A DNA stretch of 64,000 bases, taken from Auricularia sp. M13. Taxonomy: Eukaryota > Basidiomycota > Agaricomycetes > Auriculariales > Auriculariaceae. The stretch lies in contig CM073203.1 of assembly GCA_037042915.1 (NCBI GenBank), positions 2,604,001-2,668,000 on the forward strand, read 5' to 3'. The notes beneath the pieces were generated by a model that saw only the letters and a program-made list of their open reading frames with translations, made no database searches and had not been told where the DNA came from. A program made the translations under genes and the position numbers. Shown here piece after piece: positions 1 through 64,000 of this stretch. Every line of letters starts with the position of its first letter. Position 1 is the stretch's first letter.

Positions 1-973
1 GACGTCCATTCGCGTGAGGATCGCGGAGATTATGTCCTTTGCCGGGCCAGGATTCGATCCGTTCTCTTTCGCTGGGAAGTTCCAGGCCTCGACAGTGAAG
101 TGGAGCTCGACGAGAGCACCTTCAAGCTGGGAGCGGTAGTGCACTGGTTCAATCGGCTCGACATGCTTGTCATAGGCCAGAATGGGCACAACGTCGTACT
201 TGTTCTCGGCCTTGAGCTCCTCGAACTCGGAGCTGAACGCGGATGGCATTGGCCACTCATCGATGTGGAAGGCTGGGCCGTAGTCCTTTGCCGCTGCGCA
301 ATGGTTGTGTCAGGAGGCGGCCGGACTTCGTTTGTGGGTGGCTTACTGATTGCGGCGCCGTCGTCGGCATCGTTCTCAGCGGTGTCTGACATTGTGGCAT
401 CACTGTCGTAGCTATCGCGCTCCTATAATCGTAATTCAGCACGGTGCGGACACAGTCGGCCGTGTTACTTACCTTAAATAGCTTGTGCTTGAACTTGACA
501 GCACCGTTACTGTTGAAACCGTGGAAGACAATGACCTCGTCCTGCTTGGTGGGCTTGGTACGGCCACCTGCGGTGATGCGTTGTAGGTTTTCTACGACGC
601 GCTGCCACGAATCGCGAAGGAGGATGTCGCCGGCCTTGTCGAGCGGATCGGGCTGAAGCAACTCGCCCGTAGCTGCAACTTTGGCCAGCTTTTTCACGGC
701 GGATTTGCCACCGCCAGCGAGCTCGCCCTCAGGGAGTAACTTGAAACGGTACTGACCAGTGGCCACCCTGCCGATCACAACGAACGTCGCGGGGGTCTCT
801 TGACCGGAGGGCTTGACCTCGCACAGACGCCGGTGCTTCGGGTTGATACCCTCGGTCCACTTGAGGCGTTTGAGGTCGATAACATTGTAGAGGAAGAGCG
901 GATACTGCGAGAGGCGTTGAAAAGCGGCAGCAGCCAGGGAGGTGTTCGTCGAGTCAGGCGTTGTCTGCGTCAT
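1..973 (-). CDS. Hypothetical spliced protein, 3' end beyond the window
   Basis: I do not recognise the family. The first exon (973 to about 473) opens with MTQTTPDST and codes about 167 residues, including a lysine-rich middle and the segment VIVFHGFNSNGAVKFKH. A GTAAGT donor lies at 472. The reading resumes at about 285 after an AG, in phase, with DYGPAFHIDEW, and stays open to position 1 (…VEAWNFPAKENGSNPGPAKD…), so the C-terminus is outside the window. The 187-nt gap is longer than other introns here and may hide a small extra exon. No signal peptide or membrane segment is seen. It is transcribed away from the Helitron gene at 1453. Confidence 0.55.
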
Positions 974-1452
974 GGGGAGATCTATGGTATGAGCCCCATG
1001 CTCGGGATAGCAAATTTATATATTCTGCGGTTGTATGGTGTGAAATCATGCTGTGTGCACTGAGACGCGCAGACGGTCTATGACAACTGAGACAACTACC
1101 ATGACGTTCGTGCTCAGTGGCGTACTCAATAGCATATAGCTCCGGACGTCATTCTTACTTATGCAGCTTGATGTTGCGTCAGGGTAAATCGGTGGCACTC
1201 AATTCAATTGTTATAGGTAAAAGATTATCCTACTGGATGATCCACTTTGAATCGCACAGGTTGTGCAATATTTAGTACTCAGTGCTCATGGTTACGAGGG
1301 CAACGAAGTGAGATGCGTTGGTATTGGCTGTCTCAGTGCATGCAGCATCTGAGCGGTGCGACTTGGCAAAGTGGATGGCGGAGAACGGGACACTTTCGTG
1401 CTTGTTGCATTTTGCATCTACCTGCCGCTCTCATACGTTGCTCAAAGTCAGA
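974..1452. other. Intergenic, divergent upstream region
   Basis: The stretch between the two divergent genes is AT-richer than its flanks and contains no open frame that I can support. The 5' end of the Helitron (a TC terminus) should lie here or further left, but I could not identify it. Confidence 0.4.
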
Positions 1453-4400
1453 ATGGACGCTCTTCATGGTCTCACGAAAGTTCAAGTCCTCGCGCTGCTG
1501 CCTCATGTCAACTTTTCGAAATCCGAGCGCCGTAGCAAGGCAGCACTCTCTGCAGCAGTAGCCAGACTTCCGCAGGACGACCAGAACCGCTTGATTCAAT
1601 TCGCCGCAACTGGGCCTCCAAAGTCCACGGCCGGGAAGAGGAAGCGTGCGGTCAACGAGCCTAGCCATCGCCGTGTCTGTGCTCGCGTGGAGGAGAGTCG
1701 CGATACCGAGCCGGAGCCAGACTGCGACCCCGAGTTTCTCTACGTGCCAACCGAGACCGAGCTTCGCGATTGCTATGAGCGCGTCGAGGCAAAACTTCCA
1801 ACGCTAGTCTAAAGCGAGAGGTTTGTGCTGTCTGCGCTCAGGAATGTTCGTCCACGGAGGGTGTTCGCATGCCCGTCGATCAGTTACCGAACTCGCATTT
1901 ACTCGTCCCTAAGAAGCGCCACGCCCAGCACGCCACCTATGGTGACCAGCGTTTTCTGCTACTTTTCGGTGCTGTCCAAGAGATTGATGGGAGATACGCT
2001 TGCTGGGCCTGCAACGAATGTCTTGCCTCACTTCGAAAGAGCGAGCTTCCGTACTTGGCGTTGGCAAACAACATGTGGATCGGGGATGTGCCGGAGTGTC
2101 TGGAGATTCTGACGCTGCCGGAGCAGATGCTCGTCTCCCTCCATTACACCCGTGTTTCGTATTCAAGATGTACCCGAAGAAGGGCAAGAGGGAACGTGGA
2201 GGTACTGGCTCCTGGGTTCCAGCCGACCAACTGCAGCGCGGGTTCAAGGGCAATGTTTGCTCGTTTCAATGGAACACGGATCGTGTTATCGACATGTTGG
2301 AAGGGAAGATCGTTCCTCGCCCACTGCACGTCCTCTCGTCCGTCATTGCCGTATCCTTCATCGGTAGTGGGAAGCTTCCTAAACGTTGGCTTCGTTCTAC
2401 GTTTCGCGTTCGTCGTCGTCGCGTTTACGAGGCTTTGGTCTGGTTAAAGGCCAACAACCCTCTGTATCGCAACATCGAAATCAGCGAGGAGCGCCTTGCA
2501 TCTCTTCCTGAGGACGACATACCGGTCGAAATATCCACAACCGTGCGACAGTCCGAAGATGGCTCAGTGGCTGAGCGAGAGGCGGCGACATATGTACCTG
2601 AAGCCCAGGCAGCCGATGCTGCAGACCAAGCAGGTGAGTTTTTTTTTGCCTGATGCTAAAAATGTTCGGTGTTGACATTGATCAAATAGCTAGTTTGGCT
2701 GATTTGGCCAGGGCTGAGGATGAGGATGACTCTGGCGACGAAGAAGACTGTGCGTACTGTTATTGATACCGTTGTAGTGACATTCACACTTTGTAGCTGT
2801 CGTTCCTTTGCAGAATCTTGGTATTGAGGACACAGATTTGACTGGGCTGAGCACTAGTCAGATGCTGATGCATGCATTGGCAAACGGGACGGCCGCACCA
2901 CACGAAGGTGGATACGCTGTTCGTCATTCCCGTCAGGCAGTCCGCGACATTGGGCCGATGCGACCAGCCGTTCAATCTTCACTGGCGTCGGGCAGGACAG
3001 CTGCGGCTGATGAACAGGCGGCCCGAGAAGAGAACCTACTTGGTTCAGCATTCCCCGTTCTTTTTCCGTACGGCGTTGGCTTGATTGAGCAAGAGCGTCG
3101 TCGTCCTGTTTCTTTCAGCCAGCATGTACGATGGTGCATGCGGTATCATGACCGCAGGTTTCGTCTGCACCACTCTTTTCCGTTCGCCATATTTGGCATG
3201 ATGCAGAAGCGCGAAGCACTGCTGTCGGCCCGACTGCAGATGAAGCGTCGCGACTTCGAGCAGGTCTCGCGCGTCTTCTCTACCCTTCGACAGGCCGATT
3301 TGGAGAAGGCTGCGCAAGAGGAGTCGCGCAATGAACCATTCTCTGACGACCGCATTCGGTTGTTGCGGCGCCATCTCAGTGCGACTGCTGGCCGTGTCAT
3401 GGGATCCGATCAGTCGCGCGCAAACTATCGCAGCATGCTCTGGGGTACCTGCTTTGCTCTCAACCCCCCGACGCTCTGGATTACCATCAATCCAAACGAC
3501 CTGCAGGACCCCATTGTCCAAGTCTTCGCCGGCGAGAATATCGACATGGACAGGTTTAATAACCTAGCTGGGCCGGACAAAGATCAGCGTGCGCGCAACG
3601 TTGCTCGAGATCCTTACGCGGCGGCGAAGTTTTTCAAGTTTATTATTGACCTGATTCTGGAGGAGGTGTTGGCGTCGAGGTCACTCAGTACCGCGTCAGA
3701 TCAAGGCGTGGTATTTTCGGGCGTGTGCGCGCATACTTTGGGGTTGTTGAGGCGCAGGGCAGGGGCACACTGCACCTCCATATCCTCATCTGGCTTTTCG
3801 GCGCGCCGACAGCGTTTCGCATCTTGGAGTTGCTCCGGTCAGAACGCTTTCGCTCTCGTGTAGTGGCGTTTATAAGGGCCAACATTCGCGCTCACCATGA
3901 CGAGCTCACCGAGTCAGCCATGGAGCGTATGCCTGCGGAGAAGGAGATTGCCTATTCGCGCCCGCCATCTGCAACCAGCCCGTCCTTTGCACGTGAAGTT
4001 GTGGAGCTGGAACCCCGTTTAGCTCGCACGACGCAGGTGCACGAGTGTTCGGAGAAGACCTGCCTCAAGGTCAACCGCTTTGGTGCAAAGCGTTGCAAGC
4101 GGAAGGCGCCTTTTCCACTCGCCAATGAGGATTGGGTGTCTGAGAGTGGTGCATGGGGTCCAAGGCGCACGTATGGGTATCTCAATAGCTGGTGCCCGCC
4201 GTTATTCCCGCTCATTCGCTCCAATCACGATATCAAGCTGCTTACCCATGGGCCCGAGACGAAGAGCATAATCTGGTATGTGACCACATACCAGACCAAG
4301 AAGCAGGGCAAGTCGTACAATACGTCGGCATTGTTAGCAAAGGCGATTCAGCGGCACGATGCGAGCGACACGTACCTTAACGAGGTCCAAGAGCGCAATC

Positions 4401-4471
4401 GCGTGCTGCTATACCGCTGCTGGAACATTCTCAACAGAGAGAATGAGCTGTCCGGGCCGCAGGTGATGATG
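1453..4471 (+). pseudogene. Helitron RepHel, 5' part (DUF6570, Helitron-like N, HUH-Rep), interrupted
   Basis: This is the N-terminal half of a fungal Helitron replication initiator/helicase. The start is at MDALHGLTKV. In order it shows a Cys-rich segment (CAVCAQEC, CWACNEC, about 1830-2030), a DUF6570-like block (GSWVPADQLQRGFKGN to about 2500), an intron near 2633-2800, and the Helitron-like N domain (FPYGVGLIEQ, TLWITINPND). The Rep HUH motif HLHIL follows at about 3775, then the paired tyrosines WYVTTYQTKK at about 4275. Three single-base frameshifts interrupt it (about 1790, 2155 and 3668), each looking like loss of one base. At 4471 the frame runs into the terminal repeat of the giant inserted element and stops 12 nt later. 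The reading resumes in phase at 44872, so this and the 44872-47819 entry are one broken gene. Confidence 0.9.
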
Positions 4472-4944
4472 TATCCTCCTTAAAGTGCACAAAAATTATT
4501 TTGGTCAAATAAAGGCCTCCTTCAGAATATTTTGGCCTGCCTACAGAAATTTGGCCTATCTCCAGAAGTTCACCCAACATTCAGAATTTGAGGCAGTTTG
4601 TTCAGATCTGCAAGAAGCGGCTTCAGATTCCGCACCCGCATGATCAAACTCCGCGTCGGCGCAATCAAATTTGGCGCCCGTGCGATCAGATTTGGCGCCC
4701 GTCCATTCAGAATCCATCGCGCTTCTCCAGAATCGCACCTCAGTCGTTCAGAATGTACCCCGATGCTTACAGAAATTTGAAGAGTCTATTCAGAATTATT
4801 GCACTTGATCAAAGTTACCTGATCACCGTTCAGATTTAAATATGAGACCAATCAGTTCACTGCTCAGCCAAGAATCTGAGCGTCTTTTCCATATCATCAG
4901 GGCCCGAGACAAGGTTCGGAGGCCTCGGAGCTCTCGAGTTCTCG
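4472..4944 (+). repeat. Left terminal inverted repeat of the giant element
   Basis: About 473 bp match, in inverted orientation, 44377-44871 with few differences. The right copy is about 22 bp longer because it has one more unit of a 21-bp subrepeat (core GGCGCCAAATCTGA). The repeat is rich in spaced TCAGAAT/TCAGATT motifs. Homology ends at GAGTTCTCG. The 22 bases after it separate the TIR from the KDZ target duplication at 4967. Confidence 0.9.
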
Positions 4945-4974
4945 AATCCTCGATCGGTTGTCTGGTTTCGGGAT

Positions 4975-5500
4975 CACCCCAGGCACCTGCCTCGGAGGCA
5001 AAAAAAGGTTCCGTAGGGGGGTTTCTCTCATACAGAGAAACCCCCCTATGGTTTGTCCGACGGACATGCTCAGAGGCCGCCGTTGCCCCTTCGCAGGCCG
5101 CCGCCGCCTCTTCCCAGGCCGCCGCCGCCCCTTCGCAGGCCGCCGCCGCCCTTCGCAGGCCGCCACCGCCCCTTCGCGGGGCCGCCGCCTCTTCGCAGGC
5201 CGCCGCCGTCGTCATCGGCGGGCCCCAGCCCCTCTGGTGTCGTCGTCAACAGCCATCAACGGGCGCTAACGGGGCGGGATCGGCATTCGCCGGACAATGT
5301 CGGACCCGATGTGCGGGACGTCCAAAGCTTCCGGACGCCGGCGCTTATGGCAAATTCCGAGCCGCATCAATCCACCCTCCTTTTGCCTCCGCCGTCGGCC
5401 GCTCGTTGCTTGCCGCCGGCCGTTCGTTCCCGTGCCCCCGCCGGCCGCTTCGACCCGGCTTGCATAAAGAATAATTACATATAATAGCATGTTACTTCAA
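4975..5500 (+). repeat. Left TIR of the KDZ element, with terminal hairpin
   Basis: This is the inverse of 20440-20964. It holds a perfect hairpin at 5014-5048 (arms TAGGGGGGTTTCTCT, loop CATAC), a smaller palindrome TGTCCGACGGACA, and tandem CCGCCGCC-rich units at about 5080-5220. The right copy of the hairpin has mismatches. Such palindromes near a terminus may be transposase-binding sites, which is inference. Confidence 0.9.
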
Positions 5501-5640
5501 TGCATGATTGCTTCTGTTACTACTGTTGCTGTTGCCGTTGTTGGTGCTGTTGCTGCTGTTGGTGCTGTTGGTGCTGTTGCTGCTGTTGCTGCTGTTGGTG
5601 CTGTTGCTGTTGTTGCTGCTGCTGTGGGAGAGGTATATGG
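5501..5640 (+). repeat. GCT/GTT trinucleotide microsatellite
   Basis: Runs of TGCTGTTGCTG and GGTGCTGTT repeat through about 5515-5630. The inverted partner, CAACAGCAGCAACAG, is at about 20360-20415 in the right arm. Open frames through it are low-complexity and not treated as genes. Confidence 0.85.
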
Positions 5641-5997
5641 ATTACTCTGTGAACTAAAATACTGCAGCTGCTGCAGTTGATGCTGTTAGTGCAAATTCAG
5701 ACAGTATGCTGGCGGCACTTTGCTGTAGGGGCAATGCGCTGTTGGTGCTGCTGCTGGTGCTGTACCTCCTTGTCTGCAAGACAGAAACATTATGTACAGC
5801 CTTCGAAAAAAAACCGTGTTATGGCTGCTGCTGCTGGTGTTGCATTGTTCTCCAGTCACGATGCTCAAGACAGTCCGCCGGCGGCCATGTGGTGCTAGCG
5901 TTCGCTGGCCGGCTTCCTCAAGACTGTCCGACTGCAGCCATGGGCTTCATCAAGACAGAAATCCCATCTACCTACAAAACCAATCCGATCGCACAAT

Positions 5998-6590
5998 CCA
6001 GACAGAGCGGCGGCCAGCGACGATGGTGACCCCATACATCCCAGAGATACTACTTACTGAGCGGCGGCCGGCGACGATGGTGACCCCATACACCGCAGAG
6101 ATACAGATGTACAGCGGCCGGGGACGATGGTGACCCCATACATCCCAGAGATATGCACCGTCGCCGGCGAGATCTAACCAGACTGAGCGGCGGCCGGCGG
6201 AGTACCCACTGTCGCCGGCGAGGTCTGTGACGACTGAGCGGCGGCCGGCAACGATGGTGACCCCATACAACCCAGAGATACAGCGGCCGGCGACGATGGC
6301 GATGGTGACCCCATACATCCCAGAGAGACTACTGAGCGGCGGCCGGCGACGATGGTGACCCCATACACCGCAGAGATACAGATGTACAGCGGCCGGGGAT
6401 GATGGTGACCCCATACATCCCAGAGATACAGCAGCCGGCGAGGATGGCGATGGTGACCCCATACATCCCAGAGATACTACTGAGCGGCGGCCGGCGACGA
6501 TGGTGACCCCATACATCGCAGAGATATGCACCGTCGCCGGCGAGATCTAACCAGACTGAGCGGCGGCCGGCGAAGCTTTGTTGGCGGACG
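5998..6590 (+). repeat. Satellite arm of KDZ element, left
   Basis: About ten imperfect copies of a unit built from GGTGACCCCATACATCC, CAGAGATA and GAGCGGCGGCCGGCGACGATG, broken by blocks reading CGCCGGCGAGATCTAACCAG. The same family, inverted, fills 18490-19430. The open frames that cross it repeat the peptide YGVTIVAGRRS and are by-products of the satellite. Confidence 0.9.
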
Positions 6591-6599
6591 AACTGGAAG

Positions 6600-7082
6600 T
6601 CCGCCGGCGGCCAAGGGTGCAATGGTTTTCTGGCCGGGTTCCTCCCAGCCGCCATATGTTTCAGCAAGACAGAAATCACATCTACATGCAAAACCACTCC
6701 AATTGCACAGGTTGTGGATGCAGTCTGACTGCTGAATAGTCTTCATCACAAATTAATAACACGGCCGACGAAGCAATGTCGGCCGATGAGACTCAAGGGA
6801 TGACTTTCGGCCGACGAAGCTTTGTCGGCGGACGAACAGGAAGGGATAACTTCGGGCCGACGATGCGATGTCAGCCGGCCGACGAAGACGAGTTGGCCGA
6901 CGAAGCCCTGCTGGGAACTTGAAGCATTCAGTGCAAATGTGCATTACAAAAACAGTCACTACATTGCGGCACGGGATCATGTTGAAGATCAAGAGGCAAA
7001 TCACGAGAACAGGAAAGAGCAGGATCATGTTGAAGATCACAGGCAAGGGGAGGGGGGAGGTATTGGGCCGAGATGAAGACGA
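6600..7082. other. Subterminal spacer of the KDZ element
   Basis: A second, more diverged set of short repeats (GGCCGACGAAGC, TCGGCGGACGAAC) runs from about 6760 to 6900, followed by AT-richer sequence up to the stop codon of the accessory gene. No gene is supported here. Confidence 0.6.
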
Positions 7083-10000
7083 CTACTCAATGTTAAGGTC
7101 CATGCAGATGGCTGCCAGGCGGTCGTCCATTTCCATCGTCTTCGGCCAGCTGTCGACAATGACTTGTATCTTCTCCTTCGTGCTGGACGACACCGCCTTC
7201 TGCTTCGAGAGGAACCAGTGCGCCATTCCGATTGCCTGGATGTAGTCGTCCTCGAGGCCCCACGGCAGCATCATTGAGCCCAAGCCCTTGATGTCACGTG
7301 CCGTTGGCACCGCCATCTCGCCGTCCAAAGGCCGCGCGCCGGACTTGACGACACTCAGAGAGCGCGCGGCTGGCGACGACACAATGTCAACAAAGGCGAC
7401 CTGCCTTTTTGACGGCGTCGACGGCGCTGGCGTTGCAGAAGGCGTTTTGTTTCTGGCGACGGCGGCGGGCGCCTTGAAGGCGGCGGCGTCACCGGCCGCC
7501 GTCTTTGACTTCTTGGCCGAAGGTGCGTCCGCAGGCTGTGACTCGGGCGGGTCCTTGCGCTTGCGACTCTTCGCCGCTTGCTGCGTCTTGCTTCTCGAGC
7601 CCCTCGAGTGCGTGCGGCGAGTCGGCGCCTCTTCGGCCTTGCCATCAGAGTCGTCATCCGCAAGCTCGTCTTCGCCGTCGGAGTCGACAGCGGCGGGGCC
7701 TTTGACTTGGATGCTGGAAACGGAATATCAGTACAGTCTTTGTTCATCGGACGGACAGAGCTTACCAGATTTCTTTGACGACGGCTTGGGAGGCGCGACT
7801 TTGACTGGCGAGTCCTCGCCGTCGGAATTGGCGGTGGCAGCGGCCTTGGACTTCGACGATGATGCTGCTACAACGATGTGCTTAGTGCCTGGCAACGAGA
7901 GTGCACGAGGTGTTGACGTACCTGTGGCTTTCTTGGGCGGCGCGTCCTTGGCTGACGGCGCGGACTTGGACGGCGGTGCGTTCTTGTCCTTCGTCGGCGC
8001 CGACTCGACGATGACAATGTCGTCGTCGTCTTCGACCAGTTCGTCGCTATCATCGACCACCTTGGCAGACGGTTTCTTCTTCTTTGACCGGGTGGCGGCA
8101 GCCTCTGTTTCGCTGTCCTCAGATTCTGCTGTGTCGTTATAGCTGGTGTTGCCGCCCTTGACAACGGGCAAACTTGACAGGCGGTCGAGGGACCTGACAT
8201 ACGACGTGGGCATGCCGAGCAGGAGGCCGTTGTCGCATAGAGCGCGACGGGTTCCGATCCAGCCTGGCGGCACCCTGGCGTGCCTGCGACAAACGGCTCG
8301 GTCAGCACAATGAGGTGCTTCGGCATGGGCGACCAGGCAATGTGGAGGTCGTTGTGGTAGTCGGTGAAGCGCTTCTGCAACCCCTCGAGCAGCGGAATCT
8401 TGGCCAGCTGCTTCTGCAGCGAGGCCGGCAGCTCGATGGCGTCGCAGACCGCCAGCCGGTCTTCGATTGCACAAGTCGCCATAATCATCGCGCTGGCCTT
8501 GTCCATGCTGTCGAATGAACACTTCTTGACGTCCCGCGCCTCGGCGAACGGAATGAGCCCAGTTGCCGGTGAGCCAACGAGGGTCTTCTTCTGCAGGATG
8601 AGCTCCTTGCAGACCTTGGCCATCGGGACTTGGTTTCCGGTCGGCTTGATCGAAATGCCGACGGCTATCGCATGTGTGAGCCTTTGAGCATCATTCAGCG
8701 GCGGTACTTACACTTCATCAGCCTGACAAAGCTGTCCTGCAACTCGGCGACCGACCACTGTTGACGGAAGACCGTTGGCGGCGGGTGAGGCTGGGGTAGG
8801 TGGTCAGGTTGAACGAACTTGACGGCGAGCAGTGTCTTCAGGTTAGTGGCGTCGCGCATTGTGGGCAGGCGTAGTACGTCGGGCTTGTTGATGTCGACGG
8901 CGATATCCTCCACCTTGACCTGGCCGACGAGCGTTGACCTGCGGAAGTTGGCAGCCTGAACCGCGGTGACATGGTTCTTCACCGCGCCGCGGCGCGCCCT
9001 AGACGATGTAGGAGCAGTTGATGACGGGGCATCGTCGCCGCCGGCGGGATGTTCGTCGGCGGGATGTTCGTCGGCAAGCTCTCCGTCGGCAGAGGCCTTG
9101 GAAACGCGTGTGTCCTTCACAGTGCCGATCGACTTGACAAACGAGGCCTCCTTGATATGAGCGGGAGGTGGCGGCGGGTCGATGCCGAGGTGTTGGGCGA
9201 GTGCAACTGCACGCACATACCCATAACGATTAGAGGCGGCATTGCTAGAGATATCGTCAGTACGTTGAGGCTACAGCTACCCGATATCACTTACAGCGTG
9301 TGGTCGATGTACATCGTCATGACCTCGTCATTGGTGAGGCAACATTTGTCCATGAAGAAGCCGGCCGCGTGTGAGGACTCAATGACGGCGACGGGGTCTG
9401 GAAGGCGCGCATGTCCGAGCGCGATGGTGCTGCCAAGATGAGCGTCGAGATGCCCTGACGAGACTCGAGATAGTTCGACTGGGCGGCGGTCAGTTCAGCG
9501 GCCGCCGTCGAGCGGCGAAACTCACATATTGGTTGATCTGCTTGAAGATCTCGTTGCTGCGATTGGCGAGCTCGTTGGGCGACATGTCCCAGCCGCCATG
9601 GGGATAGTCGACGAAGTATTTCTCGAGAATTTCCCGGACGGTGTCCTCGCCGCCGAACTTGTCTTCGAACAGCGGCCGCAGCCGGCTGCACTCGTCCTGC
9701 GTGAAGTACGTCTTGTCCTTCTCGTCTGGGAACTGGGCGGCGAACCAGGCGTCGAACTTGCGCCGTATTTCGACATCTGAAATGAACTCAGCACAGGTCC
9801 ACTTGTAGATATACAGTGAAATGAAGCACTTACGGGGATTGGTGTTGTTGGCAAACATCAGGAAGTCGTTCGCCCTGTTGAAAGGCCGCTGCAGCTTGGC
9901 GTCCGATGCATGCCCAAGGATAACGCCAGCCGGGATGCCAGTGGCAGCGGCGACTGCGCTTGCGATGTTGCGCATCAAGCGGATGGCGGAAACCTCAATG

Positions 10001-12200
10001 TTCATGACCTGCGCCGTTGGCCGGCCAGGCCGTCCCTGGATGTACGGCGTGGTCACGGGGTTTGCAAGAAGGTCCGTAAGCTCTTGCACCTGATCGGCGA
10101 GAGTGACTGCGCAGCATTGACCGGTGAGCGCACAGCGAGGCGCGGGTCATTCATTACATTGTCGAAGCCCACAGGGCTCTCTGTCTCACTGGCCGACGAA
10201 TCGTCCGAGATGATGACAATGTCGGGCGCGTTGCCCGTGCCTGGCTGCTGAACTGGAGTGGGCCCGCGGCCAGCTGGCGGTGCAGGCTGCTCGGCGGCCG
10301 GCGGCGACGGAGGCGGCGATGCTGGCCCGACGTCCGCTGGTGGTGGTTGCTGCCCGCTGTGGGCTGGCGGTGCCGGCTGCTGGATGGCCGGTGGCGAGGT
10401 GGTGGTGGCACCGGCGACGGCTCGTGCTGGCGCTGGTCGCCTGTTGCTGACTTTGGCTCGTGCTGGCCAACGGCCATAGGCTGCGGCACTTGCTGGTCAT
10501 CGGTCGCGGGCTGCTGCTGCTGGTCATCGGCCGCGGGCTGCTGCTGCTGTTCTTTGTCGACGTCCATCATGTCGCCAGCCGGCCGCTCAGGCTGCTGCTT
10601 ATCGACCTGTTGCTCATCGACCTGCATTCCTTCGTCCTCTGCGAATGGCGTGCTGGTGTTGGTAGGTGCAAAGAGGTCCCGCGCCGTGGAATAGAAGCTG
10701 TGGTACCCCGGGCGCGGCGCCTTGAGGTACGATGCTGGATGGCGCTGGACGTAGCGCGGTGTGGGCGGGTGTTGTCGCGGCGGGCGAATGAATGCGTTGG
10801 CGTCGTCCGGCGAAGCAGACGTTGACAGCGGACGAGCTTGTTGGCCGTCTGGTGTGTGCGGCCGCACTGGTTCTTGGACGGCCGGGCCGTCTGGCGTGCG
10901 TGGGCGACCTGGCGCTGGAACGGCCTGAGTAGGCTCGCGCGCTGGAACGGCCGGAGTCGGGTCGCGCGTAGGCTCGCGCGCTGGAACGGCCGGAGTCGGG
11001 TCGCGCGTTGCGACAGCCATACCTGTCGCGGACGTCGACCCACCATGCCCTGGAGCCGGTGGGCGGGCAGCCCTGGCGATGAGCGCCTCGGCGCGCCTTT
11101 TCTCGTGGGCAACGAGCTTCTTGTCCTCTGTAACCCACATCGTATGTAGCGCAGCCTTGGTGATGTCGGACATCATCTCCTTGCCGAATGCGAGCTTCCA
11201 GGTTGCCTCGCCGCAGCGCTCGATGACGTTGGCAGGGACACGGGTCCCTTTCATGCGGCGGACCAAGCTGGCGAAGTGGACGGGGGCAAGTTCTTGCTCC
11301 GCGTGTAGGGAGACAAATAGTGGCGCGTCGTCGAGCAGCTTGAGCACGGCCGTGACCTGCTCGACCATTTCGCACGCCGTGGCTGCGGCATCTTCGCTGT
11401 CGACGCAGTTGTACGCCGCGTTGAGGAGCTCCTCCTGCACGCTCTGTGGCGCGTACATTTTCTTCGCGTCCTCCAGCAGGCGCTCGATGATGTCGACCAG
11501 GTCCTCGGCCATGGGTTGCGCATATGCCTCGAGGCGATCGCCTGTGGCCGGTGGCTCGGTCGTGAGGGCACTCGCTCCTGCTGGCGGCGGGCCAGCCAGC
11601 TCTTTGCCCTGGCCGCCGGCTGCCGCCAATTCCTGCGTGAGGGACATCGTCCTGTCAAACTCCACCATGGCGGCGAGTGTCGCGGGCGTCATAGCCTTGT
11701 CCATTTCGTCCTCGTCCGATGCGTGCTCCTCCTGACGATAAGTCAGCTCGCCGGCGAATTCATGTTACTCGGCCGTGTACTCACTGCATCCCAAAAACGC
11801 GATTCATCGGCAGCCGTGGGCTGCGTGGGCTGCTCGCTGGGTTGCCCGCTGTCCTCGTCCTGGTCGGACTCCCCAGGAACCGGCGACGGTCCTTTTGTTG
11901 GCCGCTGGCGGCGGCATCGGCAGCGTCGTCCTCGGGCTCCTGATAATGAGGAAACTGGTCAGCGAACGGTGGCAGCGGGTGCTCGACACTAACTTGGATA
12001 GGCCCGGCATCGTCGCCGTCATTTTCCTCGTCCTGCGCCTGTGTTTGCGCAGCCTTCTTCGCACGAGTCCGTGTCGCCTTGCTGCCAGCCTGAAAGCAAC
12101 AACGTGAGTGAGTGGGCGCCGGGAGCATGTAACTAAGACGCACCTTGGCTGGCCTAGCATCTCCAGCGCTCCTTCTGCTTGCGCTTCGTTGCGGCCATTC
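7083..12200 (-). CDS. KDZ-element accessory protein, long, disordered and acidic, NLS- and SIM-like motifs
   Basis: I do not recognise a catalytic domain. Open segments joined by plausible short introns run from about 12198 down to the stop at 7083. The main blocks are 12090-11800 (acidic, QDEENDGDDAG), 11735-10100 (helical start EEHASDEDEMDKAMTP, then Pro/Gln-rich), 10089-9836, 9780-9525, 9395-9295, 9235-8710, 8660-7770 and 7710-7083. A basic signal (RKRKDPPE…AKKSK) suggests nuclear location. Two hydrophobic-acidic stretches, DIVIISDDSS at about 10210 and DIVIVESAP at about 8010, resemble SUMO-interacting motifs. The first exons contain a frame inconsistency near 11900, so start and exon 2 are uncertain. 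It is divergent from the transposase gene, so it is probably the element's second gene, though it could be two genes. Confidence 0.6.
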
Positions 12201-13605
12201 TGCAGACAACGTTAGGCTGCTTACGCAGCGCGCAGCTCGCCAAACGGACCTGCGCGGTGGGTCCACGCCTCGCGAGGGGGAGGGGGGAGGGGAGGGACGG
12301 GGATGGGGCGTTGCGCAACCGGGTGGATGACGGTAAGAGGGCAACCGTCGGACTTGCAATCCGCGTCAACGTTCGCCGTCCAAGTCCAGCGAGAGACTTT
12401 GGAGGCGTCAAATTGTATTTCAAAGCCAATTCTGTGTGGCGTGACGTGCAAGGTATGTTTGTGAAGATATCTATTGAGTCGAACTTTGAGAATTGTCATG
12501 TGGACGTCAATGAACCTGTTACTAATTGTCCGCATGTTCAGCAGCATGAATAGTCCCACCCACTCCGAGCGCTATGTCGCGTATAAAGTAGTCTAATTCA
12601 ACCATTATTGGTCATAAGACATACTCTAAAGAATGTAAAGGAAAGCGATGACGTGGGCGCAAGATATACTCATTTTCTAGTCGGCGGCCACCGTCCAAAA
12701 TGCAGTACATGGCCACCTGACAGGGTACTAGGTCACTCCCTGAGGTTTCTTAGGCGCAGCACACCTTAGGCAGGCTATCCAAATAGGAATCAAGTGATAT
12801 GTTGGCAGAAGAAGGTGTTTGTGTTGCAGGTGAACGAGGTTACTGAGGTTTCACCAAAGTTGCAACTGGCAATGCACTCGCTTGTTCTCCGTTCACCCAA
12901 GTTGTGGCACATGTCTCACAGCATAGAACAATTTATACCTGCTTAATGAGTCCTATAGGAGTGCCTAGTGAGGCCCGAATACATTTCCGACATTTGCAGC
13001 CTTGAATAAGGCGTTTCGACGGCGGTTTGCACGCAGACAGCAACACTGTATCAAGTTGTTCGAGTTGTTGTGAGGTTTATTACCACAACCTCAGGCCTGT
13101 AAGTCATTAATTGAATTAGGATGACCTAGTGTACACTATTCCTGATTGGAAAGGCGACTCAGGGAGTGCAGCAAGGTGCGCAGGCTGCTCAACTGGCCGG
13201 TGAACCGGCTGCCGGCACAAACTGTCTCGCCGGCCGCCGCTATGAAATTGCTAGAACACGAAGGACACATGCATCACGCATTGGAAGCAGTGCTGCACCC
13301 TGTTTGTGTGCGGAATCCTGCTCCAACATGTTCGTTCTTCCTGGGCGGTCTTTGCTTACATAAGCGCTATTGCTCTTGTCGCGACAAAGTCGATAAGGGT
13401 CGCAAGTGAGTTGAGCCCCGCAAAACGGTACAAACATGCCAAGGAAGTCTGTCTCACGCCGTTTGCGCAAAATTAAACTCTGTTAGCCTCAGGGACATTC
13501 CCTGACAGCTTGGACAGCTACTCCCTTTGCGCCACCGGCGTATCCCGGATTATCAAAGTCCGAAGTCAGGCTGGCCGGCGAACGACATTTTCATACCTCG
13601 ATTTA
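12201..13605. other. Divergent intergenic region of the KDZ element
   Basis: About 1.4 kb separates the two divergent KDZ-element genes and probably holds both promoters. A TATAAA lies at 12582. The rest is AT-richer and shows no convincing coding frame. An upstream exon of the transposase between 13140 and 13600 cannot be excluded, because a frame is open from 13510. Confidence 0.5.
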
Positions 13606-16600
13606 ATGGCCCTTACGCTTCTACCCACGAGCCACGACATTCGCCGGGCCTACCTGCGTAAACAATGGGCTTTGACGGCGCCCTCTGCAACGCGCAAACG
13701 GCGTAAAAAGGCCAAGGACGCTGGCATCTATATTTTGCCGGCCAATTTTCTGGCCAACGCCTCGCGACTTCCACACCCGGCGGCCCATCTTACAGCATTG
13801 CGCTCAAGGCCAGCAAAACGTCCCCCAGCTCCGCCGGCCGTCGAAGACCTGCCAGCTGCTGAAGACACGGGGCAAGATCCAGGTGACGACGGGCTACCGG
13901 CCATTGGATTTGAGGATTCATTTGACTATGCCATGCCGCCCATCCAACGCAGAAAGAAGTCCACCAACCTCGAGGCATCAGCCAAGAAAGAAGCCCTTTA
14001 TTCTCGATGGAATGCACTGCTCCTGCTGTTAAAGACTTCCTTCACCGCCGCCGGCCGGCCACACCATTCACCGCCGACAACTGACTTCGCCGACGACTTC
14101 GCACTCTGCTGCCCACACTCGTGCCACCCCAGGCGGACCCGCATTGTCTTTGTGATGTGGACTTGTGAGCTTGCCTTCGCTTCATCCAGTTGGACTTTGC
14201 TAATCTGTCTGTGCAGCCTTTGAAATCAAGCAGCTGCTGTTTTGCGAACATTCGCCGCTTCCGGCTACGCTACTCGCCCATGGCTTCTTTGCCTCCTCCC
14301 CTGTGTCTACCCACTACGCGTTTTCAACCCAGTTGCTCGACTTCTACCTGGAACTTCAGCGGCAGGCCGGCAGCTCAGCAATGGCACTTGCAGCCGCTCT
14401 GCACAGCAGCCATCGTCTGAACGGCTTTGTGGTGCGACAGAAGAATGGCCTCCCAGTCCAGGAGGGCTACAGGCGACCGCTTGGCGATGCAATGAAGTGG
14501 TACGACCTTGTACGGCGAAAAATCGAATTCGACCTGCAAGAGCGGCTCAACAATGCCAGAGCAAGTCTGGATGCGCCGCCGACCGTTTCTCCACCGCTGC
14601 CAGCTGTCCACCCACCACCTGCTCGGGTTGCTCATCTCATGTCTCCGCCTGCCACGCCCCACGGCCCTCGGAACTCGTCAGGCACAGGAGCAGACAGTCA
14701 GCCGCCGGTTGCTGATGGTGGGCCGACGGCCGACCCACTGGCCGGCGCTCAACAGCTGGCTGCCGACGAGCAACAGACCGCCGGCGTACTGGACGGCGCT
14801 CAACAGCCCTCCGCCAATGTCGTCAATGCTCAACAACCGGCCGCCGACGAGGAGCAGACTGCCGCCGTACTGGCCGGTGCAACTCCTGCTCAGCGGCTAT
14901 GGATGCAGGTAGCCGTCAAGCTCGGTTGGAAGCTTCGCGGGCGCACGGCCGTCTCCCCAGACCTCTATATGCGCTGCCCGAGCTGCTTTTACACCGCGCA
15001 AAACGGTCGGCCGTTGGACAGGTATGCTGGTTCCTTTTGGCTTTTGACTGGGCTGACTGCTTTGACTTCAGTGAACCAGATTATCAGGTTGCGTCTGATG
15101 GCAACTTCATGCACCGCCACCTGAAGACCGCCGGCGACTGTCCGCCATTCGACTTCCAATTTGTGCATTTCCTCCCAAAGGAGTTCGTCGACGCCGTCGG
15201 GGCCTGCATCGACATGTGCCGCAAGCGCCCCGCAAAGCCCTACACCGGCATCGTGCCTGAGGCCGCGTTCAAGCAGTGCGAGAATTCACACACGGCCGGC
15301 GACGGCTCCAAGCAGAAGACCGCCGGCGAGATGTACGACGACCGGGGACTCATGGCCATGGTCTGCCGCCATGACATCCCTGTCGCACTCTGCAACATCG
15401 ACACACCTGGCGAGCAGCAGAAGTACAAGATCGCACTCAGCATCTTTCTTTACCTGCACACCCCGGATACGGCCACCTACGGCGACGCCTACGACATCAA
15501 CTGTGTCGGCTGGCGAACGCTCATCGCGGTGCGTGTCTCTCCCACCTTCCCGGCTGCCCTGACGGTGCATATAGTATGACATTCTGCCTCAGGATTGGCT
15601 CAACAGAACAAGCTTTGTCACGTCAGCCATGCACGCCTACGCCCACCAATGGGAGTGTCAGCTTGCATTCAACCCGCGGCTCAAAGAGGGGACGGGTCTC
15701 GCCGACGGCGAGGGCGTGGAACGGCTTTGGTCGCGTCTTTGCGACGTTATTGCCATTCTCCGACATGTATCGGTACGCCGCCGGCCAAGCTATGCTTCGG
15801 CGGCAAGCTGACTTTGCTGTGCAGCGCAAACGGCGGCTCAGCATCCTTGAGCGGCAACTCGACTGGATTGTTCGTCAGCTGCGAGATGACCTTGGCCGGT
15901 GGCTGGCAAGGCGCAGAAAGGCCACTGCGGACAAGCAGTGGCATGCATCTCGCATTCTGCACACTTGTGGTCATTCGCCCGAGTTCCTCGCTGGCCAATG
16001 GATTTTGCAGAAGGAAGCGCAGCTCTCTGTCAGGCGTCGTACGTATCTTTGTTCGCCAAGCCCTATTCATGTTCTGACCGCTGACAGATCCCGCTCCACG
16101 CCTCAAGAAGGAGCTCGAGTCGGTCATGGCCCTTCAGGAGCAGATTGACGGCGTCGAAACTGCCATTCACGCTCTTGAGCCTGTTCTGACCGCCGTTCGA
16201 GGACCAGAGGCTGCCGCCTCGCGACAGCAACTTAATGCCCTGCGCGTCACGCAGGGAGAGCTCAACAAGCAGGCCGAGGAACTCTATGGTTCCCTCAACG
16301 TCCGCTCCTCCTTCCCCGAGATTGCACAGTACGGTTGGGAGTTCGCGAAAACTTTGGTCATGGCCTACGACGCCAAATGCATCGCCCGGCAAAAGCTCAC
16401 TGGCAGATTCTTGGAATGGGAGCGTATCGACCAGGCCGTCGGCGGTGCGCACTCTGCTCTTGGTCAGCCGCCGTCCAATATTTTTGCACTGCATTTCCTT
16501 GCTGACCGCAAAACGGATGCAGGTACAAAGACCCACCAGAAGACTGTCCGATCCCTCACAAAGCGCACACCAGCCATTAAAGCCGCGATCGCACGGTACA

Positions 16601-18366
16601 ACAAGTACTGTGAGGATCTCAAGGACTTGCTGCCTGCCGGCCGTCAGTTTCCGCTGCCGGAGCCTCTCGCCGTCGACATTGCTCAACTTCGCAATGACCC
16701 GGCATTGCTCGAGGACGTCTGGCTGGCCGAGATACCGCAGGGAAATGCGCCGTGGCTCATGGACCCCACCGTTCGTGCCGGCATCCGTGCACAGCTCTGT
16801 GTGGATCGATGCAAGGAGGAAGAGCGACGGCTTGCACGCGAGGAGCAGCAACTTTTTGCATGGGCAGCCCGCGAAAGCAAGGCCATTCGCATTGCATTTG
16901 CCGACGAAACAAGTAAGTCTGCCCTTCGCTCCAGAGGACACACCTGATGAGGCTCCAGATGCTCCTGTACGGCCGTTGCTCCTTAACGAGTATGCCCGTC
17001 TCGAAGACATGCTGTCTGGATGCAGTGAACTTTCTATACCCTTTGCCAAATGGACATCATTGATCCAGCAGCCACTCCTGGATGGCTCGTCGGCCGGCGG
17101 TCCTTGGTCGGCCGGCGGTCCTTGGTCGGCCAGTGGTGCTCATGTTTCGTTATCGGCGGCCGCTCCTTGTCCAGCAGCCCTCTGCCCGTTGGTCGGGGCA
17201 TTGGACTTCCTTCCCCAGCATCCTCCCATGAACCGTCGCCGGTGCCATCTTCACCGCCCGCCAATCCATTCCGCTTGCCATCCACCGACCCATTTGCTGT
17301 CCCGGCCGTCCAACATCCATTGCCAACGCCACCAACCACACCCCACCATCGCCAGGCATTCCAGCTTGCCATGCACATGCTTGACGACAGCGACGAAGAC
17401 TCAGAAGCCTCTGACGATGAGCCGATCGTTGTGTCGACTTGGGACGAAGCCATTGATGATGAAGAACAGGACCAAGACGTCTCCAGCCTTGTTCGTATCG
17501 TAGCACACAAGGTATGAAGGTTTTCTCATGCTGTATGCCTTATTAAATGGCCTTATAGGCCAATGAACGTACCGTGGATGCCTCCTTCGCGGATTTACTC
17601 CGCGGCCAGCCGGCGACTGTTCCGCCGGCGAAAAGTCTTTGCCGGCCGGCTGGCGGCGGTTTCAAACGAATTGATGTACCACTGCAGATCATCGTCCGCA
17701 TCCGTGAGGGATACCCTCTCGCTGAACAGACAATGTATGCCTGTATGGCGTCGTTGTCCACCGTGTTTCCGTCGAGGATGCACAAGGTCGCTGTTCTGAC
17801 GCCGTATTCCTACTCGGCTTGGTGTGGAGGTACATCCATTCCGCAAATTGTTCGGTCTCTTCGCTGTTCCCTTTTCCACCCGGTCTATCGTTGTTCTGCC
17901 CATACAGGATGACAAGACATGGGCCATCGCCTTTATTTATCTTGAAACTGGTCGCATAGAATTCTTTGACGGCCGTGCCTGCCCTCCAACATTTGAGCGG
18001 CATTGCAATGTTCGTTGATGATTCTTCACACACAATGCCCGCACTAACCTCCTTTGAAGCTGATTGCACGCTTCATTCACTTACTGCTTGCAGAGGCCAG
18101 CCGCCAGGGTCAACATGATGCTCGCCGGCCGCCGGAGTCCTGGTCGGCCATGCCACTGCGTGTGCGTACGCTAACTTGACGTGTGAAAAATCTAACTCTC
18201 CCGCTAGGAACATCCAATCGACAATGCAAATGACAGCGGCGCTTGGTGTCTGGCTGCCTATGTTGCAGTTTTGAGATCCTGGCGAGCAACAGGCATTCAA
18301 GAAACAGATATTCCTCACCTCCGACATTATCTATACTCGCTACTTGTCCGCAGAGACAAAATGTAA
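13606..18366 (+). CDS. KDZ transposase with CxC-type zinc cluster and C-terminal Ulp1-like domain
   Basis: This is a DDE transposase of the Kyakuja-Dileera-Zisupton group. After a basic N-terminal region (RKRRKKAKDAG) comes a CxC1-like cluster: HCLCDVDL, an intron at 14164-14216, then LLFCEHSPLP…ASSPVSTHYAFS. The KDZ core follows with ASDGNFMHRH (first Asp, about 15097), YDINC (second Asp, about 15490) and DGEGVERLWSR (Glu, about 15710), with short introns between. The helical C-terminus contains LLEDVWL and MDPTVRAGIRA. After an acidic linker (DDSDEDSEASDDE) and an intron at 17515-17560 comes a Ulp1/C48-like fold with VVLPIQDDKTWAIAF and NDSGAWCLA. Exon joints at 14010-14160, 16960-17200 and 17825 need a frame adjustment, so one or two small indels or missed introns exist there. 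The catalytic DDE residues are all present. Confidence 0.88.
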
Positions 18367-18489
18367 TTAGTGTCATTTTTGGCCATCGGCCGCTTCATTT
18401 CTTATTAAGCTGGTTGCTTTGCCGACGGACACTTCAAGACACCCTGAAGTTGTTCGCTGGCGGCCGAAATGGCGGGGTTGCCGCCGGCC

Positions 18490-19430
18490 GCCACTCAGTG
18501 CAGATAGACCTCGCCGGCGACGGTGATGTAGGGGTCATCATCGCCGCCGGCCGCCCCCCCAATCCGCCAGCGGCCCGTTCAGCCGTTCACGTCTACGTGC
18601 TTAGCTCTGGGATGTATGGGTCATCTCTGCCGGCCGCTCTGTCTGGTTAGATCTCACCGGCGACGGTGCATATCTCTGGGATGTATGGGGTCATCATCGT
18701 CGCCGGCCGCTGTGCGTCTGTATCTCTGGGTTATATGGGTACTCCGCCGGCCGCCGCTCAGTCTGGTTAGATCTCGCCGGCGACGGTGCATATCTCTGCG
18801 ATGTATGGGGTCACCATCGTCGCCGGCCGCTGTACGTCTGTATCTCTGGGTTATATGGGGTCACCATCGTTGCCGGCCGCCGCTCAGTCGTCACAGACCT
18901 CGCCGGCGACAGTGGGTACTCCGCCGGCCGCCGCTCAGTCTGGTTAGATCTCGCCGGCGACGGTGCATATCTCTGGGATGTATGGGGTCACCATCGTCGC
19001 CGGCCGCTGCTCAGTCGTCACAGACCTCGCCGGCGACAGTCGGTACTCCGCCGGCCGCCGCTCAGTCTGGTTAGATCTCGCCGGCGACGGTGCATATCTC
19101 TGGGATGTATGGGGTCACCATCGTCCCCGGCCGCTGCTCAGTCATCACAGACCTCGCCGGCGACAGTGGGTACTCCGCCGGCCGCCGCTCAGTCTGGTTA
19201 GATCTCGCCGGCGACGGTGCATATCTCTGGGATGCATGGGGTCACCATCTTCCCCAGCCGCTGTACATCTGTATCTCTGCGGTGTATGGGGTCACCATCG
19301 TCGCCGGCCGCCGCTCAGTAGTATCTCTGGGATGTATGGGGTCACCATCGTCGGCGGCCGCCGCTCAGTAGTATCTCTGGGATGTATGGGGTCACCATCG
19401 TCGCCGGACGCCGCTCTGTCTGGATAGACC
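18490..19430 (-). repeat. Satellite arm of KDZ element, right
   Basis: Inverted counterpart of 5998-6590, longer, with about 15 copies of GGTATCTCTGGGATGTATGG-like units and a higher-order period near 125 bp (CGCCGGCGACGGTGCATATC … GGTACTCCGCCGGCCGCC). No gene is supported. Confidence 0.9.
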
Positions 19431-20290
19431 AACACAGCATACACACTCTGTGTGATCGGATTGGTTTCGTAGGTAGATGGGATTTCTGTCTTGATGAAGC
19501 CCATGGCTGCAGTCGGACAGTCTTGAGGAATCCGGCCAGCGAACGCTAGCACCACATGGCCGCCAGCGGACTGTCTTGAGCATCGTGACTGGAGAACAGG
19601 GTTATATGGGTACTCCGCCGGCCGCCGCTCAGTCTGGTTAGATCTCGCCGGCGACGGTGCATATCTCTGCGATGTATGGGGTCACCATCGTCGCCGGCCG
19701 CCGCTCAGTAGTATCTCTGGGATGTATGGGGTCACCATCGTCGCCGGACGCCGCTCTGTCTGGATAGACCAACACAGCATACACACTCTGTGCGATCGGA
19801 TTGGTTTCGTAGGTAGATGGGATTTCTGTCTTGATGAAGCCCATGGCTGCAGTCGGACAGTCTTGAGGAATCCGGCCAGCGAACGCTAGCACCACATGGC
19901 CGCCAGCGGACTGTCTTGAGCATCGTGACTGGAGAACAGGGTTATATGGGTACTCCGCCGGCCGCCGCTCAGTCTGGTTAGATCTCGCCGGCAGACGGTG
20001 CATATCTCTGCGATGTATGGGGTCACCATCGTCGCCGGCCGCCGCTCAGTAGTATCTCTGGGATGTATGGGGTCACCATCGTCGCCGGACGCCGCTCTGT
20101 CTGGATAGACCAACACAGCATACACACTCTGTGCGATCGGATTGGTTTCGTAGGTAGATGGGATTTCTGTCTTGATGAAGCCCATGGCTGCAGTCGGACA
20201 GTCTTGAGGAATCCGGCCAGCGAACGCTAGCACCACATGGCCGCCGGCGGACTGTCTTGAGCATCGTGACTGGAGAACAACGCAACACCA
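19410..20290. repeat. Tandem triplication in right KDZ arm
   Basis: A block starting GACGCCGCTCTGTCTGGAT and running through GCCCATGGCTGCAGTCGG to GACTGGAGAACA occurs three times (about 19408-19600, 19746-19942, 20088-20279), separated by satellite units. The left arm carries it once (about 5850-6010, inverted). The second and third copies share CTGTGCGATCGG where the first has CTGTGTGATCGG. Confidence 0.85.
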
Positions 20291-20439
20291 GCAGCAGCAG
20301 CCATAACACGGTTTTTTTTCGAAGGCTGTACATAATGTTTCTGTCTTGCAGACAAGGAGGTACAGCACCAACAGCAGCAACAGCACCAACAGCAGCAACA
20401 GCAACAGCAACAGAAGCAATCATGCATTGAAGTAACATG

Positions 20440-20964
20440 CTATTATATGTGATTATTCTGTATGCAAGCCGGGTCGAAGCGGCCGGCGGGGGCACGGGAA
20501 CGAACGGCCGGCGGCAAGCAACGAGCGGCCGACGGCGGAGGCAAAAGGAGGGTGGATTGATGCGGCTCGGAATTTGCCATAAGCGCCGGCGTCCGGAAGC
20601 TTTGGACGTCCCGCACATCGGGTCCGACATTGTCCGGCGAATGCCGATCCCGCCCCGTTAGCGCCCGTTGATGGCTGTTGACGACGACACCAGAGGGGCT
20701 GGGGCCCGCCGATGACACGGCGGCGGCCTGCGGCGGCGGCGGCGGCCTGCAAAGGGCGGCGGCGGCCTGCGGCGGCGGCGGCGGCCTGCGAAGGGCGGCG
20801 GCGGCCTGCGGCGGCGGCGGCGGCCTGGGAAGGCGGCGGCGGCCTGCGAAGGGGCAACGGCGGCCTCTGAGCATGTCCGTCGGACAAACCATAGGGGGTT
20901 TCTCTGTATGAGAGAAACCACCCTACGGAACCTTTTTTTGCCTCCGAGGCAGGTGCCTGGGGTG
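20440..20964 (-). repeat. Right TIR of the KDZ element
   Basis: Inverse of 4975-5500, ending GGCAGGTGCCTGGGGTG followed by the target duplication TTCGGGAT. It has more GGCGGCGGC units than the left copy, and a slightly mismatched hairpin at about 20890-20925. Confidence 0.9.
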
Positions 20965-20972
20965 TTCGGGAT

Positions 20973-22165
20973 CGGGTCTCAACCAGCGTCCCTTTCCCAC
21001 ATGGTATGCTGGACAGCGACACTGGTACTCGTGTTCGCCCTGCGCTTATCCTGCGCTACCAACAGATGCCTTCGTCACCGACCGGCGATGGCTGCCATTA
21101 CAAAAACAACACAAACGTCGATGTTGATTGATTTAAATTATTAACTACCGGACCCCTTGCTGGCACACAGGGTACCCTTGGCGCAGGCCACACTCTGTCC
21201 ATTATCTCGACGTCGTCAGCGCCAACGCTGTAGCACTTGTCGCCGCTGCACCCAACGGAACTACTGTAAAACCAAAAACTATTACCGGCTCTGACGGTCC
21301 GTGACACGGCGGAATGGTTACCGCGGAGGCTCTGTGACTGTGACAAAACACTTCCATCACCGCCGCCGCTCCGCGGCGGCGAAAAAATTTGGTATCTGTG
21401 AGGCTCCCGAGGCCAAAAAAGCGTGACGTCCCATTACCGGGACCCATCCGTGACGCGTGAAAAAATGGCGTTATTACCGGGCCGCGGCACCTCCGTGACG
21501 CGTGACGCGGTAATAGTTCTTGGTTTTACAGTACGGGCCACCACATCGTTGTGCACGGACCTCCTGCCCGCCGCTGGCCCTCGTGCCGGCCCTCATGCCA
21601 TGCGAGCAAAAGCCATAATGGTCATGCTCCTGTGATAAGATCCAAACAGGATGTAAGTAAATGCTTCCAGCCCCTCGATGTTGAGATTTGTGTATGCCTG
21701 CTGCCAGGCCCCTGTATGCAACACTGATAGTACGCCGAGCTTGAACATGGATTTGAATTGTCTAAAGCAATCTATATTCATGAATTTGCACTGCTCATGA
21801 GTTCACTCCCTTCAGCAGGCTGTCGTGTTTTGTTCCAAGATAATATTGTGCGGATGCTCCAGAGGGATATCATGAATACACTAAATAGTCGCGGCTTGCG
21901 GGAAATGGATGAGTCTTACAGTCGGTGGCGGTGGCGCGTGCAGCGATGACAACAAGCTGAGCCCAGCATGCAGGCACACCGTCCCGCCACGCGCAGCCGG
22001 GGGCCGGGGCTTGCCCTGACGATACTACGGCCTCGGCGCCGACTTTGGGCACGCTCCAATGGCGGGAGGTCGTGGATAGAGTTATGGATGTACTCACCGT
22101 GCAGTTGGGATGGCGGATTTGCGCCGTTTGCGCGAAACGAAAGCCAGTTGCCGGTGAGGTGCGGA
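20973..22165. other. Interior of the giant element, no gene supported
   Basis: This sequence resumes the giant element after the KDZ insertion. Apart from the MITE at 21264-21531 it contains only short, unconvincing frames. Dense GTGACGCGTGAC repeats near 21420-21510 belong to the MITE interior. Confidence 0.5.
21264..21531. mobile_element. TA-flanked MITE, 268 bp
   Basis: Terminal inverted repeats begin CTGTAAAACCAAAAACTA and end with its near-inverse, and the dinucleotide TA lies outside both ends (21262-21263 and 21532-21533). This is consistent with a Tc1/mariner-type MITE. The interior is GC-rich and non-coding. Confidence 0.7.
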
Positions 22166-22169
22166 TCGG

Positions 22170-22880
22170 TTGACCGACCCGAGCTGCCGCACACGCCAAC
22201 GACGTGCCAGACCAAGATGCGCCTGCCCATTACCAGCGAGCCATGCACGAGCCATCGCTTCAACTCGCCCTCGTCGCGTGCAACGTCCTGCTCGACTGCA
22301 AGCCCGTCGTCCGCGACGTCCTGCGAGCGATCCGCCACTCTCCATATCGGTGCCAGCATCCTCTCTATACTCCAAGTTCACCGCCTACCCCGCTCAGCTC
22401 GCGCTCACGCTTGTCGCGGCTCGCGACGAGCAGAGCCTCATGTAGCACAACCGCGGGCAACGAGCCCGAGCTCGAGTGCGCTTGGCCGGTGACATCCGGC
22501 AGCGCGTTCGTTCTCGCGCCCGCCCATCTCGTCCGTTCGCCTCGAAATTTGCGGCATTGTATACGGCTCTCTTCCAGCTATCTGTGAGTACCATTAACTC
22601 AGAAATCAGACGCGGTTTGCTTCGTGCATAGTTACTGACCAACTCTACAGACTTTGCCCCAAACTCGAACACCAGCTGCAAGATGTCGCTCAGGCTTGCG
22701 CAGATGACTCAGCTGGACGAGGGCTATCGAACGGTATGTCTATCATCGCGGTCCGAGGTCCTGTTGGTCACTTACGATTTGTTTTGTTCAGCCTCCTTCG
22801 GACAACGCTCGCGCCGGCGTACAGAGGCTGCGCCCGCGCTGAAATTCCGCTTGAGGATGTGCATTAGGTACGTCCTATAG
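22170..22880 (+). pseudogene. Unidentified gene remnant, spliced
   Basis: Coding-like segments occur in mixed frames: EPSLQLALVACNVLL (about 22250), FASKFAALYTALFQLS up to a GTGAGT donor at 22584, then after CTACAG the segment LCPKLEHQLQDVAQACADD and a GTATGT donor at 22733. A TAG at 22442 and frame changes suggest a decayed copy of a cellular gene. I cannot name it. Confidence 0.3.
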
Positions 22881-23669
22881 ACCTCCTATTGTTAGATCGC
22901 GCGCGCAAAAAATCTGACGCTATCGGCAGTCTATTTTTCGCAACTTGCTCGCGATCTCGATGACCCCACAACGCCGCGCAAAGCCACGAGTCCTAGAGGC
23001 TTATGGCATCTATGCCAAGTACCTCCCATCGTAGAAATGCGGGAGCAAGACGCGGATCGGGTGCGTCTGCTTTGGTTGCCGTTCCGACCAACTAAACTCA
23101 CGATCGGTCCAAGGATGCCTCCGTGCTGCTCAAAACCGGTTGGAGGGCGATGCCAGCACATGCTAGATGCAACACGAGCCGTTGTACAGCGCGCCCAAGA
23201 CGCATTGTGCGGGTGGACTTGGCACGGACGGTTTCGCTTCGCGAATCCCCTCACCTCCCTACCCCGCACACGCACACGCACATGTCCTCGCCATTCCGCT
23301 GCGCTGCAGCTCCGTGCCCGCCCGTTCCAGCCTGCAGGCTCAGAGGCGAGACTTTCGCCGCTGCGCGCTCCTCCTGCTCCCGTCTTGCGCGCGACGCCAC
23401 CCACCCGCTCAGTCTTCGTCACTCCGTTTTGCGCAGCTGCACCATCCCCCGCGCACTGTGGTCGGTGCGTTAGGATGGGCGGCGAGTCTAACCCCCCTGC
23501 GGACGCTCGTCCTCGCCCCGTGGCTGCGGCTTCGCGCTGCCGCGCTCGCCTGGTCTGGGCAGGCTGTTCAGTCGCCGTCCTCGCGCGCGCAGTCCCTGTC
23601 GCGCACTGCTGCGTCTGCGCTTCGCGTTCATCTAAGCGGCTCTCGGTTGCCGCGCACGCGCCCACGCTC

Positions 23670-23932
23670 GCTCGCCTGTTTTGCTGCGGCCTCGTATTCG
23701 CGAGGCCGTTACTCGGCGGTGGCCGACGCGCAGTTCAGCGCGCTGCAGTCGGCGCTGGGGATGCAGGTGTTCAAGATCAACGCGAACGTGCAGGGCATCG
23801 CGAAGCTCGTCGACCAGCTCGGCTCCGCGCGCGACACGGGCGCCGTGCGCGGCGCGCTGCACGACCTGACGGAGACGACGCGCGAGATGGCGAAGCACGG
23901 GATGCGCCGCGCTCTGCGCGCTGGGCCATTCT
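23670..23932 (+). pseudogene. Pep12-type syntaxin (Qa-SNARE) N-terminal fragment
   Basis: A frame reading SALGMQVFKINANVQGI … KLVDQLGSARDT … ALHDLTETTREMAKH matches the N-terminal helical region of fungal Pep12/syntaxin-7 proteins, which act in Golgi-to-vacuole fusion. It covers about 70 residues. Directly after MAKHG it changes to unrelated sequence and stops, so the helical, SNARE and membrane parts are absent. No intact start is seen. The fragment is inside the giant transposon, next to other cellular-gene pieces, so capture by a transposon or a rearrangement is likely. Confidence 0.7.
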
Positions 23933-23935
23933 GAC

Positions 23936-24461
23936 CTGCCCCTGCACAGGTCGAGGTTGTGTGGCAAGCAGCGGCCGACGCACCATCCACGCGATCGATT
24001 TGCGGCTTTATAGTGCGCCAATTCTGCTTTATTCTTTGCTTGAGGACCCATGCTCACTCTGCGCAGGCCATAGTCGACCGTGACATTCTAGGTACTGTAC
24101 TCTGGGTTTCACCGCACTCCCGTTCACGCGTTAATCGGACCTGCTTTGCTCGCGGCACGCGTCTTGGGGTTACCAGTTGCATTTGCAGCTCGAAGGCAAG
24201 GTGTGTAGCCTGCGTGCCGGCTGCTGTGCGCTGCTGAACACGGGCATCAGGTTTGTTCCCGCACAGCGCAAAGGTCAACCAACCAACCAACCCAGCCGCA
24301 AGACTCCAGGTCCGCCCTCATTTCGCGCCACTGTCCGTCGCTGTCCCGCTCATGCCACGATGGCGCGCAGAGCATCGTACAGCCCGTTCGCACGACCCGC
24401 CTCGCGACCACGCACTCACGGATTTAGAAAAAATCAAGAAATAATAGTTCAATTGACGGCT
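23936..24461. other. No gene seen
   Basis: This stretch follows the syntaxin fragment up to the LTR-element target site. No convincing coding frame or repeat was found. Confidence 0.5.
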
Positions 24462-24466
24462 ATACG

Positions 24467-25322
24467 TGTTGCGGTCATCACGGCCGTCGCAAGCTCTGTC
24501 CGCTTGCCCGCGGGTTTTACGCCGCTTCGCCGAGCGTTCGGTCGCTGCTGCATACAGTCGGCGCACTGTTTACCCTCGGACGGAGACTCGGCCAGAGTTA
24601 TACACCTCGGGCTGTTCAACTCGGGATATGATCTGCACGCCGCTCTCTACCTACCTAGGGGGTGAGACGACCTCGGTGCATACCCCAATTCGGCTCGGTG
24701 GAGGCTTCTCACCTTCGGACCAATGTTCGGCAGCTCCCCCCTCGCTGTATGCGTCGGATATGGGCGTTGTGGTGCTCGGGGCAGGCTCCAGAACCCCCTT
24801 TGGACCTCGGGCGGACTCGGTGGGTCACCCTGGGCAACCTCGGAGGGTCGGAAACGCCTCTATTGGACCTCTCGTCGGTACGGTACCCCTCGGATGGATA
24901 GTAGGTCGGTTATCATCACCTGGTACAAGCTCGGCTACATCCTCGGACCCTCGGCCCGTGGCTTCAACAGCTCGGCGCTCTCCCCGTGTACTCGGGAGGT
25001 GCCCTCCTTCTCGGTCCGTGCACTCGGTGGGTGTGTGTATGTGTGGCATACCTCGGCACCTTCGCCCTGTCTCGGACCCTGTTCGACTGGAGGTGTGGTA
25101 GAGTGCTAGCACTATGGGAGACGATGGTGGATGGACCCTTTAGCTCCGGGATCACCATGGACCGGATCAGTGGACCTTGGGGATGGGTATATAGGTTGTG
25201 GGGTGTAGATGCGTGTACCCTAGGTTTGGTCTGGTCAATTGTACCGCTTGTCCGTTCTTCCTCGTCCTTCTCTCCTCTCTTGGGCGTCGGTCTCGGCGAG
25301 TGACGAGCGCTCTGCCGTGACA
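24467..25322 (-). repeat. LTR (downstream copy in minus orientation)
   Basis: 856 bp, near-identical to 27928-28782 and to the inverse of 61764-62619. Many evenly spaced CTCGG triplet-like motifs run through it. Confidence 0.92.
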
Positions 25323-26319
25323 TAAGACCAAACCTTCACTCCCTTTCGACCGACGCTCATCCCTCTTCTCCTTCCCCACACGGCCGCGGCGTCCTTTCGA
25401 CTACTATCGCCCGTGTGTCACGCCGACGACCTCATCAGGCCGGCCTCGCCGTCAGCTAGCCGCTGTGCACCGGCCGAGGCCCATTGGCACCCGCATCCTT
25501 CTCCCTCGGAGTCGCCACCCACACCGAGAAGCGAGGCGTACGCTGCCAAGGCCCTATCTCCACCCCATCGGCCGCAGCGCATGACCAAGCCCTTGGCACA
25601 GCCTCTCCACACGGTCGCGTGGGATACCCCGATCCCGCCCCCGGCGACCCCTGGTGCAGCACCTCCTTCGCACCCTCTACCCCGGCGAGTAAACCGAGAC
25701 ACTCGCCCACGCCCAAAACCCCGCCCCGGTTGTCTGGACTTGCGCGCTCAAGCCACAGCTGTTACACCTCTCCCTCTCGCACGCCATCGGCAGATGGGGC
25801 CTCGGCCGTGATCCGGATGGACTGGATGCACGCGCCGCCACGCCCGAGATATGAATATCCTCGTCCCGAGGACGTCACGAACCACCGGCCGCTGGCTGAA
25901 CGACACGTACGACGTTTAACGATGTCCCGGGCTCGTGCCGAGGCTCCAATGACCAGTAACTTCGTTCGCTGCGCGGATCACAGTCGCCGAGGGCGATTCT
26001 CACACGCTCTTTATTTCCCTCATCATTTACTGGTCGGTGCGCAGGCGCAGCCGGACCGACAGGACACAGTACAGGACTGGAATCCAACCTCTCTCGGACC
26101 TTGGACTCGGCTGCAGGATGCTTGGGTCGGAAGATGCCACGCCAGGATGGACACGCCGAAGACTGGAACCAAACTCTCGGACCCACAGGAAGGAGTCCAC
26201 TCGGTTTGGCGCTTGTTCGGACCCCCACGTCGATCACAGGTTCAAGAAGACTATTTATATTCTATACACGCGCCCATTGCGACAAGAAAACTATATACAA
26301 GACGGCCGACCCGAAACAT

Positions 26320-27759
26320 CTAATCCATGTCCATCGCCTCCTCCACCTCCTCCAGATCATCCTCCTCCTCCTCCTCCTCCGGACCCGACTCAGGTGGCGC
26401 GGATGCGCGCGAGGAGGCCGCCCCAGGTGTCACGGAGGAGCGCGATGACCGGGTAGCCGTACCCGCTGCGAAGCGAGTGCCCCGACGCATCGCCGAGCGC
26501 AAAGGCGCCGGCGCCGACGGCTGCGCATTCGCGGCCGCACCCCCAGTGACCAGCGCCCACGCCGCCGCAAACTGGCCCATGAAGTTGGGGTGCAGTGCGG
26601 GCGCTGCGACCCCAAGCTCGCCCAGCGCCTCAATGGGCAGCGCCGGCAAGCTCTCCTTCGCGGCCCGGGATCTCGACGCACGGGACGACGACGAGGCGGG
26701 CGCCTGGGAGGTGACGGACGCGGCGCGGGAACGAGACGGCGGCGCACGCGTGCCCGACATCGGCGCCTTGGAACCCTTCCCGGTCTTGGTCCCGAATCCG
26801 AGTGGCGCGCGCAGGTCCTTCCACGAGCATTTCACCTTCCGGCGCGAGCACTCGAGGCACGCCGCCAGCCCCTGCGCCGGAAGGCACTCGTCGTCGCGGT
26901 CCACGCATCGGCTGCATGGCTGCTGAATGTTAATACCCCGAGACCAGCAGCAGCAGAACGAAGTGCTCACCGACGTCGGGACCCCGTGGCGGTCGATCAG
27001 GCCGTCGGCAAACGCATTGTCCCACGCCTGACGCCGCTCACGCAGTGCCGGGCGCTCGTACACACCGGGCGGGGGAGTCCTCGGCCTACGCGGGTGGTGG
27101 AGAAGAGCCGACGCTGGCGGAGCAGACGCAGGCGGCGCGCGGACAGCAGACGACGAGCGCGGCGGACGAGGCGTTGGCGCCGAGCGCGCAGGGAGGAGGC
27201 GGCCCCGATGGTCGCGACGATGACGGTGCCGGTGCAGGACGGCGCGGCCTCGGAGCAACAGCGGACGGTGACGGCGCAAGCTCCTCGCACTCAGCATACA
27301 GCGGGTGCCCGGGCGGAACCTTCAACGTCGAGCAGCGCGGGCGGAACGGAGCGTCAGAAGGTAGCGGCGGCAGACGCAACGCCAGTGGTCGGACCGGGTC
27401 AGACGACGACGGCGACACGGTCATAGACGGCAGAAGCAGGGCATCCGACGGCGACGAGCACGCGGCCAGACTATCGGCCAGGACGCGGGCGGATGGCAGC
27501 AGCGCGAGCAGCAGGCGGCGCTCCGTCTCGAACTCGAGCTGACGGTGGCGGGCAAAGTCGCGGTGCGCGGACGGGATGCCAGGGTCGACGAGGGCGGCGA
27601 CGATGCGATTCACGGCGTCGCCGAGCACGACGACACGGGCCTCCAGATCCTCGGGCCGGGCGCGAGAAAGGACAAAGTCCCCCAACACGGGCACCCAGGC
27701 GGGCGCCCGCTGTTGGGCTGGTCGTCGCGGACGTGGTCAACGCGGTCAGGCGCGGGCAT
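26320..27759 (-). CDS. Retroelement-borne protein with Zn2Cys6-like cluster
   Basis: The start is at MPAPDRVDHV (27759), about 170 nt inside the LTR, and the stop follows MDMD at 26320. An N-terminal helical part (GDFVLSRARPEDLEARV, FARHRQLEFETERRLL) is followed by a Pro/Ser-rich region, then RERRQAWDNAFADGLI. After an intron (GTGAGC…TTCAG, about 26925-26975) comes a cluster C-x2-C-x6-C-x8-C-x2-C-x6-C (PCSRCVDRDDEC … CLECSRRKVKC) and an acidic tail. The cysteine spacing matches fungal Zn2Cys6 DNA-binding clusters, though the basic half is second rather than first. Two one-base indels relative to the copy at 62789 break the frame near 27700 and 27190, so this copy is probably not fully open. 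It may act like a Gag or DNA-binding accessory; neither is shown. Confidence 0.65.
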
Positions 27760-27927
27760 GGTGGTGGTATGAGGACAAGAAGCAAAACGACAGGCCGAAG
27801 CTTTATGTCAAACCGCGAATTGAATGGCCATTCAGTCCGCGGCGCCCTCGGCCCGTCATTTCGCCCTCCCCGCCTTGCGCCTCCCTCCCTCGGACGCTCC
27901 CTCGGCTCGCGGCTTGAAGGGGGGTTA

Positions 27928-28782
27928 TGTTGCGGTCATCACGGCCGCCGCAAGCTCTGTCCGCTTGCCCGCGGGTTTTACGCCGCTTCGCCGAGCGTTC
28001 GGTCGCTGCTGCATACAGTCGGCGCACTGTTTACCCTCGGACGGAGACTCGGCCAGAGTTATACACCTCGGGCTGTTCAACTCGGGATATGATCTGCACG
28101 CCGCTCTCTACCTACCTAGGGGTGAGACGACCTCGGTGCATACCCCAATTCGGCTCGGTGGAGGCTTCTCACCTTCGGACCAATGTTCGGCAGCTCCCCC
28201 CTCGCTGTATGCGTCGGATATGGGCGTTGTGGTGCTCGGGGCAGGCTCCAGAACCCCCTTTGGACCTCGGGCGGACTCGGTGGGTCACCCTGGGCAACCT
28301 CGGAGGGTCGGAAACGCCTCTATTGGACCTCTCGTCGGTACGGTACCCCTCGGATGGATAGTAGGTCGGTTATCATCACCTGGTACAAGCTCGGCTACAT
28401 CCTCGGACCCTCGGCCCGTGGCTTCAACAGCTCGGCGCTCTCCCCGTGTACTCGGGAGGTGCCCTCCTTCTCGGTCCGTGCACTCGGTGGGTGTGTGTAT
28501 GTGTGGCATACCTCGGCACCTTCGCCCTGTCTCGGACCCTGTTCGACTGGAGGTGTGGTAGAGTGCTAGCACTATGGGAGACGATGGTGGATGGACCCTT
28601 TAGCTCCGGGATCACCATGGACCGGATCAGTGGACCTTGGGGATGGGTATATAGGTTGTGGGGTGTAGATGCGTGTACCCTAGGTTTGGTCTGGTCAATT
28701 GTACCGCTTGTCCGTTCTTCCTCGTCCTTCTCTCCTCTCTTGGGCGTCGGTCTCGGCGAGTGACGAGCGCTCTGCCGTGACA
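27928..28782 (-). repeat. LTR (upstream, promoter-bearing copy in minus orientation)
   Basis: 855 bp. Read on the minus strand it begins TGTCACGGCAGAGC and ends ACCGCAACA, has a TATATA about 130 bp from its start, and lies just upstream of the gene start at 27759. Confidence 0.92.
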
Positions 28783-29208
28783 ATACGCTGCAGCAGGGCC
28801 GGCCGCACCTCAAGACCGCGCCCGCCAAGACGCAGCATGACTTCCAGCTCAGCCTTGTTGCGTTCCAGAAGGCCCATCAGCTCAGCGTTGCGAGACAGCG
28901 CACGGTCGTCGAGGGCGCCAAGACTGCCGTCGACGACGACGTCCCGCTCGAGCACACCGACAGCGCCCGCACCGTGCGTGTCCGCGGCGAACGAGCTGAC
29001 GTAGGCGAGCGAGTACCAGCGCAAGGCCGGCCGGCGCGCCGCGTGTCTCATGATCATCTTCGTCGTCGTCGCCGCCATCGTCTTGCTCGCTGTACGCCGC
29101 TTCCAACATTTCCTTTGCTATCCGGTGCTGACGCGTCTCATTCGCACGCAGATATTGAACTAGATACCACCCTCTTATGTACTGCACGGACCTCTCGGAC
29201 GCACCCAC
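28783..29208 (-). pseudogene. Unidentified cellular-gene fragment
   Basis: Two coding-like stretches lie in different frames on the minus strand: ERSVQYIRGWYLVQYLR … MLEAAYSEQDDG (29200-29050) and WYSLAYVSSFAADTHGAG … LLERNKAELEVMLRLGG (29020-28800). The LTR element at 28782 interrupts the second. Beyond it, at 24461, the frame would end after three codons. I cannot identify the protein. Confidence 0.35.
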
Positions 29209-29213
29209 TCACA

Positions 29214-29214
<1 letters not shown>

Positions 29215-29252
<38 letters not shown>
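29215..29252 (+). repeat. (CAGA)n microsatellite
   Basis: Nine uninterrupted tetranucleotide units. Confidence 0.95.
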
Positions 29253-29255
<3 letters not shown>

Positions 29256-29403
29256 GCTCTTTGGGACGGGCTGCGAGTGCTGTGATTTCAATTCGCAGGC
29301 ACTTCGCGAGCCCACATTGAAGTGTTGAATATGCTACCATAGATTCATCGCTTTTATCGATACATTTCTTATCCCCAGACGTACGTCTAAAGCTCTGAAC
29401 TCA

Positions 29404-29922
29404 TCACGGTTTGTAAGGTACGATGTGGCACCCGAGCATGCCGCGCCCGCCCCAGCCGTTGCGCGGCGTCAGGCTGAGGAGCACATCGCGCTCGCCGCGC
29501 CGCGCTCTGAGCGGTATCGAGCGCTGCAGGCAGTTAGTGAATCAGCTACTGGGACTATTGCGCACTGGGACATACGTTCTCGTGCGTGCTGACGAGCTCA
29601 AGGAGCGGCGCGAGATTCGCGCCGGCGAACGCGGACGCTGTGAGTGTGCCGAACTTGACGAACAGGTCGTCGCGCTGCAGGCCCTTGGACGCAGGCGAGC
29701 CGGGTGCGACGCCATCGACCTTGGCGAACGGGCTCTCGCTGCCCGCCACCCCGTTGTCGTTGTCGCTGTCCGGCGGGAACGCGCCAGCGAGCGCGTCCGA
29801 GAGCCTGTCCATGACGGCGCGCAGGTCATTCCGGAGCTCAAAGATGCGCCCACGCGCGTGCCGCACGGCGTACACGTCGACGTCTGAGCGCGGGAAGCCG
29901 TCCGCGTCGACGAGGCGCATGC
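29404..29922 (-). pseudogene. NAS2: Proteasome assembly chaperone Nas2/PSMD9-like, N-terminus missing
   Basis: Nas2 (p27/PSMD9) helps assemble the 19S proteasome base. The exon 29922-29576 reads RLVDADGFPRSDVDVYAVRH, then ARGRIFELRNDLRAVMDRL, and a PDZ-like start SPFAKVDGVAPGSPAS … LQRDDLFVKFG. A GTATGT…CTGCAG intron (29575-29524) leads to the final exon, VLLSLTPRNGWGGRGMLGCH, and a stop at 29404. This covers the conserved body and the PDZ domain, with no frameshift. The usual first exon of about 50 residues upstream of LVDADGFPR is not found in the 600 bp upstream. Its place inside the giant transposon argues for a captured, 5'-truncated copy. Confidence 0.75.
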
Positions 29923-30580
29923 TGTGGACAGTGTCAGCAGCAGCTAAGCAAGCTGCTGATGTTGGGAACGGGCGCGATAACCGATGACGCCGAGTCCAAA
30001 GCCTCGTTGGCTGCGGGGCAGAAGACCGCAATGTCGTCATGCGCAAGCTGGGCGACTAGTTCATGGAAAAGAGCTGGAATTGGTCCTGGATTTCGTCGAT
30101 GGGGGTCTGGTACTGCGTCCCATTGCGCCCAGCGCAGCATCCGCGCATGGCCAGCCAGGCAGTCGGAGTAAACGCGCTTGCGGTTGTTTCCGACCCAACC
30201 TTCCCCTGCCCCGGTACGAGCTTCTTCAACCGACCGACCTTCACGCGTGCGTTGTGACTGTGCCGACGCGTTTTCTGCCCTGAAACATTACAAGCAGCAT
30301 TGGAGACACATGTCCTCGTCGCCAACACGCATAAATCAGGTACAGCAGTTCGCGGATCCCAAACCCTTTTGTCGCGACAAAGGGCTTTAGGCTTACGTAA
30401 TCCTTGCCCAGGGAGAGGCTAGCGACAGCCTGCAACGGGCTTTGGTCAGCGCTTTGAACCTCGGCGCTTCGTCGGGCCTCGATGAACAGGACTGTCTTGC
30501 CCTCGCCGTCCTCCTACGGGCTTTGACCACAGACAGTGCGTCGTGTCTACTCTGGATGAGCGTCTGATTAACTAAACAGT
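29923..30580. other. Mixed remnants, no gene supported
   Basis: A minus-strand stretch (DEIQDQFQLF, then HELVAQLAHDDIAVFCPA, about 30110-29980) looks coding but is short and frame-shifted. The rest up to the dioxygenase start shows nothing I can support. Confidence 0.35.
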
Positions 30581-33500
30581 ATGTTATACGTAGGGATAAT
30601 TCGCGACCGTCTCAATAAGCTCAGTCCGTTGTTGTTGGCCGAGCTGGGCGTGCAGCCCTCGGGATCTTCATCGCCTGACTGTGAGTGCATTCTTTCCTCC
30701 CCGATTTCAGCATCAAGCAGCTCCTGACCATACTTTGCAGTTTCTGGGTTAGGCAAACGGGCATTCGCTTCGATTGAAGCCGACAACGGCTGTCAAGCTG
30801 GGCATTTGGACAAAGGCAATGCTCAGAAGCGCGTCCGCTTGCTCGTCGATAGCAGTACGATTCCAAGGCAACTCGACTGCGCTGGATCTTCGAAGGGGAC
30901 GCAGTACGTATTTCAGCAGGCAACCAACCATATCTGTAGCTCTAAATTCATGCAGGACAGTCGCCGAGCGTGCAGAAGGTGCTGCTCCGTCTTCCATGGA
31001 ACGGCCCTTTGTGGGCTTGGATTTTCCAAGGTGCGTTTGGCCTACTCTCTGATGTAGGGTGGCTAGGCTGAACCACCCTGAACTAGTACACCGTCAGGGC
31101 ATCGTTCTTTGCCAGGAAATAGTAACTTAACGACACTCGCCGAGGTTGCCGCGGTCAACCTCTCTGCTGGTGCTGCCGCCGACACTGCTGGTGCCGAGCC
31201 GGCTGGTAACGACCCGGCCGCTGGCGCTGACGCTGCTGCTGGAGACGCCGACGCAGGAGATGCCAACGCAGGAGATGCCGACGGAGGAGACGCTGCCGCA
31301 GGAGACGCTGTCGCTGGAGACGCCGACGCTGCCGCTGCGAGGGAGCAAAGGGCTCTTCAAGAAATCAACTCCATACAAGTTGCCTTCACCCATCTATGCG
31401 CTTCTGCTCCGCCGTTTGCTAGCCAGCTGGACTTCAACGGGGACGGTAGCTTGGCCCCAACCCGACGGAACAGGCCGCAGCTGCAGTTGGAGCAAGACCT
31501 TAACAACATTATTTCTAGGCTGGATGCAGTGCTGCATGAGGGGAGCCACGCTGTGCTGGATGGGTGTAGGAAGACGATCGCTGCTGTCCTCCAATACCAG
31601 GCCGCGCGGGACCGTCACAATGCGACTCTTTTTGCGAACCAGAGGCCGGGTCAGAGAGAAGGCTCGGTACGTCTATTGTTCCTTTCCAATCGCGCAGCCT
31701 TATCACATTTTTAGTCTGACGATGAACGGACCATTGTGAACCCGACTCCGGAGCGCGACCGCTCCCAAACGGCTGTCAACCGCCAACCCAGCCCTGACGA
31801 AGACGGCGAGAGCGAATTGACGGAGGTTGAAGAGGATCTGGGTGGTGTTGGGCCGCCAGGTGCAGGTGCTGGAGCTGCGGGCGGCATTCGCGTTGGAGGG
31901 GATGAATGTCCTCGGGCCTCAACTTCTGCAAAGCGCGCGGCGCGGGAGCTTGTTGGCGCCTCTGCTGTTTCAAGCGGCCGGCTCCCCACAAAGAAGCGCG
32001 GGCCTCGCAATAAGAGCCAGCCCCACACGCTGTCGACCAGTGCACCAGCTCTTCGAGCACCGACTGTGGAGGTGCTCTCGTGCCTTGCGGGTATCTCGTC
32101 GCCTATGGCATATGGTTCCGTTGTGCACGCATTGCAGATGAGCTGGAGTGGTCAAGACCTGCAGATGTTGCCTTCCCAAGACGACCTGTCCGACGATAAT
32201 GCCGAAAGCTTAACACAACATGCAAAGCAGTGCCAGGATGCAGAGGCAACGCTGTGGCTTATTTCATTACGGTCGATGTTGTCGGAAATGCGATTTGCAG
32301 TAACAGCGCAGAGGTAGGTAGCAGACCTTTCCGATTATTCCATACTTACGCTGCGCAGAATTCTAAACGAGGCTGCGGCTGATTACAGTCTTGACGCCTT
32401 GATGGAGGAGGAAAGCAGTCGTACCGGCGCCTCCGCACATTCCCTCCTGCAGTATCATGCAAAGGGTATGAAATGGGCGTATCTCTTCCTCGCCGGTACG
32501 TCCCCGCATGCAGAGACGCGACACTGTTCTGCTCACCTGGCTTTGCTGTTCCAGGCTCAGCGCCGTTACTTATTGCGTGCGCTCTACTTGGTCTGCGCCG
32601 CAAGCTTATTCGTATGGACATGGGCTCCTTCCCCGAACTGTGTGCCTGTATCCGTAACCCGGCTAAAAAACACGGTGCGCTAGAGAGCACAATCTCTGAT
32701 AATTACTCAAATTGCTGGCAGCTCCGGCATACGTGGCCAATATCATTGTACCAACGCTTGTTGAATGGGGTCGCTGCTTCAACTTGCGCCTTGGACGAAC
32801 TGTGTTTGGACAAGACCTTGCAGCAGATGACAAGATCTTGTCAGGTCTTCAATTCAAGTATGTTGCGAGGCTCTAGTTGCGAGGCTCTAGTTCGCTGAAG
32901 TTATTTCAAAACTTTGTCTGGGTTTCAGTGACTGGATTCTTCCGCGACGAGGAGAGGAATGGGAGTCTTGGGATGGTTCCAAACAGCTGACAATGTTCCA
33001 ACCGCGGCCACCTGAGTTGACCCCGCATTTGCCTGTCGTTTGGACCCCTCCTACGCGTACTTGCAGGGATGTCATCACTGGCGTGGCAGACTTCAAGAAG
33101 CCTTTTTCGCCGGTTGCGCGCATGCCTCGCTTGCCCAGCACAATGTCGGTGGAGGAGCGAAAGGCGCGTAATAAGGAATTGCGCAAACAATTCGCGACAA
33201 AGGAGCGCGATTTCGTGCAAGCTCACAAGAATATTTGTGCTTCCTGGGATGACCTGCAGACTAAGGTAGATAGCTTGGTTATCCTGTGATGCTTTCTGAA
33301 TTATTACCAGGCTCCTTCACACGCATTCACGGATACTGGGGACTACCTAGTTGTCCCAACAAGACTCGCCCGCGAAACTCAGTACGCGTTGAGATGCTTT
33401 CGTGCGCTGCGTTATTGATTGCTTTTAAGAACTGACTTGAAGTTTTGTCATTCCAACGGCGCCTTCATTGCAGAGGTGTTGGATACCAGCATGTTTTCAG

Positions 33501-34343
33501 AGCAAGAGCTGGCGCCGCTGTTCGAACATCTGAGGGATGCCATGCGCGTAAACCCAGAAACGATACCAAATGAAAGTGACGGCTCGTACGTCAACTTTCC
33601 AGCGGTGCATTGCCTGATCAGCAACAAATATTCTGAGAACGTAAGCTCCTGCTCAGTATGCAAACATTTTATTGACTTCTCGCAGGGTGACGATGACGCT
33701 GGGCCTCAATTGGCTGAAACAGCAGACGAGTTGCAGGGCAATGCTCATCAGCGTCTACCGCGCCCACAGCTGGATCTCCGCGCCGACCTTCAAGGGTACA
33801 ATGATGCCTGTGCTGTCCTTGAAAAGATTTTCCGTCTGGTTGCTGACCGCGTATGTCTTATATGACTTTTGTCGTTGCCTTGCATTTCCTGATGCTTTGT
33901 AGATTAAGGCGTCGCTTCCCAAAAGCTACGAAGTGCTCATGAGCTACGTGCGCGCGCTCCCTATGGGCACCTGGTCCCCTTGCTATCCATTTGCTGGCCT
34001 AGTCCTGAACTTTGGCGTCATGACTGACCCGCACCTGGATGAAGATCTTGAGGTCTGCGTCGTCATTACATTTGGCAAGTTCACTGGCGGTGAGCTTGGG
34101 CTGTACGAGGCAAAGCTCCTGTTTGAGATGGAGGGCTTTTCCATCATAATATTCCCATCCGCGAAGCTCACTCATTTCAACCTTCCTTTCCAAGGACAGC
34201 GCGGCTCAATTGCGCTGGCCACTGAAAAGGCTTCAACAGCCTGGACAAACTCGCGAAATGCTTGGAGGCAGTATTTGTACACGGGCAAGCCTCGGCGTCA
34301 AGGGCGCGGAGGAGGCGTTCGCGGTCAAGGGAGCAAGGAGTAA
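30581..34343 (+). CDS. TET/JBP-like 2OG-Fe(II) dioxygenase, multi-exon
   Basis: This is a predicted nucleic-acid base oxygenase. The last exons carry the double-stranded beta-helix: VLNFGVMTDPHLDEDLEVC gives the HxD iron ligands (about 34030), then FTGGELGLYEAKLLFEM, and THFNLPFQGQRGSIAL supplies the distal His and the Arg for 2-oxoglutarate. Upstream coding blocks joined by short introns run from the ATG at 30581: LSPLLLAELGVQPSG; an Ala/Gly/Asp repeat (GDADAGDANAGDADGGDA, about 31230-31330); NNIISRLDAVLHEG; an acidic/basic linker with KKRGPRNKSQ; DWILPRRGEEWESWDGS; and SVEERKARNKELRKQFATKE. About ten introns are needed and joints at 31040-31110 and 32520-32930 are uncertain. Fungal TET/JBP genes are known to expand together with KDZ transposons. 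Here the gene is cargo of the giant element, in the same orientation as its transposase. Confidence 0.8.
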
Positions 34344-34458
34344 ATTAGTATTAGAAGCAACTTTATGGAAATTATGACTAGGTTTTGGTCAATCTGGGAA
34401 GGTCTGTCTAGGTATTAAGGGAAGGACTGATGAAAGAAAGGTAGTATGGGGGTGGAAA

Positions 34459-35480
34459 CTATAGGGTAAGGCTGTAGGTCAAAGCCTCGCTTACAGCTTG
34501 ATCCTGCAAGATAGCCGCCTTGTTCAGGACACCCCTGCTCAACACTTTGGAGAGATGAGCGGCCTGGCAGTCTTCGTTCATCTGCATCAAGTCAAACTCC
34601 TGCGAGAGCAACGTCTCGAACTCTTCTTCCGTCATGGGTTTGGTGCGCGAAAACAACGTTGGGATGACGCGCAGGTGCCAGTGGATAAGCCAAGCGGAGA
34701 TGCAGCGGTCGTGAGCACTTGGTGAGCAGGTGAATGGGTCCCAGTCAATCTTGATATTCAGATTGACCAGGTCAAGCCGGTCGCTTGCCATAAGGGAGCG
34801 GTAGTGCGTAATGACGGAATAGAGGTTGGGGAGATGGTTGTTCGGTGTATCCGCGGTACGTCCAATCGAACTGAGCAGTCGGATGTCCTCATCAGAGAAC
34901 TGGTAGAAAGGAAAGGAGAGCAATGCGCGCAGAGCCTCAGTCTTCCACTCTGGATACGAGAAGCGAACACCGAGGTGCAGCTTTTCCATGGGAAGGTATG
35001 GTGGGTCCTGGACAATATCCTGCCGCCTGGCGAATGCGCGGAGAAGGGTCTTGCAGCGATAGAAGTCCGCGAGGACCATCAAGTCCATATAGTCCCTCTC
35101 GAAAACAATAGAGTCAAATCTATCGAGAGTTAGGGCGGCGCAGTGCCTAGAGGCTAGGCAAGCACTCACGCTGATGATGTCAGATGAAGCATGAAGCTCT
35201 CAAAGACATTGGGTGAGATCTTCTCCGGTAGCGTCATGATCACTGGATTATTGTCGTCTGTCCCTTCGTTTGAGGGTTGACTGAACATCTCTTCAAAAAA
35301 TTGGCATTTTGTCGACAGCAGATGCCGATAGAGGCGGTAAAGCCATGGGCCGCACTGCACCACATGAGACGACTGACAAGGAGCTCAAGATTGTATGAAG
35401 CGCACACAAAGGACAATATTCCCGTCCGGAAAATAAAGGGAAGGGTGGCGTTGAGGTTGAGCAAGACCTTGGGTGCTCAT
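34459..35480 (-). CDS. BTB/POZ-domain protein
   Basis: The start MSTQGLAQ lies at 35480. The first exon reads RHPSLYFPDGNIVL and a short intron (about 35434-35385) joins it to YRLYRHLLSTKCQFFEEMFS, the classic fungal BTB fold with its helical dimer face, ending near 35166. A second intron leads to an all-helical C-terminal part of about 235 residues (DLMVLADFYRCKTLLRAFA … EEEFETLLSQEFDLM), typical for the large basidiomycete BTB family. The whole frame is open. It is divergent from the transposase gene with only about 105 bp between the start codons, so the two probably share a promoter region. Its partner is unknown. Confidence 0.8.
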
Positions 35481-35584
35481 GAACTTGGCAGAGGTCACGA
35501 AAGACAGGGCGCAATGAAAGTGTGCAAGTTGACTGTCGAACAAAGGGACAAAATTTCAAAATCCGCCAGTCCTTGTCTTCAGCT
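35481..35584. promoter_or_regulatory. Divergent promoter region, BTB gene / transposase
   Basis: Only 104 bp separate the two start codons. No clear TATA box is visible. Shared control is inferred from the spacing alone. Confidence 0.4.
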
Positions 35585-37631
35585 ATGGCGAACAGCCTTC
35601 CAGAGCTTCCTATACCTTCTCAAGGCGACTGGCCCTCGAGCGTCTATGAAGCCTATGATGTTCTCCAGACCGGCTTCACGCACACCGCTCATATGCTCGC
35701 GCTCGACGATGCTGATCCCCTCCGGCTGAATGTACTCCTTGACAAAGCAACTGGGACATACAAGGACATCCTTGTCAACCTTTGTGACCAGCCCGGTTTA
35801 CCAGAGGAGTGGATAATGGAGTGCGCAGCTTTATTCGCAGATCAAGTCGAGAGGTTGATTGCGTCCTTTGATGCTGCGTGCGGACGGTACGTGCAAGCAG
35901 CCAGGGAACCATAGCCACACTGATGTTCAGCCCAGCGAAGACCAAGAAATTCATCATGAAAGCTACGTCAATGTGGAACACACTGGCCGCCCAGGTAGGC
36001 CCCGCAAGGTCGTACGCAAAGATGTCCTCGAGCAAGCCCTCCGCGATAACCCAAACGTTAGCAAGAGCCAGCTAGCGCAAGAGCTCAATGTACACCGCAA
36101 CACCCTTCGAGCAAAAATGAAGGAGATGGGTCTTGGGTCGGACTTCACAAGCATGGCTGACGCCGAACTTGATGAGCTGGTGGCTGGTTTCAAGCAGAGT
36201 CGCCCCCTCACGGGATACAGCTACATTGTCGGTTCCCTGCGCAAGAAAGGCATCAAGGTGTCTCAGAAGCGTCTGAAGGCGTCACTCCGGCGCGTTGACA
36301 GGCTCGCGGCATATCTTCGTAGCAAGAAGGCCACATCTCGGCGCCAGTACAAAGTCAAGCGTCCGCATGCGCTCTGGCACTTGGATGGGCATCATAAGCT
36401 TATTCGGTGGGGCATTGTAATCCACGGGATCATAGATGGATACAGCCGCTTGGTATGCTCTATTTCTCTTTTACAAAATTCGTGCTTTGGTTGATTTGCC
36501 TCAGATCATAGCGCTTCGTGCTCACACAAATAATGAGGCAGAGACTGTAGAGACCCTGTTCAAAGAAGGCGCCAGAAACCACAAGACGTATCCATCCCGC
36601 ACGCGCGGCGACCGTGGCCCAGAAAACGTGAAAGTTGCTGTCCTCATGATCATTTTGCGAGGCCTGAACCGAGGGTCTTTCATTTGGGGCTCGTACGTAC
36701 TCTGACCCTTTGTTTCTGTAGCTCATGAAATTACTAGGTCCACTCATAATACCCGGATTGAGCGCCTCTGGCTGGAGATTGGGAGATTCCTCGGTCATCA
36801 GTGGCGAGCGTTCTTCACTCGCCTTGAACGTCTTCATCATCTCGATCCGCAGAAGCGCCACCACCTCTGGATCCTGCATACGCTCTTCCTTGATAACATC
36901 AACAGGGACTGCGAGGAGTTCGTCGAAACCTGGAACCATAAGCCGATATCTGGCGACGGAAAACATCGCTCTCCGAACGTCAGTCGCGCTAATACCAACA
37001 GTGTTGGTATACTAATAAGGCTGCAGGACATGATGCGCATTGGGAAAGCCTTCCATGGAATCTACCGCGAAGTCGACGACTGCGACGGTCTTGACGAAGA
37101 AACCATTGAGCGGTACTATGGCGTTGTCGGCCGCGTACGCGAACGCCCAGACGGGCACTACGGAGCCGGAGATTCTGATAACGAAGATGAGCTTCATGAG
37201 CAGACCAAAGCCTCCAAAGGTGTGTGCATATAGTATCCAATGCGGCGCTCCCATCTGACTGATGATTAGCTGCAGTGAGGGAGATTCAGGCTGAGGAGAT
37301 TCTGAAGCAGATCGAGCCGAATGTGAAGCATGATCCCATTGACGTACCTGCGGGTGGTTGCCCGTTCCCTGACGGCGACTCAGCGAACCGGTTTCAAATC
37401 CTGTGGGAGCAGCTTGTTACTGCAGGATTTATACCCTCGGGATTCGGGCTCAATGCTGATGAGATGGATGCTCCATATCCCTCATTTGAGCTCATACGCC
37501 ATGGCAAGGGTCGTTCCAAAACCCTGAACGTGCCTTTGCCTCATGATCCTTGGAAGGCACGTGCAGAGCTGTGGGCGATTTCAGTGTATGCTTTAGAAAG
37601 ATTTTGTCTTGAGAATGACATTCCCCTGTAG
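35585..37631 (+). CDS. Integrase-core (DDE) transposase, IS3EU-like
   Basis: This is the probable transposase of the giant element. The start is MANSLPELPIPSQ. After an intron at 35890-35932 comes a helix-turn-helix-rich part (VLEQALRDNPNVSKSQLAQE … NTLRAKMKEMG), then the integrase core: LWHLDGHHKLIRWG (first Asp, about 36380), an intron at 36454-36505, TRGDRGPENVKV (second Asp, about 36610), an intron at 36694-36737, and TRIERLWLEIGRFLGH (Glu, about 36755). A long C-terminal region ends DPWKARAELWAISVYALERF. The frame is open throughout after splicing. The spacing D…D…E and the HLDGHHKL signature fit the eukaryotic integrase-like family found in fungi and fish. It is the only transposase gene in the element that is not part of a nested insertion. 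Confidence 0.85.
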
Positions 37632-38343
37632 AGGTTGTAAATATGAAACGAGACAACGAATATCTTCCTTTGGTGCAAGAAATTGTGTACAAGTACTATG
37701 TGTGCGATGCAGATGTAATGTTGCTAAGCCTTGCTGACTCACAGGCTATAATATAAAATGGCGAAATATTGTGCAGACGCGGGGCAGCAGATTATGATAG
37801 TTAGGGGCAAGTGCAAGCAGCGGAGTTGGCCAGCAATCTACATTTTGCATTTTGACTATATTCGAGTATAACGCCGACGACTTCCAGCCTCTCAGCCTCT
37901 CACTTCCCACCGTAAGAAGGGAATGGGCGCATATTGTATGGCATTGCATCCCAGTGTGGGCAGCGACAGCGAGATCTCCACATATTGTGCTCGCGTTCAC
38001 GTCTGCCACTCGGACCTCGCACGGGCAGACCGCTCTGGCGACACCACACGTGGCCTGCCGACTCGCGCTCATCCGCAAGCGCGTAGCTCGGTGTCGACTC
38101 CTGCTCCGTCAACACGTCGGTGTGCGCTTACTTGCTTCTTTTGTTGCGGTCCAGGTCACTCAAGCCTTCCATCCCGCGCGCAGATGGCCAATCTGGCCTG
38201 CGCTCTCTCGACAGACAACGACAAAATAAAACAGGGCGAGACGCACCAGGCCCCCGCGAGTCAGAGCGGGTGCTCTGGCTGGCATTCGGCCCGAACGAGT
38301 TGTGTGTATCCCCACACCCTTCGTACGCACCTGCTGCATGCCG
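37632..38343. other. No gene supported
   Basis: Region downstream of the transposase. Short frames exist but none has a recognisable motif or a coherent splice pattern. Confidence 0.5.
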
Positions 38344-38350
38344 GACCCCT

Positions 38351-38640
38351 AGAAAACCGTGCGCAGGGTCCGTGCGCATCCGTGCGCAAGAATATCCGTG
38401 CGCAGAACTTCCGTGTGCAGGGTTAGAACTTTCGTGCGCATGAGTTTAACTTTCGTGCGCAGGGTCCAAATGTCCGTGCGCACTTTTCAAAATCCGTGCG
38501 CAGGGTCCTGGTCATCCGTGCGCATGAAATGTGCTTTCATGCGCAATTTTCACAATCCGTGCGCAGGCTCCTGATATCTGTGTGCAGTTTTCACAATCCG
38601 TGCGCAAAGTACAAAATCCGTGCGCAGTGTGAAAAACATC
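38351..38640 (+). repeat. TCCGTGCGCA interspersed array, left block
   Basis: About 15 copies of the decamer TCCGTGCGCA or one-base variants occur with irregular AT-rich spacers. The same array, in the same orientation, is at 40455-40700. Confidence 0.9.
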
Positions 38641-38850
38641 AAAAATCTTTTGAAGATGTATATCATAGATGTATTTATGGCACTGTGTGCATTGATAGAG
38701 GTGCACATCTCTAGTGTCAACTATTTTAGATAAACTACTGTGCTACATGATTTGTTCGAAATTTCACTTCCACGTTAGTACAGGATCAGAAATATTCAGC
38801 CAGCATGTTGGTTTGTGTTCTAACCTGATTTCCTGAAGAGGCTCTAAGTA

Positions 38851-39713
38851 CAGTGGAGGACATGGACATTTGAACACCCCAATTTTTTACTCCTGTAAAT
38901 CTACAATTCCACAACATTGGGTAGTCCCTTTCTCCTACCAATGACATGTGTTGATGAGAAGTAGCCAAGCTTTAACTTGGTGGTGGATTCATGTCGATTG
39001 CATTACTCTGTCACGAGTTATGGTGGCAAAACTGATGTGACCATATGCGCACCACACAGTCTGCCGAATTTTATCCAAGCTAGGTACCTCTGAGACCTGT
39101 TGCACATAGGTAGATGAGAAGGTACACTACATGAATACACTCAAGGAATCTCATTTGCAGACTGCTTCATAGCTCAGAGCGCAGACAACTGTGAAACACA
39201 GAATTGGCAAAATTTGAACAATGCACAATCCGCTCTGGAGGAGGTCTCAGGTCATGATGCCTAACAGGCAATGAGATATATGGACATACATTGTGACCCC
39301 CAAGTGCAAAGTCCAGAAGCTAATCAGTTGGTCTTTGAGAGAGCATACAAATTTTGCACATTCTGTGTTTCACAGTTGTCTGCGCTCTGAGCTATGAAGC
39401 AGTCTGCAAATGAGATTCCTTGAGTGTATTCATGTAGTGTACCTTCTCATCTACCTATGTGCAACAGGTCTCAGAGGTACCTGGCTTGGATAAAATTCGG
39501 CAGGCTGTGTGGTGTGCATATGGTCACATCAGTTTTGCCACCATAACTCGTGACAGAGTAATGCAATCGACATGAATCCACCACCAAGTTAAAGCTTGGC
39601 TACTTCTCATCAACACATGCCATTGGTAGGAGAAAGGGACTACCCAATGTTGTGGAATTGTAGATTTACAGGAGTAAAAAATTGGGGTGTTCAAATGTCC
39701 ATGTCCTCCACTG
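38851..39713. mobile_element. Tc1/mariner-like hairpin MITE, 863 bp
   Basis: Two arms of about 370 bp (38851-39220 and 39345-39713) are nearly perfect inverted copies around a loop of about 125 bp. The ends read CAGTGGAGGACATGGACA and its inverse, with TA outside both ends (38849-38850 and 39714-39715). This matches the CAGTG-type termini and TA target of Tc1/mariner elements. There is no transposase. Confidence 0.88.
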
Positions 39714-39715
39714 TA

Positions 39716-40454
39716 GGTACTCATAACTCAAAAGATGTTACCCTCATACAGTTATGTTATGTTAGGTTAGATTAAGCTTGCTAAGGTTAGAACTTATGTT
39801 ATTTTGGTTCATGAATTCAGGAGTAATATCCTTTGCAGCCTGAGTAACCATGATTCACTCATCCACTAATAGATTCTAAGCCCTGATCCCAGTTTGGTCA
39901 AAAAATCTCAAATGAATTGTCTGGGTCAAGGAGAGACGAGACACGTGTTTTGGGCCGTGAAGTGGACCTGGAACAAGCCAAAGTTTGCTGTGTCTGCTCC
40001 ACCACCTCTGTGCCACAGAGGTGCTCACTCTCCTGCATCACATCACCATCCCGTCCCCTCAGATCTTCTTGTTGATTAGATGGGTTCCAACCTCATCCTC
40101 ACCATGCCATCTCACAGAGGACTTGCACGCCCACACCATATTATACTCAAGTTACCAGGATGTATTTTCTGTAGTTTGGACTAGTGGTTAACATGTACAT
40201 GTTCTTAATGGATTCGAAACACCCTCAGTTCAAATCCAGTCATAGACATCCATTTTGTGGCACTTCTACCTGTGTATACTACATTCTGTAGTGTATTAAC
40301 AAACTGTACTTGAGCAGTCAATTGCAACAAGACTTATGGAAATTGTTGGTGTTTGTTAATGAACTTCAATGAGTTCAATCAAGTCGCCTAGATGTGCCAA
40401 AGTGAAAAAAAATAATGCAGTTGTGCTTTATACAAAATAATGCAGTTGTGCTTT
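39716..40454. other. AT-rich non-coding interior of the 2.56-kb TIR element
   Basis: No coding frame of note. A partial direct repeat, AATGCAGTTGTGCTTTATAC, occurs twice at 40413-40459. Confidence 0.6.
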
Positions 40455-40700
40455 ATACAGAATCCGTGCGCAACACACAAAATCCGTGCGCAGTGTCAGC
40501 ATGTCCGTGCGCATGTCTACCATGTCCGTGCGCATGATTCTAACATCCGTGCGCAGGGTCCAAAATGTCGTGCGCACAAAATCACAATCCGTGCGCAGTC
40601 CTCCTTCATCCGTGCGCACGGATTTACAATCCGTGCGCATGATTTCAACTTTCGTGCACAGTGTGAAAAATCCGTGCGCAGTCCGTGCACAACGTGCGCA
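40455..40700 (+). repeat. TCCGTGCGCA interspersed array, right block
   Basis: Same decamer family and same orientation as 38351-38640, with about 12 copies. Confidence 0.9.
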
Positions 40701-40912
40701 ACATGCGCGCGGAACTTGAAACCAGTAATTTGACAATATCTTGGCCAGTTTTTAAGGTTTGATAGGTTTGTGCACACAGACATGTGCGGGTAGGTGTAAG
40801 CTACTGGAATGACCCTCAACAATCATTCTATAATGTCTGAACAGTCTTCTAGGGCAGGATTACTGCTGCGCACGGACCTCGCGCACGTGCGCACGGTTTT
40901 CTCGTGACCCCT

Positions 40913-41836
40913 GCATGCCATAGATAGCAGCCAATAGACGCCGTTGCTGCCCTCCTACTCTGCGCACTGCGGTCCAACTCAATCAGCTGAATGGCATGCA
41001 CTGGTATGCGCACTCGCCGGTCGTTATGCTGAATACAAGCAGTCAGCAATATCTGGTATGTTTGCCCTTACAGATAACGTCTACCCTCAATCCTGATGTT
41101 ACTGCTGCTGCTGCAATCCAGTGCAGAAATCACTTGAGTCAGGCGTGTGCACTGTCTGTTGAACCACGCCATTAGTGTGGCTGCAGTCAGCGCATCCGGA
41201 CCGACTCGCAGCAGCCCTTGTCACCGTGCGCGCAGGACAGCCGTTCCATCATGGCCAATGGAATCTGTATGCTGTAAGTAGGGCGTGTCAAGCTCAATGC
41301 ACTGTGACGCTGATGCTGGCCTGTACAGAAACGTTGCCCGCGCTGTCACCATATGGCCAAGTTCTGCCTCAAAAGCGTCAGCAGCATTGCAGGTATGACC
41401 TGCAGAATATCGCTGATGACGGCGGCTTACCATTGTCCTTCGCCACTTACCTTCTGTTGCAGCTCCATCAAGCTCGCACGCTGTATCCTGGGTGCCTGCG
41501 ACGTGCTTCATGCTCAATTGCGCTACACTGTACGCGCGGTGCTGCTGCGTCGCGTGTCTGCTCATCGCGCTGCTGCTGCCAGCAATGGAGAATATACGAC
41601 AGTGCAACGGCGAGGAGAAAAACAAGTAAGGCATTCAATTAAGGCTATCATTAGAGGCAATATCAGTAGGCGTTGGCGTTGGGTAATGCGACTAGTTCAA
41701 TGAAAGAATTAATAGGTGTCTAACAAATGAAGCTTATTAAAGGACTGGGATCTTCGAGAGCAGGCCCTGATTGAGTAGTGGATGGGCTAGGAAATAATAT
41801 AGTGCTGGGAGGTACGCTGGCAGTGTGGCACAGCCT
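40913..41836. other. No gene supported
   Basis: Frames on both strands reach 155 codons (for example 41175-41642 on the plus strand) but show no family motif and overlap one another. They may be remnants of giant-element cargo. I make no call. Confidence 0.4.
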
Positions 41837-43437
41837 CTATGGGCTGGACGGGGTGTTGTAAGCCGATAGAAGCCCTTTGAGGAACTTTCCAGCGCGAAGG
41901 AGCTTCGCCTCAGAAGTTGCTGTGCGCTCTGGGCGCTTCACGGCATCCGTGCCTTTGCCAGCATAAGTAAAATATTCGATTAATAGGATGCGTCGGCGCG
42001 TACCAGGAAGACGAGAGTCCACACTTGACGGACTACCCGGGTACGATGCAGAAGATGCACTGCTCACTACCAGAATAACACTCAGCGGCTTGGATTACAC
42101 CATGGGCAAAAGTTGAACTTACCAGTTCTTCCGCGCTTGCTGGAGCCCTCCCCAGATTTAGAAAGAGAGGCAGACTTGCGCTTAACGCCCCGGTGTTGCT
42201 CAGGGACCTCATCCACAGAATCAGATGCAGCGTTGTCCATAGACTCAGACAGAGTGCTGAGAGCAGCAGCGTCATTGTCTCCGGCCTGAGCATCGTCTGC
42301 AGCTTGCGTGTCGTTCTCGTTGACAGGCTCAAATGGTGTCTCCCAGTTGCCGCGGTAGATTTCCGGCACAAAGTTCGCAGTCACTAATGACTCTAGTCAG
42401 CAGAAGTTGCACCAAGAAGAGCGTTGAGAACCTACCAAGGTAAAGCGTCGTTACGTGGGTCTTCTTGTTGGTGTGCAGTGCCCTCTGGAGGAGCTTCCCG
42501 GTCGGAGCGTCGTCGCTATATGGCACCAAGTTCTTCCCATTCTTGTTCATGCCACAAACGCGCCAGATAGGTTGCTGTGCACCCGATGTCACCATGCTCC
42601 GAAGGAAAGGGATGGCACGCGGAAAACAAGTCTGCTCGATCCATTCGGTAACCTGCGCCGACGTCCAAGCCGTATCATAGTAAGCTGGGCCAGGCTGAGG
42701 CTTATATGCCAGGCCGTCGCGAACCATATCTGCTATCGCCTGATCCTGCGGGAAGGGGACCTTGACGGAATGATAGATGCGGCGACCGTTCACATCCTAA
42801 ATCAATTGCGAATTTGAGCAGCAGGAAAGAGCTGACTGCAACGTGACGTACGAGGTCTGCACTCTCGAGGCCATAGGGAATCAAGATCACCTGCTCCACA
42901 GGCTGTGTGGTATCGGGCTGCGCGAGGGATTTCTGAAGAGGATCACATCAGCCATCATCATGCAATATACTATTTGCCTTTTACCGTCTGCTGCTTCTTC
43001 TGCGCCACAAGTCCTGGTCGATAGCCATTCATGGTCTCCTGGCGAGCCTGCGCGGCAAAGTCCTTGTCCACGGCTGCACTCTTGACGAAGGACGGTTTCG
43101 GAACGCCAGCTGCCGCGAACATGGCATTGATCGCGGACTTCTGCGCCTCTGTGGAGGTCGGATGAGGTACGATAGCCGGCTCCGCAACACCAACAGTCGT
43201 GACGACCGTGGAGTTTACTGAGGCTGGGATGGGCGGGACAGCTTGCGGTGCTGCCTCTGAGACAACGGGGGTCTGTGGCTCCAAACTCCCAGTGGCCGCT
43301 GCCTGTGGCTGCGCAGGGTCATGGTCAATATCCCAGTGACCGCACCGCCAACAGTCAAGCCTCTGTGCGACGGCGTTGAACTGCCACATAGGGCAGGGGC
43401 ACTTGTGGCACTTCCCACCAGGAGGCGGCGGAGGCAT
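41837..43437 (-). CDS. Hypothetical cargo protein with N-terminal Cys cluster
   Basis: Five exons join cleanly: 43437-42989 (start MPPPPPGGKCHKCPC), a short second exon encoding PVEQVILIPYGLESADL (about 42930-42850), 42795-42440, 42382-42122 and 42060-41837. The introns have GT..AG ends and are about 50-65 nt. The N-terminus has CHKCPC … LDCWRCGHWDIDH, a zinc-ribbon-like arrangement. The middle part contains TEWIEQTCFPRAIPFL and MNKNGKNLVPYSDD. The C-terminal part is acidic, then basic (GVKRKSASLSKSG … KRGRTGK), compatible with nuclear location. No frameshift is seen. I cannot assign a family or function. Confidence 0.65.
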
Positions 43438-43689
43438 GATAGCGACAAGGGGGAAGGAGAAACGAGTGAGGAGATGGAACGGTAAAGAATGCGACGAGCC
43501 TTTTAAAGGGATCCTAGCCGAAGTTCGGTAAACGTAACATGTGCATGAGTGTGCACAGCCCAGACCTGTGGCTATTTTGGAAAGCAGAGCAGCAGCATCT
43601 TCATGCAGGCCTCAGAAAAAAGACGAGCACACAGTGAAATTCTGGGATGAACGGACCATTTCGGCGTGCATGTGGTGTTCTGGACAGGA

Positions 43690-44330
43690 AAACAATTAAA
43701 ATACCATACACCTTATGTTTGTCGTGTACACTGGGAAAGAGGAAAAGGAAGAAGTAATTATTGTAGAGTTGTCAAACAACGAGCAGACGACGAGCAGAGC
43801 AAGAGCGATGGCAAAAATGGGGTCAGGTTGAAGGAGGGCCAATGAAATGCATAAATGAAAGAGTACCATAGGACGCTTGAAGCATATAGCATGGTCAACG
43901 TGAATCGCCAGTGTAGCTGCCCTGGGCGCAATCGTAGACTGTTGCGACTCGCCCTCTGGACTCTGTGGCACAACCAGAAGACAAAGACGATCACGTAGAG
44001 CCTGCGCACCCAGAGGTTGACGTGGATCGCGTTGAGCACGACAAGCAGCAGGAAGGGCAAGCCTACGCCGTCAACGATGAGCGCCTTGCTGCTGTCGAAG
44101 AACTGGTAAACGATATAGCCAAGCAGCAGAACGTGGGTCAGAGAGATCCCAAACGCGCACGGCGATGGCGTGAAGTACGACTCACGCGCGTTCTTCAGGA
44201 TGTCCTGCCAGCCACACGCGTTCAACGCCCTGCTGCTCGTTGCAACTCCGTTGTGACAGTTGCAGCGCCAAGAGTGCATGAGGCTAGTATTTGTGCGGTC
44301 GCGCTGGCAGAGCCTAAACGGCGGACTCCG
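43690..44330 (-). pseudogene. Membrane-protein remnant
   Basis: A minus-strand frame encodes hydrophobic helices (GISLTHVLLLGYIVYQFF, LPFLLLVVLNAIHVNLWV, LYVIVFVFWL) resembling part of a multi-pass fungal membrane protein. The borders run into non-coding sequence, and upstream the right TIR of the giant element begins within 100 bp. Probably a truncated copy; the family is not identified. Confidence 0.4.
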
Positions 44331-44376
44331 ACAGTCCCGGCTGGTCGCTCATTCGAAATGCCGTCGGACAGCCGCC

Positions 44377-44871
44377 CGAGAACTCGAGAGCTCCGAGGCC
44401 TCCGAACCTTGTCTCGGGGCCCTGATGATATGGAAAAGACGCTCAGATTCTTGGCTGAGCAGTGAACTGATTGGTCTTGTATTTAAATCTGAATCATGAT
44501 CAGGTGACTTTCATCAAGTGCAAGAATTCTGAATAGGCTATTTAAATTTCTGTAAGCATCAGGGTACATTCTGAACGACTGAGGTGCGATTCTGGAGAAG
44601 CTCGATGGATTCTGAACTGACGGGCGCCAAATCTGAACGGACAGGCGCCAAATCTGATCGCACGGGCGCCAAATCTGATTGCGCCGACACGGAGTTTGAT
44701 CACGCGGGTGTGGAATCTGAAGCTGCTTCTTGCAGATCTGAACAAATTGCCTCAAATTCTGGATGTTGGGTGAAATTCTGGAGATAAGCCAAAATTCTGT
44801 AGGCAGGCCAAAATATTCTGAAGGAGGCCGTTTTTTGACCAAAATATTTTTTGTGCACTTTAAGGAGGATA
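44377..44871 (-). repeat. Right terminal inverted repeat of the giant element
   Basis: 495 bp, inverse of 4472-4944, ending GCACTTTAAGGAGGATA next to the ATGATG target duplication. It includes three to four 21-bp units with the core GGCGCCAAATCTGA at 44625-44690, one more than the left copy. Confidence 0.9.
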
Positions 44872-47819
44872 ATGATGTATCTGATGGGATGGGGCGATAC
44901 GTTCCAGTCACATCGATACGCTCCCATCTATTGGTCGTCGGTCAGAGGGTTTCTATTGCGTAATTTTTCAGAATTTCGAAAGCGGCAAGTTGTTTTATCA
45001 TATAAAGTTCTATCTACTTACAAAGAGTGTCAGGCGCTGCGAAGGTACCAACGAGGATGTGGAGACCACAGAGCCAAACGGCACAGACCAGGAAGCTGGT
45101 CAAGTGTCAGAATCTCCTGATACGGTCAGTTGATGTTGTAGGTGCGACACAATCAAGTACTTACTTCGATTGAATAGGGCGACGTCGTTACGCTCGAAAT
45201 CCAGCGTAACGGCGATGTACTTGGTCGCTCGCAGATCAACGATTATGCGTATCGCGGTGATGATTTGGAAAGGTTCAACCTTCTCCAGTTCACAGTAGAC
45301 ACCTACGAAGACCGCGTTACTGAGCGCGATAAAGCTTTGGAGCAGGAGCACGTACCTGACGGCATGGAGCAGCGTCGATTTCGAGGTAGACCGAGAGCTC
45401 AGCGAAGTCGGTACCAGGAGCATCATCCTCGTCACCAAACTCGCCTACGCATCCTTCGCCCTGACAACCACAACACACTTCCCAACATCATTGGCGGATA
45501 CTTCCCACTGGAACGCGATCCAAATCAGCGCGACTTCTTCTATGCATCTATGCTCGCGCTGTTGAAGCCTTGGCGTACCTACAACGATCTGAAGCCAGCA
45601 GAAATTACTTGGGTGGCAGCTTTTACAGAGTGGGAGGCGATGGCTCCGCAGTCTGCGCTTGACGTTCTGCGGAATATCCGGTTCTATCAAGAGAGTCAGG
45701 AAGCTGCTCGGGTTGAACGAGAACGGGACGAGCAGGCTGGCTGGCATACCAGTGGGACAGAGCGTGGTATGGGACACGATCAGCTGGACGCGATGGAAGA
45801 GGACAGTGCCGAGCCATCGGAGACAGTGTCTTTCCGTGTCACCGAAGAGGATGTCGAGCGAGCGAAAGCTGCTGCAGAAGGCGGGCGCGAAGAGGTTCAT
45901 GCAGGTGCAGCAATGGTTGCAGCTGTCGAGGCCGGTTTATTCTCTTCTGGGACGGACGAGTGGCCTGCTTCGCAGTGTGTGGCCGGATGAGCGGTTGGTG
46001 GGCACATGCAGCGGCTGCAGTCCTGGCAGGACGCAATGGCCGCAGATCGCGCTGTGCAACAAGAGCTTGCCGGTACCGAGATAGAACCTAACGACGGTAT
46101 GAAGGCTGCATTAGTAGTTGTTGTTCCTAGCTGACACTGCGTACAGGTGATGTTGTTATGGACACTAGTCAGGGTTTGGACGACAGCGACCTTGGATCCG
46201 TACTCCATGCGCCCGAGCTTGGATCCGACATTGATGCAGATGCGTCAATTCTTAACGAGGAACAGCGGCGCGCGTACGACATTATTGTCAACCATCTCCA
46301 TGCTGTTCTGGACGGCAAGCAGCCCGACCAATTGCTCATGCAGATCCAGGGCGAGGGCGGCACTGGGAAGACAAAGGTTATTGAGCTGGTCACGGCCACG
46401 TTTCAGCAGCGGAACATTGCGCACTGGCTACGTAAAGGAGCGTATACTGGCATTGCGGCATCCCTAATAGGTGGCAGCACTCTACATACGTTAGCGAAAA
46501 TCTCGCGTCGCAACGGACGCATACCGGAACGGACACGACGTTGGCTCGAGGAATATTGGCGCCACGTTCAGTATCTCATTATCGATGAGATATCAATGCT
46601 GTCGCGCGACTTTTTCGACACGCTGTCACGCATCATATCGGAGGCGAAGGGGGGCAACAGCGACCTGCCGTTTGGAGGCCTGAATGTCATCATCTGCGGC
46701 GACTTTCATCAATTCCCACCCGTTGTGAAGAAAAAATCAAGCGCACTTTTCTGGCCTAGTCGAGCCGAATACGACACGACTAGTGAAATGACGGGCCGTC
46801 AAATTTACGAGCAGTTCCAAACTGTGGTCATCCTGCGGCAGCAGATGCGCGCGGCGGATCCTGTCTGGACAGCATTCTTGCGACGGTTGCGGCATGGTGC
46901 ATGCACGAAGGACGATATCGACATGCTTCGCAGTCTGCAGCTGGGCCCCGATGACAACATTGCGACTGACCCGGCTTGGTCTGACGCAGTTCTTGTGACG
47001 CCAAGACATGCTGTTCGTCGCCGCTGGAATAGTGCCGCCCTGCGCAGGCATTGTTCACGGACAGGGGAGCGACTCTACCGTTGCCCTGCGGATGATCGGA
47101 TTGGCGGTCGGCCGCTCACGCTTGTGGAACGCTACGCCTTGTATGCGAGCAAGACTGGGAGCAGCGAACGACGGCGGCTGCCGGACGAGGTCGAAGTGGC
47201 AGTTGGGATGAGGGTGATGGTGACCTTCAATATCCAGACGGAGTTGGATGTTGCAAATGGCGCACGAGGTACCGTTGTCGGCGTGGTTCTTCATCCTGAC
47301 GAGCCCGAGATCAATCCAGCGGCCCATGAGGTCAAGCTTCGCTACGCACCCGCCTACATCCTAGTAAAGCTGGACAAGACACGCGCGAAGCAGCTGGACG
47401 GGCTCGATGAGGGTGTTATCCCCATAGCGCCAATGCAGCAAAGCTTTGGCTTGGATACGGCCTTGGGAAGGCAATCCGTTGAGCGCAGCCAGCTGCCTAT
47501 TACAGCGGCATACGCCTTCACCGACTATCGCATGCAGGGTCAGACGCTGTGCCCAGTCATCGTCGATATAGCAACACCACCCACCGGCCAACTATCCGGG
47601 TTTAGCGTCTACGTTGCATGCTCACGCGGGCGAGGTCGAGATGCCATCCGATTGCTGCGCGGCTTCGACTACAAGTTATTCATGACACATCCGAGTGAAT
47701 ATCTTCGTCTGGAAGACGAACGGTTAGAAGGATTGGATGTGGAGACTAAAAGGCTTCACTTGCTGGCAACCTCACGTACTCAGGATGTGTTCATGTCCAT
47801 GCAGACGGATGGAGTGTAG
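44872..47819 (+). pseudogene. Helitron RepHel, 3' part with PIF1-type helicase
   Basis: The reading resumes at YLMGWGDTFQSHRYAPIYW, directly continuing the Rep region lost at 4471. After an acidic stretch and an intron (about 45121-45177) comes the conserved block INDYAYRGDDLERFNLLQF (about 45235). A one-base shift near 45985 leads to GGHMQRLQSWQDAMA, and an intron at about 46096-46146 leads to the helicase: Walker A GEGGTGKTK (46350), Walker B YLIIDEISML (46575), GDFHQFPPV (46700), AYAFTDYRMQGQT (47510) and VYVACSRGRG (47605). The helicase exon alone is open for 553 codons to the stop at 47817. Another disturbed stretch lies at 44950-45050. Without its N-terminal half the gene cannot make a full RepHel. 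Confidence 0.93.
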
Positions 47820-49376
47820 CCAGTGCCGAAGATGAATATAACAGCAAATGTGCCGGTGAGGATATCACAGCTTCGAGCAACCCGCGGCGTAGGTAGATGT
47901 GTGTAGCAGGTGGGAGCAGGCGTGTCAAGTTCAACCCGGCAACGAGACGCGTGATAGACGCGCGACCGACGCGCCAACAGACGCGTCAACTCCGACCCAA
48001 CATGGATGGGCTCTCGGCGAGTGCGAAAGGGCCGTACTGCACAACACGACGATACCGTAAGTACTGCAATCCAGGAATGTCACCTTTTACAGAATCAAGC
48101 AGCCAAAATCTGCATTCTGCTTCATCCTGTCTGCTCGGGGCTAAGACCTTTCGTAACGTCCATTGGCAGAGCATGGGGGCCGGTACAGCTTACATAAGAA
48201 ATACTATGTGCCCACAAAGGCTTGACCTTCATGACCTTCAAGAAGAAAGGAGAAATACGAGCAGCTCGTCGCAATACGACAGCGGAAAATCACGTTGTTA
48301 TTATAGGGAGGCTCCATAGGCACGCAAGGAGCGACAACAGAGTAAGTATAGTAGCGGTAGTACAAGTTGTATGGCACAACTTCAACTTGTACGTGTACGG
48401 AGGCGAGAGTCGGGTTCAGACTGTCGCCAGCTCCACAGACGCGGGCGCTCCGGCTAAGCCTCGGGGAAAAGGGCACGCGCGCTTACGAATTTCACACAAA
48501 CGAGAGACCTTGCTGGCGCAAGGTGATCTCTCTCCCTTTTCTTAATCTCTCTAAGCTTATATAGTCTATATTATGGTTTTACAGAAGTTTCAGGCTGTAT
48601 CGATTGGAATAGCTGCTTCCACAAGCAACTCTTGGTGCGGAGGACTTATCCCGGGAGCAGTCGGGCACAGCCGATGACCGGCATTTGGACTACTCAGACT
48701 TAGCCAGATTTCGCCTCTCCCCCCCGAGCACCCAACATCCTTTTGTTTTGTCCCGTCGGTTTGAGTCAATATATCCTAGTTTTGGGTACTAATACGCCGT
48801 ATGGTGCAAGAATTTGAGCAAGGTGATTGCTCTACGGTTGTGTAATGGTCTGGGTCTGGTCGGCACCCTGCCTGGCGCCGCTACCTCTATAGCGCATGGC
48901 CGTGAGCATTCTTGACTCCCCAAAGTATAGGAGACACACTTTAGGATCCAATCCGGTTGGATGGGGGTCATTCCTGGGCTTCCTTGGTGCCCAGTTACTA
49001 TTTTATATTTCCAAAACTTGTAAAATTTACCCTATATAAATGGATTCAAAAACGCAAAATGACAGCTTTTGGATTATGAAGAAAAAATAGGTTTGTGACG
49101 GTACTGGCATGAGGTGCGGGAGCGCGATTTGGCTAAGTCCCGTGTCACGCTCAGTATCAAAAAGTGTGACATATGTTTGTGACGTCCGTTGTTCCCAGCC
49201 GCTTTACATCGCAGCGCAGCGGAGTTTTAAAGCGGCTGGTCACGAGCCTACGACGCGACTCACGCCGTCTGCAGTGCAACCCGAATGCCCAGTCCTTCGG
49301 CAATGGCGGATTCCAGCGGCTCTAGTAGTCCTGTATCTAGTACGCTTTATTGCCTTTCAACGGGCGCATAGAACTC
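47820..49376. other. No gene supported; Helitron 3' flank
   Basis: A GC-rich palindromic stretch (GACGCGTGATAGACGCG … CAGACGCGTC, about 47945-47990) lies downstream of the helicase and could be part of the Helitron 3' hairpin region, but I could not fix a CTRR end. Beyond 48100 no coding frame is convincing. Confidence 0.4.
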
Positions 49377-51847
49377 ATGCTGGTTTTAAAAGGCGTGGTT
49401 GCGCCGGTCACGGTCGAAAGTACTCTTTCTCAGTATACCTCTCGCATTAGAGCATTCTTGCTATCTGAAGATGATCTTCCGCTTTGGGAGCCTCCGACTG
49501 AACGGGAGGACGAGGTGTCTTGGGGGCCAGACCAAATAACGCGCCTCAAGACTCTTCGCATACCTGCTTTTATTACCAGCGATCCTACTGTGAGGCACAG
49601 ACCGGATATGCTCCTATACCTTCTCGGTCGACTTCATTTACTCGATGAAACCTTCGCTGAGCGCTTACAAGAGTTGATTACGGCGAAGGATCATATGTAA
49701 TTCATTCCGCTATCGCTGTCGCCTGCTCACACATCTACTAGGTATATTTCCAATGCGTCTGGGACAGGAAAGACGCGCATTCTCTTTGAAGTTCTTGCTA
49801 GTAACTGGGGTTTCTATTTCTCCTGCACCGCCAACCCGCGTATCGACCCGTACGGTTCTATGGACCTTCAAGACGCCTTGGACCGCATCGGCCACACGCT
49901 GCTCGACGGCGAGTACCTTACGGAAGATATACCGGCATTCAAACGGCTGCCGCCATCCTGGAAGGAGGTGGTCGACCTCAACCGTCGGATTGCGGACAGC
50001 CGCTTTATCAAGGTCATTCTTACGCGTCTCCTAGTCCTCGACCATTTCCTCGCCATCGTCGCCGAGACCGGTGTATCTGACGACGCTGCGCGTATGAAGT
50101 GGCTCTATCTGCAACTCCGCCCGCGGACTGTGTTGGTCGCAGATATTTTTATGTCGGTGAAGCGGGCTGTTAGCGACCTCGGGGTCTCGGACATTCTCTG
50201 TCGCATCGAGAACCTTTACAACATCCATCAGTCCAGAATCCGCTTTGTGGCCATCGATGAATCTAACGTAGCTATGACCCAGTATCGCGACGCGTTCATG
50301 ACCGCTGAATATCGTCATCGCGTACCCGTTCTGCGACAACTGGTCAACTGCATGGCAAACTGTCTCCCCGCGTCTCGGCTACTTGTTGCTGGAACCCTGC
50401 TCGACGAGGACGTCGTTTCCGAACCTATCGGGGCTTCAAGGTCGACTATACGCTCGCTTCGCGTATTTCATTCGCTCGGTCATTTTGGCTCGCTTGAGAG
50501 AACAACCCATTACCTTAGGCATTTCCTGCCGGACGACGTTCCGATGGAAGAGTGCAAGATGGTGCACGCCTGGATGCATGGCAGGTGAGCGTTTCTGAAT
50601 GACTTCAAACTTCCACACTGATCATGACAGGCACCGTTTTCTCGCGGTCTTCGTGATGTACACTCTCATCTATGGAGCGAACAGGCTGACTCGCGTTTTG
50701 GACACTTTGGTGCATCTGGCAACAGGCTACGCTCGCACAAGCGCACGGTCTCTCCAATATATGGATATCGGGTTGATCTTTCGTGATGAGACGCTTGAAG
50801 ATCAGGGTGAGCAGTGTTCGTGACTTGCGCCGTCGTCTGACCATCGGCAGGTCATGCCAGCAGCTCGCTGCGCACAGCTACTTTGAATTATGCTCTTCAC
50901 CGCCGCTCAAGCACAGTTACTGCCAACGCGAAGCATTTGGTAGGGCTGGGTGCCGCGCTGTATGGAAAGGACGTCAACACGGCCCACGTTTTCGAGCCCC
51001 TTGTCATGCTCAACCTCGCGCGCTGGTTAAGCAAATCCCCACGATATAACATTCATGGCATCATCCAAAGTCGAAGCGTAGACAGGATGTTCCCCGTGGG
51101 CGATGCATCTTTCGCGGAAGGCATCGCGAGCTGTCTGCGGGACATACTCGGCCGTCATCCGGCGCCGACTCTGCGAACCTTCCTCGATTTCGAAGGCCGT
51201 CCACCGGTATGGGCTGATCAATCCGCTCGGATTGTTCTTCCCCGCCTTTCCCAGCGCCGCTCGCACTTCGCGGAGTATACCTCCAGCACCGATATTTGCA
51301 TCGAGCTTGCGTCTTCGCCCGATGACGTCTTTCATTGGCTTGAAGATGCCTCGCGTCCTTTCATCATCCCCGATCCCGATTTTGGTGCTGCGCTGCTTTT
51401 CGTCCTCGAGCTCGCGGACTCGCAGCGGCTTCTCGTGTGCCTGGACCGGAATGGCCTCCGCAATCTCAACGACGGGCGCGTTCTACGCGATCACGGGGTG
51501 GTGCCTTTGCAAGCAGGAGACTTCTATAAACGAGTATGCTGGTTCTTGGCGCATGAACAGTTCTCCTTAACGTATCGCAGAACGAACGAGCCCGCGAGAG
51601 ACTGCAGATAGCATTGGCGAAATTCGGCTCGGATGTGCAACCGAGAGGTCGTAGAACATCGACCAAGGCGATGCCGCAGGTTTCAAAACACAATATACTC
51701 AACTTGCTTTGCTTCTCGCGCCTCAGTCGTGCAGGGACGAGCTACGATCCGCCTGCAGCCGTGCTCAAGTTGTCGTACTTGCTACAACAACAGTGCCCAG
51801 TCGAATTCGAGATGTCAAATGTCTTAGATTGCATAGATGGGACATAG
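49377..51847 (+). CDS. P-loop NTPase of the large basidiomycete family, possible Crinkler/REase-type
   Basis: The start is at MLVLKGVVAPVTVE. A first exon of about 110 codons ends before the intron 49698-49740. The next exon begins YISNASGTGKTRILFEVLAS (Walker A, about 49760), with Walker B RIRFVAIDESN at about 50245. Further exons carry AWMHGRHRFLAVFVMYTLIY, HVFEPLVMLNLARWLS and, near the end, FIIPDPDFGAALLFVLELAD followed by LLVCLDRN, which resembles a restriction-endonuclease-like core whose final Lys is lost. After an intron at 51532-51576 the C-terminus ends IDGT at 51847. I count five or six introns. The frame is open except for uncertain joints at 50810-50880. The link to Crinkler-type NTPase/REase proteins is inference from general layout. 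Confidence 0.6.
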
Positions 51848-52068
51848 GTGGAGAGGGGTAGTTTGTAATTTATTGTTAAATTTTTCTCATTTCGCGTCGG
51901 ACATTTCTGAATTAATTCCAGTCGTACAGTGCATACTTCAGCTCATATACCCCAGTACCATAATACCCTCGGGGCATAAAGCCTAACGATCAGCTCAGGC
52001 GCCAGGAATCACCCACGACGTTCAACTCCGCCCGGTTGCCTCAATCTCACGGATTCTGCCTGCCACGA
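51848..52068. other. No feature seen
   Basis: Short AT-rich 3' flank of the NTPase gene up to the target duplication of the next element. Confidence 0.5.
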
Positions 52069-52074
52069 GTCGTG

Positions 52075-53096
52075 TATGCTTCTTAAAGTGTACATTTATT
52101 ATTTCCCACTGAAAAGGGGGTGTCACACAAACTTGGGTGTCTCTCACCTGTATAAAGTGTGGGAACATCACTTTTGACGTTCGGACACACTCAGTTGGAG
52201 TGTGGACACACTTTGTCAGCAGTGCCGACACTCCCATCAGAGTGCTGACACTCCATCAAGGTGCCGACACTCCAATCAAAGTGCCGACACTCTTGCAGGT
52301 GGGTGGAACACCAAGTTCCCTCACCTCCCAGACCTTCTCCAAACACTGAGATATGATTGGGGATCATGCTCAGAGTGCATTTAAGCCTATATTTTGAGTT
52401 TATTCAAAATTTTATTTTACCAAAAAAGGCAATTTGGACCCTGAGGAGGCATTCAGAGCATGCTCTCCAGCCATATCTCAGTGTTTGGAGAAGGTCTGGG
52501 AGGTGAGAGAACTTGGTGTTCCACCCACCTGCAAGAGTGTCGGCACCAGGGGGCCCGCATGATAAGGATTGTGAATATCGGGTGGGGGTGGGTGGGTCGT
52601 GGGAAGATTGATGGCAACTCAATTGAGTTGGGACCCAAACAATCGTCACAAAATGTTCAACGAGTGAGAATCGAGCTTTTTTGACTCAGATTTTTGGCCA
52701 GAACGCTGCGGTCTGCTTTGTACGGCTCACTGCCAAAAAATCCGGGGTTTTGGGAGAGAACGGAGGCCTCAGTACGCAAAAGACATCCAAAAAAACTGAA
52801 TGGGTTTGATTAGCGCGCATATCTTCCCACGACCCACCCACCACCACCCAATATTCACAATCCTTATCATGCGGGCCCCCTGGTCGGCACTTTGATTGGA
52901 GTGTCGGCACCTTGATGGAGTGTCGGCACTCTGATGGGAGTGTCGGCACTGCTGACAAAGTGTGTCCACACTCCAACTGAGTGTGTCCGAACGTCAAAAG
53001 TGATGTTCCCACACTTTATACAGGTGAGAGACACTCAAATTGGTGTGGGACCCCCTTTTCAGTGGGCAATAATAAATGTACACTTTAAGAAGCATA
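52075..53096. mobile_element. Non-autonomous relative of the giant element (MITE-like), 1.02 kb
   Basis: Ends read TATGCTTCTTAAAGTGTAC and inverse, close to the ends of the giant element (TATCCTCCTTAAAGTGCAC). GTCGTG is duplicated outside (52069-52074 and 53097-53102). The whole body is a large palindrome containing tandem GTGCCGACACTCC units. A hAT-like MITE (52547-52882) is inserted near its centre. Without it the element is about 680 bp, like the copy at 60392. Confidence 0.88.
52547..52882. mobile_element. hAT-like MITE, 336 bp
   Basis: Terminal inverted repeats start CAGGGGGCCCGCATGA, and the 8-bp GTCGGCAC is duplicated outside (52539-52546 and 52883-52890). The CAGGG-type ends and 8-bp target are typical of hAT. 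It is inserted in the palindromic element 52075-53096. Confidence 0.88.
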
Positions 53097-53102
53097 GTCG
53101 TG

Positions 53103-53910
53103 CCGACTCACTGTTATCACACATACACCTTCTGATGCAGCGCACTGAGAAGCAGACATGGGCAGTCGAGAGCGCACGTTCCAGAGTTCAGAGGTGCCTA
53201 TTGGTGCCTTTGCAGAATTCGTCAACCAAATGCTATACCTCGTTGCAGTCAATCTACTCTTCACATCGTGCTGCTACTGGATTAATGGCCGTAATTATAT
53301 GACCTAGTGATGCTCTTCTTGTTGAGTCCTTGAGCCTTAAGAATCTGACTCGTTGACCTGAGGAAGCTTGAACTCCTGATCACTTGCGTAGGACAACGTG
53401 CTTGCCTGTTTCTGCCTGACAAATGACACGGCATGCCTGTTCCGAGTCTGCATAGTGTCAACGGCTGCATGAAGGGTTGTATTCTCTCAACATCGGGTGA
53501 GAATGTGACCACACACCTAAAACTGGCTCCTTAGCGCCCTTTATCCCGTGCCTGCGATTGAACCATTACTGTCTTCCTCCGGATGGCTTGTTCTCCTGTT
53601 GTTCTCTTAGGAAGTGGCAGTTGTTCTCTTAAAACTGCTGCCGCTTCCTGATTAATGATTGCCGGCCTGGCTTCGTTGCACCAACCGTCCGTTCCTCCAG
53701 CAGCACATCCTCCTCCAGGCGCTATGTCGATGGTTCTTCGCGTCATTATCAGACTATTCGGCCAGTATCAAGCCAGTTTAGTCGTTGACTGTGTGCCGCG
53801 TTGGTAAGAGTCTGGCCGCTTTACAATCGACGCGTACTTCTTCACGGAGCGCCCATGAGACGTAAAGCAACCGCGATATCCGCACCTCATAACACGACAC
53901 CTGTCCATTA
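53103..53910. other. No gene supported
   Basis: About 0.8 kb between two elements without convincing coding frames. Confidence 0.5.
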
Positions 53911-54082
53911 GGGGGTGTCACAGTGGTCGCAACGGAATCCGCAACGGAATCCGCAACGGAATCGGCAACGAAAGTCGCAACACGTCGCAACACGTCGCAG
54001 CGGCCGTTGCGACGCGTTGCGACTTGCGTTGCGGATTCCGTTGCGGATTCCGTTGCGACATGTTGCGACTACTGTGACACCC
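53911..54082. mobile_element. Small TA-flanked palindromic MITE, split by the Gypsy element
   Basis: The left end GGGGGTGTCACAGT follows TA. The inverse ACTGTGACACCC is cut by the Gypsy element at 54082, and its last two C residues and the flanking TA lie at 59287-59290. The interior is a palindrome made of GCAACGGAATCC repeats. The full element was about 174 bp. Confidence 0.75.
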
Positions 54083-54456
54083 TGTAACAGAACGGGTCAG
54101 CGCTTGCTGACTAAGCAGCACAGCAGCGCGCCGATTCCCGACTGAGTGGGAATCCAGGAGAACTTAGTAGAACTCTGTAGGACATTCTGAGGAATTCATG
54201 TATTTACTACTTAATTCCAGGGGCTTCCGGATCCTCAAAACGAGAAGAGTATATAAGAAGCCCCTGCTGTGAAATGGAGATTGTCTTTGGTCAGCTGGGA
54301 GCCGCCTAAGATCTGTTTGAGAAATAGTTGACTTTGCCGGACTCCGTCCCGCATTGTCGTGTGATTAGATTAGATAACTAGTATTTGAGGTATTCGAGGT
54401 CGCTCAGAGAGCCTGCCCCGACGAGAATCCGAACCCGACGGTCCGTTATTCTTACA
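54083..54456 (+). repeat. 5' LTR of the Gypsy element
   Basis: 374 bp, near-identical to 58908-59281. One visible difference near the end is CCCGACGG against CCCGAAGG. Confidence 0.92.
54250..54256 (+). promoter_or_regulatory. TATA box in the 5' LTR
   Basis: TATATAA in the LTR, with the same motif in the 3' LTR at about 59075. It is the likely core promoter of the element. Confidence 0.6.
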
Positions 54457-54503
54457 TTTGGTGACCACCTTGGTTCTGAGTTAACCTTGAGTAATCATTG
54501 AAA

Positions 54504-55860
54504 ATGCCTCCAAGGAAGCGTGGTCCGCGTGCAGCAAAGCAGCAGCCAGCTTCCTCGTCTGCCGATACGAACGGAGACGAAGGACGTGTGCACGAGACAG
54601 CCATGTCCGGGCCGTCGGAGCCGCGAACGGCCGACGCCCCTGTTGCTTCGACTAGCATGTCGAGACGCAACCAGTCAGCGCAGGAAGCGCCGACCGACGA
54701 CGTAGCGCCAGAGGCACCGCCGTCTTTATCGCTCACCTCAAGACGCCGGGCGTTATCGCCGACCAAGGGTATGACGGTGGTACCGACTGCAGGCCAAGGT
54801 GAGCCTGCAAGTCCACGCGCTACTGATCCTGATCTGCTATTGCGGCTGGTGAGTAGATATGAACGATCCCCGGCCTTTGCGCATACTCGTATTCGGGTAA
54901 GCACGGGCGATGGATCGGGAGGTAGAGTTGACCTCCGTTCACAGGTAATCCGTGCGATGCACACACCGCCGGCAGAACCGCCGGCAAGGACAATCGTGGA
55001 AGATACGTCCCTCGATGCGGAGGGGAGTACGGACCCAGACTTTGCGCATTCGCAGACCATGCCGGGTGAGCTTGGCCTTTTTGATTCGAGACCGCCGTCT
55101 GTAACGAATTCAGACCGCAGGCCAGCGTGGGAAGTTGACGAGGATGAGTACACAGTGCGCCCAGGTACGCATATTCCAAATGCCTCGCCGCAAACTGACC
55201 CACAAGAATTCTTTTCAGCTGTGCCTACGCCGGCGCGCAACCTTCCGTCGCTGCCGCCCTCTCCGTCATCGCGTCGCTCGTCCAGACGTTCCCATTTCTC
55301 CCCGCCCGTGGCTTCTACGCCAGCTTCGCGTGCATCGAATCATGACCGCGAAGAGAGTGGCGAAGAATTGCGTAGCTCAGGTTCGTCAGTCACTCGTGCA
55401 CCTTCGACGCAATACGAAAGAGCTGATCCGACGCCTTCACCAGAACCCAATTCTACGACTTCGAGTAGTGATCAAGGGCCCATACCACCGTCTCGCAACT
55501 GGCAGAGATTTGCCGAGCGTATGCGCCAGATCCGTGAGGAATTTGAGGAAGAAGATAGGCGGTACCCGCCAACAGATACATTGACTACGTCGATTAGACG
55601 TATCTCCCTGATGTCTGTAAGGTACTCAGAGCTTATGCAGTTGCTCGGAGAGGCTATAGCTGAGTTCTCGGATGACATCTCCATCCATGGAGGGCATGCT
55701 CAGCGTGCTATTCTACATTCCCTTAGACAAGTGATCAATGAAGAAGACAAATCGAAGGAAGACCCGCCGTCCGAAGATGCGGTAACAAGCGAAGGTAATG
55801 CACTGACGTGCGACAAAGGAGGCGGAGGCCACTTCGCCGCGGCGTCAGCACCCGAATTGT
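54504..55860 (+). CDS. Gag-like protein of the Gypsy element, C-terminus lost
   Basis: The frame opens after the primer-site region at MPPRKRGPRAAKQQ. An alternative ATG two codons upstream exists at 54498. It encodes a long low-complexity, Ser/Pro/Asp-rich N-terminus, then a charged helical part (FAERMRQIREEFEEEDRRY, YSELMQLLGEAIAEFSDDI). Capsid and zinc-knuckle regions expected further on are absent. From about 55860 the open frame continues into unrelated sequence and stops at 56009. This layout fits the N-terminal part of basidiomycete Gypsy Gag proteins. Function alone is unlikely. Confidence 0.55.
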
Positions 55861-55909
55861 CTATGAGGACTCATGAGAAAGCTAGAATGGTATGGGAAAG
55901 TTGTTCTGG

Positions 55910-56095
55910 ACAACGTACAGAATGGAGAGCGGAACTGCAGTTCCATTTTGTCGTCCTGAGCCGCGGCCATGTCGTACATCGTTGTCGAGTCGCCAGGGTA
56001 TTGAGATAGCGACTGCGACGGCGAGGGCGTGAAGTGCGACGGCAGCGACGTGTAGGACGAGACGGGGGAGTTCTGGGAATACGTGTTCAACATTA
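55910..56095 (-). pseudogene. Possible captured exon, unidentified
   Basis: A minus-strand stretch opening with MLNTYSQNSPVSSYTSLPSH and rich in Ser/Pro/Tyr looks like the disordered N-terminus of a cellular protein rather than retroelement sequence. It lies between the Gag frame and the inverted pol fragment. The identification is weak. Confidence 0.25.
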
Positions 56096-56209
56096 TTACA
56101 CAAATCTTTTTTGCTGGGACACGACGTGGGGTGTCAGCTTTTATAACTTTTTCCAAGGTAGGTGACGTATCTCTTGGCTCATTATCGCCCCAGCATCGTG
56201 ACATCGATA

Positions 56210-57783
56210 CGCTCGGAAGGGGGTACTGGTCGGCTTTCGTCACCTCGTTGACCTTGCGGTAATCTACGCAGAACCTGATTTTACCACGCTGTTTTATAAG
56301 AACAACATTGGATGCCCATGGAGAGTCAGATTCTTCGATGACATCGTTAGCTAACAGCTTCGCTACTTCATCTTCGATCACTCGCCTTCCTTCGGGTGAG
56401 ACGCGGTAAGGCGCAGTAGAAATAGGTGGCGAATCCCCAGTATCAATCTTCATAACTGCCAAATTAGTACGCCCGAGAGGTCGGGAGCCATATGCAAATG
56501 CACAACGGTAGTTGAACAGTACCTCTAGCAGACGAGCGCGCTCGTCGTCAGTCAATTCAGGATTGATGTCGAGCTCTGCTAGGGTTCGTTTGAACTCCTC
56601 TGCATCAGCCTCGCTCTCCGTATGCGAAATAACTTCGCTTACCAAGTTCTCAACGGTCCTTGATATGTAAGTCCTATCCACAATCGGATGTGCTATACCG
56701 AGCTGGTCTCCCTTCTGTATACGGACAGGGAATGGCTCGAGGTTATAGACCTCAGTCCAGTGATTTGCATTCTGAGTCGTCCCTAATGTTCGCGCCAGCG
56801 CGAAGGCGCTATGGTCCTTATTATATAAAGGTACGGGTTCGATGTAGAACATGCGCGTTCTCACGCGACCCTCCAATGCAATAGGTACGCGAGCCGTATG
56901 AAGAGGGCGCACAGTAAAGGCCTCCGCAGCGCGAACTACTGCATAAGGGTCCTTGAATATCGCGAGCTTGAATTTCCTGCTTTCAAGCTCTTTCCCATCG
57001 GACGAAGAGGGAAAAGTGAGATGTAGAATTTGCCCCGGTACGTCAATATTTCCGCGGTAGTGTACCAGGAAGTCATTCCCGAGCACAATTCGATCTGAAT
57101 CCGCAGGGTTAATATATAATTTTACTGGTACATCCACCTGCTCGAATTTAGAATCTCTAAGTTGCAGCGTGATCATAATGTACTCACTAATTATCGTGTT
57201 CCCCGCGACCCCGCTCACGCTGATAAGAGGGCAGCTTAAACGTTCCACGCTCGGAAGGTGAAGCCGTCTGACGCCGTCATCTATCATGGAAATCGCGGCA
57301 CCCGAGTCAGCGCATGCTCGGAAGGATCTGTCGCTGGAACTTTGGCGTACCTTAACATCTAAATAAGCGGGCGTCTTGTCCCGAAACTCCATCTGTAATC
57401 TGGAAGAATCGAGTGAATTATGATTGTGCGATTCCCCGGGCAACAGAATGGTAGGCGACGGACCTCCGTTTTGGATGGGCAGGCCATCAGCGAGCTTGTC
57501 GATGCACGGTGGAGTCTTCCGTTGCTTTTTCGCTCGACGTTTTGACTGCGCGCTCTTCGCCGATCCTGCATCCCTTTCAACAGAGATCGAATCCGGTAAA
57601 TTTTTCTGATCGCGGGGCGAGGGCGCGTCGTTCATATGCAGACGCCTAGCGGAAGATCGGGTGGTAACTGCGAATGCTTCAGTGAAATTCACATCCGCCT
57701 CACTATCATACGCATCTGAGGAGTGTTCAGAGTAATCATCGCGAACCTCAGCCTCTCCCTGACCTTCTTCACCGCCGTCTTCG
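56210..57783 (-). pseudogene. Inverted Gypsy pol fragment: aspartic protease and start of reverse transcriptase
   Basis: On the minus strand, opposite to the LTR orientation, the reading is open for about 520 codons. It shows a retropepsin-like core (RACADSGAAISMIDDG), a following beta-rich part (DRIVLGNDFLVHY), then the N-terminal reverse transcriptase signature (NDVIEESDSPWASNVVLIK, IRFCVDYRKVNEVTKADQYP). It ends at PLPSV, before the catalytic YxDD region. The fragment has no own LTRs, so it is an internal inversion or a captured piece of a related element. Confidence 0.85.
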
Positions 57784-57786
57784 CCT

Positions 57787-58694
57787 ATGGACTACGAACA
57801 ACCCCAGGGACTGCCGCCCACTAACGGCCTGCTGTCGCACCCGCCCAAGAACGTTGAGGACGACTCACGCTCTATGCCACCACCGATCGCACCCCGTACA
57901 TCTGATCAGTCCCGATTAGATCGCATAAGGATAATAACGCCACCACAGCCGGCTTGACGCAGACGAAGGGCATCCTTGCACACCCGCGCTTCCAGCCACC
58001 GCCAACGCGGCCGCCAATGCCGATGCCTGCCCACGATTCTCGTCTCGATATCGGTCCGGGCACAACGGAGCCTGTGCGCATTTTCTACGGCCCAGACGAG
58101 ACCGGCGCATTTACCACTTCCCCTCCTTTTGCTGTGGTACAGGCTCCCCCCCCTTCATCCCCTCCACTCACCCCAACAATGGGTTCTCTCGAGAACGACG
58201 AGTTCTTGGCATGTGCGTACCCTTATTATCATTGCCATCATATTTCATTCTGACGCCGGCAACATACTATAGGGTCGTACGCCGAATGGATGTACAATGT
58301 ATCCATGTCGCCGTCCGAGATTCGCTACAGGCTGCGACAACTGACGCCCGAAGTCAAAGAACTCGTCGGCCGCGTCCTGATCAACTTGCGCCCTTGTAAC
58401 CCCGTCGTTCCGACTCGCGTCCGCATCACCCGCGTACTCGATCATGCGATCCGCGACTGCGGCATCGATTACAAGTGTCGCCTCGCGGATGGAGCAATCG
58501 AGTACGTCCGCGACCTCGACCTCCGCTTCTTCATTGGAGGTCAGCGCCGTGTTCGAGCGTACTGGCACACGAGGGAACACGCTCTATCTCCCGGCGAAAT
58601 TGATAGGCTCTTGACCTTCCCCCAGTATGCTTGTGGCGAAGGAAAGTTCCTTCGTTTGATGCGCCGCAACCGCCTGTATGGTGCTCGACTCTGA
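57787..58694 (+). CDS. Third frame of the Gypsy element, unknown protein
   Basis: A Pro-rich N-terminal part (MDYEQPQGLPPTNG … PMPMPAHDSR) followed, after a probable intron near 58215-58272, by EWMYNVSMSPSEIRYRLRQL, GRVLINLRPCNPVVPTRVR and FFIGGQRRVRAYWHTRE up to the stop at 58692. A stop at 57954 separates the first part unless another intron removes it. I do not recognise the domain. It may be a captured cellular gene or an additional retroelement frame. Confidence 0.4.
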
Positions 58695-58907
58695 TTTCGA
58701 ACGAACACCTGTGACCATTGCCCTTCTTGTATCTTGGCCGTCTTTGTTTTCTCTCCACAGTAGTTACCAGCTTGTAAACACATTCCGATGTAGCAAGTAT
58801 GGTGAATACAACCTGAATTGCCAAGAATCGAGCGAATGGGATGAATACAACCGGAATTGCTAAGAATCGAGCGAATGGGACTTCGCTCGCAGCGGAGGGG
58901 GGAGTGA

Positions 58908-59281
58908 TGTAACAGAACGGGTCAGCGCTTGCTGACTAAGCAGCACAGCAGCGCGCCGATTCCCGACTGAGTGGGAATCCAGGAGAACTTAGTAGAACTC
59001 TGTAGGACATTCTGAGGAATTCATGTATTTACTACTTAATTCCAGGGGCTTCCGGATCCTCAAAACGAGAAGAGTATATAAGAAGCCCCTGCTGTGAAAT
59101 GGAGATTGTCTTTGGTCAGCTGGGAGCCGCCTAAGATCTGTTTGAGAAATAGTTGACTTTGCCGGACTCCGTCCCGCATTGTCGTGTGATTAGATTAGAT
59201 AACTAGTATTTGAGGTATTCGAGGTCGCTCAGAGAGCCTGCCCCGACGAGAATCCGAACCCGAAGGTCCGTTATTCTTACA
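58908..59281 (+). repeat. 3' LTR of the Gypsy element
   Basis: 374 bp, paired with 54083-54456 and preceded by a purine-rich tract. Confidence 0.92.
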
Positions 59282-59561
59282 CACCCCCTATTGTATCTGG
59301 AGCGTGCCCTCCTTTCCCTGCCAGCCTCGTTGGTTCCCTCCAGACATTGCACCTGCCTACAGCCTCGCCTTTGCCTTACACCGGCTTCGTACCCACAGCT
59401 GCCAGTGCCCATCGGTATGAGCGCCCCCTCGCCTTGGCTGAGATACCAACAGACCCTCATCAACTGCCAACCCATAGATTTCCCCTCACGCTTCAAGCCC
59501 CCACCCCACCGAGCGCGACAGCTCGACAATCTCTGAGCTTCTTGAAGCGGCTACATACTGT

Positions 59562-60360
59562 ATGTCTTCAGTCGATCTGTCTGCGGGCGACGGAGCCCTC
59601 GCTGCGGCATACCTCGATGCCTTCCGAGTTGCTTTCAATCCTGTGTGGAAACAGAACAATAGCGACCTCGATCGATGCATTACATTCTTCGAACTTGTCA
59701 CAAACACCAGGGTGGCAATTATCTTGCCTGGTGATGCTGACATCGCTGCCGAATTTCAACGGGACTTGGAAACTTTCGACCAACTCGACAGCCTCGAAAG
59801 CATGCAGGACGTCCTTCAGGGCTGGGTCAACCGTACATCCTTCTTTCCTAATGTTCAACCTCGGGCTGATTGTGACTTCATTCTGATAGGGTTCAGTAAG
59901 ATGGTGGATGCACGTACAAACTCTCGCGATACGGATATCGCCGACAATCACAGCGGTATGTAAATATCGACAGTATGCTCTATAGTGTTCCTGATCATTG
60001 TGCTGTAACTCAGAAATGAGTGTCGAAGTATCCAGTACGTTGATGATACAGGTTTGACGTTGGGATTCCCTCACTCTCTCCAAAAGACGCCGACGGCAGG
60101 AAGATTGAACTCGAGACGGGGCCCAAGATTTCTGGAGTGAAACGTACGCCTTACTTCCTATCGTAATGATTGTGGAACTCAAGACTTCGTGATAGGCCCG
60201 CATGAAGCTACTGAGGAGAACGCGGCCTGGAAAAAGAAACGTACTTAGTTTCATTGACGTTGAGAATTGGATTAACTGCTGACTCGTTTCAGGGGATGTC
60301 CGTCGTATGTATCTTCAGTAATCACACCAGTCCCTGCTGATCGGACTTCCTTCGCATGGT
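59562..60360 (+). pseudogene. 5' exons of a hypothetical/NTPase-family gene
   Basis: The start is MSSVDLSAGDGALAAAYLDA, with a helical, acidic protein (AAEFQRDLETFDQLDSLESM) to about 59955. Short downstream exons include DADGRKIELETGPKISG (60085) and HEATEENAAWKKK (60205), separated by 50-60-nt introns. The gene then meets the MITE at 60392. It may be the N-terminal part of the NTPase gene at 61078, but I cannot prove the join. Confidence 0.4.
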
Positions 60361-60391
60361 GATAGGCAGTGCGTGTTTCATGCTGCGTATG

Positions 60392-61048
60392 TATGCTTCT
60401 TAAAGTGTACATTTATTATTTCCCACTGAAAATGGGGTGTCAGACCAATTTGGGTGTCTCTCACCTGTATAAAGTGTGGGAACATCACTTTTGACGTTCG
60501 GACACACTCAGTTGGAGTGTGGACACACTTTGTCAGCAGTGGCGACACTCCCATCAGAGTGCTGACACTCCATCAAGGTGCCGACACTCCAATCAAAGCG
60601 CCGACACACTTGGAGGTGGGTGGAACACCAAGTTCCCTCACCTCCCAGAACTGCTCCAAACACTCAGGTACGCTTGGGAAACATGCTCAGAGTGCATTTA
60701 AAGCTATATTTTGAGTTTATTTAACTTTAAATTTTACCAAAAAAGGCAATTTGGACGCTGAGGAGGCATTCAGAGCATACTTCCCAACCATATCTCAGTG
60801 TTTGAAGCAATTCTGGGAGGTGAGGGAACTTGGTGTTCCACCCACCTCCAAGTGTGTCGGCACTTTGATTGGAGTGTCGGCACCTTGATGGAGTGTCGGC
60901 ACTCTGATGGGAGTGTCGCCACTGCTGACTAAGTGTGTCCACACATCAAAAGTGATGTGCACACACTTTCTACAGGTGAGAGACACTCAAAATGGTGTGA
61001 CACCCCCGTTTCAGTGGGAAATAATTAATGTACAGTTTAAGAAGCATA
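60392..61048. mobile_element. Non-autonomous relative of the giant element (MITE-like), 657 bp
   Basis: Ends TATGCTTCTTAAAGTGTAC and near-inverse, with CGTATG duplicated outside (60386-60391 and 61049-61054). The body is a palindrome with GTGCCGACACTCC-type tandem units, closely matching 52075-53096 without its hAT insertion. Confidence 0.88.
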
Positions 61049-61086
61049 CGTATGATAATACCTTCCATTGACTTGGCTCACAGCCC

Positions 61087-61763
61087 GAGGTATGACCTCG
61101 CGCCAGGAAGCGATGCAGCAGCCGATTCACTACGCCGAGGCTTCCATCATAACTGGGCACAACGACTTTCTGACTCTCAAGAACATGGTTCAGAAGGAGC
61201 TGAAGAAATATGTCGAGCAGCAAGATGACTATTGGGAACCTTTCAAGCCGGATCCGGAACTCTGGCGCGGCTGTAGCGACAAAACCAGGGAGCATGTAGA
61301 AGCGCTGAAGATTCCAACCGTTCCTCTGCAGGAGACTCTTCTTCCGGACATGATGCATGATGCTTCACTGTCTCGGGCGCCTTGATCAGAGCCCGGATGG
61401 CGGCAACATTCCGGCACTCGATCCTGCGATAACCGAGCGCATCGCGCGAATCCTTAGTGCCGGAGACTGGGACTAGTAGGCGTCCCGTGCCTTGCTCGTT
61501 CTGCAGTACTCACTGGATTGCTAGTTTTCTCAAGAACGCGGCCGGTGTCGGCAAGACTCGTTTACTCTTTGAGCTGCTTGTCCAGCGCTTCGGGATCTAT
61601 CTGAACTTTGCGCATGACAAGAAGAAAAATCCTTATGGCTCTCGAGATGCAATGACCGCTCGCCGCGTGCTCGAGTACGGCGACCGCAATATCCACGGCA
61701 GCACTATTGTCTTCCAGGGCGACATCGCTGCTGACGGCAGGACTTCCAGCGAAGTCGTGCTGG
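61087..61763 (+). pseudogene. P-loop NTPase-family gene, interrupted by an LTR element
   Basis: A first exon (MTSRQEAMQQPIHYAEAS … VPLQETLLPDMMHDASL) and a following part ITERIARILSAGDWD lead to an intron, then NAAGVGKTRLLFELLVQ (Walker A, about 61540) and NPYGSRDAMTARRVLEYGD. This layout is the same as in the gene at 49377 (NASGTGKTR … DPYGSMDLQDAL). The frame runs into the LTR at 61764 and the remainder is not in the window. Near 61380-61480 a frame change is needed. Confidence 0.65.
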
Positions 61764-62619
61764 TGTCACGGCAGAGCGCTCGTCACTCGCTGAGACCGAC
61801 GCCCAAGAGAGGAGAGAAGGACGAGGAAGAACGGACAAGCGGTACAATTGACCAGACCAAACCTAGGGTACACGCATCTACACCCCACAACCTATATACC
61901 CATCCCCAAGGTCCACTGATCCGGTCCATGGTGATCCCGGAGCTAAAGGGTCCATCCACCATCGTCTCCCATAGTGCTAGCACTCTACCACACCTCCAGT
62001 CGAACAGGGTCCGAGACAGGGCGAAGGTGCCGAGGTATGCCACACATACACACACCCACCGAGTGCACGGACCGAGAAGGAGGGCACCTCCCGAGTACAC
62101 GGGGAGAGCGCCGAGCTGTTGAAGCCACGGGCCGAGGGTCCGAGGATGTAGCCGAGCTTGTACCAGGTGATGATAACCGACCTACTATCCATCCGAGGGG
62201 TACCGTACCGACGAGAGGTCCAATAGAGGCGTTTCCGACCCTCCGAGGTTGCCCAGGGTGACCCACTGAGTCCGCCCGAGGTCCAAAGGGGGTTCTGGAG
62301 CCTGCCCCGAGCACCACAACGCCCATATCCGACGCATACAGCGAGGGGGGAGCTGCCGAACATTGGTCCGAAGGTGAGAAGCCTCCACCGAGCCGAATTG
62401 GGGTATGCACCGAGGTCGTCTCACCCCTAGGTAGGTAGAGAGCGGCGTGCAGATCATATCCCGAGTTGAACAGCCCGAGGTGTATAACTCTGGCCGAGTC
62501 TCCGTCCGAGGGTAAACAGTGCGCCGACTGTATGCAGCAGCGACCGAACGCTCGGGCGAAGCGGCGTAAAACCCGCGGGCAAGCGGACAGAGCTTGCGAC
62601 GGCCGTGATGACCGCAACA
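61764..62619 (+). repeat. 5' LTR of the second single-gene LTR element
   Basis: 856 bp. Differences from the other LTRs are few, for example CTCGCTGAGACCG against CTCGCCGAGACCG near its start. The TATATA at about 61893 is conserved. Confidence 0.92.
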
Positions 62620-62788
62620 TAACCCCCCCTTCAAGCCGCGAGCCGAGGGAGCGTCCGAGGGAGGGAGGCGCAAGGCGGGGAGGGCGAAATGACGGGCCGA
62701 GGGCGCCGCGGACTGAATGGCCATTCAATTCGCGGTTTGACATAAAGCTTCGGCCTGTCGTTTTGCTTCTTGTCCTCATACCACCACC

Positions 62789-64000
62789 ATGCCCGCGCCT
62801 GACCGCGTTGACCACGTCCGCGACGACCAGCCCAACAGCGGGGCGCCCGCCTGGGTGCCCGTGTTGGGGGACTTTGTCCTTTCTCGCGCCCGGCCCGAGG
62901 ATCTGGAGGCCCGTCGTCTCGTGCTCGGCGACGCCGTGAATCGCATCGTCTGCCGCCCTCGTCGACCCTGGCATCCCGTCCGCGCACCGCGACTTTGCCC
63001 GCCACCGTCAGCTCGAGTTCGAGACGGAGCGCCGCCTGCTGCTCGCGCTGCTGCCATCCGCCCGCGTCCTGGCCGATAGTCTGGCCGCGTGCTCGTCGCC
63101 GTCGGATGCCCTGCTTCTGCCGTCTATGACCGTGTCGCCGTCGTCGTCTGACCCGGTCCGACCACTGGCGTTGCGTCTGCCGCCGCTACCTTCTGACGCT
63201 CCGTTCCGCCCGCGCTGCTCGACGTTGAAGGTTCCGCCCGGGCACCCGCTGTATGCTGAGTGCGAGGAGCTTGCGCCGTCACCGTCCGCTGTTGCTCCGA
63301 GGCCGCGCCGTCCTGCACCGGCACCGTCATCGTCGCGACCATCGGGGCCGCCTCCTCCTGCGCGCTCGGCGCCAACGCCTCGTCCGCCGCGCTCGTCGTC
63401 TGCTGTCCGCGCGCCGCCTGCGTCTGCTCCGCCAGCGTCGGCTCTTCTCCACCACCCGCGTAGGCCGAGGACTCCCCCGCCCGGTGTGTACGAGCGCCCG
63501 GCACTGCGTGAGCGGCGTCAGGCGTGGGACAATGCGTTTGCCGACGGCCTGATCGACCGCCACGGGGTCCCGACGTCGGTGAGCACTTCGTTCTGCTGCT
63601 GCTGGTCTCGGGGTATTAACATTCAGCAGCCATGCAGCCGATGCGTGGACCGCGACGACGAGTGCCTTCCGGCGCAGGGGCTGGCGGCGTGCCTCGAGTG
63701 CTCGCGCCGGAAGGTGAAATGCTCGTGGAAGGACCTGCGCGCGCCACTCGGATTCGGGACCAAGACCGGGAAGGGTTCCAAGGCGCCGATGTCGGGCACG
63801 CGTGCGCCGCCGTCTCGTTCCCGCGCCGCGTCCGTCACCTCCCAGGCGCCCGCCTCGTCGTCGTCCCGTGCGTCGAGATCCCGGGCCGCGAAGGAGAGCT
63901 TGCCGGCGCTGCCCATTGAGGCGCTGGGCGAGCTTGGGGTCGCAGCGCCCGCACTGCACCCCAACTTCATGGGCCAGTTTGCGGCGGCGTGGGCGCTGGT
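62789..64000 (+). CDS. Retroelement-borne Zn2Cys6-like protein, second copy, partial
   Basis: The start MPAPDRVDHV lies 169 nt after the LTR, as in the first copy. It shows GDFVLSRARPEDLEAR, then a one-base insertion (RIVCRPRRP) that shifts the frame near 62950. In contrast, the regions where the first copy has indels are in frame here. The Cys cluster PCSRCVDRDDEC … CLECSRRKVKC is at about 63630-63725, after an intron of about 50 nt, and the Ser/Arg-rich tail continues past 64000. Confidence 0.65.

Follow-up and report, generated by a model that had tools for sequence, protein, structure and literature searches.

How does a 40.4-kb interval with inverted ends come to lie within a single Helitron gene? 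We addressed this question for the window, the whole stretch of 64,000 nucleotides of Auricularia sp. M13 that was analysed. The reading we favor, with a probability of roughly 0.82, is that an autonomous-looking IS3EU/GingerRoot element of about 17 kb, carrying a TET-like gene and pieces of host DNA, inserted into the Helitron, was then enlarged by nested insertions, and later exchanged sequence with a related copy. The superfamily is known; what is new is the content, namely the TET/JBP-like gene, the syntaxin and Nas2 pieces, and the mosaic copies. Coordinates are given in Table 1.

Table 1. Features of the outer element, its nested insertions and the split Helitron, in window positions (TIR, terminal inverted repeat; TSD, target-site duplication).
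Feature	Position	Strand	Details
Split Helitron ORF, left part	3650..4471	+	Helitron_like_N E 4.5e-8
Left TSD ATGATG	4466..4471		read from the sequence
Outer IS3EU-type element	4472..44871	+	40,400 bp; 17,504 bp once the three nested insertions, each together with one copy of its TSD, are subtracted
Left TIR (TATCCTCC...), about 0.49 kb	4472..4966	+	
Nested KDZ transposon	4975..20964	+	15,990 bp; TSD TTCGGGAT at 4967-4974 and 20965-20972; ends CACCCCAGG..CCTGGGGTG; long TIRs
Segment of about 1 kb	22187..23216	-	orientation opposite to that in the sister copy
Captured host DNA, first part of syntaxin gene	23714..23902	+	97.9% to C3 locus; Syntaxin_2 E 4.3e-24 in sister copy
Nested LTR retrotransposon	24467..28782		4,316 bp; TSD ATACG; LTRs about 856 bp, 99.8% identical
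Captured host DNA, later syntaxin part and Nas2 piece	28786..29914	+	Nas2_N E 4.2e-10 in sister copy
Candidate multi-exon TET/JBP-like dioxygenase gene (HxD...H)	31907..34340	+	tblastn with Exidia P0121, Tet_JBP profile, codon-position bias
Transposase, HTH and rva_4 integrase core, in exons	35586..37222	+	outer limits by eye from the sister copy
Nested non-autonomous element	38343..40910		2,568 bp; TSD CTGCATGCC; internal 368-nt hairpin arms; exact empty site in sister copy
Right-arm open frames	42329..43611	-	counterparts in sister copy
Right TIR (...GGAGGATA)	44377..44871	-	
Right TSD ATGATG	44872..44877		read from the sequence
Split Helitron gene, right part	44872..47819	+	PIF1 helicase in ORF 46131-47819

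One element within a Helitron gene

An earlier sequence-only reading had described one DNA transposon with intact inverted ends and a 6-bp ATGATG duplication, and both ends and the duplication are present at 4466..44877. The same reading had the Helitron frame stop at 4471 and resume in phase at 44872. Codon phase is indeed the same on both sides, with a codon boundary of the left ORF at 4466 and a right half that reads ATG ATG TAT CTG ATG GGA. An uninterrupted Helitron site, which had been suggested as a check, was not found as DNA in the assembly, where the two matches are the two flanks. At the protein level, the peptide joined across the junction had 14 hits within this genome; two of these are the Helitron halves, and the other 12 are Helitron-like open frames that cross the junction (467-2058 aa, 26-39% identity, E 4e-5 to 5e-4).

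A complete sister copy of 17,253 bp lies on another contig and has its own 6-bp TSD (GGCCGT). TIR arms are 90% identical in the window copy (BLAST) and 89% in the sister copy, and TA..TA termini (TATCCTCC..GGAGGATA) with a 6-bp TSD were found in both full copies. Two pairs of long TIRs, each pair flanked by an exact 6-bp TSD of different sequence, are far beyond what chance would give. The TIR had been put at about 0.47 kb, with further copies to be looked for; the arms measure about 0.49 kb, and the genome search returned at least five matches, comprising the two ends of each full copy and one lone end on contig C6. Two related elements are present on contig C10, at 38-68 kb and at 2.29-2.32 Mb. 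Misassembly of the interval from 4.4 to 45 kb is unlikely, since the window has no N and sits inside a 3.2-Mb contig. A homologue search with the right-arm protein found none among 4490 candidates.

The candidate dioxygenase gene

The dioxygenase has an N-terminal helical part upstream of the domain region listed in Table 1. The Tet_JBP profile matches all six exon-joined domain sequences, the best at E 0.0012 and 18.5 bits against a Pfam cut-off of 34.9; values for a single sister-copy ORF (E 0.063) and for two Exidia proteins (0.05-0.076) also fall below the cut-off. The Fe(II) triad, HxD with a distal H, is invariant in 6/6 sequences. Exidia glandulosa supplied the only two protein relatives found. 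A profile of the dioxygenase had no match below E 1 among solved structures (PDB). Neither of two predicted folds was of good quality (mean pLDDT 40 and 47), and a PDB search with the second of these models gave no matches at E 0.001. We regard the TET assignment as weak. A BAG-domain host gene was considered as cargo and rejected: the weak BAG match (E 1.4e-4, below cut-off) appears, by eye, to lie in the N-terminal helical part common to the Exidia proteins.

Between the window and sister copies, the dioxygenase exons show 52 changes at first, 28 at second, and 164 at third codon positions (chi-square p 7e-29), which is a pattern of purifying selection. The four dioxygenase-like loci found in the genome all have a same-strand integrase within 10 kb. 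The gene is not constant in such elements: of 15 integrase loci found, 11 lack a dioxygenase of this kind nearby. Its product, possibly an enzyme resembling a DNA demethylase, probably counters silencing by cytosine methylation. Transitions numbered 50 at 1163 CpG C/G sites and 23 at 3465 others (odds ratio 6.7), a surplus of CpG transitions that is consistent with methylation.

TET-bearing IS3EU elements are known in rust fungi and in the truffle Tuber indicum (Kojima 2025, PMC12730594); the portions of that paper used here name none in mushroom-class fungi. As described there, those elements share with ours a TET/JBP gene within an IS3EU element, a 6-bp TSD, and TAY..RTA ends. Ours differs in its ends (TATCC, there TAYGG), in its Agaricomycete host, in a dioxygenase gene that precedes the transposase and shares its strand, and in the lack of an alpha-kinase match in the 20 of 38 ORFs scanned. 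According to the same portions, TETs other than the PE type have HxD and the PE type has HxE, so the HxD found here places this dioxygenase outside the PE type. The AG-type TET of Kyakuja/Zisupton is likewise a transposon-borne TET in mushrooms with HxD (PMC12730594, same portions), whereas our four loci are not among the 27 loci listed in a genome search with Tet_JBP. If our reading is true, the range of transposon-borne TET-like genes would widen to take in IS3EU elements from mushroom-class fungi, and the gene in question is one that the standard Tet_JBP profile misses.

Captured host DNA and mosaic copies

The syntaxin and Nas2 pieces come from neighbouring host genes on contig C3, and the match of the segment at 28786..29914 to this locus stops at the same native base in the window and sister copies. 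This decayed host DNA would stem from a single uptake that preceded the separation of the two copies. A host gene copied between transposon ends is also seen in the transduplicated histone H3 borne by hAT elements in fungi, as far as the relevant part of PMC6710886 describes it; there the superfamily and the genes are different, and here pieces of two neighbouring host genes are involved. The element offers an example of a DNA transposon with pieces of two neighbouring host genes.

The two copies are mosaic, with outer parts 90-100% identical and a middle that falls to 58%. Of the 192 codons in the first dioxygenase exon, 75 (39%) differ at the third position, whereas the first and second positions are under constraint. 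The integrase exons differ at one site in 304 codons across the first three and at 11 sites in 164 codons in the last; the main integrase frame is the same in both copies (211/211 aa). We suggest that the two copies have exchanged sequence, which would leave a strongly diverged middle between outer parts that are nearly identical. The best-surviving alternative, which we nonetheless consider improbable, is that one segment evolved fast in otherwise young copies and that there was no exchange. In its favor, the searches turned up just two full copies and hence no donor; however, the divergence that adjoins the young integrase sequence is old, with the 39% of third positions set beside constrained first and second positions. 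Two copies in which near-identical transposase halves are joined to old, selected, and different dioxygenase halves provide a natural experiment on whether genes of this kind are of use to the transposon.

A wider picture is more speculative, and we hold it only tentatively, at well below even odds. In a mushroom-class IS3EU lineage, an undescribed TET-like clade would sit by the transposase as an anti-silencing gene, host genes would be picked up, and the middle block would be reshuffled between diverged members through recombination inside the shared ends, giving conserved ends with an exchangeable cassette.

Nested insertions and the size of the moving unit

Each of the three nested insertions has its own TSD, all three are missing from the sister copy, and for two of them the sister copy has the exact empty site. 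One of these is the KDZ transposon, which has an 8-bp TSD, a KDZ domain in ORF 14716-15579 (E 1.5e-17), and CxC1 in ORF 14204-15124; its further ORFs gave no Pfam matches (0/10). The LTR retrotransposon has no exact empty site because an adjoining 559-bp stretch is missing in the sister copy, and the near identity of its LTRs indicates a recent insertion.

Given the separate TSDs and a sister copy without all three insertions, we infer a moving unit of about 17 kb. One copy would have inserted into the Helitron gene, with the KDZ transposon, the LTR retrotransposon, and the small element arriving later, so that 40.4 kb very probably reflects the growth of a smaller element. The earlier claim of one very large insertion stands in that there is a single integrase-like TIR element, but the unit that moved was very probably smaller than 40.4 kb; the accompanying estimate of about 17.5 kb without nested insertions agrees with our subtraction. 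We think it quite unlikely that the three passengers were already on board when the element entered the Helitron, so that all 40.4 kb moved as one unit. Intact outer TIRs and an intact TSD do enclose the full 40.4 kb, as such a move would leave them, yet the sole other full copy has none of the insertions, one passenger is recent (LTRs 99.8% identical), and there is no second nested copy among the at least five TIR matches. With its probable growth after insertion, this locus is a clean example of how a 17-kb element comes to appear 40 kb long.

Transposase and superfamily

The transposase matches the Pfam profiles rva_4 and HTH_8; rva_4 aligns at 36348-36479 and again, reading through one stop, at 36505-36975. 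The integrase also matches IS481 (1.3e-8) and IS3 (1.7e-8) models weakly, far below the equivalog cut-offs. Upstream of the core there was no Pfam match to a zinc-binding integrase domain (the HHCC motif absent in IS3EU/GingerRoot), and an HTH matches instead. PDB sequence searches with the integrase gave no useful match. Candidate D, D, and E residues can be read in the exons by their motif.

With TA..TA ends, 6-bp TSDs, and an HTH/rva_4 integrase weakly matching IS3/IS481, the element fits the known IS3EU/GingerRoot superfamily. By analogy with that superfamily, the HTH-DDE transposase would bind the 0.49-kb inverted ends and excise the element, and joining to target strands 6 bp apart would yield the 6-bp duplications. 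The relevant part of PMC10045372 describes the same TA..TA termini, 6-bp TSD, and IS3/IS481-related transposase for IS3EU/GingerRoot; in contrast, our element has captured host genes and a dioxygenase gene. It has TIRs of 0.49 kb and a length of about 17 kb, and any excess over the usual size is accounted for in part by the dioxygenase gene and the captured host DNA. Membership in Ginger1/Ginger2, whose TSD is given in that part as 4-bp, or 4- or 5-bp (PMC10045372), is contradicted by the 6-bp TSD in both copies.

Starships are defined by a tyrosine-recombinase captain. A Starship-like giant element could account for the host cargo, and a Polinton/Maverick for the large size, long TIRs, and 6-bp TSD, but either is very improbable: the integrase is rva_4 with an HTH, and the Pfam scan, which covered 20 of the 38 sister-copy ORFs of 120 aa or more, returned no match to DNA polymerase B, to a capsid protein or packaging ATPase, or to a tyrosine recombinase. 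The sections of a giant-transposon review drawn on here (PMC6431247) do not mention IS3EU or KDZ.

The slimmest chance goes to the KDZ transposon as the main unit with incidental outer ends: a KDZ transposase domain does lie within the interval, but the element that holds it is nested and has separate ends and a separate 8-bp TSD, which rules KDZ out as the outer element's transposase, and the 17,253-bp sister copy has the outer ends without KDZ.

Insertion site and copies of the element

The sequence-only reading had proposed that a single 40.4-kb DNA transposon splits a Helitron gene in frame, and this is borne out by the ends of the outer element, by ATGATG at either flank, and by the Helitron ORF, which keeps its phase across a single ATGATG copy. 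The inverted repeats are ~0.49 kb each. The peptide spanning the joined Helitron junction gave fourteen matches in the same genome. Two are the two halves, and the other twelve are Helitron-like open frames, uninterrupted across the junction (identity 26–39%, E-values weak at 4e-5 to 5e-4). At the DNA level the joined flanks matched only the Helitron's own two halves, and an uninterrupted copy was not found.

A search for other TIR-bounded copies, suggested by the same reading, recovered one. Using the outer left end as query, we obtained at least five matches: the two window ends, a pair on contig C6 enclosing a 17,253-bp sister copy with its own GGCCGT at both flanks, and one lone C6 end. 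Among the four ends of these copies, fourteen informative sites unite the two left ends and the two right ends, and none unites the ends of one copy. The left/right difference therefore predates either insertion and is of no use for dating them. The lone TIR (C6:562583-563041, loci L009 and L010) is 87% identical to the left end and probably older; no partner end was found within C6:543001-593000.

Features in the window
Feature	Coordinates	Flanking duplication	Remarks
Outer element	4472-44871	ATGATG	Termini TATCCTCC..GGAGGATA
KDZ transposon	4975-20964	TTCGGGAT	Nested, extra relative to sister copy; inverted ends very long, repeat-rich
Inverted segment	22187-23216		Overlaps stretch resembling genome repeats (69–73% at C6:1449929, C10:3038938 and others)
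LTR retrotransposon	24467-28782	ATACG	Nested, extra relative to sister copy; LTRs 99.8% identical
2,568-bp element	38343-40910	CTGCATGCC	Nested, extra relative to sister copy
Strong hairpin in 2,568-bp element	38849-39715		Two 368-nt arms, 98% complementary, 131 nt between
GTCGGCACT-rich repeats	52073-53096, 60390-61048		Both orientations
ORF between direct repeats	54083-59207		Minus-strand ORF; repeats at least 300 bp, 100% identical
Second copy of nested LTR element	61764-64000		Opposite orientation, ~99.6% identical, runs past window edge

Transposase and putative dioxygenase genes

The main integrase frame (211 aa identical between both copies) matches rva_4 and HTH_8, and weakly the NCBI models for IS481 (1.3e-8) and IS3 (1.7e-8), both far under equivalog cut-offs. 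We assigned D, D and E residues in the integrase exons by motif. Many relatives exist in the protein database: 522 of 889 candidates pass E 0.001, and the best 120 of the 522 include Lentinula edodes and Tylopilus felleus proteins. According to passages of PMC10045372, IS3EU/GingerRoot elements have TA..TA ends with a 6-bp TSD, and the outer element shows both. It is probably a variant, itself new, of this already known superfamily; the genes it carries and its mosaic history hold more interest than the 40-kb length does.

The integrase is preceded, on its own strand, by a multi-exon gene for a putative TET/JBP-like dioxygenase. Only two of 7996 scored candidates are relatives, both hypothetical proteins of Exidia glandulosa (37–39% identical). 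All six exon-joined domain sequences match Tet_JBP, the best at E 0.0012 and 18.5 bits, under the 34.9-bit cut-off. For the single ORF of the sister copy E is 0.063, and for the Exidia proteins it is 0.076 and 0.05. The HxD and distal H are invariant in all six. Fold predictions were too poor in quality for use.

The domain was found at four genome loci: the window copy, the sister copy and two on contig C10. Both C10 loci have a same-strand integrase downstream, ~3 kb away in one and ~8 kb in the other (62–68% identical, the 62% case read through one stop); the remaining eleven of fifteen integrase loci have none of the four dioxygenase loci nearby. A genome search with Tet_JBP found twenty-seven loci, four above cut-off, and one of fourteen control genomes (E. 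coli) gave a match, below cut-off. None of the twenty-seven is one of the four dioxygenase loci, which therefore form a divergent group.

Exon changes between the two full copies number 52, 28 and 164 at codon positions 1, 2 and 3 (p 7e-29, treating changes as independent), a signature of purifying selection. The exons were delimited by eye. One exon lacks the bias (14, 9, 13), and the last as drawn takes in some intronic sequence at its start, at which point a stop breaks the window copy's frame.

Passages of Kojima 2025 (PMC12730594) report TET-carrying IS3EU elements from rusts and Tuber indicum. The groups named for Agaricomycotina in its section 3.2 are Kyakuja, Zisupton, EnSpm, Plavaka and Helitron2; IS3EU is not among them, though the supplement may hold an unlisted case. 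Among the titles and abstract starts listed in literature searches there was no paper on this element.

Mosaic pattern and captured host DNA

Identity between the copies was followed in windows of up to 300 bases in sister coordinates. It is 90–100% from 1 to 3551 where comparable, 58–91% between 3551 and 8958, and 97–100% from 8958 to 17253, except for two windows at 94.7 and 96.0. Differences drop sharply past 8904, within the dioxygenase gene; on the left the transition, near 3.6 kb, is less abrupt. That old, selected sequence abuts young sequence suggests conversion or recombination among family members. With only two full copies seen in the assembly, no donor of the diverged middle came to light there.

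The near-identical parts carry 50 transitions at 1163 CpG C/G sites vs 23 at 3465 other C/G sites (odds ratio 6.7, p 5e-15; counting CpGs present in either copy somewhat inflates the ratio). This excess fits cytosine methylation and deamination of both copies, and methylated element copies would give the dioxygenase a purpose.

Sister-copy 3172-5092 matches C3:3267172-3269067 at 90% identity; upstream of it, two more pieces align to this locus (81% and 86%). Within the captured part are a syntaxin gene (Syntaxin_2, E 4.3e-24) and a piece of Nas2 (Nas2_N, E 4.2e-10); the native locus is C3:3265001-3271000 (L049). The match stops at the same native base in both copies, so the host DNA was probably captured once, before they separated. 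Fungal DNA transposons are already known to capture genes, as passages of PMC6710886 describe. Both syntaxin copies look decayed: within aligned exon sequence the sister's has slight length changes relative to the native locus, and the window's is interrupted by the LTR element and missing ~340 bases. In 150-base windows up to position 5012, sister-to-native identity is patchy (88–100%: 100% in one stretch, 88–98% in others), which may reflect later conversion.

Size and nested insertions

Without the three nested insertions, each taken out together with one target duplicate, the element measures 17,504 bp, in agreement with the ~17.5 kb first estimated and near the sister's 17,253, so the 40.4-kb length is best read as later growth. 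The sister copy has an exact empty site for the KDZ transposon and the 2,568-bp element. It has none for the LTR retrotransposon because, by its coordinates, that element adjoins a 559-bp stretch without a sister counterpart. Conversely, sister-copy 2472-3362 (~0.9 kb) has no window match over 80 bases. The inverted segment, ~1 kb, lies in opposite orientation in the two copies and may be an older element in its own right, judging by its repeat-like sequence.

The KDZ end has twenty-three genome matches including the element's own two ends; near relatives lie at C10:1820219, C8:1708106 and C8:1723360 (96–98%), with more distant relatives in other places. Outside the outer element, the ORF between direct repeats has a weak aspartyl-protease match (E 0.0024, below cut-off), and this unit is possibly a young LTR retrotransposon.
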